In this document: positions 1-64,000 of the stretch, piece after piece
Position numbering within the stretch: position 1 is the stretch's first letter
How the letters are laid out: every line of letters begins with the position of its first letter
Source of the DNA: Tribonema minus
Taxonomy: Eukaryota > Sar > Xanthophyceae > Tribonematales > Tribonemataceae
Reading direction: 5' to 3'
DNA: 64,000 bases
Assembly: GCA_017506865.1 (NCBI GenBank)
Contig: JAFCMP010000368.1
Location: forward strand, 868,001-932,000
Program-made: the position numbers and the translations under genes
Notes under the pieces: generated by a model
What the model was told of the DNA's origin: nothing
The model's database searches: none
What the model saw: the letters and a program-made list of their open reading frames with translations, nothing else

Positions 1-1938
1 TACTCCCCGACGGCAACACCCAAGGAAGCCTCGAGCTTATTCTGGCGCTGGCTCTCCAGTGCGTACGGTGTTGCTGCACAGGCAGCGCTGAGCGCGTGCA
101 GCAAACTGACACTTGGCACGTATCGTACTGCAGTCTTAAGCCTGCGGCCACGCTTCATGGCCTGCAGGGCGCGCTCATCATGTCGCCACTTTTCCGCCTC
201 CAAAAGTGAAGTTGTGCGTAACGGCTTTGAAGTTGCTGCGATGTCGTTGTGTGATCATGTTAAAATGCACGCAGCGTGTGCACATTGTCATCATCAGATT
301 TGGAACAAAAACCAGTTTTCATGTTCAATGACGCAACTCGACGTAGAACCATTTCCTGTGACTGTGCTTTGAGCGCAACTTACTCCCAAGGCTGCCTCCT
401 CACACATGCACTAGGGGTCCCTCGCCCCCTACCTCCGGAGGATTAAGGGAGGGTTCTTTCTTGTCCATCAGTTTTCATAACCAAAAGTATGTGGCAGCTG
501 ACATTTTTTTCAAGTTTGAGACCTCATGCCACAACTTCCGCTTCGAGTATGTAGCAGCTGCGGTGAAGTGATGCGCTTCGTGCATCTGAGTGGGGGCAGC
601 ACTGACCCTGTTTCTGGAGCCCCTAATTCTAGCGCGCACCAAATCGAGCAGAAGTGAAGTTATTCATACCATTTGATCGTAGTTGGGATCAGTGGTGAGT
701 CCTTGTACATGTTGTTTTGACGCCATCAGAACGTATAGGGTTAGCGTTAGGGTTAGGTAGGGTTACGCGCTATCCTGCTAAAGGGCTGTATCGCAGACTG
801 CGCCGCGTTGCGCGTGAAGCACCGCCCTTCTACTACGTGTACCCTGAAGCACTTATTGCATGCAATGAGGTGAAGGAGGCAAGTCACATCTCGGCATGTA
901 ATCAGCTGAGCCGCCACTTGGATTAGCAGGTCCGCGTTCAGGGGTGAGAGTAGGGTTAGGGTCAGGGTCAGGTTAGCAGTCGATGTCTCGTCACTTTGAT
1001 TAGCAGTTCTACGCCCACATCCACACTTCAGGTTTAGGGTTAGGGCTGGGTTTAGGGTTTAAGGTGTAAGGTTAGGATCAGAGTGGACTCCAGCTGTCAT
1101 CCGCGTCCAAGCTCCCCGCAGAGTGTGTTTTTGTCACGTGCCACCTGTCAGCGCACACCCTCAGGGTGAGGGGTATGCTAACCCAACCCTAACCCTCATT
1201 ACTGCAAGTGACATCTGCCACCGCTCCAACTGCTGCTGACAGCGGTGGGTCGGCATCACTGCAGTGAGCGAGCTGCGTGCCATCCCCTTGACCTCACGTT
1301 GCAAAGCCTCGCGGTTCGAGGCTGTTGAGCCACGGCCATCGCCCATAAATGGGTCGGCGCATTATCCGTCAGAGTCTTGCTATGCTGCCAGGTAGCTGTA
1401 CCCCTAACACCTAACCCTTACCTAGGCCTAATTCCAATCCTAACCCTGCTGCTCGCAGCAGGGAGCCATAAGGGCAATATGTTTTCATGCAGGTTGCGTC
1501 ACATCTTGTGCGGAGTGTTGCCACCGCTGCGAGCTGCCGCTGAGCACTGTTGCCTCTTGCAGCTTAACAGCACACCAGTGTCTTCCAGAAGTCAAGCCGT
1601 TGTCTGCTGCGGTTTGCAGTCGCACTTTCTCGACGAGGACATGTGCAGTGCACAGGCATTTGTGGGTTTAGGGTTATTAAGTTAGGGTTAGAGTTACGGG
1701 AAAGGGTGATCGGGCTACTCTGAACCCATCAGGCCTTCGGGATGAATTACTGTCTGTCTGCTGCTGAGCGCTGCTGATGCCGCAGCTGCTGAGCAGTGTT
1801 GCTGAACTGCCGCTGAGCACTGCCTTCTGATCTTAAGAAATCAACACTTCAAGCAGGTTTCACCTATGTAGCAAACTGCTCATTGCTGACTGCTGCTGAG
1901 CAATGCTGCTGCAACTGCTCCCGCTGCTGTGCGCGTAG
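1..1938. other. Unassigned left flank / probable 5' part of the DDX10 locus
   Basis: No exon could be assigned with confidence. Frame 1 is open from the window edge to a stop at 370-372 (about 123 codons) but resembles nothing I recognise. The missing N-terminal Q-motif exon of the downstream helicase should lie here or beyond the edge; I searched for it by eye without success. The stretch also holds degenerate TTAGGG-like words (740-770, 945-975, 1030-1075, 1180-1200, 1660-1700) and CTGAGCACTGC words (1540-1550, 1765-1830). Confidence 0.4.
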
Positions 1939-4900
1939 GCGGCGTCTATCCCACACGCTCTGGCTGGGCGCGACGTTCTAGGGGCCGCCAGCACAGGGTA
2001 CGTTGTCTTTCTTCATGAATTGATTAAATCACAAATTCACTCATGAAAAGCTGTTTCAGTCCTTTTCACAAGGCTGGGCGGGTCGTACTGGAGGCCGCCA
2101 GCACAGGGTACGTTGTCTCTCTTCATGAGTCCATGAATATTCTCATGAAAGCTGATTTCACTCTTACGAGTTCATGAATTTCCTCATGCCAACTGGTTTC
2201 AGTCCTTTTTCACAACTTCATGGTTGACTGATTGATGCGTACAGTCATATTGGGGGCCGCCAGCACAGGCATGTTGCCTCTCTTCCTGAGTCAAATGAGC
2301 TCACTCATGGAAGCTGATTTTACTCACCACTGCCGCGTTTTGTCGGCGTCGTGCATGCGGCCAATCCCATATTCTTCACAGAGATACATACCTGCCCCCT
2401 TGCTGCTCCCCGCCACAGGTCCGGCAAGACGCTGGCGTTTTTGGTGCCGCTGCTGGAGAAGCTGCACCGTATGCGGTGAGTAGTCGCCAGCGATTGTAGA
2501 ATTTGGAAGTATCTTATCAAGGGGCTGCAGAAGCTCACAATCACTTGCTAGCAGCGCTGCATAGTACGCAATGCGCGGCCGTCAGTGACAGCGGAACGTG
2601 AAAGTGCCTTACGGCTTCAAGCAATGCAGACGCTGCTGAACTTAACCAAACACTGGCAGATTTGACATTGCGCTTTCACATGTTTAAAATCACTGCTATG
2701 TTGTTTGCAGACTGCAAGCAGAAATCATGAAGTCTCTGGCAAGTCACGCCTTGACTCTTGCCTCCCCTCAGTGACGCCGCACGCTTGACAGGTGGATGTT
2801 TCGAGAGGGTATGGGGGCGCTCATGTGGCCTTGCTGGCAAGTCACACTTGAACTTTAATTTACTCGCTGAACACTCTGCAGGTGGACATGTGGGGGGGCA
2901 GTCTGGGGGCGCTAGTGGTGTCCCCCACGCGGCATATCACACTTTAACTCCACTCGTGGCATGTCACACTTGAACTTAACCCCTCACTTAACATCTCCCG
3001 CAGGTGGACTTTGGGGACGGCCTGGGGTACTTTGTCCTGAGACAACCGTGGCTTAACTGGCATGTCACACTTGAACTGAACCTCTTTGATGTTTGCAGGA
3101 GGACGTTCGGGGATGGCCTGGGGGCACCACTGATGCCCCCCCGCAAAGTCTCTAGCATGCCACAGTTGAACTGAATATCTTCAGCATTGTGCGCATCGCT
3201 CTGCAGGTGGACATTTGGGGACGGCCTGGGGGCGCTGGTGGTGTCCCGCACCGTGGGAGCTGGCGCTTAGACTCAACTCGTGGCATGTCACACTTGAACT
3301 TAACCCCTTGACTTAAATCGCATCATGCATTGCTGTGCAGGTGGACATTTGGGGATGGCCTGGGGGCGCTCGTGGTATCCCCCACTCGGGAGCTGGCGCT
3401 GCAGATCTTTGAAGTTTCTAGCACGTCACACTTGAACTTACTCTCTTCTATGTTTGCAGGTGGACATTTGGAGATGGCCTGGGGGCGCTGGTGGTGTCCC
3501 CTACGCGGGAGCTGGCGCTGCAGATCTTTGAGGTGCTGCGAGTGGTGGGTGGAAAGCACTTGCTATCAGCGGGGCTGATTGTCGGGTGAGCAAACTATTG
3601 TCCATGGTGCACACAGCAGAGGTTACTCACCCCCCACAATCAGCCCCGCCTTATTCGTACACAGGCTATGTACAATAGTGAGCAACCTCTGCTGTGTGCA
3701 CCGTCACCACTATCAAGTATTGCATGCTTAAAGAATGTGCTATGGAGTAGCATGCAAAAACGTACGCTTTGCAAGAAACAGGTTGGCGGGAAGCACTTGC
3801 TATCGGCGGGGCTGATTGTGGGGCGAGCAACCTGCATGTATGCACTATAATTACCAACAGTATCGTATGACGCCAATTACTGGCAAAAAAGTATACTTGA
3901 GCACCGTGGAAAACACTTGCTATCGGCGGGGCTGATTGTGGGGTGAGCAATCTGTGCATGTATGCACCATGACCCACCATCAAGTGTTGGGTACATCCCA
4001 AGTACTTCGTACTTTAAATGACAACCCGAAGTGTGCAAGATCATCTACTCTGAAGTAGTTTGGTGGGGGGCAGTCGCTATCGGCGGGGCCGATTGTAGGT
4101 GAGCGGCCTACTTATATTTCATCGAGTGTTGTATACCTACATACCTACAGAGTATAATTTATGAAAACTCTTTGTGTAAGATGCTCGTAGAGGCTTTGCA
4201 GTACGAACTTCGAAGTAATTCTCATTTTGCGCTACTTTCTGATACTTGAAGTATCATTTTGCGTTGCGCAGGGGGAAGCGAACTTCAACAGTCTCTAGCC
4301 GCACCGCTGCCAACATGAATACTTGTTGTGTTAGATTTTGCAGCCTGTGCGTGGAAGTAATACTCAACTTCGTGCCACCTGTTAGTGTTGATTTTTCGCA
4401 TCCTTGTGTTGAACACTTCTTGAGCTATGCTATTTTCGATACATACATTTATGTTTCACAGGGGGAAGCGCGACTTCACGGAGGAGCAGTCTCCCCACTA
4501 CCAACATGAACACTCTTTGTACTGGGAGCATCAGATGCTGTTGGAAAAATTTAGCCCGTGCGTTGAATACTCATTTTGCGCGACACTGCGTTTTGTATTG
4601 TTTGCGTCATGCAGCGGAAAGCGTGACTTCACGGAGGAAGCAGGCCATGGTGTCCGCCACCAACATGAGTACACTTGATTACAAGCTCTTGGAGAATTTG
4701 CACTCTGTGCCTTGAAGTAATACTCATGTCGCGCTACTGTTGGATCTTTTCATTGTGATTTATTTTGCGTCATGCAGGGGAAAGCGCGACTTCACGGAGG
4801 AGCAGGCCATGGTGTCTGCCACCAACATCCTCATTGCGACACCCGGAAGGCTGCTGCAGCACCTGGAACAGACCCCTGGCTTTGACGCTTCTCAGCTACA

Positions 4901-7900
4901 GGCAAGTGACATCGTTTCTACAGATACCATGACTTTGAAGTACGTGAAGTATGTTCATGAACTTGAGCACGATGAAGGCTGTTGCAGCACCTCCGAGAGA
5001 TTCGCGGCTGCAACGCATCTCAGCTTCAGTGCTCCGATGACACCTTCATGCTCACATTCATGCGCATGCTTCATGACCGTGGGTGTGATGAAGGCTGCTG
5101 CAGCAGCTCGAACAGACCCCCGGTTTGACGTGTCTCAGCTGCAGGCAAGTGACATTGCTCAGAAACCGTACATCCAAGTACGTTCACCTTAATGAAATTC
5201 AACAGTTCACCTTTATGATCATGGGCGTGATGAATGCTGCTGCAGCACCTCGAACAGACCTGCGGCTTTGATGCGTCTCAGCTGCAGACAAGTGACATTG
5301 CTCAGATACCATGATTTTCAAAGTATCTTCACCTTCGTGAAACTGAACGCAATGAAGGCTTCACCTGCCGGGCACGTCACCGCCCGCGGTGTCCTGTGTG
5401 TCAACGCTCAGGTGCTGGTGCTGGACGAAGCGGACAGGCTGTATTATCAACTTCAACCAACATATTACCAACTTCAACTCTCACCGCGCCCCTGTCCGCG
5501 CTGTGCGTGATGGCCTCTTTGCAGCACGCAGCGCCACCTGGCTGTGTACACTGCAGCGCCGGCCCACGCGCACTGTGTGCCATGGCTTGACTGCGTCGTA
5601 TCAACTTCAACTGTTGGGCACGTCACCTCCTGCCTTTTCCTCTGTCAACGCTCAGGTGCTGGAGCTTCAACTGCACCACCTGCTACTGTTTGGTGCGAGT
5701 TTAGCACCAGAAGTCAGGTGGTCCTGGTTTCGTCATCATCACTCTCCGCTCAGCTGCGCTTCATCAATTTCTACTTCCAGGCACTTCACTACCCGCTTCC
5801 CCCCCCCCATGTTTCACGTTTCAACGTTCAGGTGTGCACCTCATCAACTTCAACCGTTGGGCACGTCACCGCTTGCCTTTTCCTCTGTGCCAACGCTCAG
5901 GTGCTGGTGCTGGATGAAGCGGACAGGCTGCTCGACATGGGCTTTCGGGAGCAGCTCAACAGCGTGCTCACGTACCTGCCGCTGCAGCGACAGACAATGC
6001 TTTTCAGCGCTACGCAGGTGTGCATGTTCGTATGTATGTACTTCTATTTAACGTACTTGCGTATAGAGCGCTGCAGCGGCAGACGATGCTCTTCAGCGCC
6101 ACACAGGTGTATATGTTTGTATGTATGTGCCTCCATTAAACAGCGTGCTCACGTACCTGCCGCTGCAGCGGCAGACGATGCTCTTCAGCGCCACGCAGGT
6201 ATGTATGTATGTATGTATGCATTCGACAGCGTACTTACCTACCTGCCGCTGCATGGCAGACGATGCTCTTCAGCGCTACACAGGTATGCATGTGCATATG
6301 TATTGAACAGCGTTCTTACCTACCTGCTGCTGCAGCGACAGACGATGCTATCCACGCAGGTATGTATCTGTTGGAAAGCGTACATGCGCATTTGCCACTG
6401 CAGCGGTAGACAATGCTCTTCAGTGCTACGCAGGCTTGTTTCAATCAGCCAGCAATATATGTCTGTACATATGTGTATGTGTTTGTGTAGCATATTGACC
6501 TCACTGCAGCTGCAGCGGCAGGCGATGCTCTTTAGGGCTACACAGGCCCGTCTTGCAATGGCAACTATGCATGTATGTATTGTACTTCGACGTTAGTGTT
6601 ACTATGCATGTACTCGACAGGGTACTTACCTACTCCCGCTGCAGCGGCTGACGATGCTCGTCAGCGCTATGCAGGTCCGACTTGCAATGGCACCTATGTA
6701 TGTACGTATTCAACAGCGGACTTCCTTGCCTGCCCCTGCAGTGGCAACGATGCTCTTTGTTGCTATGCAGATCCGTGCTGGTCACACAACGGCAGCAATA
6801 CATGCGTGTACGTATGTATGTACGTACTCAACAACATCATACTAACCTACCTTCCGCTATGGTTCATGCTCAATAGAATCACCGCGTAGCTGGCACGCCT
6901 TGCCTGCAGCCCTCACCCTGACCCTTACTTCAATCCCAGAGCAATACGCACTATGTATGTACCCCCCTTTTTGTTTGCAACTGCAGACACGCTCCGTCAA
7001 AGACCTGACACGGTGTCAGAATCACCCTCGTCCTAATCTCCCGATTGCAGCCAGGCCTAGCCCTTAGAGGGCGTTTCTGCCTGTCACAGCTCCTGTAAAC
7101 CCCCCTCCATGCCCTCTGCCCGTACTTCAACTGCAACTCCAACTGCATCTTCTGCCCCTACTTCAACTGTGACCTCTCTTTCAGCCCAACCTCAACTGCA
7201 CCTTCTGCCCCTACTTCAACTGCAACCTCAACTGCAGACGCGCTCCGTCAAAGACCTGGCACGCCTCAGCCTGAACCGCGACACAGTGGAGTACATCAGC
7301 GCTCAGCAAGCGCAGCCCGAGGGCACTGCAGATGGTGGGAAAGACGGGGGGGCGGGCAGCCTCGGCGCTACGCCAAAGAGGTGGGTGTGTACAACATGCT
7401 TCAAGTACATGAAATAATAGTATGTACTGGTGCCTATAGTGCCCATGAATACCCGCGAGTGCATAGCATACCTACATAAGCCTCGGCGCGACGCCAAAGA
7501 GGTGGGCGTTAACAGCATGCTTCAAGTATATAGTGTGCAGAGGTATACATACCCGTGAATATCCATGCGCACAAAGCATACCTACATAGGAGTACATCAG
7601 CGCTCAGCAAGTGCAGCCTGATGGTGCTGCGGACGGGGGGAAGTACATCCACCATCTGGGCATTTTCACGCCCTGAGCGAGAATTAATAAAAAAGTAAAT
7701 AGCATACCCACGCACCTTAGAGATGGGGGGGCTGGCACCCTCGGCGCGACGCAAAAGAGGTGGGTGTTCATAACATGCTTGACGTACAAATGTACCGTCT
7801 AGTCGATAATTAATGGCCGGGACGTTTTTTTAGTTAGTTTTTCCCACAGCAACAACAAGCACGTCCCCCCTTTTTTGGCTGCAGTAAAATTGTGTCCGCC

Positions 7901-10900
7901 CCCTGTTTTTCAGCCTCAGCAGGGCGCGGAATGCATGTTGTGATGCTGCTAGCAGCTAAATACGCGCCTCGGAGTTGCCCATGATGAGCAGAGACAGCAG
8001 TTGTGGCAGCCGCCTTCGACTTGTCAGACCCCACAGATCCTCACAGCAGCTCAAATGTACGTGTCATCTGTCGATCATAAAGAGTCTCCATGACAAGCTA
8101 ACCCTGACCCTAACCCTAACCCTAAACGACGTCGCCAAAGGGCATCTCATCATTCACTTCCACCACTTTGTGGTGCGAGAGCTGCGGTAGCAGTGAGAGC
8201 AGTACAATTCACATTCTTGGTCGCTGTCATCTCGCTTTTGTTCCTGTAGCGATCTCATGCTGCACGCTGAGTGCAGCAAGAAAGTGAGCAAGAGCCCCTG
8301 CATTTGAGTCCCACTTCTTCGGGCGCATTCATTTTCCGTGTTCACGCTCCATCTGTGTTTTTTATGTTCACGGTCGTGTTCACAGAGCGGGCTGGTGCAA
8401 AACTACATCATGTGTCAGCTGCGTCAAAACCTGGATGCATATGCTCGATGCATTCATTGTCCTTGCTCATGTTCGGGATCCTGATCACCGTGATTCACTG
8501 CGTGTTCACGCTGCAGGCTGGTGTAGAATTACGTCGTGTTCGTTTTCATGTTCATGATCGTGATCCACGCTGTCATGTTCATGACCGATGATCACTCTGT
8601 TTATTTGCGCGCTTCAGGCTGGTGCAAAACTATGTGGTGTGTGAGCTGCGCCAGAAGCTGGACGTCCTTTACTGCTTCCTCTTTTGTGTTCATTACCGTG
8701 TTCATGATCATGATCACGCTGTTCATGACCGATGATCATCTTGTTCATTTCTGTGCAGGCTGGTGCAGAACTACGTCGTGTGCGAGCTGCGCCAGAAGCT
8801 GGACATCCTGTACAACTTCATTTTTTGTGTTCATTATCATGTTCATGATCGTGATCACGCTGTCATGTTCATGACCGCTGATCACTCTGTTCATTTGTGC
8901 GCTACAGGCTGGTGCAGAACTACGTTGTGTGTGAGCTGCGCCAGAAGCTGGACGTCCTGTACAGCTTTCTCAAGACGCATATCAAGAGCAAGACCATCGT
9001 CTTCTTCAGCTCTTGTGCGCAGGTACGTAGGGTTAGGGTGAGGGCCAGGGTTGGAGTTAGGATTAGAATTAGGGTTAGGTAGGGTTAGGGTTACGGTCAG
9101 GGTCAGGGTTCAGCTTCTGCACATAGATTACGTGCGAGCTGCCTGTCCGCCAGTTTACCGCTGTTGTGCGCAAAGTGTCAGGCGCTATGCGCGTTCTGCT
9201 GTCGCTGTCGCGGCACGATCAGGGCTTATGGCGGCGTGAAGGTGCTTGTTAGCACACACGCGGAGACCATTGTCTTCTGCAGCACTTGTGCGCAGGTACT
9301 GCCGCCTTTGGCAGCGAACATGGGGAAGCGAAAATGAGGGAAGCGAAAACGAGGGAAGCGAAAACGAGAGAAGCGAAAGCGAAGGATTTGCCTTGTTCGA
9401 GATGGGCATCGCGCTGCATCGCACCTGCGCGTGGCCAAGACCAGCTGCGCTTAGTTGTGTCAAGCAGCAGCGCTCAGCATTGTGAGAGAGCAGCCTTCAG
9501 TCATGCTGAACGGCCACATTGAGTCATAGTTCTAGCACGCAGCAGTGCTCTGTCATGTATAAAGCAGCAGCGCTCGTTCATGTCAAACAGCAGGGCCACC
9601 CGTGCAAGCAGCTCTAGCGATGGTGATGGGGTCAGGGTTAGGGTTAGGAGTAGGTTAGGGTTAGGGTTAGGGTAGAGCAGCAGCTCAACGTCAAGGGATC
9701 GTGTTGACCGCCTGAGCCTGGATTGAATGGCAGTTGTAGTGATCGGCTCACACATGCTCAGAGGTGCTCATCAGTGTGAGGTGCACTGGCGTGACGGTGC
9801 GCTGCTGCTTGATGTTGCTCAGCGCTGCTTGGTCTGCCCCCCCAGGCGCTGCTGCCTGATTTGTTTGAGCGCTGCTGCTTGTAAGTTATCAAAAGACTGA
9901 CCGCTGCTGCTGTTTTTTTTGTGGCGACGCGCAGGTGCACTTTGTGCACGAGCCGCTTCGTGCGCGCTGCAGGCATGATTGAGCGCTGCTGCGCGCTGCT
10001 GCTGACGCGTCTGAGCGCTGCTGCTTTGTGTTGGTGAGCGTTGCTGCATGGACTTACTGAGCGTCGCTGCTCGCCACGACTGCCGCTCATCGCAACGCGC
10101 AGGTGCGCTTCGTGCACGAGCTGCTGTGCGCGCTGCAGCCGGGAGTGCCGCTGCTGGCGCTGCACGGGAAGGTGAGCACTGCTGCGTGCTGACACACATA
10201 GAAGTAGATATTTCCCGTAAATTAATTTATTTGTTTGAAGAAAGCATACCTCAAGAATCTCACTTCGAAGCATACTTCTTATTTCTATGAGACCAAAGTG
10301 GCTCACTTCATGATTGAAGTACCGGGCGTGCCGCTGCTGGCGCTGCACGGGAAGGTGAGCACTGCTGCGGGCTCACGCACCATGCTTCCCTAAATCCCTT
10401 CTGAAACAAACAATACTCTAAAAAAGTATTCATGTATAATCTTCGAGCGGCTCGCTTCAACGTTAAGTGACGGGAGTGTCGCTCCTCGCGCTGCATGGCA
10501 AGGTGGGCGCTGCTGCGGGCTAATGCATCACACTTGTCTAAATCCCTTCCGAACAAACATTATATCAAGTATTAAAGTATGTTCTCAAAGCGGCTCACTT
10601 CAACATCAAATGGCAGGCGTGCCGCTCCTGGCGCTGCACGGGAAGGCGAGCACTGCTGCAGGCTTACACATGATGATCCCCAAGATCCCTTTTGAAGGCA
10701 GACATACTTAAAAGGAAATCAATCTATTTCTATGATATACCACATGTGTATTGTATGCTGCGATAACACCTGGATCAACGCGACACCCCCCGTGCCGGCT
10801 GCCTGCATGTAGAACTAGGGTTAGGGTTGGGGGTCAGGGGTTTCATGCACCTTCTGTTGGCCCCGGTAATGTTGCGCTCACGTATGCACAATCTGGCGCG

Positions 10901-12253
10901 CCTCAAGCAGCAGAAGCGCAACTCGACAAGCAGCAGAAGCACACGCACATCTACTTTGATACGTGTAGGGCCAAGGCGTTGGGGTGAGGGTTATGGTTGC
11001 GGTCGCGGATGTGGTCCTCCCATGTTGATGTGGCACCGCTCTGTGAGCCGCCTGAGCTTCTAGTCATTTAGTCAGCAATTGCGCCTCGCCTCTGACATGT
11101 GGTTTGGTGCCATTGGCATTCTGGTGTGTGTGCGGCGTGAACCAGCCATGTGGCACCGCTCAACGGGCGGCCTGTGCTTGCCGTCAGACAGGAGCTGATT
11201 GTCACCTCCAATTATGTGTTGCTTTTCACACCGATACTCAACCATTGGTGTGCTCTCTCTCTCGTGTGTGCGCGCGCGGCGCAGCCAAAGCAGCAGAAGC
11301 GCATGCACATCTGCCTAACCCTAACCCTAACAACATGGCGCCATGCCCGCGCTTCCTTTGCGTCACACTCTCAGATCTCACGAACCCTGACCCTCACCCT
11401 AGTCCTCTGTTTTCTGATCGCGTGCGCCCCGCTCGTGCAGCGGGGCAGCTAAAGCAGCAGCAGCGCACGCAGATCTACTCTGTCCAAAATATTGAAAAGC
11501 TAGAGACACATTATCTCTCAACGCACCAACCTCTAACCCTAACCCTCGCTTGCTTGCGCCCCCCTTGTGCTGCAGCTCAAGCAGCAGAAGCGCACGCAGA
11601 TCTACTTTGACTACGTGCGGAAGGCGTCCGCGGTACTGTTCGCAACAGATGTGGCTGCAAGGGGCCTCGATTTCCCCGCCGTGGACTGGGTCATACAGGT
11701 ATCCGTATATATGTCTATTCTTCAGGCTGATGCCCCGGAGAATGCGGCGTCTGACATGTTCTAGATGATGCATACTGTATGTATCGAGTGCTTGGGTATG
11801 TATGAACTTTGCTCACGCCGATGCCCTGGAGGACGCGGCGCGGCGTCCTGCACGTTATCACAAGCGCATGGCACCTACTGTATGTATTGACTGCGTACGT
11901 ATGTATGTACATTCGTGCAGGCTGATGCCCCGGAGGACGCGGCGTCGTACATACACAGGGCGGGGCGAACCGCGCGCTACAAAAGCGGCGGTCGAGCGCT
12001 GCTGCTGCTGCTGCCGTCTGAGGAAAAGGGGATGGTAAGTGCTAGGGCTAAGGTTAGGGTTAGCATTAGGTCCTGTATCAGGGTTAGGATTGAACGGGGC
12101 GAGTCGGGCGCTACAAAAGCGGCGGTCGAGCGCTGCTGCTGCTGCTGCCATCCGAGGAGAAGGGCATGGTGAGGGCTAGGGTTGGAGAGAAAGGCAGAGG
12201 TAGGGTTAGGGCTAGGGCGTAGTGGACTGTACATCACAAGAGCGACGGTCAAG

Positions 12254-12304
<51 letters not shown>

Positions 12305-13967
12305 GCTGTTCACAAAGAAATGGCAAAGCCCCGCACCTCACGGGAAATAACAGCAAGTGTACGTGGTCTCCTTGTTCAGTTCAGTTTTGATGCAGTCTAG
12401 TTTCGACGATGGGGGGCGACAGGACGGTCCTTTGAAGCATTCCGCAACCTTCACCAGGTGCTGACCGCACATGGCTATTGGTTTTACAGATGGTGCAGCC
12501 GGATGTTGAGAGCATGTGGTTCCTTTCAAGTCTCACTGTGGAAGTTGCAGTCTCAGCTTGCACGCAGTCACACACCTCCCGCCAACTGCTCGCAAATCAT
12601 GACCATCTGGTGCACAGGTGACGTCACTGTCAAATGCAGATTGTTGAAGTATGTACTTCAATTGTTGAAGTATGTACTTCAATTGACGACCCCCCTTGAA
12701 GTGGCTTCTTACGAGCAGGTGACCCTTTCAGCGACAGCTGGTAATGTACTTCTGACGCCGCTGTCATAAGACGATCGTGCAGTGCTTTGACATCTTTCCA
12801 TGAAGCAGATCGTTGATGTAGCTAGGCCTTTGCGTCCTCTCTTGCACTGGCTGACCGCAAGAATGTGCAACCCTTCCCCCAGTGACTGCCTACAAACATG
12901 TCTGGTGCGCAGGCGGCAGCAAGTGCCCAGGCGTTTGCGTTCTCCCTTGCTCTGGCTTACGGCAAGTATGTGCGACCTCACCCTCAGTGATTGTTGTTGC
13001 ATCATACTTCTATCTGGCGCACAGGTGGCGGCTCTGTCAGCTCATGACTGTCGGTGTACAGGCCACGCCCCTCCCAAGCAGATTGTTGAAGTCTGTAGTT
13101 CTCAACCTCTTCCTTGCATTGGCTTCTTGCGAGCATGTGCAAACCTGTCCTCAATGTTTGCTCATCAAACATACCTGGCGCACAGGTGGCGGCTCTGTCA
13201 AAGCAGAAGATCCCCATCACCAGGCTCACCGTCAACCCTGACAAGATGCGCGCGGCAGGGTGAGTTTAGGGTTACGGTTAGGGTTGGGGTTAGGATTAGG
13301 GTTTGTGCACGGGTTAGCGTTAGGATTGGGGTAGGGTTGGAAACATAACCCTAACCCTAGTTCTAAGCTCACCGTAAACCCTGACAAAATGCGCTCCGCA
13401 GGGTGAGTTGGCTAGGGTTAGTTTGGATTAGGGTTTGTGCAACACCAGGGTTAGGTTTAGGGTTCGGACGAGGGGTAGGGCGTGTCCATTAATCAACACC
13501 CGTCATCCCGCAGGTGGAGTGGTCTTTAGGGTTAAGGTCAGGGGTCGGTCTCGCGTGCATGTCGTAAAATGCACTGGACAGATGTCTGTGAGTTGAGCAG
13601 AGAGTTTCAAGTTACACATACGAGTTGCGTTCGGGTGACGGTCGGGGAGCTAGAGCTCATGTCTCTGAACCTGTGAGCACATCACACCGACATGAAAAAA
13701 CTTGAAGTCACGCTGGGTTTATGTGTTGGGTCTTTCTTTCTCCTCTGTCAGCTGGGCGTCCTGCCACACCAAGCGTGTTGAGTCCTGTTCCCTCCCCTTC
13801 CTCATGTGCCTGACATACTTGAGCAAGACCTTGAATGTCATTCTTGATCTTGATATGTTCTATGTATTTGATATGTTCTACTTTGTTCTTGATTTTGTAC
13901 GCTACGTGACCGTAATTACCATTTTCGCTCTCTGTCACACACTATGCTCTCGAGTGTCATTCAGTTT

Positions 13968-14005
<38 letters not shown>

Positions 14006-17000
14006 TTAATATAATTCACTTTTGCCCACGGAGCGCCGATGGAGTGCTGAGCCTTGTGATTTGTCTGTGGGGTATGTATGTTTGCCACACGCTGGAGCAA
14101 GGGTGCACAGTCTTCATTGCGCTTTACGCACTGCTTCATCTTGTCTGTATCTCTCCCTCCATGATTATTTACTCGCTTTGCGCACTTGAAGATCTTATAT
14201 ACCCCCCCCCCCTGCACGCCGTCAATGCAGGTCCGTGACTGCTCGGGCATCATCTGCTGTCGCCGCTGATGCAGACAAGCGGAGACTGGCTGAGAAGGTG
14301 AGCACTGCCCTGACCCTACTTCCAATTTCAACCCTAGCCCTAACCCAACCCTAGAGCCCACACCGGACCCCTACCCTAATGCCGTCTCTTATGGCGTTCA
14401 GTTTGGGCATGAGAAATCGGGGCCAAACGCCCCTTTTTCCACCGAGGCTGGCTGAGAAGGTGAGCGCTGCCCAAACCCTAACCCTAGCCCCTACCCTAGC
14501 CCTGTCCCTACCCGGAGCCCATGACTTAGCGCTTACTCTTTTTCTAGCCTTCAACCCTACTTTTAACCATATCCATAAATCTCCACCTTGCGCCCTGCTG
14601 CTAGCCTGTCGCCGCCCTAATTCAACTACTATTTCCACAAATTGTCGGCTTTGGATTGCTCTAGCCGATAGGAGGAGGTGTTTAGGATCAGGTGTATGCA
14701 CGAGGGTCAGGGTCAGGGTGGGGGTTAGGGTTCTGCACTTGACGGGCTTCGCCATGCTTGTTTGAGTGTATCTCTCGCCGCCAATGCTGTAGTCGACAGG
14801 CGTGTTGTGCGTGTCGACCGTTGTCGCCCTTGCCAGAGCCGGAGACTGACTTCCGTGTCGAGGGCTGCACCTGGTCGAAGCACTGCCATCTGCTTTTCAG
14901 CTGAGCGCTGCTTCCTCATCTGCATCGAGCGCTGCATGCCTGAATTGATCGCAGCCGTGCTGACCGCTGCTTTACATCTTTCTTGAGCACTGTGTGCCTG
15001 GTTGAGCACCGCTGCCCGTTCTCAAGCTGAGCACTGCTTCCTCATCTGTGTTGAGCGCTGCTTCCTCATGTGTGTCGAGCGCTGCGCTCGTGCGTCTAGC
15101 GCTGTTGCCTCTTCTCAAGCTGAAGAGTTGCTTTCTCATCTGCATCGAGCGCTCGGGCCTACGTCGAGCGCTGCTGCCCGTCTTCAAGCTGAGCGTTGCT
15201 TTCTCATCTCATCTGCATCAAGCGCTGCATGTAAGAAAATCTCCGCCGTGCTCGCCTCATCTTTGCCACTTCTGAGCCGCGAGCGCTGCTCGCGCTTGTG
15301 TGTTGAGCACTGTTGCCCCCCTGTCTCACACCTCTGTGCTCTGCCATACCCCTCCGCTGGCTGTGCTGCGCGCCTTTGCTGCTGCTGCTGCTGCTGCTGC
15401 TGCCGCCGCCGCCGCTGCTGCTGCCTCAGGCTTTCCACTCGTACGTGCGCTCCGTACAGGTGAGGGGGACCGCGGCATTGCTCAGCGCTAGTACTATCTG
15501 CTAGAAGTGTTGCATGAGCGAAAGGGCGGTTCAGCACCGTGATGAGTATTTCATTATCAGCTTAAGGATTTCCAAGGTACTGTGGAGTATTGCTGTGGAG
15601 TATTGCAGTAAAGTGTACGCGACAGCTTGGACAGACACTGTTTCCCAAAATGCGGGACTCTTGTGTCGAGAAATTTTCAGCACCCCTCAGCACACCATTC
15701 TCTCAACGGCAACGAATGTACTTCACGAAGGAGTGAGTTGCCTCATTCATTGACCGGACAGGGACGCCCCATAGGCAGAGCAGAGAGAGAAGACTGCAGA
15801 GAGTCGAGCTGCTGAGAGCGTGAAGTGAAGTAAGATAGATGGGCCAGCGAGGCATGCCCTGAGAAGGAAATGTGCGCTGGAGAGCAACACGGAAAAGCCC
15901 AGAAATGTGGGGAGGGGCTTAACTATATGGATAATATGCTGTGGCCCTGCACTGCCCAACTGTAGCCAGTGATAGCCTTGCATGACCCAACAGAGCCAGC
16001 CATTCCAACAATTCTCATCTTCGCCCTACTGCCTGTGTTCTGACTTTGTGCGCGCAGCTCATGCCCGATCGCTAATATCTACCATTTAATATATATACTT
16101 TGAATTATACCTATTGGTGGAAGGTACTTGCGGCTATCCATCCCTTGTCACCTAGAGCTATGCGATCTTTTGATTCGTTTTCAATTAATGTTAGCCGGAT
16201 CCCCGCTCTACTGCCTGTCTTTTGGGTTCTGTGAGCGCAGCTCATGCCCGATTGGCGCACGTTCGTGCTCTGGAGAGCAATATGGAAACACGCAGAAAAT
16301 GTGGGGGAGGCCTAGAATTACCTGAAGATCATGCTGTGACCCGGCACTGCACAACTGTAGCCAGTCGTGACCTAATCAGCAGCAGACCCTAACGTTCACC
16401 CCACTGCCCCTTTCGGCTTTATGCGCGCAGCTCATGCCCGATCGACGTACGTTTGGCGGCGGCGAAGGGCTGGACTTGGCGGGCTTTGCCACGTCGCTAG
16501 GGCTGCCTGCGCCGCCGCGATTAAAGGGCGCTGTCATAGCAGCAGCTGTTGAGGTGAGGTTTATTGATACAGCCATGCAATTAACTTTTTTTTTCCAAGC
16601 ACACAGATCGGTCAACTCCTAGAAACAGGGTGCAGAAGGGTTAGGATGAGGGCAAGAGTTAGATTCAAGTTAGGGTTAGGGGTAGGGTTAGGTTATGCGT
16701 CGCTCGGGCTGCCTGCGCCACCAATGGTGAAGGGCGCTTTCACTGCTGCAGCTGCTGAGGTGAGATTTCTGAATTTTACAATGCCTACTGGCGGCCACTG
16801 CAGTCTGTCAAATGTGTGGTGGAGATGCCATTGCCCAGAAACAGGGGTGCAGTGTAAGGGTTAGCCTAACCCTAACCCCACCCCTAACCCTCAGATGAGG
16901 GGAAGGGTTAAATGGAGGTTAGAATTACACGTTGCTAGGGCTGCCTGCGCCGCCGAGAGTGAAGGGCACTGTCACCGCTGCAGCAGCTGAGGTGGGATAT

Positions 17001-18688
17001 CTGAATTTAAATGCCATCGGATCTCCCAGAAACAGGGTGCATTGTAAGCGGTAAGCGTCAGGATGAGTTGCATTCAGGTTAGGGTAAGGGTCAGGGAGGG
17101 TCACGGTCAGGTCATGCATCGCTGTGCACATCTGCGAGATGGGAGGGCGTTGTCACAGCTGCAGCCGCTGAGGTAAACTTCGATCATGATTGACTCCCGG
17201 AAACAGGGGGTGTAGGGTGCGTATTAGGGTTAGGGTTAGGGGTGAGGAGGGCGAGCCCTCGGGCTCTGTTGCCGCTGCGGCTGCAGATGCGAGATGCAAT
17301 CCTGTTGACTCCCACAAACAGGGTGCACTCAGGGCGAGGCGGGCTGCGAGGAGAAGAACGTCAACTGCAGCGCCTCAAGGGGCATATGCACAAATGAGCC
17401 ACAAACTTCAACTTCAACTTTGCTGCGTGCATGCCCTGTACCGCCCTGTTGCACGCATGACCTTCAACCTTACAATTTCGGCTAGCAAACTAGCCACCAA
17501 CTTCAACTTTAACTTTGCAGGGCAAGGAGGGCCGCGAGGAGGTGCACGCCATCTTCAACTGCTGCAGTCTGTACACGTTGTTTCACTTCAAAGTGCGCAT
17601 ATTGTTTGCAATTGTTTCAAAAAAATTAACTTCAACTTTGCGCATTCAGGGCGAGGAGGGCCGCGAGGAGGTACGCGCCAAGAAGAACGTCAACCGCAGC
17701 CTGCAGCGCCTGAAGGAGCAGATCCGCGCGGAGCGCGCGCTCAAGCGCGCGCAGCGCGAGGGGCTGAGCGCTGCCGCCCCTGAAGCCCCTAAGGTACATA
17801 CTTACCCAAGCACAACAAAATTGTGCGTGCTACGCTCAGTGCGCGGCAGTTGGTTTTGCAAGCGGCTGCGCGACATGTGCTGAGCGCTGCCGCCCCCAAA
17901 GCCCCCAAGGTACCTACCTACCCAAGCGCAACAGCTTTTTGCGCTACCTCGGTTGACGGCATCGCTCAGGTATAAGTCGACCGGCTACGTGACATGTGTG
18001 CCCGTGATGATTGTGCGAGTGGCTGGCGCGGAGCGGGCGTGCACTGCTGCGCGAGGGGCTGAGCGCTGCCGCCCCCAAAGCCCCCAAGGTACCTAATTAC
18101 CTGAGCACAGCAGCTGTACTTGCATGCCATGGAAGAAGCTTCAGTGCCGCAGCTTTAAACTGCAAGAAGCTGGGGTTTGAGGCAATATAGAAACAGTAGG
18201 GGGAGCAGTGGACCTGCTGTGGGGCATCTTAGGGTTAGGGTTAGGGATGTTAGGGTCATGCCTTGTGGTGCCTGCTTGCACGCGACCGCAGTACATGTGG
18301 TGATCGTTCTGCTGCTGCCGTAGGGTCCTTTGATGGCGCAAACACATTTGTATGTATGCATATGCATGTTTGTTGTACTAACTCTAACCCCAGCCCGAGT
18401 CCTAAGGCGATACGCACGTGAACCATTTCCATGCCCTTTGCTGCTCGTGCTTGGACTGAGATTAGCGTTGGGATTAGAGATAGGGCTAGGATTAGGGGGA
18501 CGACACCCACGCACCAACATCATTAATACTGTTTTTACCCACATCCGTGCTGTGCCTCAAGTGAATGACTGGTTGTGGAATCAAGCGCACGGGCAACTAT
18601 GCCATGCACCAATGTTGGCCCCTATTCACCCACGCCATGCCGGCACTCCACATGCGCCAACTTTGTCTCAGGGTTCAACTTGAAGTTC

Positions 18689-18724
<36 letters not shown>

Positions 18725-21700
18725 AAATAGCCAGTAGACCATGTCGGCACTTTTCCATTCACCATTACTCAGCCAACATTTTTGCTGCTACTGCTGCCGC
18801 TGCTGCTCCTGGAATGACCGACAGGCCAAGAAAACGAGTGCGTCGTCAGCAGTGCTCAATGGCGGCAGCAAGTCAGCGCTCGATGATGGCAGCAGCCAAT
18901 CAGACGACGGCAGCGGCGACGACTTGCTGGTCGTCAAGAGCCGCGAGGTGCCCGGCGATGCCAGCGATGGCAGTGGCGCAGATGAAGCTGCAGACAGGGC
19001 ACGCTCGCGCAAGAAGAAGGTGCATACTTGAACAGTTCTTTCAAATTGGGCGGCATCTTGATGTATTTGGAAGTCTTTGTATTCGGGTATGAGTGCTTTG
19101 TGTGCATTGAGGTGTCCAGGATTATGTACTTCTACATGTAATCCTTGGAGATGCGAGCGATGGCGGTGGCGCAGATGAAGCTGCAGACAGGGCGCGCTCG
19201 CGCAAGAAGAAGGTGCGTACTTCAACATTTTTGGCGTTTCTTGAAAAAAAGGACGGCGTACTTGCTGTGTTTCTATACCTAGATATTGCGTGTTTCATGT
19301 AACTTTAACGTGTCCTTGAAGTACCAATCCTTGGAGATGCCAGCGACAGCGACAGCGGCGGCGCTGATCAAGTTGCGGTCAGGGCACGCTCGCGCAAGAA
19401 GAAGGTGCATACATGCATACCTCTGTGCATACTTCAACATTCTACGACGTGTCTTTCGGACAAGGATGGCATCCTTGTTGCATTCCTATACCTGGGTATG
19501 CACGTTTCATGCGCTTAGAAGTGTCCATCAATGCATATCTTTGGACAGCAGTGGCAACAGCGCAGACGGTGTGCCGCGGGCAGTGCGCTGAGGTGCACAC
19601 ATGCATGTGTGATTCCCACCACGCTTGTTTCACCGCGCACATGTCGAAGAGATGCAGTCGGGGCCCCGCTGACGGTCTGCTCTCAGCTAGTCTCACTGAA
19701 CTCCTGCTGTACCGGTCGTGGCCCGCATCTGAACTCTGCTGTACCGCCGGCCCCTGTGACGGTGTGCCCTCAAGTGATCTTGCTGAACTCCTGCTGTACC
19801 CATTGTGGCCCGCATCTGAACCTTGCCGTACCGCCGCGTACTGATGCCGCAGGCTAAGGAGCCCAAGCAGCGCATCAACCAGGAGGGCATTGCGGTGAGA
19901 AAATCTGCCTGTGTACATACATACCTGCCTAAAGTTCATTGCACTGAGCACTGACACTGTCATGCAACTTTTGGCATGTTGACGTGAGCTGGTCAAGAAA
20001 CGGCGCGCCATCTTGCCAGTTCCTACTCTGTTTACTAGCTTGCCTTCGGCCGTCTTTTATGGGGACCATAAGTGCCGTTCAAGGAGGATCGGCCGTCGCT
20101 GCATGAGCCTGCGCGCCATTCAAACTTCAGCAGTTCTGCACCTGTTTGTCTCGAAAGGTGTTTGCCCGATTGCGTCGGATGCTTTTTATCATTTTGAGGC
20201 AGAGTCCAGGTCTCTCTGCTTCAATGCTGGCGTGGAAAAAAGAGGGGCGCTTGAGCGCCGATCCTCCTTGCGCGATTCGCACGTTTTAAAGGCGGCCTTA
20301 CCTGGGATCTCTGAAGTCGCTCCGCAGCGCGGCTACAAGCTGATGAGGGTATACGGCATAAGCTCAGCTTTGAAGTCCTGGCCGGTGCAGAAGTTGTGGC
20401 ATCAGTGCTCCCTGCGCATGGCAGAGCACACACAAACGCTTGGAGCAACAACACAGACGATGTTTCCCACATCCTGTGAAGCGCCTGTTTCATGTTGTGA
20501 AGCAGTCTCATCATTCAACTTCGCCGCTGATCGCTGCTGCAGGTTGCCGCCGCGGCGGCGACCAAGGTGGTGTTCAACGAGGCGGGAGAGGGCGTGCGCG
20601 TTGTCGATCCCAGCGACCGATTTGCAGCGAGCAATCCTGCAGCAGCTGCGGCTGCGAGCGACCTCTCCGCCGCCGCCGCCGCGCACGCAGAGCGCATCCG
20701 CGCTCGTCTCAGGTATGTCGGCTTAATTCGTCGAGGGAGCAGTATCGCTTGTCGAAGTATGAGTCGAGGAGTGTACGCGCTATTCCCAAAAGGACACTTT
20801 GTACATGTATATTCGCCGCCGCCGCCGCGCACGCGGAGCGCATTCGCGCCCGTCTCAGGTATGTATGTATAGCATCAAATCCAGGTATTACGATTTGAGG
20901 TATATATACATGCCGTCTTCCAGGAACGGTTTACATTTGAGCTACCTCTGACACATCAAAGTGCGTGAAAGGTCTTATTCTTTGCGACACACTGCCGCCG
21001 CCGCCCATGCAGAGCGCATTCACGCCCATTGGGTTTTGTGTGTATATACTTCAAAGTATATATTTTTCTGTGCAGGTACAAAGCGTCTTTGCCTATGGGA
21101 CTGGCTGCCGCCAGTACACGCAAGACCTTATTTGACAACATGATATGTTTGCTGCTATGGTGGTCCCCTCTGCTACCATTTTCTGCCTCGCAAAATGCTG
21201 CCGGTGCACCTGTCATGGCTGAAGGCCACCCTCTAACACTCCCCCAGGACCCGAGAGGCTGCTGCTGCGCGCCCAGGTGTAACAGTTGTCGATACAACGC
21301 GTCAGGTCATACAGGTACCGAGATGCGTTGTGTCGACATTACCTGGGTGCACACTGCTGAAGCTACTGCAAAGCGGTGCGGTTGAGCGGTGCGCAGTTTA
21401 GTTGCTGAGTTCATCGTCGCGTCAAGGAGCAGGTCAGGCCGCGGCGTGCCAACACTCCCCCAAGATCAGAGAGGCCGCTGCTGAAACCACCGCTGATCAT
21501 TACGCCATACCGTATGCATCACGCCGCGATTGCTGAGCAGGGCCACGGAGGCGGGGGACAGGGAGCGCGAGCGAGAACGCCTGCGCGCCAAGCGCCTCAA
21601 GGCCCGCGACAAGGCGGCACGCAAAACGCGCAGCACCGCGGATGGCGGCGGCGCCGCTGTCGCCACGCTCGGCGGCAGCGGCAGCAGCGGCGGCAGCGGC

Positions 21701-21832
21701 AGCGAGAGCGGCGGCGGCAGCGACGACGGCATTGATTCTGATGGCAGCGGCGGCGGCGCTGAGAGCGATGCTGATGCCGGGGGCGGCGAAGATGACCTGG
21801 AGGCACGCGTGCTGCGCATGATGCAGCGCTAG
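1939..21832 (+). CDS. DDX10: DEAD-box ATP-dependent RNA helicase, DDX10/Dbp4 type (5'-incomplete, 19 exons)
   Basis: Nucleolar helicase; the family acts in small-subunit rRNA processing (U14 snoRNA release in yeast). Exons: 1939-1997, 2419-2475, 3460-3585, 4778-4901, 5901-6017, 7238-7380, 8908-9022, 10103-10171, 11576-11698, 11921-12034, 13186-13259, 14231-14297, 15430-15459, 16431-16553, 17650-17793, 18825-19019, 19853-19894, 20543-20712, 21541-21832. They sum to 2184 nt (727 codons plus TAG) with every phase agreeing. Motifs in order: I AASTGSGKT (Ser where Lys is usual), Ia SPTREL, Ib [27 protein letters not shown] region [33 protein letters not shown]10-type features follow: [16 protein letters not shown], and a basic Arg/Lys tail ending in a Gly/Ser/Asp tract. 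Yeast Dbp4 is about 770 aa and human DDX10 about 875 aa, so roughly 80 N-terminal residues with the Q motif are missing. The intron after 4901 has a GC donor. A TGTAA word at 21968-21972 is a possible algal poly(A) signal. Family assignment is firm; minor exons (12, 13, 17) are less certain. Confidence 0.92.
2073..2290 (+). repeat. Decayed copies of helicase exon 1 donor edge
   Basis: Two copies (about 2073-2112 and 2246-2290) of the end of exon 1 (GGGGCCGCCAGCACAG) with its donor and the following intron bases (GTACGTTGTCTCTCTTCATGAG-like, partly changed in the second). They lie inside intron 1, downstream of the real exon end at 1997. Confidence 0.8.
2727..3459 (+). repeat. Tandem array of helicase exon 3 acceptor-edge copies
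   Basis: Six partial copies start at about 2791, 2882, 3002, 3099, 3206 and 3341 before the functional exon at 3460. Each has a pyrimidine-poor CAG acceptor followed by GTGGACATTTGGGGATGG-like sequence, and is preceded by intron sequence with CACACTTGAACTTAA. Spacing is about 90-135 bases. The 3341 copy is almost intact through the motif Ia codons but then diverges; earlier copies carry indels. Confidence 0.88.
3786..4110 (+). repeat. Copies of helicase exon 3 donor edge
   Basis: Three decayed copies (about 3786-3826, 3909-3945, 4056-4100) of the exon 3 end, coding [13 protein letters not shown] and followed by a GTGAGC-like donor. Adjacent intron bases (TGCATGTATGCAC) are copied as well. 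Confidence 0.85.
4250..4700 (+). repeat. Copies of helicase exon 4 acceptor edge
   Basis: Three copies of the exon 4 start (CAG then GGGAAGCGCGACTTCACGG) at about 4269, 4461 and 4613 lie upstream of the functional exon at 4778. Each follows intron sequence resembling TACTCATTTTGCGC. The third reads closest to the real exon (GKRDFTEE) but with an indel. Confidence 0.85.
4960..5300 (+). repeat. Copies of helicase exon 4 donor edge, with GC donor
   Basis: Copies at about 4975-5010 (poor), 5088-5146 and 5240-5292 repeat the CTGCAGCACCTCGAACAGACC...CAGCTGCAG block. The 5146 copy keeps the unusual GCAAGTGAC donor of the real exon; the last has ACAAGTGAC. Confidence 0.8.
5385..5845 (+). repeat. Copies of helicase exon 5 acceptor edge
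   Basis: Three copies of the AACGCTCAG acceptor plus the start of the DEAD-motif exon. The copy at about 5411 reads [10 protein letters not shown] and then diverges. The copies at about 5657 and 5832 keep only the acceptor and a few codons. Functional exon start is 5901. Confidence 0.82.
6060..6780 (+). repeat. Eight-copy array of helicase exon 5 donor edge
   Basis: About eight copies of the block coding [14 protein letters not shown] plus its GTATGTATGTATG-like donor region, near 6070, 6130-6200, 6225-6284, 6310-6360, 6385-6435, 6500-6545, 6630-6676 and 6730-6775. Divergence is mixed. The 6140-6199 copy is nearly perfect and could compete as an exon end. Confidence 0.88.
7475..7770 (+). repeat. 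Copies of helicase exon 6 edges
   Basis: Donor-edge copies at about 7480-7512 and 7730-7768 (CCTCGGCGCGACGCCAAAGAGGT), with an internal exon piece coding [11 protein letters not shown]-like sequence at about 7588-7640. One acceptor-edge copy (ACACGCTCCGTCAAAGACCTG) lies upstream at 6984-7020. Confidence 0.8.
8383..8820 (+). repeat. Four copies of helicase exon 7 acceptor edge
   Basis: Copies begin at about 8389, 8514, 8618 and 8758; the real exon begins at 8908. The last two preserve an intact frame for [15 protein letters not shown]. Between copies, intron sequence rich in TTCATGATCGTGATCACG is repeated too, so the duplicated unit is about 130-150 bases and includes intron. Confidence 0.88.
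10315..10660 (+). repeat. Copies of helicase exon 8 donor edge
   Basis: Three copies (about 10325-10362, 10468-10510, 10615-10660) of the block coding [10 protein letters not shown] with donor GTGAGCACTGCTG, followed by repeated intron containing AAATCCCTTCTGAA and GCGGCTCACTTCAA. Unit length is about 145 bases. An acceptor-side relic lies at 9930-9990. Confidence 0.85.
10890..11480 (+). repeat. Copies of helicase exon 9 acceptor edge
   Basis: Copies of CTCAAGCAGCAGAAGCGCA at about 10902, 11284 and 11450 precede the functional exon start at 11576. The first reads on to an ACGTGTAGGGCCAAGGCGTT-like stretch; the others stop after about 25 bases. Confidence 0.8.
11720..12310 (+). repeat. Copies of helicase exon 10 edges
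   Basis: Acceptor-edge copies (CAGGCTGATGCCCCGGAG) at about 11725 and 11817 precede exon 10 (11921-12034). Donor-edge copies at about 12093-12172 and 12225-12303 follow, repeating the Leu-rich CTG block. In the last copy the CTG run has grown to sixteen units. Confidence 0.85.
12256..12303 (+). repeat. (CTG)16 microsatellite
   Basis: Sixteen uninterrupted CTG units. They sit in the third copy of the exon 10 donor edge, where the functional exon has five CTG codons for Leu. Confidence 0.95.
12600..13405 (+). repeat. Copies of helicase exon 11 edges
   Basis: Acceptor-edge relics (TGGCGCACAG then GTGGCGGCTCTGTCA-like) at about 12612, 12720, 12912 and 13025 precede the real exon start at 13186. 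A donor-edge copy (CTCACCGTAAACCCTGAC, donor GGTGAGTT) lies at about 13366-13405. Confidence 0.82.
12640..12681. repeat. Perfect 21-base tandem duplication, near-palindromic unit
   Basis: The unit ATTGTTGAAGTATGTACTTCA occurs twice with no mismatch. Each unit contains the near-palindrome TTGAAGTATGTACTTCAA, itself a form of the dispersed TTGAAGTT word. Confidence 0.93.
13968..14002. repeat. (TA)n microsatellite
   Basis: A run of AT/TA dinucleotides of roughly 33 bases inside the intron before helicase exon 12. Confidence 0.9.
16010..17175 (+). repeat. Copies of helicase exon 14 edges
   Basis: Acceptor-edge copies (GCGCAGCTCATGCCCGAT) at about 16058 and 16240 precede exon 14 (16431-16553). 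Donor-edge copies (CTAGGGCTGCCTGCGCCGCC through GCTGAG and a GT donor) lie at about 16697-16762, 16933-16992 and 17125-17172. TTAGGG-like words lie between them. Confidence 0.85.
17315..18092 (+). repeat. Copies of helicase exon 15 edges
   Basis: Acceptor-edge copies at about 17330-17380 and 17520-17552 (GGCGAGGAGGGCCGCGAGG-like) precede exon 15 (17650-17793). Donor-edge copies coding [11 protein letters not shown] with a GTACCTA donor lie at about 17879-17915 and 18056-18092. Confidence 0.85.
19140..19410 (+). repeat. Copies of helicase exon 16 donor edge
   Basis: Two copies (about 19148-19213, 19335-19405) of the block ending GCACGCTCGCGCAAGAAGAAG with donor GTGCGTACTTCAAC/GTGCATAC. The first keeps the reading frame. 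Confidence 0.85.
20810..21035 (+). repeat. Copies of helicase exon 18 donor edge
   Basis: Two copies (20812-20862 and about 20990-21030) of the Ala/Arg-rich block GCCGCCGCCGCGCACGCGGA...CTCAG with donor GTATGTATGTAT. The first is close to perfect. Confidence 0.82.
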
Positions 21833-22953
21833 TTAGGTTTGATGTTGGGATTAGGGTTAGCTGCGCCCTGACCCTCACCCAGCTTTACAGTGGCCCCAAC
21901 CCCTCGCCTTGAGCTTTAACACGTGTCAATGAGCTGGGGGTCACCAGCCTGATCAGTTGGGCATGTCTGTAACTGGCAGCAAGGGCAGCAGGGTTGAAGA
22001 TGCAGTGGCCGCTGTTGAGACTGCAGTGGTGATGCTCAGCATGAACTTCAATTTGAAGATGACGCCACGCGCGTGTATCTGCTGCATGCACCAGCTCGCG
22101 CTGCGTTCCGCCAGCTGCAAATGATTGGACAGTTGACTGTGTCACAATGGAGTATTCCGCGCCCCCACGCTTCAAGCTCAAGTTGTCACTACCGATGTTC
22201 TCCGTTGGATACTATTGGTGAATCAAATGCTGCAGTTGACCATGGTGCAGGACATCACACGCCTCCAGAGCATTTGCACACAGGAGACACAGGGAAGATG
22301 CACATGATCCCATTTTGGAAAATGCACGTCATCCCATTTCGGCACACTGCTTTGCCAGTGTTGTGTCAGAGCACGCTTTGCCACACATAGCACTATTGTA
22401 AGGGAACCACTTGTATTCATAAATAAATAAATTGCAACGTCGTTGTGTAGCATTTTTTAGTAAAAAAAGAGGTCTACAGATGTTTTGTATGTAGTTCTTG
22501 CTCAGGACAGGACGCGATACAGCCCAGATGATTCATGTCAACAAAGCTCTACTGTACGTAAGCAGGAGTGGGAGAATCTGATGCGCTCAAATCATGTGCA
22601 TGCTTCGAATACGTCCGTGAAACAGAGAAATAAACCAGTTCCTCTTTGAGCGTTTCCTCTTCTGCGTATTTCTCCGACATGAATTTTTTACCAGGCGATG
22701 CATGCCCGCGGCTCCCGAGTCGGACAGCGCAAGGTCAGGTCAGGCTGCACAAGCCCCTGTCGGCTTTCCGTCCACAGCGCTTGCTACGCTCTCTTGTGAA
22801 AATCACCCGCTTACTTCCACCTGCTGCCCTGCCGGTTCACCTTCAACCGCATATTCAACTGCACTTCAGCTTCGTGGGGTTCTTGATTGACGTACTTGGA
22901 TCCATGCGGCTCTCGGCTGCCTCCTGAGATAAAAAAATTGCGCACGCACACAG
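21833..22953. other. Intergenic stretch after the helicase
   Basis: No gene recognised. Holds a probable helicase 3' UTR with a TGTAA word at 21968-21972, and an AT-rich patch near 22405-22475 (AAATAAATAAATT). A short direct repeat of CATCCCATTT(T/C)GG lies near 22305-22340. Confidence 0.5.
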
Positions 22954-23009
22954 CATGGTCACTCCGTCGCAGGGTGGCAGCCCCTCGCAGTCAACGCCCT
23001 AACAGCGGA

Positions 23010-23586
23010 ATGATCGGCCCACCGTCTCCAATGGAAAGAGCGCACAAACAGCGCTGTGCGGCGGCGGCGGCGTCTTGGCACGATTCATCTGCGGCAACAT
23101 CTTCAGCAACAGCAACAGCAACATCTGGCGCAAATCTCGTGTGCGCGAAGACATCATCAACAGCAGTGAAAGCGCGCTGCCAGGCAGCAGCACGGGAAGC
23201 GCCAGCCACCGGCGCAGCTGCAGTATCATTCAAGTGTTTGCCAGCAAAGGCGACCACCAGCCAGTCTCAGATCCCGCACGCGCAGCTTTCGCGAAAGCAG
23301 CTGATGTCCACGCAGCAAACGCTGCTGGGTCGAAGTTCAAGCTCATTTGCTGCGATAGCACGGTGATTTACCCTCCAAGTCGCTCGCTGGCGGATTGCCA
23401 GGACGGCGACGTTGCGAGCATTCACGTGAAAGCCTCTCTTGAGGCAGACGGCGGGCCATCAACAAGGAGTCACCAACGGGAAGGCGCAAGAGGGGCAAGG
23501 GCGTTCAGCTTCGCGTCAAGCGCCAGCCTGTCCGGTGGCTCATGGAGTACAGCAAGGCTCCAGGGCTACGCCGCCACTCGGTATGA
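23010..23586 (+). CDS. Possible two-exon gene, unknown basic protein
   Basis: Proposed exons 23010-23362 and 23448-23586. The first opens at ATG 23010 and is Ala/Ser/Thr-rich, ending SSSSFAAIA. A GTGATT donor and a GAGGCAG acceptor enclose an 85-base intron; phases agree and give an Arg at the junction. The second exon is strongly basic (RKRGKGVQLRVKRQPVRW) and ends with TGA. Total about 163 aa. I recognise no family. A second ATG at 22954 opens a Ser/Pro/Gln-rich 15-codon frame that would join the main frame if two bases at about 23000 were absent, so the true start could be there with an assembly error. Base composition and the clean splice are the only support. Confidence 0.35.
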
Positions 23587-24834
23587 TCCAAAGGAACACC
23601 AAATTCTGAAGTCAAAAGACACTGCTACTGCCCCTGTGTAGTACGCTGCAGCAGGTCAATGACACAAGGTCGCAGGTAGCACCACTGCGGCAGATGCCAG
23701 TGGCGCCGTGACTGTGACAGAGGACACCGTACCGGCCACTTTGTTGGCATCATATTGTGCAACAGAGTTAGCGCATCAGACTCAGTGACTGTGTAGTTGT
23801 GTGAAGTTCAAGTTCAACAAGTTGAAGACATGCCCATGTGCCAGTGGTTGGAGCTCCATGTTCATGACTTCACAGTTCACCACCTCCGAGCCTGATACAC
23901 ACAGACTCAGTCTCCATTCCTATCGCAAAACCTCCACGCGTGCCACAGTGTGACCGTCACTGTGGCAAGTCAAGCCGGCAGCCGCTTGCGCACTAGACAA
24001 CAACTTTGAGTAATTAGTGAGTGTGCCACTCTAGGCCAGTCTGTCAGCATGTCGTCCCGGTTCTCACGAGGACACCGTTGGCGATTCGAAACCACAGCGA
24101 AGTTTACCAAGTTCAAGTTTTGCTGCGAGTGCCACTTGGCCGGAAGCTGCAGAGCCTGACGTGCGCTGTCAGTGATTCAACGTGGCCCAGAGTGAGTCAA
24201 GTTGAACTTTAACAGTCTCTGAATCTGCCGATCCTTGGTCCTCAAGCATCCTGGACCATTTGAGATCTTATGTTCGAACCAGCCTGAGGACAAATCAATA
24301 TTATGATCAGTTTTGAATCAGCAAGTCAAAACGCGCGGCAGCGACGAGCTTGAAAGTCCCCTTTCTCTCCCATTGAGTTGCTTGCTGTGTGCTTTCTATT
24401 GCACATGCGGCATGATCATATGGATTAATTGCAAATTGATGCTGAGCTGCCTCGGAATCAGGTCATGATGCGTCATGCTGGACGACCGGCTTTCAGATTG
24501 CTGCTGTTTCAACGTTTCAAAGGCACTCAAGTCTAATTCCAGCTTAAAAGTCCAAGCTCAATGCCAGCTTTAAGCTGGCATTGCAGGTGTTGGCAAGTGC
24601 GCACATGCCACAAACGGTCCTCAGTCTGCCAGTGGTAAATTGTCTGCAGCAACAGCTGCAGCAGCGATCATTGCTGATGGTAAGTGCCAGTGCATTGAGG
24701 TTTGTACTGCCGTAATGCAAGCCTCAATTGTAGTAAAAAACAGGACCTGGTCCGCTGGTACTGCAGGTCCCTGCGGCTGCAGTTTAAAGCAAACTTCAGC
24801 CTGAGGTGGGTCCTCCTTCTGATTACGTTCCTGA

Positions 24835-25085
24835 TGATCATTGATGGTTGCCTTCATCACATTCAATTGTCAACTAGACTCAGTATCATCTTTGCTCTGC
24901 CCCCTGAAGTACCTTGGTAAGAACATTGATGGTATCATATGCCATGTTAGTGATTGCAGGTGGACGTTCAGGATCATCAATGGATGCCTTCATTACATTC
25001 AGTTGTCAACCGGTATCATCTTTGCTCTGCCCCCATAATTACCTTGGTAATAACGTTGATAGTATCATATAACTGCAGTGGACGT
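24835..25085. repeat. Tandem duplication, unit about 125 bases
   Basis: Two copies of a unit containing GATGGTTGCCTTCATCACATTCA-like sequence, GTATCATCTTTGCTCTGCCC, ACCTTGGTAA and GATAGTATCATAT (about 24838-24960 and 24974-25085). GCAG plus GTGGACGTT follows each. It resembles the exon-edge arrays, but no functional exon was found next to it. Confidence 0.75.
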
Positions 25086-25497
25086 TTGACTCACCTGCCA
25101 GACTGAGTGCTTTGAGGCACAGGATCATTCCTGGGCCAAGTCACCAAATTGAAAGCAATTGCAGTCACTGTGCTCAGGCTGCAGCCGGCATATGCCATAT
25201 GATTAATCGAAGCAAGTAGGAGAAGGACTTGCAGCAGTACTTCAAGTACTACATGCGCGGAGCGCAAATGCTGGCTGCGCTGCAGCACCAGCGTCTAACT
25301 TCAAGCTCTTGCACTCATCTGTCTACACTTGTAATCATTGGTGCTGTTGAGCGCTGCGGCATGCGTGCCTACATGCCGCTGGACCGTCCAGCTGCGCTTC
25401 AACTTGAAGCGGCTTGCAGCGACGGCAGCAACTTCAACTTAAACTTGCAGGCCGGGGCCGCGGCGGCTGCACCAACTCTGTAACAACTTCAGTCTCA

Positions 25498-25562
25498 AAA
25501 ATACTTCATTTTGTACATGTACTTCATTTTGAACATGTACTGCATTTTGTACATGTACTTTT
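25498..25562. repeat. Short tandem repeat, 18-base unit
   Basis: About three copies of TACTTCATTTTGTACATG with single changes; a further partial copy lies at 25680-25700. Confidence 0.8.
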
Positions 25563-27332
25563 TATTAATTCTCGCTCAGGGCGCGGAAAAGCCCAGATGA
25601 TTGGCGTCTAGTTGTAAGAAATCTACATGTCGCATGACAGTCTGAAAGTGTCGCAACGACAACCACTCAAACGCCGAAAACATGTACTTCATTTTGAGGT
25701 CAAGATGCTCAGCCGCTCCAGTGTTGCACTGCATCAAACAACTTCAAGCTGAAGCCTCCGAGTCAGGATTCAAAGAAGTGACGATGCTCAGCATCCATTG
25801 TTGGTGCTGCACTGAACAACTTTAAGTTGACGTGTTGAAGACTGAAGCGATGATGCTCAGCGTCCATTGTCAGTGATGCCCGGCGTGCGCGTCCGTGAAA
25901 CGCACCAGCGACCCCACTGACTCAGGTTCCGAGAGTCTGCTTCAAGTTACACTAAGTCTGGCAGGCGATGCGCCGTGCGGTCATTGCGCAGCTATGAAGC
26001 ACACTATACTGCCTGTGACACTGCTGAGGATCATCCGGTTGCAGGCAATGCACCGTGCGGTCGTTGCCCAGAGCACGGTGCATCGCCCGGCGGCTTCGCT
26101 GCAGAGGCTGCAGAGGTTAACGTACTGGTGAGGACCCCAGCAGGCGGAACAATGTCATGCTGAGCATTGCTGCTCACCTCCCACCGCAGCAGCGACCAGC
26201 GCGCCGCGCGCCACGCCAGCAGGCATCTTGCACCCGTTCCTCCGTGTTGTAGTTCCTAATACCAGAGAGGTACAAATGTTGCACCCATGACAGCAGGCAG
26301 ACACCAGACATGAACGTGCACCATAACAGCAGCAACACACCGTAGACTTGCACATGCTCACACCAGTAGTGCTGTACACAGGGTAATATTGACATCGTTG
26401 CAAAGAGCAAGGGCCCCCAGGGCCCCTGTGAGCGTCCTGCTGCAGGCATGGAATTGCTGCAGGCATGGAATAGGGGGGGGGGGGGGGGAGGGGGAGCGGG
26501 AATTGGAGCGACAACGTACACGCAACGTTGTACACTGCGCTGGTAGAGAGGTGTTCGTAGGCTGTGGCATGCCCCAGCGGCTTTCCAGATGCTTGATTAA
26601 TCTGCGGTTTGCGGCCTTAGGGGGTCATGCTAAGCGGGAAAACAGCCAGAAAGTGAAAGAAAAAAAAGAGAGACTAAAACTGGTGCCAGAGCGCATGTGA
26701 ACGGGAGGGCCGCACGCGCGAAACGGGCACAAGGTCGGGTGCTACAGGTCCAAGGACAACAGTGAGGACCGTCTACTGTAAAACCTCTAGGTATCTGCAG
26801 CGGGGGGAGGGGAGGCGGGCAGCGCATTGGCACTTTCTCTCCCTGGCTGGCAGTTACACGCGCGGGAGCTGTTGCGGCAGTCCCCCGCTGGCATCGAAAA
26901 AGCAAAGAAGCGGATCGGCGGCACCTCGGCGGCACCTACGCAGCTACATGTTTCAAACGGTCAGAAGTTGTCAACTTCAACTTCCTGCTCCTCCACGTGA
27001 TGAAAATCGAGACTGGCAGGCGACGGGGCGCGGTTGAGCACTGCGCACAGCATCGAGCACTTCCGCTGCTGCTGCTGCTGCCGCAGCCGATGCCGTTGCG
27101 CAATGCCCCCCCCCTCCCTTTCCTGCATACTCACGCAAGGGGGGCGAGCGCACCAGCAGCACCAGCAGCACCGGCAGCAGCACGCGGCACCCGCAGCCTG
27201 CGTTAAGCCCTGCTGCTGCTGCGCACCCGCCGCTGCCGCCGCTGCTGCTCAACCCGCAGTAGGGGCGCCGCGGCAGCACTTGCCGCTGCCGCCTCCGCTG
27301 CCGCCGCCGCTGCTGCTGCCGCTGCGGCGCGC

Positions 27333-30300
27333 TTACTGCGCATTGAGCAGCTCCGCCAGCAGCGTGCGGCGCGCGCACGCCGTGGGGCAGCACGCCGCCG
27401 CCTGCCCCGTCCCCGAGATCGCGTTGCACAGGTTCTCGGAGCAGCCGCCGCCGCTGGAAATGCTGCCCGCGACGGCGACGCCGAGCAGATCGGCCTCGTT
27501 GCAGGAGGCGCCGGTCGCGCCTGCCTTCTTGCGGTAACAGCGGCAGATCTTGTGTGAGGTGCAGGTGTTGGAGGAGCAGAGGCCGGGCGCCGTGTTGGAG
27601 ATCCAGCAGCTCTGCGCGCAGCCGCCGCAGCCGCCGGGGAGTCCGCTGTCGACGTAGTTGGCGACGGGGGGGGTGGTGGTGCCGCCCGGGTAGCAGAGCC
27701 CGCTGAACGTGGTGGAGGAGATGATGACGGAGCACGTCTGCGGGGTGGGGGCGGGGGGGGGGGGGGAGGGAGAGGGGGGGGAGCGGGCAGCAGGGGGGCG
27801 GCAGCGTGAACAAAACTGCAGCTTCAACGTCAATGTGAAAAAGTTCTGCGGTGCGCAAGCCCTTACCGCGACTTATTTTTAACTCGGTCCTCACCCTACC
27901 AGCAGGGGGGCAGCAGCGTAAACAGAACCTCCAAGAAAGACGCAATTGTTACCCTACTATGATCCTGTTGCCAGTCCAAACTTGATCATGCTCCAGTCAG
28001 TCTCAGCCTCAGAACGGCCATAGTGCTTGCTGGAGTTTCGCATCCAAGTCGCCCTCATGTTTGGTCGTGCTCTACTCGCAATGGTACAGCCATGCGGCGG
28101 CTTCACAGACATGCGGCGGCTTTCTAAACACAATTTGTTAAAACAAATAGCTGTGTAGCACTTGTGATGAAGGCATCTGTTGACCATTCCCTACAGATAA
28201 CCAGCGCATTGTTGATTGTTGAACTTCATTGAGCTTAATAGGCATTTGCACAGGTGATCGATTTGATTGAGGGTGTGTTTGATTGACCGTGCGGGCGCCA
28301 TCAGCAATGGACCAGGAAATAACTCTCAACATCCAACCACTGCTTCTACCGGTCCAACAAGCTCAGCAAGCAGCAAGCCACCATGATCATTGCACAAGAC
28401 GAATTACTGCAACATCAAGTTCAACAAGGCCTTGCTCTCCATCTGATTCAGCGAGCGGGTGCCGTCGTGATTGCAACGAGTAGGTTACTGCAGTACCCCA
28501 ACTTCAGCAACTGGGCTCTACCACGCTCATTTAGAACTTCAAATTCAACCCAAGCGTACTTCAAATTAAGTTCTTGCACTCACCGATCCATTAGGCTGAG
28601 CGGGCGGGCAAGTCTGCATCACCGATCAATGAAGGCGGATTGCTACAAAAGCCCAACTTCAACTAGCTCTTACACCTGGGGGTTACGTGATCATTGGAAA
28701 TGCGGATGATTGCAACAATTCATCTTCAACTTCAACCAGTTCGTGCACTCACCGATCCGTTCGGCTGCGCGGGCGGGCATGTGGGCTGCGCAGTAGGCTT
28801 GGCGGTTGGCTGCGCTGTCGGGCTCGACTGCGGCTGATGCATACATACATACATACATACATGCACAGAGTGAGAAGAGGGGGTGAGCATGTATACATAT
28901 ATAACATACATGCACAGAGTGAGAAGAGGGGGTAAGCATGTATGTATGCATCAGCAGTGATCGCACATCAGCAACTTAGCAGAGTGAGAAGAGCTGGCAA
29001 GCATGTATCTATGAATGCACTAGCAGTCATTGCGAATCAGAAACTTAGGACGTGCTGCAGAAGGGTTGAGGAGAGCGGGTAAGTAAACAGGTATGCTCGA
29101 CTGCAGCTGATGTATACATGCATGCGTAGGTGAGGGAGGGGAGGTCAGTACGCATGCCGTTCAAATCAGCCCCACAACAGCAAGTCTGCGGAGTTTGCAA
29201 CAGCCATCGTGGATGAAGAGCAACTCATGAGCAACGCACGTGCAGCAGAGGGAGTACAGAGAGGGGGTACGTATGTATGTATGTCGCTCAAAGCAGGCCC
29301 TAATCAGACCTGTAGGTCTCGCAATCAGCAGCTGTTGTGCATGAAGAACAACTCAATGAGCAAGGAGTGTGCTGCAGAAGTTGTGCGCAGTGCAAGACTC
29401 AACTGCTCAGAAAGTACTTTGTGAAGTACTTTGTGGTTGTCATTGAAACACTTTCATATTGTCATATGACATGTCACACGCAGGTTTGTGCTAACAGTTG
29501 TGGTATCAAACATCTGGGCGTCTTTACGCCCTGAGCGAGAACTAACCCTCACCCTAACCCTAACCCTAACCCTAACCCTAAGCAAAATAATCTGAAGCGT
29601 CACCTGCCAGAACAATGCAGGCGTCACTGACAGCACCTTGGCGGTACAGCCCTAACCCTAACCCTAACCCTTACAACGCACCTGAGCAATGGGTGTGGCC
29701 GCCCGTCGGCTTTGGGGTAAGCCTAACCCTAACCTTAGCCCTTATCCTACCCCTGATCCTAACTTGAACCTGACCCTGACCAAACCGTTCTCATGATTGA
29801 CCAGACCCTGACAACACACCTGAGCAGTGGGTGTAGCCGTCGGCTTGGCGGTGGGCTGCGAAGTGGGGGTTGCAGTGGGCTGCGCTGTAGGCGTTTGCGT
29901 AGGCTGACTAGTCGGCGTTTGCGTAGGCTGGCTGGTCGGCGTCTGCGTAGGCTGGCTAGTGGGCTCAGAGGTCGGCTTGGCAGTGGGCTCTGAAGTCGGC
30001 TTGGCGGTGGGCTCAGAGGTGGGCTCCGCAGTGGGCTCAGCGGTGGGCTTGGCCGTGGGCTGCGCGGCGAGAAACAGTTGAAGTTAAAGTTGAAGTGGCA
30101 TCAGGCATCAGGCGGAGGCAAACCACCTCCCCGCGCAAGAAACTTGTATTGGTGTTAAAACGAGGCTGCATAGACACCTGGAGCCTGCAGCACTCACTGA
30201 CATCGGCAGCATGATGGAGCACTGGATCTAACCCTAGCTCTGCCCTTGCCCTAAATGGCACCTGGGCCAACAGCGTAACCAGATAGTGCGCAAACTTGAG

Positions 30301-33300
30301 CCTCAAGTCGGTGAGCTGTTGGTCCGTCGGGCCGTCTCATTCGACCGGGCGGGCACCATCATGTTCACAAACCAGCTAAATTACTGCCATGAATCAGCGT
30401 CAACCAGCAGATGACTGCTTGATTCAACGTCAACTTCAACTCGTCCTTGCTCTTGCCAGTCCATCTGGTTCGGCGAGCGGGTGCCGTTGTGAACATCGAA
30501 CAGCGGAGTACAGGGCTGGCTGCATGTATCGCTGGCACGATGCTGTTTCAAGATGAGGGTAAGGGTCAGGGTTGGGATTACGCACAACGTTGCGCCCCTC
30601 AGGTCATGTGACAGATCGGCCCCAGTTCAAGTATGAAGAGGTATCAGCTGTGTGATAGTCGGCACTTGTTGAAGCGTCAGTTTTGTGATAGTCGCCACTA
30701 GTTTTTGTCAAAGCATCAGTTCGTATTCAATACTACTTGAGGTATCAGTTGCGTTCTTCCACAGGGGCTTGAATGGTAGTTGACCTGTCAGCACAGGCTC
30801 CTGTGCATTTGCACCGCTCACTGTAGACTGTTGAACCGACACCCCGGTGACAGTGTGGTGTGAGATCAAGAGCTTTGCAGATATGCGAACCCTGACATTA
30901 AGCCTGAGTGGAGGCGGCATCTAGATGACACGCACGTGCGAACCCTAACCCTAACCCTAACCCTAACCCTTGGAAAAGCGGTTTGCCACGCGCAAGCTTC
31001 AAAGAACGGCCTGGAAAAGGGTTAAGGGTAGGGCTAAGATAAGATGCACAACAACAACGCACCTCAGAGGTCGGCTCGGCCGTGGGCTTGGCAGTTGGCT
31101 CAGCAGTTGGTTCAGCAGTGGGCTCCGCAGTCGGCTTGGCGGTCGGCTCAGACGTGGGCTCTGCGGTGGGCTCCGCAGTCGGCTCCGCAGTCGGCTTGGC
31201 GGTGGGCTGCATACAAAGAGATGAGCAGAGGTCAAACCTGTCAAGTGTAGCCTATGTGAGCATAAAACGTATTGAGCGCATTCATTTTGTGGGCATGAGT
31301 ATTCACAGAGGAAGTTGCCTCGTGCAAAACTCATGTTGGCTTGGCAGTTGGCTGCGACGTCACATCGGCAATGGGCTGCGCCAGGCAATCAACGCATGCG
31401 ATGCACTGTAGCAATTGCGTAAATTGCAGTCAAATGCTGACGGCAGCCAGACATAGATGTTGCCTTGTCAAGCCACATCATAAATGCGCGCGCTCGTGTG
31501 GGGCAGCCCCACTGCTATTGTGCACATCAGAGACACCTGCAAAGCCATCAATGTGTGCACTTCTCAGGGGCGCACAAAGAGTGCAGCTGCGCGCCTCGTT
31601 GCAGCAAATGCGCATGCAAAGCGTCTGATATCACCCCCCACGTGCTGAACATTGCTCCGGTCCCACCTGCTGAGCATTTGACGTTGCGTTGTTCCAAAGG
31701 CTGAGCACTGACCGTCACCCCCCACAGAATCGAGCACTGTTGCTCGTTGGTCAGCATGACGCTGCTCACAGCACACGCAATGACAGCGGTTGATGTTGAG
31801 GTTTGACTTCTAACCTGCCTGCGTGCCAGCCTCAGATTTCACACTCGCAACTGCTGCACGCGACCGGAACCCACCAGGAAACATTCGCACCAAAGGCTGC
31901 GCGCGTGCATGAACATCTCATCCAGCATTGGCGGACCCACCACCACTCCAACCCTAACCCTAACCCTAAGTGTGTCACTCATGGTTGACACGAAGGCAGT
32001 GAACACCCCTTTAAAGATTCAATGACCCCCTAGGCTCAGTTTTTTTGTCAGAGTTGAAGTTGAAGGCGGGTACACAACATATGCGCACCTCGGAAGTTGG
32101 CTCGGCAGTTGGCTCAGCAGTCGGCTTGGCGGTGGGCTCAGACGTTGGCTCGGCAGTAGGCTGCACAACAAGCAGCATTGCAGCGGAGTCAGGCATTTCG
32201 TTCAGCAGGGAAATAAACTCTGCCCGCTCTCCGAGCACACATGAACGACGCACAATGCAGTCAGACGTGGGCTTGGCGGTAGGCTGCGCAGCGAGCAGCA
32301 TTGCAGCGGTGTCAGGCATTTTGTTCAGTGGGAAGGTTAAACACGTTGGTCAGCTGTAAAACTAAGCTTATGATTTTGATGATTGTGGAGCTTGACGCGC
32401 TTCTTTGAACCCCGAGACGACACACCTCTGCCCGCTGAACAAAATGTCTGAGAATGACCACTGCGACGCTGCTCGCTGTGCAGCCTGCCGCCGAGCATAC
32501 TGCTGAGCACTGCCGTCGCATCGCTCATGGGCCAGAAAACGCGTACAATGCAGTGCCTCGCGAGATGCTACAGACCTCATTCATGTGGTGCTACACAATC
32601 GTCACGATCTTACGAGGTGAGGCCTGAATGTCGCAAGTGGCATGGAAGCCGCTGCACTACACTGAGCATAGAACAGGTTGCGAGGTTGGGGTGGTATCAG
32701 AAGACGCAACCTGAACTTCAAGTTGAACTGAGACGGCCTCAGCGACGCAGATTTTGTGAAGCAGGGGCACAGCATGCACACTCAAGGTCAGCGTCAGGGT
32801 TGCTCAAGGCAAGGGTTTCAGGGCTGCGGTCAGGGTTAGCGTTAGGATGAGGGTGAGTCTGCCTTGCACGCGAGCCTTGCGCTTTGCACCCGCCGCTGCC
32901 ACGCACTCCGACCACAGTTAGGGCAAGGGGTTTAGGGCCAGGGTGAGCGTTAGAGTAAGGGTTGCGGTGTGAGTCTGTCTTGCACGCGAGCCTCGCGCTT
33001 TGCCGCTGCTACGCACTCCAAACACGGGCGCCGCCGCGCAGTGTGAAGCCAAGGGCGCTACTGCAACTTGCAGGTATGTGGCGGCTCTGAACAAGGTCAA
33101 ACTGAGAAACAAGCACGGGCGAACACGTGCAAACAGATATCAAGCCGAATAACACTCCTTTCAGGGCAAGAACGGCCTCACAACAGTCATTTCAGTCTAA
33201 AGAGGCTGAAACTTTCTGAGAACTTTTGACTCGAACTTCTGAGCCGCTCTCAACCTGCAATCTGCAGTAGTACCATGCAAATCAGTGTGACCTCGGGGAC

Positions 33301-36300
33301 CCACTACTGTAGTACCGACATACCTCAGCAGTCGGCTCTGCGGTCGGCTTGGCGGTGGGCTCAGAAGTCGGCTCGGCAGTCGGCTCTGCTGTCGGCTTGG
33401 CGGTGGGCTCGGACGTGGGCTGCGGTGGAGGCGCGCATGCGGGGTATGTAGGTATGATCAAAAAGAGGTATGCAGGTATGTATGAGAAAAAAGAGTCGCG
33501 CACGCGGGGTATGTAGGTATGGGTGAACATCCCGCGCATCATGCTCGCAGCACTGGGGTGCTGCAGCGATATGTGGACCTGCCCTGCTCACACGTGAGTC
33601 AGCGACTGAGTAAAAGAGTCACCTCAGCGAGTGTGAATGAGTAAGTGAGTCACTCAGCAAGGTGCCCCAGCGCGTCATGCACCTACCGACGCCACCCGCA
33701 TGACAGCAAGTGGTTGCGGTTGGGTCCTGGGGCATACCTTGGTCACCTAACCCTAACTATAAGGAGGGATTGGTTGTTCGGAACAAACACCGGGCCGAAA
33801 TGCGCACAGCTGCCTCAACTTCAACTGCATGTGAGCCGGCTCTGCACCACGTCTGCCCGGCTTTGCTGCCACCCTCAAGAGCATGTTGTCGTTATCCAGC
33901 GTCAAATAATCCAGCTGGACTTGGCTTGAACACTGAGCAGGATTGTGACCGGAAATCGCACCAGCTGCAGTGCTCAGCACTTGTTTGACCAAGTGCCCAG
34001 ACCCAGCCCCGGGGAATCTCAAAGCCAGATTTGGTCGCCACCTGGACGCTTCCGCTCCCCTCACACGCCTTGCCATTAAGGTACTGCCAACTTGAAGATC
34101 ATCTGGCCCGGCAGGAAGCTGGCATAAGCGGAAAGCGCCAGATGCTAGACGCACAAAAAAGGAAGGCGTCGTCACGGAAACAAAGGCGTTGTCACGCCTT
34201 GCCTCAGCAGTGCACTGCTGAGCATCGTCACCTTCCCGTTTCCTGTGGGCACAGCGCACAGCTTACCCCCGAGCCCACCCCTGCAGACATAGATGCGGCA
34301 ACACCAAGGCCGGCTCACGAAAAGCTACCGAGGTCCACAGCTGTGGACACAGTCGCGATAGCCAACACCGTAATTGACGAGGGATGAGAGCTCCGATCTC
34401 ACCTCAGCAGTCGGCTCGACGGTGGGCTCGGCCGTTGGCTTGGCGGTAGGCTCAGACGTGGGCTCTGCAGTAGGCTCTGCAGTGGGCTCCGCTGTTGGCT
34501 TGGCGGTGGGCTGCATACAAAGAGACGGGCAGAAATTGAAGCTTTCATGTGTAGGTCATGTGAGCGTTGGACACGTTTTATCAACGTATTCACCCTTAAA
34601 CATATTCACTCTGCGCGGCGGTCGGCTTGGAGGTGGGCTGCGCGCAAGGGGAATGGGGCGGAATTCAAACAATCAGGTGCAGCTCGGGTGTACTTTGGCA
34701 CCGACGGACATGAGGCCTTTTCTGAGGTGAACCGCAACCGCACAGTTGTGAATTGGCGTGGAAACGCGTTGCTGCACTGCGGGTCCGTTCAGGCTGCCGT
34801 TGGGTCAGGATGTGGTCACAAACGAACGCTCAACGCTTGTTATACTTTAAGGGTGACAGCATGGCGCTGAAAGGCAATGCCATGTGCGCTCGCGTTGGCG
34901 ACCACACGAAGCAGGCAAAATCGCGCGATGCTGCTGGTGCCGTAGATTGAGTGAACGCAACGGCTTTGTCATGAAATGGTGCGCTGTGACCATTGATTGA
35001 GCATTGCAAAGGCAGCTGTGCGATGCACCTACCGATACATATTTACCGATACATCCGTGCTTGACGTGTCGCCCTTGCAGTCAAAAGGGTGGGCTCTGCC
35101 GTCAGCTCGGATGTAGGCTGTGCAGCAGGCAACTGTGCTACATAGCAGTACACCTACCGGTACATGCCTACCAACTCATCATGCTTACAAGGTATCGCCC
35201 TAAAGGCAATTGCATCCATCAGTGCCAAGAACTTACCTCAAAGGTGGGCTCTGCAGTCGACTCGTAGGTCGGCTTTACAGTAGGCAACTGTACTACGTAG
35301 CGATACATACCTACCAGACATACCTACCAAATACATCATGCTTATCGTGTCGCCCTGAAGGCAATTGCATCCATCAGTGCCAAGGACTTACCTCGGAGGT
35401 GGGCTCTGCAGTCGGCTCGGCAGTCGGCTCTGCAGTCGGCTCAGCAGTGGGCTCGGCAGTCGGCTCTGCAGTAGGCTTCGCAGTGGGTTCCGAAGTCGGC
35501 TCTGCTGTAGGCTCAGCAGTGGGCTCCGAAGTGGGCTCCGAAGTGGGCTTGGCAGTAGGCTCAGCAGTGGGCTCAGCAGTAGGCTCCGAAGTAGGCTTGG
35601 CAGTGGGCTCCGAAGTAGGCTTGGCCGTGGGCTGAGATGTGGGCTTGGCGGTGGGCGTAGCAGTGGGCTGAGGCGCAGAAATGCGGAGTAAGATTGCAGG
35701 GTCAACGACACTTTGCACCCATGTATGAACAAATGCAGAATGGAGCAGCAATGCTCTGAGGCGGAAAATCTGATGGCGCAGATCTTCAGGTCAGCGCCCT
35801 TTGTGACCACATTTGAGGGTTAGGGTTAGGGTTAGGGTTAGGTTTAGGGTTAGGGTTAACCCTAACCCTCACGCAAGTGCAGCATGGAGCAGCAATGCTC
35901 CGAGGCGGACTGTGATGCTGCAGTGATCGTACCAGGCACACTATATGCAAGTGCCATCATGAAACATGCCAGCATGGAACAGTCGTTCGCAGGAGCTGGG
36001 CGTTGACAAGGGCTGGAGGTGGCGGTGGCGGTGGCACGCGCGCTGCGACTGCTGCCAAGTGCAACTGCCATCGAACGCAAACGTGTCAAAGGCGGCTGCT
36101 GCCAAGGCGACCGCTGCAACACACGACTGCTGTCACGAGCACATGCTGTATCGTCACAAACGACTGCTGTCAACTGCAACTGCTGTTGAAAACGACCGCT
36201 GTCAAAGGCGACTGCCGTCAAAGGCGACTGCTGCCTAGTGACGGTACTGTCAGAAGCAACTGCTGTTGAGCATTGTTGGAGTCGTTGAGCACTGTTGAAG

Positions 36301-39300
36301 TTGACTTGCCTTGGCGGTCGGCTGGCGGGTGGGCGTAGGGGTGGGGTTGGCGCTGGGGCTCCCGGTCACGTACGGTGCGCACTGGCAGCAGACACCCTTG
36401 ACAGAGGGCGTGCCAGGAAGCGAGTAGTCACAGTCCTGCGCACGCAGTCCAGATGCGACGCAGAGACAGTACATACAAGGTACAGACAGAGTACAGAGTG
36501 AGTCTTTGACAGAGGGCGTGCCGGATAGCGAGTAGTCACAGTCCTGCGAACGCAGTCCACAGGCGGTACAGAGGCAGTACATACAAGGTACAGAAAGGGT
36601 ACAGAGTGAGGGTCTATGCATCCTTGAGAGATGCCAGCGGGGAAAGCATGCACGAGCTCATAAGCAGCATACACGGTCAACTCTCATGCTTCTATGACAT
36701 GGTGCGGAATAGGGTTTTCGTCCCTCAAGCGGAAGTAAATAACGTAAAGAGCGAGTCGCAGCAGTGCAGAGCAGCTGCTTCAAGGTGCCATGACAGTGTT
36801 CCCCGCGCTACTGTGACCACTATGAAGCGCAGCCCTTTCACTGCACCTCCCCCTTTTTGCGAAGTCAATTTTTGATGTTCTCACAGGGGGTCAGCAGAAA
36901 ATCTGCGACGGTAACATCCAGCGTAATTGGAAGACAGGTGCCAACACAGATTGATGAGGTGCGCACTGCGTATTCCGCAAGCATGTACCCATGAATGAGT
37001 TGCACTTGCGCTCTTTCATGTGCGTGATGGACAGCCACCACAGCAACAAAAGGACTGCAGCATGTCGCCGCACGCAATGCGGAGCGTCGTACACGTGAGC
37101 AAAGTTCAAGTTGAAGTGCATCACGTATTCACCTTGTTGCCGGGACGGCCGGCGTGCTATTGACGTTGCTGCACTGCGTGGGACTGGTGTACGGGACGTG
37201 GAGCGTACTGCACACGTACTTGCAGCATCGTGCACGTGAGAAAAGTTCAAGTTGAAGTGCATCACGCCGTCCCTCACCTTGTTGCCTGGGACGTCGGGCG
37301 TGCTGCTGACGTTGCTGCATTGCTTGGGGTCGTTGTACGGGACGTGCGGCGTGTACACGAGTCGCACACGTACTTGCAGAGCGTTGCGCACGGGAGCGAA
37401 GTTCAAGTTGAAGTTCAAGCTGAAGTGCGTCACGTACTCACCTTGTTGCCGGGGACGTCGGGCGAGCTGCCGACGTTGCTGCACTGCGTGGGACTCGTGT
37501 ACGGGACGTGCAGCGTGTCGCACACGTACTTGCAGTTGTTGCCGCAGTTGGTCGCGCACACATAGGCGGTGGGACACGAGCCGTACGTGGGCTGCGCGGT
37601 CGGCTGCGCGCGAATGGAAACCATGGCAGGGTCAGGGTTAGGGTTTGGGTTGGCTTGCTAGCAAAGTTAGGGTTTGGGTAAGGTCAAGGACTGGGCTTCG
37701 GTCATCGCGGTGATGATGTGAGTCCATAGTTGCAGGTTCAACGAAGTCCATGGGGTGTTGTGTTGTGGTAGTACTTTAAGACTGCAGTGCGGGTGATCGT
37801 TGAAGCGCACTGAGACGCTTATGCAGTAAAAGGTCAACTCTGGTGGCAAGCCTGATGTTTATATCTCAAGCTGAACTTTCCTAATTCGTGTTTATATCTC
37901 AAGCTGAACTTTCTTAAACCGCCATTACAACTAGAACTTTGGTTGGATGTAGTTTCAACGCATCTCAGGGTCTCAGTTTTCGATCGGTAGCCTACATCAC
38001 AGCGCATGCTTCAGATATACATTGTCGCCTCCTGCAGTGGGCAGACTACTGTAACATGCGCTGTCTGACACAATGCTCTGCAGGCAACAACTTGAACCGC
38101 CGTGACTGTCACACACGGTGCATTGAATTTCGCGCAATGCCACGCAGCACTCATGAGTGCCTCTACGTGCGTTGGCCGACGCAATCATGATGTCAATGAC
38201 ATGATGCACGCATCATGGCAACCTTCTCCACTACATTGTGATAGAATGGGATTTGATAAGCCGTTGTGTCAATGACGTAGGCATCATGGCAACCTTCCCC
38301 ACTACACTGTGATATATCTATAGAATGGGATCCAATAAGCTGTCATTATCATATTGGCTGATGCTATCATACATACCCGTCGTGTGGTGGGCCTGCGCGT
38401 GGTTGGACGCCTTGTTGTGGGACGGGCTGTTGTGGGATTGGCCGTAGGCTGCGCAGACGCCAACGACAACAGAAGTGGCATAATCTTCAGGCACTGGAAC
38501 TATATCACATTGTCAACAGTCTGTTTGCAGGCTGCGCATTCAGTAACACAGTCTGGGTCACAGTAACTACTTAAGCATTTATAATCCAAAACTTGAATGC
38601 TGGGAATAAACCTCTGCTAGGTAATAGTGGTGACCATACAAATTGAATCGTTCACAACTTGAAGTGAATGGGTGCCAGTGACTGGCCAACTTGAAGGCTC
38701 AGCTGCCCGGACCTGCTAGTAGGCTACTAGACTAATAGTAGTACATTAGATTTTATAGACTATCGGAGTTTAGATTAGTCCTACTTTGTGTAAATATTTT
38801 ACTAGTAGGTATAATACAGCATTGAGCTTGAAGTTTATCCCATTGGCAAGCAGCGTTGACTTGCATCAGTGATGGCGTATGCGTGGACAACAAAGTGGCA
38901 GGGGCCGCATATCACGCGATACCACTTGCCAATGAAGTTATCAACGTCATCTCGTGAGCGCCGCGCACACTATGGTATACAGCTGAGCAATCTCCAAAGC
39001 TCAGTGACACCGTGACAGCAGAATGACCTGCTGCAGCAGCAGCTGCTGTCACAGTGCTGGCAGGCTCTCAAATTGAGTTCTGAGCTCAGATGGGTTCATC
39101 ATCAAGGCTTGGCCTATACAGTTGATTTTGCTGGTGTCAGGAGTCCCTCAGGCTGATGCCATGAGGTGCGCCGCTGAGCACTGACAGCGCCTAGGGCATT
39201 GCGCTCACACATGGCACCTGACTGAGTTTGAAACACTGTGTTACAGTCTGTGACAGTGACTGCACTTCCACAGAAAACTCGGTGTCACGCGATGGCAGGT

Positions 39301-39746
39301 AGTACGACAGCGAGTAGCAAACGCAATGATGCAGATCTCGCGCCGTGACCGTGGCCGAGTGCCTAATTTAAAAGAAATTCAATAGATCAAGAGGATCTGG
39401 AGGTGAAGGCTGCTGGTTCTGGAGTCCATGTCAAGCGTCCAATTGGAGTCTTACTAGTAAGGCTGCAAGCAGCTTTATGTTGAGCGTACAATGATAGTAT
39501 AGTCTACAGCTACAGGAACAGACTGACAACTTGAAGTTGCAAGTTGAAACCTGAAGCTCGCCAGTCACTCACCTTGCGCGTCGTTGGCTTTGCAGTCGGC
39601 GACGACCCGAGCTTCCTCGCAGCCTGAGGGGTCGAGGAAGGCCCCTGGCTGAGCGCTGACACGCCATCGTCGCGGTTGAACTTCAGTGCCTGGCCCCCAC
39701 AGGGCCACAGCAGCAAGAGCAGAGCGGTGGCTGCAGGGAGTTGCAT
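27333..39746 (-). CDS. Secreted Cys-rich protein with Pro-Thr tetrapeptide repeats (12 exons)
   Basis: Exons, 5' to 3' on the minus strand: 39746-39573, 38448-38377, 37603-37442, 36435-36310, 35667-35392, 34510-34403, 33419-33324, 32160-32089, 31206-31063, 30059-29820, 28827-28753, 27737-27333. The sum is 1950 nt, 649 aa plus stop. Every junction is phase 0. Exon 1 codes a signal peptide (MQLPAATALLLLLWPCGGQA). Exons 3-4 carry a domain with ten Cys. Exons 5-10 code about 75 tetrapeptides PT[AS][EKQT] in blocks of 23, 9, 8, 6, 12 and 20. Exon 12 is a 134-residue tail with fifteen Cys. The intron after exon 4 has a GCAAGT donor. The architecture suggests an extracellular matrix or cell-wall protein with two disulfide-rich domains on a Pro/Thr stalk likely to be glycosylated; that role is inferred. 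I recognise neither Cys domain. Additional small exons could have been missed. Confidence 0.8.
28575..28760 (-). repeat. Copies of Pro-Thr gene exon 11 donor edge
   Basis: The donor edge of exon 11 (CCGAACGGATCG with GTGAGTGCA) recurs in decayed form at about 28570-28605. Weaker relics of the GAGCGGGCGGGC block lie at 28270-28290, 28440-28460, 30335-30355 and 30460-30485. Confidence 0.65.
28839..28950. repeat. (ATAC)n and a 50-base tandem repeat
   Basis: A (CATA)n run at 28839-28862 is followed by two copies of a unit with CATGCACAGAGTGAGAAGAGGGGGT and AGCATGTAT. A weaker third copy lies near 28980-29010. Confidence 0.8.
29541..29582. repeat. Interstitial telomere-type array (CCCTAA)n
   Basis: About six CCCTAA units, one changed (CCCTCA), in the intron before Pro-Thr exon 11. 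Further short runs lie at 29648-29672. Confidence 0.92.
30941..30970. repeat. Interstitial telomere-type array (CCCTAA)n
   Basis: Five CCCTAA-type units in the intron between Pro-Thr exons 9 and 10. Confidence 0.92.
31335..31385 (-). repeat. Decayed Pro-Thr exon copy
   Basis: A shortened copy of the exon 9 start; reading on the minus strand keeps two Pro-Thr units before it breaks. Comparable relics lie at 32258-32292 (near exon 8) and 34612-34650 (near exon 6, with its own GCGCGCAG acceptor). Confidence 0.75.
35070..35295 (-). repeat. Two copies of Pro-Thr exon 5 donor edge
   Basis: Copies at about 35220-35290 and 35080-35120 carry two or three damaged Pro-Thr codon blocks. The 35220-35290 copy keeps the CTTACCTC donor complement. 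The flanking intron (CCATCAGTGCCAAG, CTACCGATACAT) is repeated with them. Confidence 0.8.
35816..35870. repeat. Head-to-head interstitial telomere repeats
   Basis: About seven TTAGGG-type units run into CCCTAA units with no spacer. Positions 846-869 of the local 35 kb block (35846-35869) form a perfect 24-base palindrome centred on GTTAAC. The array lies in the intron between Pro-Thr exons 4 and 5. Confidence 0.93.
36485..36600 (-). repeat. Copy of Pro-Thr gene exon 4 acceptor edge
   Basis: A near-identical copy of the exon 4 start (GACTGTGACTACTCGCT) with its GCAG acceptor, plus the upstream CTTTCTGTACCTTGTATGTA intron stretch. The copy diverges after the codons for GTPSVK. Confidence 0.85.
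37125..37405 (-). repeat. Copies of Pro-Thr gene exon 3 donor edge
   Basis: Two copies (about 37136-37240 and 37272-37400) of the Cys-domain block coding CKYVC...SPTQCSNV...VPGNK, followed by GTGA donors and the repeated intron GCACTTCAACTTGAAC. Indels break the frame in both. Confidence 0.87.
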
Positions 39747-41760
39747 CGTTCTGCCGTCACGATCTCAAGCCTGCAGGTCCCAGAGACAATTGAAACTGGT
39801 AATTAGACGAAGGAGCGACTTAGAGCCATGGATAAAGTATGGGTGGATGATATGCAGTGGTGGGGTGTTGTCTAATTAGTTAATGAGCAGCTTTTCCAAA
39901 GTGCTGCAGCACTTGCTGCAGCAGAGTCTGACGCAGCAGCTGCTGCAGGACTGAGTGGTTGCCAAGTTAAACTTTGCACCTTACAGTATCATACTATCAT
40001 GATGTTTGTGTCGTGAGTTGATTGCAATGGTTTAACTGTTAACTTATTGCTTCAGCCACATGATATCCTGAGCCATGTCAAATTAATAATATATTCAATT
40101 TGAAAGCTTTCAGAAGCGTTGTGACAATAGCACTCATTGACAAGTCTCAGACTGCCAGTGGTTGACATTCGATTTGTCAATGATTCAACTATTACATAGT
40201 CTACTAGCAGCTGATCTGATGAGTCAGACTCAGAGTGTCTTCGAGCGCGGCGTCTGAGCAAGCGAATGTCGGCGTTGATCACATGTCTCAGTGGCCAACG
40301 CCGTGTATCCAACAGAGCGCCGCTTGCGTGAGTCCATACACTACTGAAATCGATACGACGTCATCAATGAAGTGTCAGGATCTTCGTGAGTTGCTCATGT
40401 TGAAAGTGGCGACACTCAGCCAGCCCTGCACACATCTCACGACGAATAAGCCGAAGCTGCCACTGCGTCTGAGTCTGCGGGCTCGCTGTCTTCAAGACAA
40501 CGCCCCACAAGGCTTAGCGATACACCCCAATCATTATGCTGCGCGCAATGCCATGCTGCACGGCGGCGCGTTGGCAATAAACAATATCATGTTGCAACAT
40601 CACGAGCAACACAGCGCCGGAGACCGTATCGCTAATGTGCCGAACTGAGGCAAGCTTCGTCTGCATCTCAGTGCGTGATACATCTATGCGACACCTACAT
40701 GATCTTGACCTCCCGCGCGCAAGCACGGGGAGCGCTGCGGCGCGTTCGCGGCAGCGGCAACTCTGCGCACAATTCAACCTCAAGTTAATTTCGCGGGCCC
40801 CCCGGGGCCCAGGTGAGCCTGCTTACCGTCTGCTTGAAGCGAGAGAAGCACCACCGCGCGCTCGCTCTGCCTGCCCGCTTGCCGCGAGTGGAGTGAGCTT
40901 GGCCTGAGTTGTCCGGAAGTGAATACGGTGAAGTGGGGGCTGATGGAGTGAAGTGCCTGGCGAGCTGGCACTATGAAGGAAAGAGGGGCTTTTCAAGCCC
41001 AAATGTTTGGGGCGAGGTATGCGCACTGCGTCGCATGCGTCGCATCCGGCACTTTTCAGCTATCCACACGCATGGCGCGGTTGTCCTAGCTGATAGTACC
41101 CGCAAGAATTGACGGCGCGGGATTGCGCTCGCTGGGCGCCGCCTGGTTGCATGGCTTCGTGATCAAAATCAAATGTGTGAAATGTGATTGCTGCCTGCCA
41201 TGCGTAAATTGCTGTGTGAAATATGCTGTGGTGACACCGGCAAAATCACTACCTCGCCCAGTAACGCACATACTAGACAGCCAAAAGCGGTGGGCCACGC
41301 AGCAGGGCTTTGCCATACATCAAGGGATCGCGCCCGGGGGGCCCTGGGTTGCCGGCGCTTGAGGTATATAAGCGAACGGGGCCCTCACCATAAACTGCAT
41401 GCAATGCCATTGTCTGCTCACTGACATACTATTAGCTGGTTCAATTGGTGATTGGTAGCAAGTAAAGTAGCAAGTGAACCGCTACGCCGCTCGTACATCG
41501 AACCGCACCTGGAACTTCAAACAACTTGAAGTTTGAGCATCATAGCATATTATGATTAATTTGAGCTGTGTGTAACACCAACGTGCAGTCTTTCTACCCG
41601 GGCCCCCCCAAAAGTGCCAAAGACCCTGTCAGCGAGTCTATGGGCCACTACTGCAGTGCAAGTCCTGGCGGCGTTTGCACTCATGCTGATTCAGAATATT
41701 AACGATATAGCTCAACGATCTTTTTGATTCGTTTTTCATTAACATTTTAAAGCAGCTTCG
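39747..41760. other. Intergenic stretch upstream of the Pro-Thr gene
   Basis: No gene recognised. A 137-codon frame on + at 40235-40648 has no family resemblance. Two GC palindrome-like blocks built on GGGCCCCCCGGGGCCC lie at 40793-40809 and 41330-41348. A TATA-box-like site lies at 41365-41372. Confidence 0.45.
41365..41372 (+). promoter_or_regulatory. TATA-box-like element
   Basis: TATATAAG in a GC-rich setting, just downstream of the GGGCCC block. No substantial frame follows within several hundred bases on +, so the transcript is unknown; chance occurrence is possible. Confidence 0.3.
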
Positions 41761-41766
41761 GTACGT

Positions 41767-43390
41767 ATGGACTTGTACTATAAAGGCCCAAGGGAGGCCG
41801 GGTTGCCTACTAGTAGTACGCAATCGAAAAGCTTGCGTCAACGCAGCAGCCTAGTCTGCGCTGTGCCCTCAGGCTAGGAGCTTGGATACCGGCGCTGCAA
41901 CACAGCCCATCATTCGCGCTCCGCGTGTGTACGCCATGACGCGCTCCGCCAACTCCCGCGCCAGCGATATGCTCAGGTCAATGAGGATCTGACGCTTAGC
42001 TGACCCGGCCTTGCATAACACATCTGCCTTCCCCCCCCCTGAGCACAGTGCTGAGTGCATTGCCAACTCCTTAACAAAAAGGCTTAACAATTGTCTGCTT
42101 GCCCAGCCGTCCGTACGACTCCTGCACGAATGGCACAAATTTTAAAGCCCAAGATGACGTCAAGGTGCCGGTGTGGTGCTTGACCTTCGCGTCCTCCCCC
42201 ACCCCAGCAGCATAGCCGTCCGTCTTCGAGGCATTTGTTTTGCCTGTCAGGTACGAGCTCGCTGTGGGCGCGCGCACACTTGTGTCTAGCACTATTCCCT
42301 TGTTACGGTATGCACTGCTAAAGTGCAGACACCCTGGGTCAATGACTGTGTCCGCCCGATAAGCCGGTACCTTGAAGACGCTAGCGTCCTCATTGCGGAC
42401 ACTAGAGACATGGTGCTGTCTGAAGATGCGCTGCAGGCACCGCTTTTGGGCAGTGTGTGTCGCGTTGTGCCCCCGTATGTGCTGGCTGGGGCAGCTGATC
42501 GCATGCGTGGAGGTGGGGCTCACGTCACTGCACCGCCATGGGCACACCTCGCCCTGTATGGCCCACCCGTCTGTGAAGATCGCAACCAAAATCATCGTGG
42601 CTGCTGCCATACTGGACATGGGCGCCGCACCCGGGCGGTCATTGGCAGCGGGTGGCACGCTCATCCACGCCATTGCCCCGGACGCACGCTGGCTGCGCAG
42701 CTGCGCCAGGACCCGCGCGCTAGCCTGTTGGCGGCGGCGGCTGGTGTCGCGCGAGTCACCAATAAGTGCAGCCTGCGTCGGCTTGCCCACGGCACCAGCC
42801 GAGGCAGCCTCTAGGTCCTTCACCAGGCAATCCTCGTATTGACGTCGAAGAACATTTGAAAGGCCGGCTTGTAGTCCGTGCGTGAAGTGACCGCGCCGGC
42901 GGCGGGGCACTACCTTCCTGCAGATCTCGTCCGCATAGGCCTCCCAGTCGTCGTCGTCGTCCTCCTGCCCGCCGCTGCAGCTGCTTTCTTCCGCGCTAGT
43001 TTGTGTTTTAGCGGGCGTGGAAGAGGCAGCCGCGGCAGCGGCTTGAGGGCCAGGTACGGTTGCCGCCGCAGCGGCCGCCTCGGCGCCAGGCACAATGCCG
43101 TGGGTGTGTGGGGCTGGCTCAGTCACTGTGGTCGCCGTCTCCGTGACGGCAGTTGCGGCGTAGATCGCTTGCACCGCAGTGGGGAGCGTCGACGCTGCGG
43201 CCGTCGTATCTGCTGCCCACCGTAGCAACGATGCTGGGAGCTGCTCGGCCACAGCTGTGCGTGATTTTTCGCCGCCATCAGCTGTCAGCGCTCGCGTAGA
43301 GCGTCGCACGGCCTCGATGATTGGCGGCAGTCCCTGGTCCTCGCGCAGCTTCTGTACTCTCTGACTCAGAGTCGGAGTTAAACTTTTAAA
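41767..43390 (-). mobile_element. Decayed retroelement C-terminus with nuclease-like domain
   Basis: One frame runs on the minus strand from about 43385 to 42071 (Met at 43309, 412 aa). After a frameshift near 42090 the protein continues to a stop at 41869-41871. It has an Ala/Thr-rich lead and an acidic EDDDDDWE patch. A zinc-knuckle-like C-x3-C-x9-H-x4-C follows, then RGHNATH, then RADTVIDP and VLDTSVRAP with a downstream AKVKHH. That order resembles the zinc-binding plus PD-(D/E)XK-like tail found after the reverse transcriptase in some non-LTR elements, but no reverse transcriptase is present here. The 3' end (41767-41907) is repeated at 50231-50353. A domesticated or stand-alone nuclease-like gene is the alternative. 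Confidence 0.6.
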
Positions 43391-43630
43391 TTACTGTAGT
43401 ATGCCAACTTTGAAATCACACCTCAGGCTGGTTACCATTGGTCCAATGGCATGACATTGTCCTACAACAGGCAGCTGTCCCTCCTGAAAGCTTGCGCTCG
43501 ACTTGATGAGATGCGATGCAGAACAAGCCTTTGAGAATTATTATAGACACACTGCCAGCATCGTTCAACAAGTTGCCGCAGCGGTGGGCAGCAGAAACGA
43601 CGGCCGCAGCGTCGACAATCCTGGCCCAGT
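43182..43630. repeat. Inverted duplication of a retroelement segment
   Basis: About 55-70 bases with the core GTCGACGCTGCGGCCGTCGT occur on + at 43186-43250 and, with a short insertion, in reverse complement at about 43555-43625, outside the main frame. Confidence 0.8.
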
Positions 43631-45200
43631 GGCACTAGGTATACCATAATGCAAGCGATTTATATATGATGCCGGAGATGAAAAATGCTATTGCACTTGA
43701 AGCCTGAGGCCACTGCTTGAAGAGCGATAGGCTCAGCCTACTAGTACTAGTAGTACCGCGATGTCCCAGCACGTTGAAGTTGAACTTCGCTTCACCGGTG
43801 GTCAACTGTTACAGCTGAGCAATGCAGACGCACTGCTGGACCACAGGCAGGGAACGACAGTGCCAGAGATGAAAAATGACATTGCACCTGAAGGCCACTG
43901 CTTGAGGAGCACTGCGTACCGCGATGTCCCAGCACCTTGAAGTTAAACTTCACCGGTGGTCAACAGCAGTGCGCAGAGGACGCAGACGCAGTCCGCAGGA
44001 AGCAAAACTCAATGACGAATTGAGTGCCGTAGCTGAAAATTGCCATTCACTTGAAGGCTACTGCTTGGGGAGCACTGCCTACCGCGATGTCCATGACCCA
44101 TCTTCGCTTACAAAAATGCGGTCACCACGGTCGTCGCCCAGCCGATCCGCTTTTGAAGCCGTGCCACGCCTCTTGTCCTCGTGCATCGGGCTGGATTCAT
44201 CGCTGGCGGACCTGCAAAGCATTTTTGCGACGGAAAGTTATGGAATGAGAATGCATTGAAGCATCATGTGCTGTGTGGTCAATGAATTTCTTTGGTGCTG
44301 TCAATTTGAAAGCGCTCCAAGGGACCAATGTTGATTTTTGAACATGGTCTACCTTGCGTCAGTTGGCCTAAAGTGTTAAATCGACTTCTTGCTTGTTTGT
44401 GCATGTGTCGCATTCTAAAATGAATTCGAAGGCTTTTGTTTGAGTTGACAGGTTTTATGGGTGGATGTGTGACTGTCAGCCGGCCTCAAATCTTGAAACC
44501 GCATGGCACTTAGTAATACTTAGTCTAATAGTCTATCACAGTGGACCGCTGAGCATCGCTCATCCAATAATTTACTTGAGATGCCAAGCTCACCGCGCAT
44601 AATGTGTACCGTGACCGCGAATTTGGTGACGATGCGCTGAAGTATTGGACACCACAGTGACTCATTACTTCAGACGCCACGCTGAGGAGCTATTAGTAAG
44701 GGAAGCGTGACATGCGCATTATGTCTACATGGCATGTACATCACAATGACACTTCCATGTGACATTATAATAAATGTACAGATGCGCCTGACAAAAACTT
44801 GTTACTCCTCAACCAAAGCCAATGTTCTGTGTCCTGCCAAGCTGTTGGGTGTAGGGGAAGGGGTCCAAGCAGCTGGCAGTGCTGCCACGTGGGGAAACCC
44901 CAGCATCCCTCACCCCCCCCCCCCCCCCCCCCCCCCAAAAAAACGTCTTGACCCCATCCCCTCAAACCAACAACAAGTAGTTGTAACAATATTGTATGTG
45001 GGCTTGCTTGTACACGTGTCTTGCCTTCGGCGACCAGTTAGGGCTCTGCAGCTGCAGCTTGGGCTCTCAGACTGCTGCAACTGAGCGCCAAAGCTAGTGA
45101 GTCTAGCCTGGCCCACCCGATTCGGAAGTAACATGCTCTGCTGCCGCTCACCTGCGTGCGTACTGTCAATGAGGAGGGTTACTTGAAGTCAATGTTGAAC
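43391..45200. other. Spacer between retroelement and proton channel gene
   Basis: No gene is firmly supported. A + frame at 43924-44259 (111 codons) is built partly on a tandem repeat and is probably not a gene. The rest is AT-richer than its surroundings, with a C24 run at 44913-44936 followed by A7. Confidence 0.5.
43668..44095. repeat. Three-copy tandem repeat, unit about 170-190 bases
   Basis: Units begin near 43670, 43862 and about 44030. They share AGATGAAAAATG, CACTTGAAGGC, CACTGCTTG, GAGCACTGC and TACCGCGATGTCC blocks. The first two units also share TTGAAGTTGAACTTC-like words and TCACCGGTGGTCAAC. Confidence 0.8.
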
Positions 45201-48200
45201 TTACCCGTCACTCCCGTCCCCCTCCAAGTCGCTGGCGGCGGCTTCTGCAATGTCCATGGCCGCAATGTTGAGGGCTTCGCGAAGCGTCTCTGCCTCCTCC
45301 TGCAACGGAGCAACGCCAACATTCACATTGGTGATGACCAATAATCTTTCAATTGTGTAATAATATATCACTTCTGTTGCCGCAATGTTCAGGGCTTCGC
45401 GCAGCGTCTCTGCCTCCTCCTGCAATGGAGCAAGTTGAACGCCAAACATTTACATTGGTGATGACAGATAATGTAATCATATATCGATACTGTTGCGCTA
45501 TGGCAATTCTCCTCGTGTGAGCAAACGAATCAGTATTTTGTTTTACGCATTGCAGCGTCTCTGCCGCTTCCCGCACCGTAACAGTGCCGCCTTCGGCACA
45601 ATATTACATGCTGGCCATCCTGCAGGTGAAAACACATAGATTTCAAACGGGGGGGTTGCGCGACGCTGCGGCTTCACCTCCTCCTGCACCGGAGCAATAC
45701 TGCATTTTTGGCTATTCAAATATTGCATGCTGGCTGTTTTCGTGTGCGTGTGAACGACACAAGGACCATGCTTGTGTCTTGGTACATGTAGGACATGGTC
45801 TTACAGGCACTGATACATCTGGACGATTAGCTGCAATGTAACAGGTGTCCATGAGGGTTTTGCGGCGCGCTGTGTCTCTGCCTCTGCCTCCGCCTGCAAT
45901 GGAACAACGCGATGTTAGACACTGAGATATGACATGCTGTCGACTTTGTGTGCGGATTCTTCTGATCTGATCCTAACGCTTACCCTAGCCCTACACAAAG
46001 TCACGGCACGCACTGCATGGCAGGCCCTTCTGCAGAAGAAACTTGCAGCATGCAAAGACAGTAAAATGTCCCATCATCTTGATACTACAGGTCGTCGAAG
46101 CGCGCACCCCAATTCAGAAGTCGCGTTCATTCCTTCACATTGATTCATTCATATGCTTTCACCTCATCTTGAAAAGCAGCAGCATGGCAGACCGAGAAAG
46201 AGGTGTCCCGAACAGTGGATAGGCAGTTGCGAGCTCAAAGTTAAAGTTGCACTCATCTCACCTTGTAACCAAGCAGCATGGTCTCCGTGTTCTTGCGCGC
46301 TTCTCTCTCTAACCGCAGTGCCTATGAAAAAAACGCACGACAGTGCAAAGGGCGTCGTTGCGAAAATGACATCCGTCAGAGAAACGCATCTGAAATGCCT
46401 CAGGCACGCTGATACCCAGTGGCGTGAATGAGGAAATGATAGTCTTGAAGAATTACCGTATACAGCGATGACAATAATGAGGGACACAGGAGATGGCCAC
46501 AAAGTACTACACATTGATTGGTTGATTTGGGCGCTTGACTGGCAACTGGTACTTCAACACGACATTGTGCTTCCGAATCAACTGACGATAACGAGGAACA
46601 CAGGATGAACTCAAGGTACTACGCATTGATGGTTGCTTTGGACGCTTTGACTGGCATTTGGTACTTCAACTCTTGTACTTCACCTGTGCCTAATCGCCGC
46701 CGATCTGCCTCCACCTCAATAGCGCGCCGCAGGGCCTGTGCTTCTTTAACTTCACATTGTACTTCATCTCTGCTAATTACTGCCGATCCGCACCTCTTGA
46801 GCACTGGATTGGTTGCTTCAATTGGTACTTCAACTTGATGTTGTACTTCACCTCTGCTTATCGCCGCCGATCTGCCTCCACCTCAATAGCGTGCCGTTGG
46901 GCCTGCGCTTCTTCAACTTCACATTGTACTTCACCTCTGCTCATTGCCGACAATCTGCACCTCTGCATTGAGCACTGAGTCGATTGCTTTAACTGGTACT
47001 TCAACATTGTACTTCACCTCTGCTAATCGCCGGCGATCTGCCTCCACCTCGATCGCCCGTCGCTGCGCCTCTGCTTCTCTGTCGGCGGCCCTTGATGCAC
47101 GCTCCTGCACGCGAAAGTAACACACGGCTCAGCAAAATGTACTTTGCTAGACCTGGAGCTAGGGTTAGCAAGCGCGCACATGGATGAACTTGAAGTGCGG
47201 CATGACGGCACACTAGACCCTAGGGCTATAGTTAGCACGCGCAAGTGATACACGTCTCAGCAAAAATGAACTTCAAGTGCGGCGTGAAGGCACACTAGAG
47301 CCTAGGGCTAGGGTTTGACCCTAGTGCTCGGGTGAGCACGAGCAAGAAGCACACGGCTAAGCAAAGCGAACGTTAAGTGCAGCATGACGGCACAGAGGTT
47401 CAAACCGCACCCTGGCTGCGCGCTCCTGCACGTGCAAGTAACACATGGCTCAGCAAAATGAGAACTTCCAGTGAACTTCAAGTGCCCACAAGCTGCAAAC
47501 TTGGTACACAGTGTCGCTCATTGCATCTGTAGCCCCCCCCCAATCATGAGCTGCGCCATGAGCGCACAGTTGTTAGACATGCACGAGCAACACACATTAA
47601 TGGGACTTCAAGTGCAGCGACGTCGCAGCTTCAATTTGCTTGAATTTGCATTTTAGAGGGGTACCTTTTGCATTGCTCAACGCGACACAAAACTCAGCCC
47701 AATCCAGTTGAGAGCTAGCTTTGAAGTGAGTCGAGTGACGTACACAGTAGCTGAGCATCGCTCCTTGAGAGCAGGGTGAGGGTTCAGCTGAGTGTTAGGG
47801 TTGAAGTTTGTATTATGAGCATAGGGGCTGGTTGACCATTATCGCATTGCGCAGCGTATCGCATACCTGAGCCTGCTACACGAGCGTATCGACGAGCCGC
47901 ACCAGGCGCCATATATACCCTCGAGGTAGGGTCAAAGTTTAAACGAGGGTTTGCTGAGCATCATTGCATTGCGCAGAGTATCGCATACCTGAGCCTGCTC
48001 CACGAGCGTATTGACGAGCCGCACCACGCGCCACCCCCTGCAGTACCCCAGCAGCCTTAGCTCTGCAGCATCAGCGAGGATGCAGGTGAAGTCAGCACTT
48101 GAAGTTTGCGTTTGGAGGTTTTAGGTCGGTGTAAGCGCCGGAGGGGGGCGCGGTGATCTCACGGGCAGATCCGCAGCATGTGCCGACACTTCAGCAAAGA

Positions 48201-51200
48201 GATAGTCACTTGCTGCAGATTACTGAGTATGGATCGCGTATGTAAGGGTAGGTTTGGGCAAAGCGACAAGCACGTGCTGTCAGCGATGCGTGCCTTGCAA
48301 GGACGGACAGCACCTGCAGAGGATCATGTCGTGCGCGTGCTGGACTTGGTTGCTAACCTAACTCTAACCCTAACCCTCACCCTAACCCTAACCCTAACTT
48401 CAACACAGTCAGAGGCACAGCCGCCGTGCGCCGCATTCATGCTATGACCATCGCACGCTATCGCTGACATCACGTCTCCGCCCCTCAAGCACAAGTAGGC
48501 AGGGTACAACGAGCGCAAGAGCGCGTGCAAAACTCCTGTGCCTGGCACCAGTGCATGTTACTTTAAAGCCACTTTTGCCAAACAGCTTTGATCTGCCAGC
48601 TCGCCAGTGCACCCCCCCCCCCCTTCTCCCGCCCCCCGCTGCAGTTACATGCGCACCTGGTGCAGCGCGTTCGATGATTGCTCAATACTAAAAGTGGAGA
48701 GTCACACTTGCCTTTTGAGCCCCCCTGCAGCTCGCGCCACAAGCACGCTGCCACTATCGCCAGATCCAGCATGTAGCCCAAATGCTGCGGATTCGGAAGG
48801 TAAACAAGTGCACATGCAACAAGGCGTTTGACTGTGATGTGCAGAAAATCATAGAATCATAGCGGACATCGTTTGAATGCGATTCACATAATCATAGAAT
48901 TGTAACTGATATCGTGTGATGAGTGTGATTCACGGGACTCATATGTAGCATTATACAGATGCCACTTGAATGCGATTGACGAGACGCATAGGATCATGAC
49001 AGATGCCGTTTGACTGCGATTCACGGGAATCATAGAATGACAGAGATCGTTTGAGTGTGATTCACAGGAAATCATAGAATCATGACACATATCGGTTGAG
49101 TGTGAGTCCCGGCAATCAAAGAACCACGACAGATATCGCGAGGGGCCTGAGCAATGAGGATAGGGTTAGCAGAGGGGTAGAGGCGTCAGCTAGCACAGAC
49201 CGTGTGTCTTGCTCGCAGCACGCAGTGGGTAACTGCTGAGCCCGCGCCTCTGAGGTTGAATGTTGGGTCAGAGATGAGTATCCTTCTGAAGTAGTTCATT
49301 CCTGACAGACTTCAAAGCACTTTGAAGCACACTATTTTCAAGTATACCTATTGCATGCAGTGATTGCGCATTTAGTGCCTGTCATTTGGATGTCCTTCCG
49401 CATTGTGCTGCGGAGGTCGTCAGAAGCGTCCCTAGACCACCGTCATGTTGAAGTTATTCGCCGGCTTTCTTACGTGTGCTTCCACAAACATCACGGTGAC
49501 GCACCGAGCAGTTGGCGGGAGTTGAAGGTGGGAGAGTCACTGTTCTGGTGACGCACCTATTCGTGTCGCCACAGTTTGTGATCGGGGCGATGTGTCTCCG
49601 CCAGTGACATTGGGCAACACCCGTCTCCGCACCGTGACCCTAACCTGACCCCTAGCTGCTGCACACAGTGGATGGCGCAACAGCCGCATCCACACCATAT
49701 ATTTAAAGCTATGCCTGAATCTGATACTATGTTCAACCCTTATACTAGCTCACATTTCACCTCAACCCTCACCTTGTTTCTAACTCCAACACTAAGCGCC
49801 AGTGACTTTGGCAACACCCGCCTCCAGATCCTAATACTAACCCTGATCTGATCTTCAGCTGCTGCACCAGCGAATTGGGCAACAGTCGCCTCCAAATCCT
49901 AAACCCTACACCCAATTCTGATCCTACGTCTGACCCTCCACCTAACCGGCAGTGACATTGGCACCACCCACCTTCAGACCTTAACCAATACCCTACTCCT
50001 AACCCCTGACCTAATCTTCAGCTGCTGCTATGTCGGCAAGTGCTGATGTGGATGGTCCTTACCAGAGTGAGTGAGTGAGTGAGTGAGTGAGTGAGTGAGT
50101 GAGTGAGTGACCGGGGCGTTGTGTCACCGCCAGTGGCATCAACAAGACCAGCACTCAAACGCCAACCCTCACGCTATCCTGACCCGAGCTTAACTTCAGC
50201 TGCTGCACTACCAACTTGTGTGCAGCACTTATGAACTTGTATTTATAGTGGCCCCAAGGGAGGCTGCGTGTCCTATGCAATCGTAAAAATTACTCCTATG
50301 CAGCAGCCTAGTCTGCACTGCGCCCTGAAAGTTTGGACACCGGCGCTGCAACTGTTACCGCCGCATTGGCCGCACAGACCACAACATGGAAGATGAAAGA
50401 GTCAGTGAATGAGTGAGTGAGTCAGTGAGTGACCATCACCAGCGACGCTGACAAGACCAGCCTCGAAGCCCTAACACCAACCCTAACCTAACCTATGAGC
50501 TGCTGCAGCGGCGGCCAGATTGTGAAAGCCCCACTGCAACAGCGGCCATGCGGACTGCGACTACGGGAGACATATACACATGGGAGAGTCACCAGCGGAG
50601 CAAACACAGTAGGCGCTCACCAGCAGGAATTTTCTCCGGAACGCCGCCAGCAGCACCAGCAGCTCCAGCGCAAAGAAGAATATGGTGAAGTCCATGAGAG
50701 AGCCCGACACGCGCTGCGCCACTGCCACCCACGCGCCCTGCAGCGGTGCAATGCGGAACAGTTGAAGTTGAGTGCTTCATGTGTGACTTGCCGGGGTGAA
50801 GTCCATATGAGAGCCCAACACGCACTGCGCCACTGCCACCCACGCGCCCTGCAGCGGGGCACATGCAGAACAGTTGAAGTTGAGTGCTTCATGTGTGACA
50901 TGCCGCGGTGAAGTCTGTCAGCCAGCCCGATAAGCACCGCCTAAGCCTGATCCTGACCCTAACCCTAACCCGCCACTGCCACCCACGCGCGCTGCAGCGG
51001 GGCACATGCAGAATACTTACAGTTGCGTGCTTCATGTGCGACATGCCGTGGGCAAGTCTGTCAGCAAGCCTGATACACACTGCGTCACTGACATCCAAGC
51101 GCCCTGCAGCGGTGCAAATACAGACCAGTTGAAGTTAAGTGCTTCCATGTGTGACATGCCGTGGGGAAGTCTTCCAGCCCAATACGCACTGCCTAACCCT

Positions 51201-54200
51201 GACCCTCACCCAAACCCTAATCCGTCACTGCCATCGGCGCGCCCTGCAGCAGCGTGAGAACATAACACTTGAAGTTGAGTACGTCATGTGTGACGTGCCG
51301 TGGTGAAGTCTCAGCGCGCTGCGCCGCTGCCAGGCACACGCAGCCAGCAGGGCGGCGCATGCGGATCAGTTGGTTTTGAGTACTTCAAAAGTGACGTGCC
51401 ATGGGGAAATCTATCGAGCCTGACACTCGCTGCGCCACCGCCACCCATGCGCCCTGCAGAGCGCGGCACACAACACACAGCTGAAGTTAACCACATCGCA
51501 CTTTGAGCCTCCACTGCATGCAGGGAATGTCTAAGAAGCGATGCGTTCGAAGCGTGTCAAAAGAAGACATGGAAGCGCGGCTGCTGTGCGTACGCGCAGC
51601 TTATGCTGTCATCACAACACGGGTACAACGTGTGCCGGGCACACAAGCGACCTGCGGCACGATGGATTTCCCCTGTTGTTCATTGCCAGTTACATGGCCA
51701 AAACTGTTGGCAGTGGGAAAGTCGCTCATTGGCGGTGCCAGCAGTGGGGCGAAGTACTGCATCACAAGGCTTTGCAGCTGAAGCCAGTAGTACCTGTGCC
51801 ATTGCACGCATGGCTGGAGAATATGACAACATGACCCTGTCAGAAGCCCTCGTGCCGAGCTACGCAGCTGAAGACGGTGATACCCATGCCATGCGCTGTG
51901 CGCAACGCCTGCGTGGCTGGACTGGGAACAGTACAAAGCAATGGTGACCCTCACGGAGGTACTTCCGCTTCTTCCACGTCTTGTTGCTACACAGCCTGAC
52001 GCTTAGCTGACAGGCAACAGCATACATGCCTTCTGTAAACACCTGCCCATGACACGACCTATCACAAGTACTTTTGTTGCTTTGCCCGCAAGTAATTCTG
52101 CAAAGCGAAGCACAAGCCGTGTGGCAGCAGGCTGATCAACGCGTAAACAGCACCACTAACCCTAACCCTGACCCTTGCCGAACCTCCTGCAGTACACAGC
52201 AATTGCAGTGTACTGAAGCCTTCATGGCAGTGTGGCCCAGCTTGCGTGACACCGGCAGCTAGCTGCTGATGTGCTGTATGCGACACCAGGCCCATTGCGT
52301 CATTCATGAATTCATTTCACGCGCACAAAAGGCTTGAACGCATACTTGCGCTTCAGGAAGGTTCCCAGTCGACCGCAGTTCACATCGCAACCGTGACGCC
52401 AAATCGCGCACCACAGCAGGCTTTGCCGCTATAATGGCAAGAAGACGATCGCACAGCAGCCTGACCTATTCTGAAGTACCAATTGCGTACAGTGTGGGTA
52501 CCTGACCCTCTCCCCACGCCAGTCCTCATGGTGCGTCTAAACAACTCGAAGTACGGTTTTCAGCAGCGTCAACCTCAAACTGCGAGTGTGATGCACCTGC
52601 CGTGCGTCCGCCAGCGCGCCGCCGCCCCCTGCGCCCCCCAGCCACAGCAGATTGGCAGTGCTCAGCAGCAAAAGTATGTTGTTTTCGGCGCCAACTTCAA
52701 ACTGCGAGTGTGACGCACCTGACGCTCCGCCAGCGCGCCGCCGCGCCCCGCCTCCCCCAGCCACAGCAGATCGGCGGCGCTCAGGAGCAAACTTCAACTT
52801 GAAGTATGTTTTTCAGCAGCGTCAACTTCACACTGCAAGCGCGACGCACCTGGCCCTCGCCGCCGCGACCCGCCCCCCCCCCAGCCACAGCAGATCGGCA
52901 GTGCTCATGGCAGCAAAAGAACTTGAAGTCAGGTTTTCAGCAGCGTCGACTTCAAGCGCGGCGCACCTGATGCTCCACCAGCGCGTCGCCGCGCCCCCCC
53001 GCCCCCGCCAGCCACAGCAGATCGGCAGTGCTCAGCAGCAGGTCCATCATGATGAGCATCACCATCAGCAGCTGCACCTCGTACAGCTCCACCAGAGCTG
53101 CGAGGTTCTGCAGTCCAGCCGGCGCGTGCGGCGGGGCGTCATCTTCAACTTTTGCTACCTGAACTTCCGCCTGTCGGAGGGGCAAGCAGTTTACTTGCGA
53201 CTTTCATGCATGCATGAGCATCCACAATGTGAACAGTTTCTTGAGTTAACATCATTCACAAAAACTCGCACAGCCTTCATTTTTCCGCCTGTCATCGCAA
53301 GGGCAGTATTAGAGCTCCGACTGTCATGCAACATGATGTCTGCAATACAGGGCGTTATTTGGGAAGGCTTCATAGACTGCCCTGCAATCTACCTATGCAC
53401 CCTCACTTGCTGTATTATAAAAGTGTTTATATACTACTCAAGCACAGTCAACCCTTTCTGCTGCCTGGGCCGTCGCTTGACAGCATGCGCAACTCATACA
53501 ACCTGTGTACTTCGGATTGCTTCTCACTGATAGACATTTGGTGGCATACACTGTCCAATCGGCAGCTTCAAGCGGACCCCCCCCTGATCCGGACTTATGG
53601 GAGTTGAACTACAGTCGGTCACAATGTGGGTGCTGGCGCCACAATACATGCACACTTTGTGCTGAGCACTGCTGACGCCGCTCAAGGGCGATCCCGCTTA
53701 GATGTGTAATTCATGCGTGTTGCCACCCTCCGCGCAGCACTGTTTTCCGCCTACCAGAGGCCCTCCCGGCGTTTGTACTGTTGTCGAATTAGAGACTCAA
53801 ATGTGCAGGCCTGCATGCCATGATAGTATGCGGGCTTGCACTCGTACTGCTGTTGTGTCAGATAAGGTATACTGTCTGTGACGCAACAGGGGTTCATGTG
53901 CTGAGCGCTGCGGAGCCACTAAGCACTGCCACAGGGCAAAGCACCAGCCAGCTGAGCGCTGCGGTCACACCAATTTGCACTATCCCTGCCGTACGTTGCG
54001 AACTGACGCACAGCGGTCCACGTTGTTGAGCGTTGTGGAGCCACTGAGCACTTCCACGGGTAAATCATCAGCCAGCCGAGTGCTGTGATCACAACAAACC
54101 ATTTCACCTGGAGTGATCGAGTGCCATGAGTGAAAGGCTGCACAACACATGGTAAGCATCAACTCTGGCACCGGCAACATGCGGGAAATATGCCGAGATG

Positions 54201-55109
54201 GATGCGGCCATAGACGACTCTTTTCTTTACACCGAATGCCAGGGTCCTTATGGCGGACATCGGAGTTGTTGCTGCACCACAAAAATGCACAGCTACAGGC
54301 GTTGGCGTGCGGCTAATTTTGAGCCACTTAGCCATGATGAAGTTTTTCGAGTCACAACTTCAACTTGCATCGTTTGGAGGTGCACAGTGAGGTCTGCAAG
54401 TGACCTGGCGGCAGTACATTCAAAAAAGCTAGTGCGTGGTCTACTAATGAACAATGCGTGGAGTGTCTCTGAGTGTTATATATGACAATCCGCCACCGTC
54501 AAGCAAACGGTACCCTTCGGTACCCTTCAAGGATTCATCGCACCCAAGCAGGACCATTGGCACTTATTGCATGGCACCACCACCTCGCCAACACACATAA
54601 TTGATGAGTTTGTACCTTACCTTTTTTAACCACATTGCAGTGTCATTGACGGCTGGCAATTGTTCGGGCAGGTAGGCGGCTGGCGACTGTTGAGCTATAA
54701 CTGGTACCTTGTATGGCGCCTATCTTTCGCCGACACGCCAGCCTGAGTGCCGTTATTATATTTGCTGCGTTACCACCACAATTACACACTGTTGGTGTGT
54801 GGTCGGCAGCTATGAATAGCTTTAAACCTGATCGGGATCCTTGTTCAAAAACAGCGAGCGGGTAAGCGCGCAAAGCAAAATTGGCTGACGTACCTCCACG
54901 GATGCCGATGCTGATGCGTTTTGGCTGCGTCCTGCTCTTCGCGATCCTTTGATAGTTTCCTGCTCATGCAGCTGAGCTCCATTCTTGTCCTCCGAACCGC
55001 CATCGTCAATTATCGCAGCAACTTTGCCGTTGGACGTCGTGTTGAGGCCATCCGGCACTTTACGGCGGCGTAAAGCTGCGCTGGTGCTATCTGACTCACT
55101 GTTTCGCAT
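45201..55109 (-). CDS. HVCN1: Voltage-gated proton channel, Hv1 type (7 exons, complete)
   Basis: Exons on the minus strand: 55109-54894, 53170-52967, 50737-50621, 48784-48712, 48062-47989, 47104-47018, 45299-45201. The sum is 870 nt, 289 aa plus TAA; human Hv1 is 273 aa. Order: polar N-terminus (1-72); S1 with MLIMMDLLLSTADLLWL, where Asp115 sits at the place of the selectivity-filter Asp112 of human Hv1; S2 with FFFALELL (Phe162, Glu165); S3 with MLDLAIVAACLW (Asp186); S4 with CRGWRVVRLVN, the Hv1 signature RxWRxxRxxN at Arg212, Arg215, Arg218 and Asn221. A charged coiled coil (about 229-270) and an acidic tail follow. There is no pore domain, as expected: each subunit conducts H+ through its voltage sensor, and the family dimerises by the coiled coil. 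All junctions agree in phase; the S3 exon ends at a GCAAGT donor. Membrane (plasma or internal) not determined. The retroelement 3'-end copy sits in intron 3. Confidence 0.87.
45360..45915 (-). repeat. Copies of Hv1 exon 7 acceptor edge
   Basis: Copies of GCAG then GAGGAGGCAGAGACGCTGCG near 45425, 45570, 45700 and 45895 precede (in gene direction) the functional start at 45299. The 45425 copy preserves the codons for EEAETLREALNIAA and then breaks; the others are shorter. Confidence 0.85.
46685..46950 (-). repeat. Copies of Hv1 exon 6 donor edge
   Basis: Two copies (46865-46950 and 46690-46770) of the coiled-coil block coding AIEVEADRRR with the GTGAAGTAC donor. The 46865 copy carries an in-frame TAA where the real exon has TTA. 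Confidence 0.87.
47865..47940 (-). repeat. Copy of Hv1 exon 5 (S4) donor edge
   Basis: A copy of the block coding RLVNTLVEQAQ with donor GTATGCGATAC. One substitution turns the GAG codon into TAG, so inclusion would truncate the channel. Confidence 0.85.
48360..48395. repeat. Interstitial telomere-type array
   Basis: About five CCCTAA-type units (one CCCTCA) in Hv1 intron 4. Confidence 0.9.
48840..49140. repeat. Minisatellite, unit about 46-50 bases, about six copies
   Basis: Units share ATCATAGAATCATGACAGATATCGTTTGAGTGCGATTCACGGG-like sequence with scattered changes. The array lies in Hv1 intron 3. Confidence 0.85.
50065..50110. repeat. (GAGT)n microsatellite
   Basis: About eleven GAGT units; a shorter GAGT-rich patch recurs at 50405-50435. 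Confidence 0.92.
50231..50353 (-). mobile_element. 5'-truncated copy of the 42 kb retroelement 3' end
   Basis: Matches 41767-41907 in order: GACTTGTA/GAACTTGTA, CCCAAGGGAGGC, GCAATCGTAAAA/GCAATCGAAAA, CAGCAGCCTAGTCTGC, TGCGCCCT, GGACACCGGCGCTGCAAC. Same strand; identity ends just inside the coding part. Severe 5' truncation is typical of target-primed retrotransposition. Confidence 0.8.
50740..51475 (-). repeat. Array of Hv1 exon 3 (S2) acceptor-edge copies
   Basis: Six or seven units upstream (gene direction) of the functional exon start at 50737. Each has CTGCAG, GGCGCGTGGGTGGCAGTG and usually CATGTGTGACATGCC with TTGAAGTT words. Units start near 50857, 50995, 51105, 51242, 51345 and 51460. 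The unit nearest the exon (about 50800-50857) is closest in sequence; some of the others are cut short by telomere-like words. Confidence 0.87.
52540..52930 (-). repeat. Copies of Hv1 exon 2 (S1) donor edge
   Basis: Three copies downstream (gene direction) of the real end at 52967, near 52850-52910, 52700-52790 and 52575-52675. They code variants of LLSTADLLWLGGAG and end in GCGCTGGCGGA...CAGGTGCGTC-like donors. Intron words (TTGAAGTTGACGCTGCTGAAAA) are repeated with them. Confidence 0.87.
53890..54100. repeat. Tandem duplication, unit about 130 bases
   Basis: Two copies sharing GAGCGCTGCGGAGCCACTAAGCACT-like sequence, CCACAGG/CCACGGG and CATCAGCCAGC, in Hv1 intron 1. Built largely from the CTGAGCRCTGC word. 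Confidence 0.75.
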
Positions 55110-55398
55110 CTAGGCCGCACGGCAGCTCTCCATGAGAACACCTACAGAGCCCCGCTCACACCACACTTGTTCTCCTGGAAGTGCAGAATTCAACATGAGG
55201 TTGAAGTTGACTCGGGAAAGAACTTGGGGAGAGAGGGACGGTGACCAGAGCCTGTATACGGATGTGTGGAGCACGAGCCGTAAATTTATAGCGCTGGCAT
55301 TCGACCTGCAACACCGGCGGCGACAGCACAGTGCCGGACCGTCGCTGAGGATCTTACTCGACGGAACGCTCCACCAAGTGGCAACACAACAGAGACCG
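55110..55398. promoter_or_regulatory. Probable divergent promoter between Hv1 and the rightward gene
   Basis: Only 289 bases separate the two proposed start codons (55109 on -, 55399 on +). The interval holds a TTGAAGTTGA word near 55200 and no clear TATA box. A + frame opens from ATG 55132, so the rightward start is uncertain. Confidence 0.5.
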
Positions 55399-58300
55399 AT
55401 GGCTCGGGGACTTCCGCTCCTTGTGGCGGCTCTGTACCTCTGTTCGAGCCATGTGATGTGGGTTCATTGCCTCCGGGCCCCTGTAAACACGCTGCGGCCC
55501 TCATCAGCGGCGGCACACGTAAGCACAGCAGCAGCCAAGCCAATTGCAGCAGCCAGCAGCAGCCGCAGCTGCAGCAGCTGCGGCAGTAAGCCCCTATTTT
55601 ATGCTGATTTGAGTGCAGCTAGCCCGAGCAGGTGAGAACAAAGCATACTTTGAAGCACTCGATGCAAAGTTGTTGTGCCGAATCGCTACGTGGAGTTGTT
55701 CCCCTTGGAAGCATTTGTCGTGAACTTGCAGCCAACCTCGTATGCCTAAAAATATTCACGCAGTCTAATAAAGCATACAAGTACGGTAAATGCCTTCATT
55801 TTGCAATGGCGCCCTCATGCCAGTACAGAGCCAGCCGTCTCTCGGAACGCTTTGTTTTGCCAGGAGCCAAGTAGGGCAGGCTCCTGCACCTGGCATCCTG
55901 GCATCAAACCTGTTATTATTTATGCTATTGTGTAAGCTACATTCAGCATGGCAGCATCTTGCATGTGCGACTTGCCTGAACTTGAAGTGCGCCGTTGAAC
56001 CTGCCCTTCTATCGCAGATGTTCTGCTTCGGCGCGCGGGAGGGGTGGACCGTTGCTGATGCAGACGCTGGGCACTACTGCGGAGTCAAAGGACGTGCAGC
56101 CTGCAGATGCATCATCACCCACAGAGGTAAGGCACAAACTCAGCCGCTATTGAGGTTGGGTACTTGCTGTTGAATGAGCAGGAATTTGCAGGTGTCGTCC
56201 ACAGAGGTAAGGCGCAAACTCAGCGGCTATTCGAGGTTTGAAACTTGCTGTTGAAGTAGCAGGAATCTGCAGGTGTCGTAGTCTACTCTGATGCAGTTTC
56301 CTGGCCATAGCTAGCTGCTGCGGATGTTGAGCACTGCTGCGGAGTCAAAGGACCTGCAGCCTGCAGATGCATCATCATCCACACAGGTCAGGCACAAACT
56401 CAGCGGCTATTGAGATTTGGCACTTGCTGTTGAAGTAGCAGGAAATCTGCAGGTGTCTGTCGTCTTCTTTGATGCAGAGCTTCTGCCACAGCTAGTCCGT
56501 TCGACATGATCATGTCTCTGCATCTGCAGGCATTGCTGAAATTGTTGCAAGTACAAAAGATCATGATCTGCAGCATCTGTTGGACTGGAATTCATATCGA
56601 TATTAGCAGTGGCTGAGGTTGCCGCTAAGTTCAACACGTTGCCGTCAGCGCTCCCGGCGCAGTCGGACCAACTTTGCCTACAAGGGTCGTAGTGCAGTAA
56701 TTGCTGCATCAGTTGCGGGTGGCTCGTACGGCAGTGCAGTGTTGGCTACATCAGTGGCGGTTTGCTCATTGCGCAGCTAACACTGCATCAGTTGCGGATG
56801 CATCCTGCCGTGCGCTCACATTCTTCTGCTGTTGATTGGAGCAGCTTGTTCGATGCTAGCCATGGGTGCAACCCACTCATCAGGCAGGGCACAAACGCAT
56901 GGCGTAATTCTAGCTGAGTGTGAGTGTTTGAAGTTGACATATGTGTTTAGCGTGCATTGCAGCAGCAGATGATTGATGAGGGGGTCAATCAATAGTTCTT
57001 CTACAACAAAGTGCAAGGGGCTGCTGGCAAGGGCCTGAGGCAATTGAGATCTTTATACTTCCATCAACTCTTCAGACTCAACTTGCAGGGCGCACTGAGA
57101 AGTGCAACATCGCTTTCAGGTGCGAAATGCTCTTGTCACTCAGCAGAAAAGTGACATTTCTACTTCAATGTGGCAGTTTGCCAGCAGCCTTGGAAGCTCT
57201 CATAAGCGCATACCATCTTGTCCATTCTCATCCTCAGGATCACGTCGACGTGCGCGGCGGGCTGCTCGCGGAACTCTGGGCGAGACTGCCGGTAAGTGCA
57301 GCGCTCAGCAAGTGCCTGTGGATATGGTATGTGCAAGGTAGGTATATCTGTTGTGGTCATATACCTACCTGGGTGGGCTGCTTGCGGAACTCTGGGCGAG
57401 GCTGCCGGTAAGCGCAGCGCTCAGCAAGTGTTTGCTAGGCATACCTGTTGCAAGCGTACACCTACCCGTGTGTGCCACAAAGCGCCTCTCAAGCACTGGG
57501 CAACCTTCGCGCTGTGATGTGTGGAGCAGTGCCCCAGTGTTAATGCAGTGTGCGATGACATCACTTTTTGTGCACAGATCTGCGCTAAAGTATCTTCGTA
57601 GCATCTGGCGGTGCCACGGAGGCTATTCAGCACTTGCACAGTGCATGGGCATACTTGAAGCATGTGATTTTTCTGTTGCGAATGCTTCAGAGTGCATCAC
57701 TGGTATGCGCATACATTTGACCGCCTGACTTACAGACAATTTTGCCAGCGCTTGAAAGCGGACGTATTTTTGGGCTCTGGTACATTACATTGGTCGCTTG
57801 TGTTGCAGTGGTCACAACGTCAGTGTGACTTGAACTTGAAGTTCACATTCTGTTCAAGGCCACACATTCAAATGCCCAGATTTGCTCGACAGCTCCATGG
57901 TTGGCGCATATTGGGAGTTTAGGAGGGTTTTTAGGAAGAAAGATGTCAGGCAGGATGCCGTCGCTCGCGCGCATTTAATTAACAGCGTACTTCAGGAATA
58001 AAGATGTCGTCGCTCAGGCACGCATTCACCTGCCCCCCCCCCCCCCCCCTCTGTGTCCGCTCATTGCGTGCCATTCAGGTGCCCTTCCGGCAAAAACGCG
58101 CCGCCACCGAGGCAGACGACAGCGCCCACTCTCCGCCGCCGCCGCAGCAGCAGCAGCAGCATCAGCTGAGCGCTGCTGCAGCTGCTCAGCAACAGAGCAC
58201 TGCCGCTGTCCACCAAACGGGCGTTGACGTCCTTCCTCAGCAGCTGAGCACTGCTGCTGCTGCTGCTGCCGCTGCGCAGCAGCGGAGCGCTGCTGAAGCT

Positions 58301-61300
58301 CCGCCGCCGGCGCCGCCCGCGCCGCCGAAGCCCAGGTCGCCGGTGTCGACCGCCATCGCGGCAGTGCTCGCGCCCTCGTCCCCCGCCGCTGCTGCCGCGC
58401 CCGCTGCTGCTGCGGCCGCGCCTGCTGCTGCTGCTGCGCCGCCTGTTCCTGCTGCCGCTGCTGCGGACGCGCCCGCCTCCTATGTGCGGCAGTCTGCGTC
58501 ACTTGAAGTTGAAGTTGGAGATGACGGTCCACCCACCCTGGCGGAACGCGCTCCGGCGCCAGCAGCTGCGGAGCAGGCGCAGCGCCCGGCGACGGAGCCT
58601 GAGACGGGGGAGCTAGAAGGGGGCGGCGAGGGGGGCGGGGGGAACAGGGGGCGGGTACTAGGGAAGCTGCTGTCGTGGGTGGGAATGGGTGGCAAAGGGG
58701 GCATTGCTCCCGCGCACGCGGCAGAGATGGTGTCGAGCGCTGTGGGCAGCGGCCCTGGCGCGCCGGCAGTTACATCCGACTCAGAGGCACAGGTGGGCAG
58801 CAATCTCTGGAATATAAGCGCAAGATGAAGTAATGCGCCTTTGAGAGGTGGGCACTTGAAGTAGAAGCTGGTTCTGCTGTGCAGCAAGAGAGGGTCTTGG
58901 TTGAGCGTTGTGGGCAGCAGCCCTGGCGCGTTAGCAGTTATGTCTCAATCAGAGGCTCAGGTGGGCAAAGCGATCCGTTGATTGTGAGTTGTAGATGAGG
59001 CACACGCCTTTCAGAGATGAGGAAGGCTGTTTTGTTGTCCAGCAGGAGTCGGCGGCAAGCGCAGTGGGCAGCGGCGCTGGTGCACCAGCAGTTACGGTCA
59101 CGTGACCGCTGTAACTGTCACTTGCGCACAGGCATGAATCATGAAACAACAAGGTCAACACAGATAAGGCCCATACTCCAACACGACCTAAGGGCACAGG
59201 TGGGCAGCAGTTTGTACAATGTAAGTCGAGGATGAAGTGATCGGCGTTTGAGAGATGGGCATTTGCGGTGAAAACTGTTTTTGTGCAGCAGAGATGGTGG
59301 TGATTGATCGCTGTGAGCAGCAACCCGGCACACCCGCTGTGGCGCCAGTCTCAGAGGCTCAGGCGGGCAGGCATTTTTGGTTTGTGACTACATGTACGTA
59401 GATGTGAGGTTTGAAGTATATTTATATGCACACCTCTGAGAGACATGAACACAAGGTGAAAGCTTTGTTGGTACGCTGCGCAAGGTCCCAAGAGCTGTCG
59501 ATTGGGTTGAGCGTTGGAGGCGCAGGTGAAGCGGCGCTCGGTCGCTTGAAGTTGAAGTGTACGCCTCCCAGAACAGGCACTTGTTGTTGAGGCTGTACCA
59601 CGCGGACGCTTTTGACAAGAGACGGGCAACGGAGGCGCAGGCGGTAAGCAACCCATCGTAAGGTGACGTTGAGTGTACACCTTTGACAAACTGTGCACGA
59701 ACGACAACACGAGCACAATCAGGCAATCGAGGTCTCAGCTGTAATGCTGCGCAGCAGCATCATTCAAACTGCTGTCTGTGAAGTTGAGCTTTAGACTGTA
59801 AGCTCTGCATGCTGCGGCTGCTGCTGCTTTCTCTTGTTGTTCCTGTTGTGCAAATGCCATGCCGGCAACCTTGAAAGAGTCACCCCTGGCGTGAGGATGC
59901 ACCTTGAAATCTCTCAATGACTGAAGTCGAAGCACTTGCTTCAGCAACAGACCGTCTGCATGGTCAAAGCAGTATTTCGCTGCAGTATGCCATTGGTGCC
60001 AGCGCATGACTCTGTCACCTCGCCCTCTGAGCTGCCATCGCCTTCGACGACTCGTGCCTGTTGCAGACATACACGCCCGGGACAGCCGCCGCTGCCGCGA
60101 CAGCACCGCCAGCATCATCGTCAGCACCCGCAGCAGCAGCAGCAGCAGCAGCACCGCCGCCGCCGCCGCCGCAGTCAACTGCTGCCTCCAATGACGCCCG
60201 CAGCGCAGCAGCGGCGCGCGCGGAAGATGCAGTCAGAGGAGACGCAGCAGCAGCGCTCGGCAACGAAGCTGCTGCCACAGCGCTGAGCAAGGGCGCCCCC
60301 GCAGCAGCGCTCAGCGGCCCCCTGAGCGCTGCTGCTGCCACCACTGTGCCTGCTGCAGGCGAGACGGCGAAGCAGCTGAGGCGTGCTGCAGACCCCGCGT
60401 CGCGGCGGGGGGCGGGGGGCAGCGCGGACGAGGGGAGTGAAAAACAGGGGGCGAGCCGGGAGGGGGCGCGCGGTGCGGAGGAGCCCCCGGAACGAGTTGG
60501 CCCCCTGCAGCAGCTGTGGGGTTGGTGGGGGGGCAAAGAGGGGGAGGGGGAGGGGGTTTCACAGGCGTTGGGTGGGGAGGCGGCGCAGCAGGGGGGGGCA
60601 CTGCAATCGGAAGGAGAGGGAGGGGGGGAGCCGGGGCGGTGGTCGCCTCTGCAGCAGCTGTGGGGGTGGTGGGGGGGGGGCGAGGGGGGCGCGGAAGCCG
60701 GCGACCTGAGCGCTGCAGGCGGGGAAGGCGCGCAGCAGCGGCAGCAGCAGCAGCAGCAGCCGCAGTTCCTGCCTTGGGGGTGGGGGGGAGGCTCGGAGGG
60801 CGGGGAGAGTCAGGAGGGGGGGCGTGCGGGCCCCCTGCAGCTGTGGGGCAGGGGCGGCGCGAAAGAGGAGGGGGAAAAGGGGGGCGTGGGTGTCGAGGGG
60901 GATGGAGGGGAGGAGGGGCGTAGCGGCCCCTTGCAACAGCTATGGGGGGGCGTAGGGGAGGTGGGGCGGGCAGTGCAGGGGCTGCCGGGGTGGGTGCTCA
61001 GCAGGGGGGGCGGCAGTGATGAGAGTCAGGTGCGCGGGGGTCACCTCCGTTCATTCAAATAACGGCCAAAAAATGCGGCTACACGCCATGTTTAAAAGCG
61101 CAGCGCTTACATCATCGATGAGAGTCAGGTGCGCTGGCGTCACTTCTGTTCATTTCAGAAACAGTGTAACGAAAACAGCTTGTTTTTTACTAATATTCAA
61201 ATGAGTGGCGCTTACGTCATCAATGATGCTGCATGCGAGCGCTCATGGCCATCAGCGCTTGGGATTTTTGAACCTCGGTGACCCATGTAGGATGAGAAGC

Positions 61301-64000
61301 ACGCGTCGCACTTTAAGGTTGAAGTGAAAACGTGCAATCTTGCAACAGTGTAACACATGTATCAGTGGCTGCATGCTGCAGCAGCTGTGGAAGTAGTGTT
61401 GGGGACGTGAGGCGGGCTGCAGTGCTCAGGAGAGGGCTGGCAACCGCTCAAAGTCTGTCCAGGTCGGGTGCCTGCTGTGGCGATGACTGTCAATGAATGA
61501 ATCTTGGCTGAGTGTGGACCCAGGGTAGAGACCTGATTTGCCGAACCTGTCTCTGGCATTGTAACATTAAGCAGTAAGGTTTGCTGAGCCCAGCAAGCCC
61601 CCATGTGCTGATGTGCCTCTACAGCTGTTAATACGCAGTATTAGCTAACCCTAGCCCAAACCCTAACCTTTTGCCTATTCGCAACGCCTGCCTCCGGTGT
61701 GTCGTTGATAGGCAGTGAGGTTGTCAGCTTGTGAAGCCCCATTTGCTGGCGCATTGGCTGTCACGGTTGCCTCGTTGAAACAAGTCGTCAGCGCGTGTGT
61801 GCGCGCACGACAATCGTGACAGCACGGACTGAGAGCTGAAGTGCTTCTTCTTGCGCGCAGGACGAGACTGATGGCGAGCTGAGCCTGTCCGCGCGGCGCG
61901 CGATGAGCGCTGCTGAGATAGCAGTGCTCAGAGAGCAGAAGCAGCGCGAGCGCGACCACTTGGCTGATGCTAAGGTACTACAGTATTTTGCTGTGAAACA
62001 ATGCATTTTGGGTTCGTGTCACGTATGCAACATGGCAGTGCTCAGAGAGGAGAAGCAGCGCGTTTTGATATGAATTGCTTTCTTCCACTTGAAGTTGTTT
62101 CACTTATGCCTAACCCCCACAAGTCTCAAATCGTTGTATCGATGTTGTTGGAGTCAAATCTGAGTCATGCATCAACATTGAAAACTCAAGCTCATTTCAA
62201 TCTATGTGGACACCCACAGATGTTGCTGTCCGGCCGTGTGTCACGCTGGTTGCATTTGGACAAGCAAGATGCGCATTGTTTGAATGTGTCTATAGTTAAA
62301 ACGATACATCACTGATTGTAGAAGTATACATAAACATAATATAAGCTCACTTGCCCGGTGTATGCACGTCAGCGGACGCTGCTGCTGTCAGGTCAAAGGG
62401 CAAGGGGATGTACACCCACGCTTGGAAGCTGATCCTAGTTTTCTTTCATGTGCTGTGTGCGCATCTCTACAGATGCTGCTGTCTGGGCGGAGAACAACCA
62501 CCCGCCCGCCCGCGATACCTACCCCCAACAGCGGCATCGCCAAATCCGTCTCGCTGTTCTACAGGAGGTGAGCATGAAACGGCTAGTAATGCTTTCTCTT
62601 TCAGGGGATGACTGTGCATGCGTGCGGTTCCCTGCAAATTTGCAAAATCGGCTTTTTGGGTGCGGCGATGTGCTTTTCGCCCGCGATACCTACCCTCAAC
62701 AGCGGCATCGCCAAGAGTGTCTTGCTCTTCTACAGGAGAAAAGTGTGGAATGGCTGATGCTTTCTCCTTCAGGGGGAGACTGTGCATGCGTGCGGTACCC
62801 AGCAATTTTTGAAGTGCGATTCGCAGTGTGTGGTGTGTGCCAGCATGCGATCAGGCGCAGATGACGCGCAAGGGGAGCTATTTAAGCCCAGCGTTGTTGC
62901 CCAACATTCTAGGTATTACCAGGCACTTGGTGTTATTTGTGCAGAGGCTTCCTGGGCATGGCCCACCTGCGGCGCACGCCGGACTACACCATACCTACAT
63001 ACCCACACACCCCGTTCGCGCAGGCGTACGTGCCCTACGTACCCATACCCCCCGTTCGCGCAGGCGTGCGTGCCCTGCGTGCAGTGCTCCTGTGACACAC
63101 GCAGTGCTCGTATACCTGCACTGAGCACATGTGCCCATGACTTCCGTCTGCGTTGGCACATCTGGGGCATGGTCCACCTCTGGCGTGAAGTATACCATAC
63201 GTACCCATACCGCACAGGCGCGTCCGCAGCGTTGTTTACCTAGGGCGCACGCTGGCGCACGCAGGATCGGCAGCAGTTGCAGACCCTTCTATATGCATAC
63301 ACAGCTCACGTACCTAAACCCTCTATCTTCGCAGGCGCATCCTGACCATGGTCCGCAGGGGCACACGCGATCAGCAGCAATGGCAGGCCGCTGAAATGCA
63401 TCACAACTCCACATACATAGTATTACATACTTACCATCGAACACCCTATATCGCCCACATGCATCCTGGGGCATGGTCCACCTGTGGCACATGCAGGATT
63501 AGCAACCGTTAGAGGCACGTCCGCCGGGGGCATCGAAGCATGCGCAGAGTGCACATAATCATACCTACCCGTACCCCAGGCGCATCTTCGGCATGGTCCA
63601 CCTGTGGCGCACGCAGGATCAGCACCGGCTACAGGCCACTGAAAGATCACAATGCCATACATACCCTGAATATGCTGTCCCGTTTTCGCAGACGCATTCT
63701 GTGCATGGTACATGCAGCACCAGTATTCCTGTACACCCTTCCTGTTCGTGTGCACCAGTAGCCTGGTCACTGTTTCTATTCGTGTGTTGTGCCGTTGTGC
63801 AGCTGTATCCTGGGTATGATCCACCTGTGGCACACGCAGGATCAGCAGCGGTTACAGGCGCTCGGGCCAGGCATGCAAACTTGCATGTACTCATACCTAC
63901 CCATACCCCCCTTGCGCAGACGCATCCTGGGCATGGTCCACTTATGGCACACGCACAATCAGCAGCGGTTACAGGCATACAACCGTACGCACCCATACCC
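55399..64000 (+). CDS. Low-complexity protein with Trp-rich repeats, unknown function (3' end outside window)
   Basis: Proposed exons: 55399-55631, 56018-56126, 57238-57291, 58079-58792, 60067-61029, 61861-61974, 62473-62567, then an exon coding RILGMVHLW that occurs in several copies from about 62955 to the edge. Phases agree through 62567. The start (MARGLPLLVAALYLCSS) is a signal-anchor or organelle-targeting type segment. Exon 3 codes GGLLAELWARLP. Exon 4 (238 codons) is Ala/Gln/Pro-rich and includes LLSWVGMGGKGG. Exon 5 (321 codons) is Ala- then Gly/Glu-rich with four copies of a PLQQLWGWWGG-like motif. Exon 6 codes a charged helix with AEIAVLREQKQRERD. I recognise no family. High GC makes several frames open on both strands here; this one is favoured because its ends meet GT/AG signals in matching phase and are duplicated like the exon edges of the known genes. 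Confidence 0.6.
56160..56470 (+). repeat. Copies of exon 2 donor edge (rightward gene)
   Basis: Two copies (about 56180-56240 and 56325-56440) of the exon end CCACAGAG and its donor region GTAAGGC(G/A)CAAACTCAGC. The second also repeats the internal block GCGGAGTCAAAGGACCTGCAG. Confidence 0.85.
57360..57425 (+). repeat. Copy of exon 3 donor edge (rightward gene)
   Basis: GGGCTGCTTGCGGAACTCTGGG to CTGCCGGTAAGCGCAGCGCTCAGCAAGTG nearly repeats the end of exon 3 and its intron start, preserving frame over GGLLAELWARLP. Confidence 0.87.
58033..58049. repeat. C17 homopolymer before exon 4
   Basis: A run of seventeen C about 30 bases upstream of the exon 4 acceptor at 58078; possibly an unusual polypyrimidine tract. 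Comparable runs: G16 at 26473-26488 and C24 at 44913-44936. Confidence 0.9.
58890..59370 (+). repeat. Copies of exon 4 donor edge (rightward gene)
   Basis: Three or four copies (near 58900-58965, 59050-59105, 59190-59215, 59290-59370) of GAGCGCTGTGGGCAGC...TCAGAGGCACAG with GTGGGCAGC donors; flanking intron with TGAGAGATGGGCA is repeated too. Confidence 0.85.
62205..62750 (+). repeat. Copies of exon 7 edges (rightward gene)
   Basis: Acceptor-edge copies (ATGCTGCTGTCTGGGCGG-like) at about 62219 and 62375 precede exon 7 (62473-62567). A donor-edge copy at about 62680-62742 (CCCGCGATACCTACC... CTGTTCTACAGGAG-like) has lost its GT donor. The intron GATGACTGTGCATGCGTGCGGT is also doubled (62605, 62778). 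Confidence 0.85.
62950..63998 (+). repeat. Eight-copy array of the next exon of the rightward gene
   Basis: Units near 62953, 63165, 63343, 63467, 63580, 63692, 63802 and 63920. Each has a GCAG (or remnant), CGCATCCTGGGCATGGTCCA, CCTGTGGCACACGCAGGATC and often AGCAGCGGTTACAGGC. Several are intact for RILGMVHLW. Which unit is spliced cannot be told; the functional one may be the last here or lie past the edge. Confidence 0.85.

Follow-up and report, generated by a model that had tools for sequence, protein, structure and literature searches.

We analysed a 64-kb stretch of DNA (the window; positions 868,001-932,000 of contig C368) within a genome searched as 158 Mb in 554 contigs. On the plus strand at ~1.9-12 kb lies a gene for a DDX18/HAS1-type helicase, identified by comparison of its joined exon translations with the PDB (E 1e-62) and by Pfam matches to DEAD and Helicase_C. 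Its exons were placed by eye, giving a model with nine introns that ends at exon 11921..12034, and it is the sole gene of the window for which homology gave a model. Pfam scans in three frames, seven in all and covering parts of the window, returned DEAD/Helicase_C and PT-repeat domains only, and an Rfam search over the window gave no hits at gathering thresholds. The helicase exons and the intronic copies of their acceptor and donor edges are as follows.

1940..1997, plus strand: last part of a helicase exon (read by eye, start not fixed), with donor copies at 2108 and 2269
2419..2475, plus strand: short helicase exon; no edge copy found
3460..3585, plus strand: helicase exon; acceptor copies upstream at 2882, 3004, 3099, 3207 and 3341, donor copies downstream at 3823 and 3943
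4778..4901, plus strand: helicase exon with motif ATPGR; acceptor copies at 4272 and 4615, GC donor with copies at 5145 and 5288
5901..6017, plus strand: helicase exon with motifs DEAD and SAT (Pfam PF00270); acceptor copies at 5412 and 5656
6107, 6199, 6284, 6360, 6434, 6546, 6675 and 6771, plus strand: the eight donor copies of exon 5901..6017
5958..6757, plus strand: donor-edge array, from Tandem Repeats Finder (5958-6349) and self-BLAST; copy spacing 74-129 bp
7238..7380, plus strand: helicase exon; acceptor copy near 6987, donor copies at 7502 and 7760
8908..9022, plus strand: helicase exon; acceptor copies at 8517, 8618 and 8759, donor copy at ~9296
10103..10171, plus strand: helicase exon; acceptor copy at ~9935, donor copies at 10355, 10503 and 10646
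11576..11698, plus strand: helicase exon with TDVAARGLD; acceptor copies at 11285 and 11449
11921..12034, plus strand: helicase exon with HRAGRTAR; acceptor copies at 11726 and 11817, donor copy at ~12169

An earlier note on this DNA had reported decayed copies of exon edges in the introns of all four multi-exon genes; within the window the confirmation applies to the helicase gene, where they are plainly visible, with five acceptor copies before 3460 and eight donor copies after 6017. The copies carry part of the exon, the splice site and part of the intron, in direct orientation and near its source, as expected of tandem duplication across an exon border. The helicase is the clearest case: the pattern can be seen by eye in its nine modelled introns, it supplies 36 of the 84 copies in the gene sample described below, repeat families linked to exon edges make up 51% of its intron bases, and local repeats cover 34-68% of the gene in two-kb bins of the window. 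The GC donor of exon 4778..4901, at window position 4902, recurs as GC in one of two aligned decoys, as we call the copies that lie apart from the working exon.

The sample comprised 14 genes with spliced exon models (42 introns, 84 exon edges, 38,222 bp), namely the helicase and 13 genes from outside the window. Of these, three encode DEAD-box proteins and eight light-harvesting proteins; the other two are biotin synthase, immediately upstream of the window, and the rRNA dimethyltransferase DIMT1. Pfam hit lists supplied the DEAD-box and light-harvesting loci, which were taken for their closely spaced exon hits and not for repeats; three and twelve loci, respectively, were picked in this way, light-harvesting loci L020, L021, L023 and L030 were left out as poor models, and L018 and L032-L035 were also unused. 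Biotin synthase and DIMT1 came from two of 13 ten-kb pieces and were chosen for recognisable exons when repeat density was already known; both lie in repeat-bearing pieces and the repeat-poor pieces contribute no gene models, so the sample may favour the pattern. Hand edits were made to L015 (donor and one intron), to L027 and L031 (introns) and to L025 (first intron). Locus L025, which has two stops in its joined frame, was excluded from the base-matched and per-branch codon counts and kept in the decoy-decoy comparison. One tested protein is closest in the PDB to fucoxanthin chlorophyll a/c proteins, the top entries being diatom proteins; given this likeness and the light-harvesting protein genes in the genome, we place the source organism among photosynthetic eukaryotes of the red-plastid lineage. 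A search for the plastid genome with psbA gave one weak match, below cut-off.

Across the 14 genes, a copy was present in the adjoining intron at 38 of 84 exon edges (45%), 84 copies in total, and 28 of the 42 introns hold at least one copy whereas 14 hold none. The statement that most exons are accompanied by copies is narrowed by these counts, and two genes, the helicase (36) and biotin synthase (20), supply 56 of the 84 copies. Nine of the 13 genes outside the window carry copies, and the four without them are all among the eight light-harvesting genes. Enrichment over shuffled introns, set beforehand as a test, is clear, with 70 copies found by exon-interior probes and 0 expected. When 35-nt exon probes were scanned with low-complexity probes skipped, 45% had an intron copy at the edge (0 nt), falling to 2% at 80 nt inside the exon; 14-23% of intron probes had a copy whatever their position, and in stretches lacking coding signal a local copy was found for 7 of 948 probes (search radius 450 bp).

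The copies also obey the side rule that had been proposed, with acceptor copies upstream and donor copies downstream of the exon: they occupy the expected side at 38 of 84 edges and the wrong side at none of 44 testable edges, and no antisense copy was found at any of the 84 edges. This one-sidedness needs no special mechanism and is expected of any local tandem duplication after selection, because a tandem copy straddling a border leaves a working gene only if splicing uses the copy joined to the exon body. At an acceptor, duplication of an intron tail and exon head would give two heads, and the second alone would run on into the exon body; donors would be the mirror image, and the reverse order of copies would require a jump across the exon.

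Copies differ by ~5-35%, with indels, and the distribution of their differences distinguishes the working copy from the decoys. Over 25 arrays, where at least two decoys could be compared at a site, the changes seen in the working copy alone number 1/1/15 at codon positions 1/2/3, whereas those seen in a single decoy number 46/43/64, indicating that the copy joined to the exon body does the coding and that the decoys drift. The nearly even spread on the decoy branches does not show the coding constraint that alternative or mutually exclusive exons would be under, although a mild lean to the third position (p 0.025, 0.14 and 0.020, according to threshold) would allow slight constraint; such a lean is expected if later decoys share synonymous changes that the working copy had gained earlier. 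Decoy-decoy differences of 9.7/10.0/20.5% by codon position likewise show a third-position excess, the direction expected if decoys were born from a coding copy at different times. When matched for base, the third-position excess is 3.37 for working-decoy and 2.38 for decoy-decoy comparisons, both above the simple neutral bound of 2, and these values stay partly unexplained. In-frame stops occur in 3 of 1,325 decoy codons. Decoys resemble one another more in their exon part than in their intron part (identity 0.858 versus 0.809, 19 arrays, p 0.008), and the intron side of the copies diverges faster than neutral simulations predict, though part of the asymmetry arises in those simulations too. 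No significant age gradient along the arrays was detected (nearest versus farthest decoy identity 0.866 versus 0.844, 19 arrays, p 0.23); this counts a little against serial copying, which predicts younger decoys nearer the working edge.

How well splice sites are kept depends on how the copies are found. In a splice-site-independent sample, found by exon sequence 10-45 nt from the border, the splice dinucleotide is exact in 47 of 70 copies and lies within 2 nt in 54 of 70; in the sample found across the border, GT or AG is exact in 81 of 91 copies, and the dinucleotide is kept in 53 of 60 alignments. The claim that copies retain splice sites is thus to be taken more narrowly, and decoy splice sites do exist but decay like their surroundings. 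At 47/70 the dinucleotide is not better kept than the sequence around it, while the cross-border sample looks better kept. A functional role for the decoys had first been suggested by exon-biased conservation and the third-position excess; most of that case was removed by the per-branch changes and the unbiased splice-site count.

Longer introns hold more copies, a relation that the earlier note had proposed to test: over the 42 introns of 14 genes, length correlates with copy number (rho 0.64, p 4e-6), and median length is 1040 bp with copies and 494 bp without. Copying as the main source of intron length goes further than these data, however, as edge families account for about one-third of intron bases (33.3%, with other families at 5.3% and a total of 39%), and length is about equally well correlated with non-duplicated bases (rho 0.68 against 0.70, 34 introns). 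Old local duplications across exon borders thus seem to account for part of intron growth. Most of the detectable duplications look old: among pairs of at least 90% identity, contiguous tandem copies are 2 of 43 in the window and most loci (L001, L031, L033 and L035 are outside this count) and 0 of 20 in the annotated genes. Duplication simulated up to the present leaves 55-91% of such pairs contiguous, against the 0/20 of the real genes, and was rejected; duplication simulated as having stopped some time ago leaves 0%. This near-absence of contiguous pairs led us to change the time model of the simulations.

The most reasonable explanation for these observations, and one that we consider somewhat better than evenly probable, is old, repeated local tandem duplication across exon borders, in which the copy not fused to the exon body became decaying intron. 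Long ago and repeatedly, short stretches of DNA, mostly ~90-200 bp, would have been duplicated beside themselves inside genes. Where the duplicated unit straddled an exon border, the gene would have worked on, with splicing using the copy fused to the remainder of the exon; the other copy, left before an acceptor edge or after a donor edge, would have become intron and decayed as non-coding DNA, and repeat events at one edge would have lengthened the intron stepwise. We infer that the elementary event was a tandem duplication of DNA and that the working edge gave rise to its decoys at different times; introns were presumably short when duplication began, and duplication appears largely to have stopped.

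Whether exon borders were also preferred sites of duplication can be judged from the repeat families. Thirty-seven of 57 families touch an exon edge (share 0.65; 8-nt rule) and 20 do not, so that the "edge-only" pattern once described is a strong bias, also evident in the 33.3% versus 5.3% coverage, but not a rule. An earlier 12-gene set without the helicase gave 14 edge and 9 other families, covering 22% and 6% of intron bases. These ratios would fit a duplication process directed at exon edges, in which one break lay in the intron and its partner within the exon, mostly 20-90 nt from the border, perhaps because breaks or template switches fell preferentially in exons (e.g. through exon-bound nucleosomes or transcription); such a process might have been a main engine of intron growth genome-wide. 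Random placement evenly in time gave edge shares of 0.27-0.48 in two sets of simulations, and in a third set 0.61-0.95 only in runs with 74-98% of intron bases covered, against 39% observed. When 50-90% of events were forced onto edges, shares were 0.52-0.82 in 15 of 19 runs; later runs with 70-90% forced gave 0.63-0.68 and, as observed, ~5% non-edge coverage. The rarity of local repeats in stretches lacking coding signal compared with introns points the same way. However, an untargeted old episode in very short introns yields similar ratios: with random placement, conserved exons (an assumption of these simulations) and ancestral introns of 5-10% of present length, shares were 0.48-0.78 in 8 of 14 runs and 0.00-0.30 in the remaining 6. 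The heavy over-representation of edges that was our first result is weakened by these runs, which come close to it. They do not reproduce everything, as the eight runs have 8-17% non-edge coverage, the observed 5.3% lies below every old-episode random run with edge coverage of at least 0.30 (lowest 8.1%), and they contain 0-10 pairs of at least 90% identity versus 20 in the real genes. Also against aimed duplication, self-alignment confined to introns shows no clear edge peak (0.31 and 0.33 versus 0.28 mid-intron, 34 introns), pairs with intron-part identity of at least 85% number 14 at edges and 18 in interiors, many of the latter inside edge arrays by position, and no signature of breakpoints emerged. 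Much of the edge-only look is thus explained by an old episode in once-short introns, since exon conservation lets edge copies be detected for longer than interior copies. Edge-directed duplication fits that look somewhat better and a residual preference for edges is possible, but as the account of intron growth we regard it as tentative and, on present evidence, rather unlikely.

Other sources of the copies are far less probable. Selection might have kept decoys whose extra splice sites or exon fragments regulate splicing, and the better conserved exon side, the splice dinucleotides of the cross-border sample and the scarcity of in-frame stops would all fit; against this, the dinucleotide decays when copies are found without it, changes on the decoy branches are nearly even over codon positions, and neutral simulations reproduce part of the exon/intron asymmetry. 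In these comparisons we see no good case for selection on the decoys and nothing that would point to function, and we consider this reading very unlikely. Introners create introns in bulk in some lineages, and these mobile introns, or transposons, could in principle supply repeated units, but what is copied here is the exon end of the very gene that holds the array. When the genome was searched with 10 kb of the helicase gene, the matches listed (39 of 516 candidates scored; one gene) comprised a dispersed repeat of 260 bp (7.79-8.05 kb), telomere-like repeats and some short matches, and none lay over the edge positions. We consider a mobile source about as improbable as selection. Least credible of all is an assembly artefact from noisy long reads, given the divergence of the copies with its indels, the agreement of two redundant contig pairs at 99.87% and 100%, and the selection-specific change on working copies. 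These pairs (L032/L033 and L034/L035), in which small contigs repeat parts of large ones, reflect redundant assembly or very low heterozygosity, and their comparison revealed no informative difference.

Tandem duplication across exon borders, which we prefer to these alternatives, has relatives among known processes. Internal gene duplication, tandem exon duplication and mutually exclusive exons are likewise direct local duplications of exons, but they keep whole usable exons, whereas the copies here are mostly 20-90 nt of one edge, one-sided and apparently non-coding. Intron lengthening is usually told as transposon insertion. Among the papers listed by a literature search, titles and the starts of abstracts yielded no recognisable description of exon-edge arrays as a widespread contributor to intron length. 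The elementary event, duplication across an exon border, is already known: in the potato RdRp gene (PMC4974935), the duplicated piece takes over a branch site, a polypyrimidine tract and a 3' splice site from the parental intron/exon structure. Intron gains by AGGT duplication (vertebrate ATP2A1, potato RdRp) are alike in being local tandem duplications that carry splice signals, but they make a new intron in single cases, whereas here existing introns seem to have been lengthened, with copies in 28 of 42 introns and up to eight per edge. Introners (PMC9860276) resemble the arrays in their large-scale effect on introns but are one mobile family at many genes, whereas the exon part of each array comes from its own gene. 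Long introns in a red-lineage alga also recall the brown alga Ectocarpus, with an autosomal intron median of 524 bp; passages of that study discuss intronic transposons and make no mention of exon-edge copies (PMC12477816). In the 14 genes studied here, repeat families that take in a gene's own exon end make up one-third of the intron bases, and the decoys keep older exon states, like a fossil record. If general, this would make intron growth directly datable and would raise the question of how the spliceosome ignores near-copies of real sites; if duplication was indeed aimed at edges, it would be a route to long introns distinct from transposon insertion and introners.

Local direct repeats extend beyond the modelled genes. 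Self-comparison of 19 ten-kb pieces (six in the window and 13 outside, five of the 13 on the same contig) detected 360 direct and 5 inverted pairs within 1 kb, far above the 0 local pairs in Markov-simulated controls, one per piece. Coverage is uneven, several pieces having 20-45% and others almost none. Six of the 13 outside pieces (L007, L008, L009, L010, L012 and L014) have 0-5% local-duplication coverage, some with long coding stretches, which indicates that the duplication process is very uneven over the genome. Within the window, two-kb bins lacking coding signal near 1, 22, 38, 40 and 54 kb have 0-7% coverage, and local repeats in unmodelled or downstream stretches are the following.

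46655..47078, no strand assigned: local direct-repeat array in an unmodelled stretch (Tandem Repeats Finder/self-BLAST); no Pfam match
50684..51490, no strand assigned: local direct-repeat array in an unmodelled stretch (Tandem Repeats Finder/self-BLAST)
52517..53040, no strand assigned: local direct-repeat array in an unmodelled stretch (Tandem Repeats Finder/self-BLAST)
62507..62809, no strand assigned: local direct repeat with copies 171 bp apart, 82% identical (self-BLAST)

Several other repeats are present. Telomere-like TTAGGG/CCCTAA runs occur at window positions 9028-9110, 9629-9675, 13266-13338, 29542-29581, 30941-30970, 35816-35858 and 48353-48398, some of them inside helicase introns; similar repeats stand at the starts of contigs C533 and C423, and in biotin synthase one decoy exon end passes straight into telomere-like repeats. 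The 260-bp dispersed repeat (7791-8052), inside a helicase intron, has at least 21 places at 70-87% identity. A high-copy repeat of ~130 bp (25535-25676) is mostly 91-96% identical, with side-by-side local copies elsewhere. A dispersed element of ~1.6 kb (41761-43345), overlapped by a 439-codon frame on the minus strand, has at least 39 further places of about the same length at 96% identity. Finally, 29870-35672 on the minus strand encodes PT-type disordered repeats (PTAEPTSEPT) in separate blocks ~1 kb apart, which are perhaps repeated exons.
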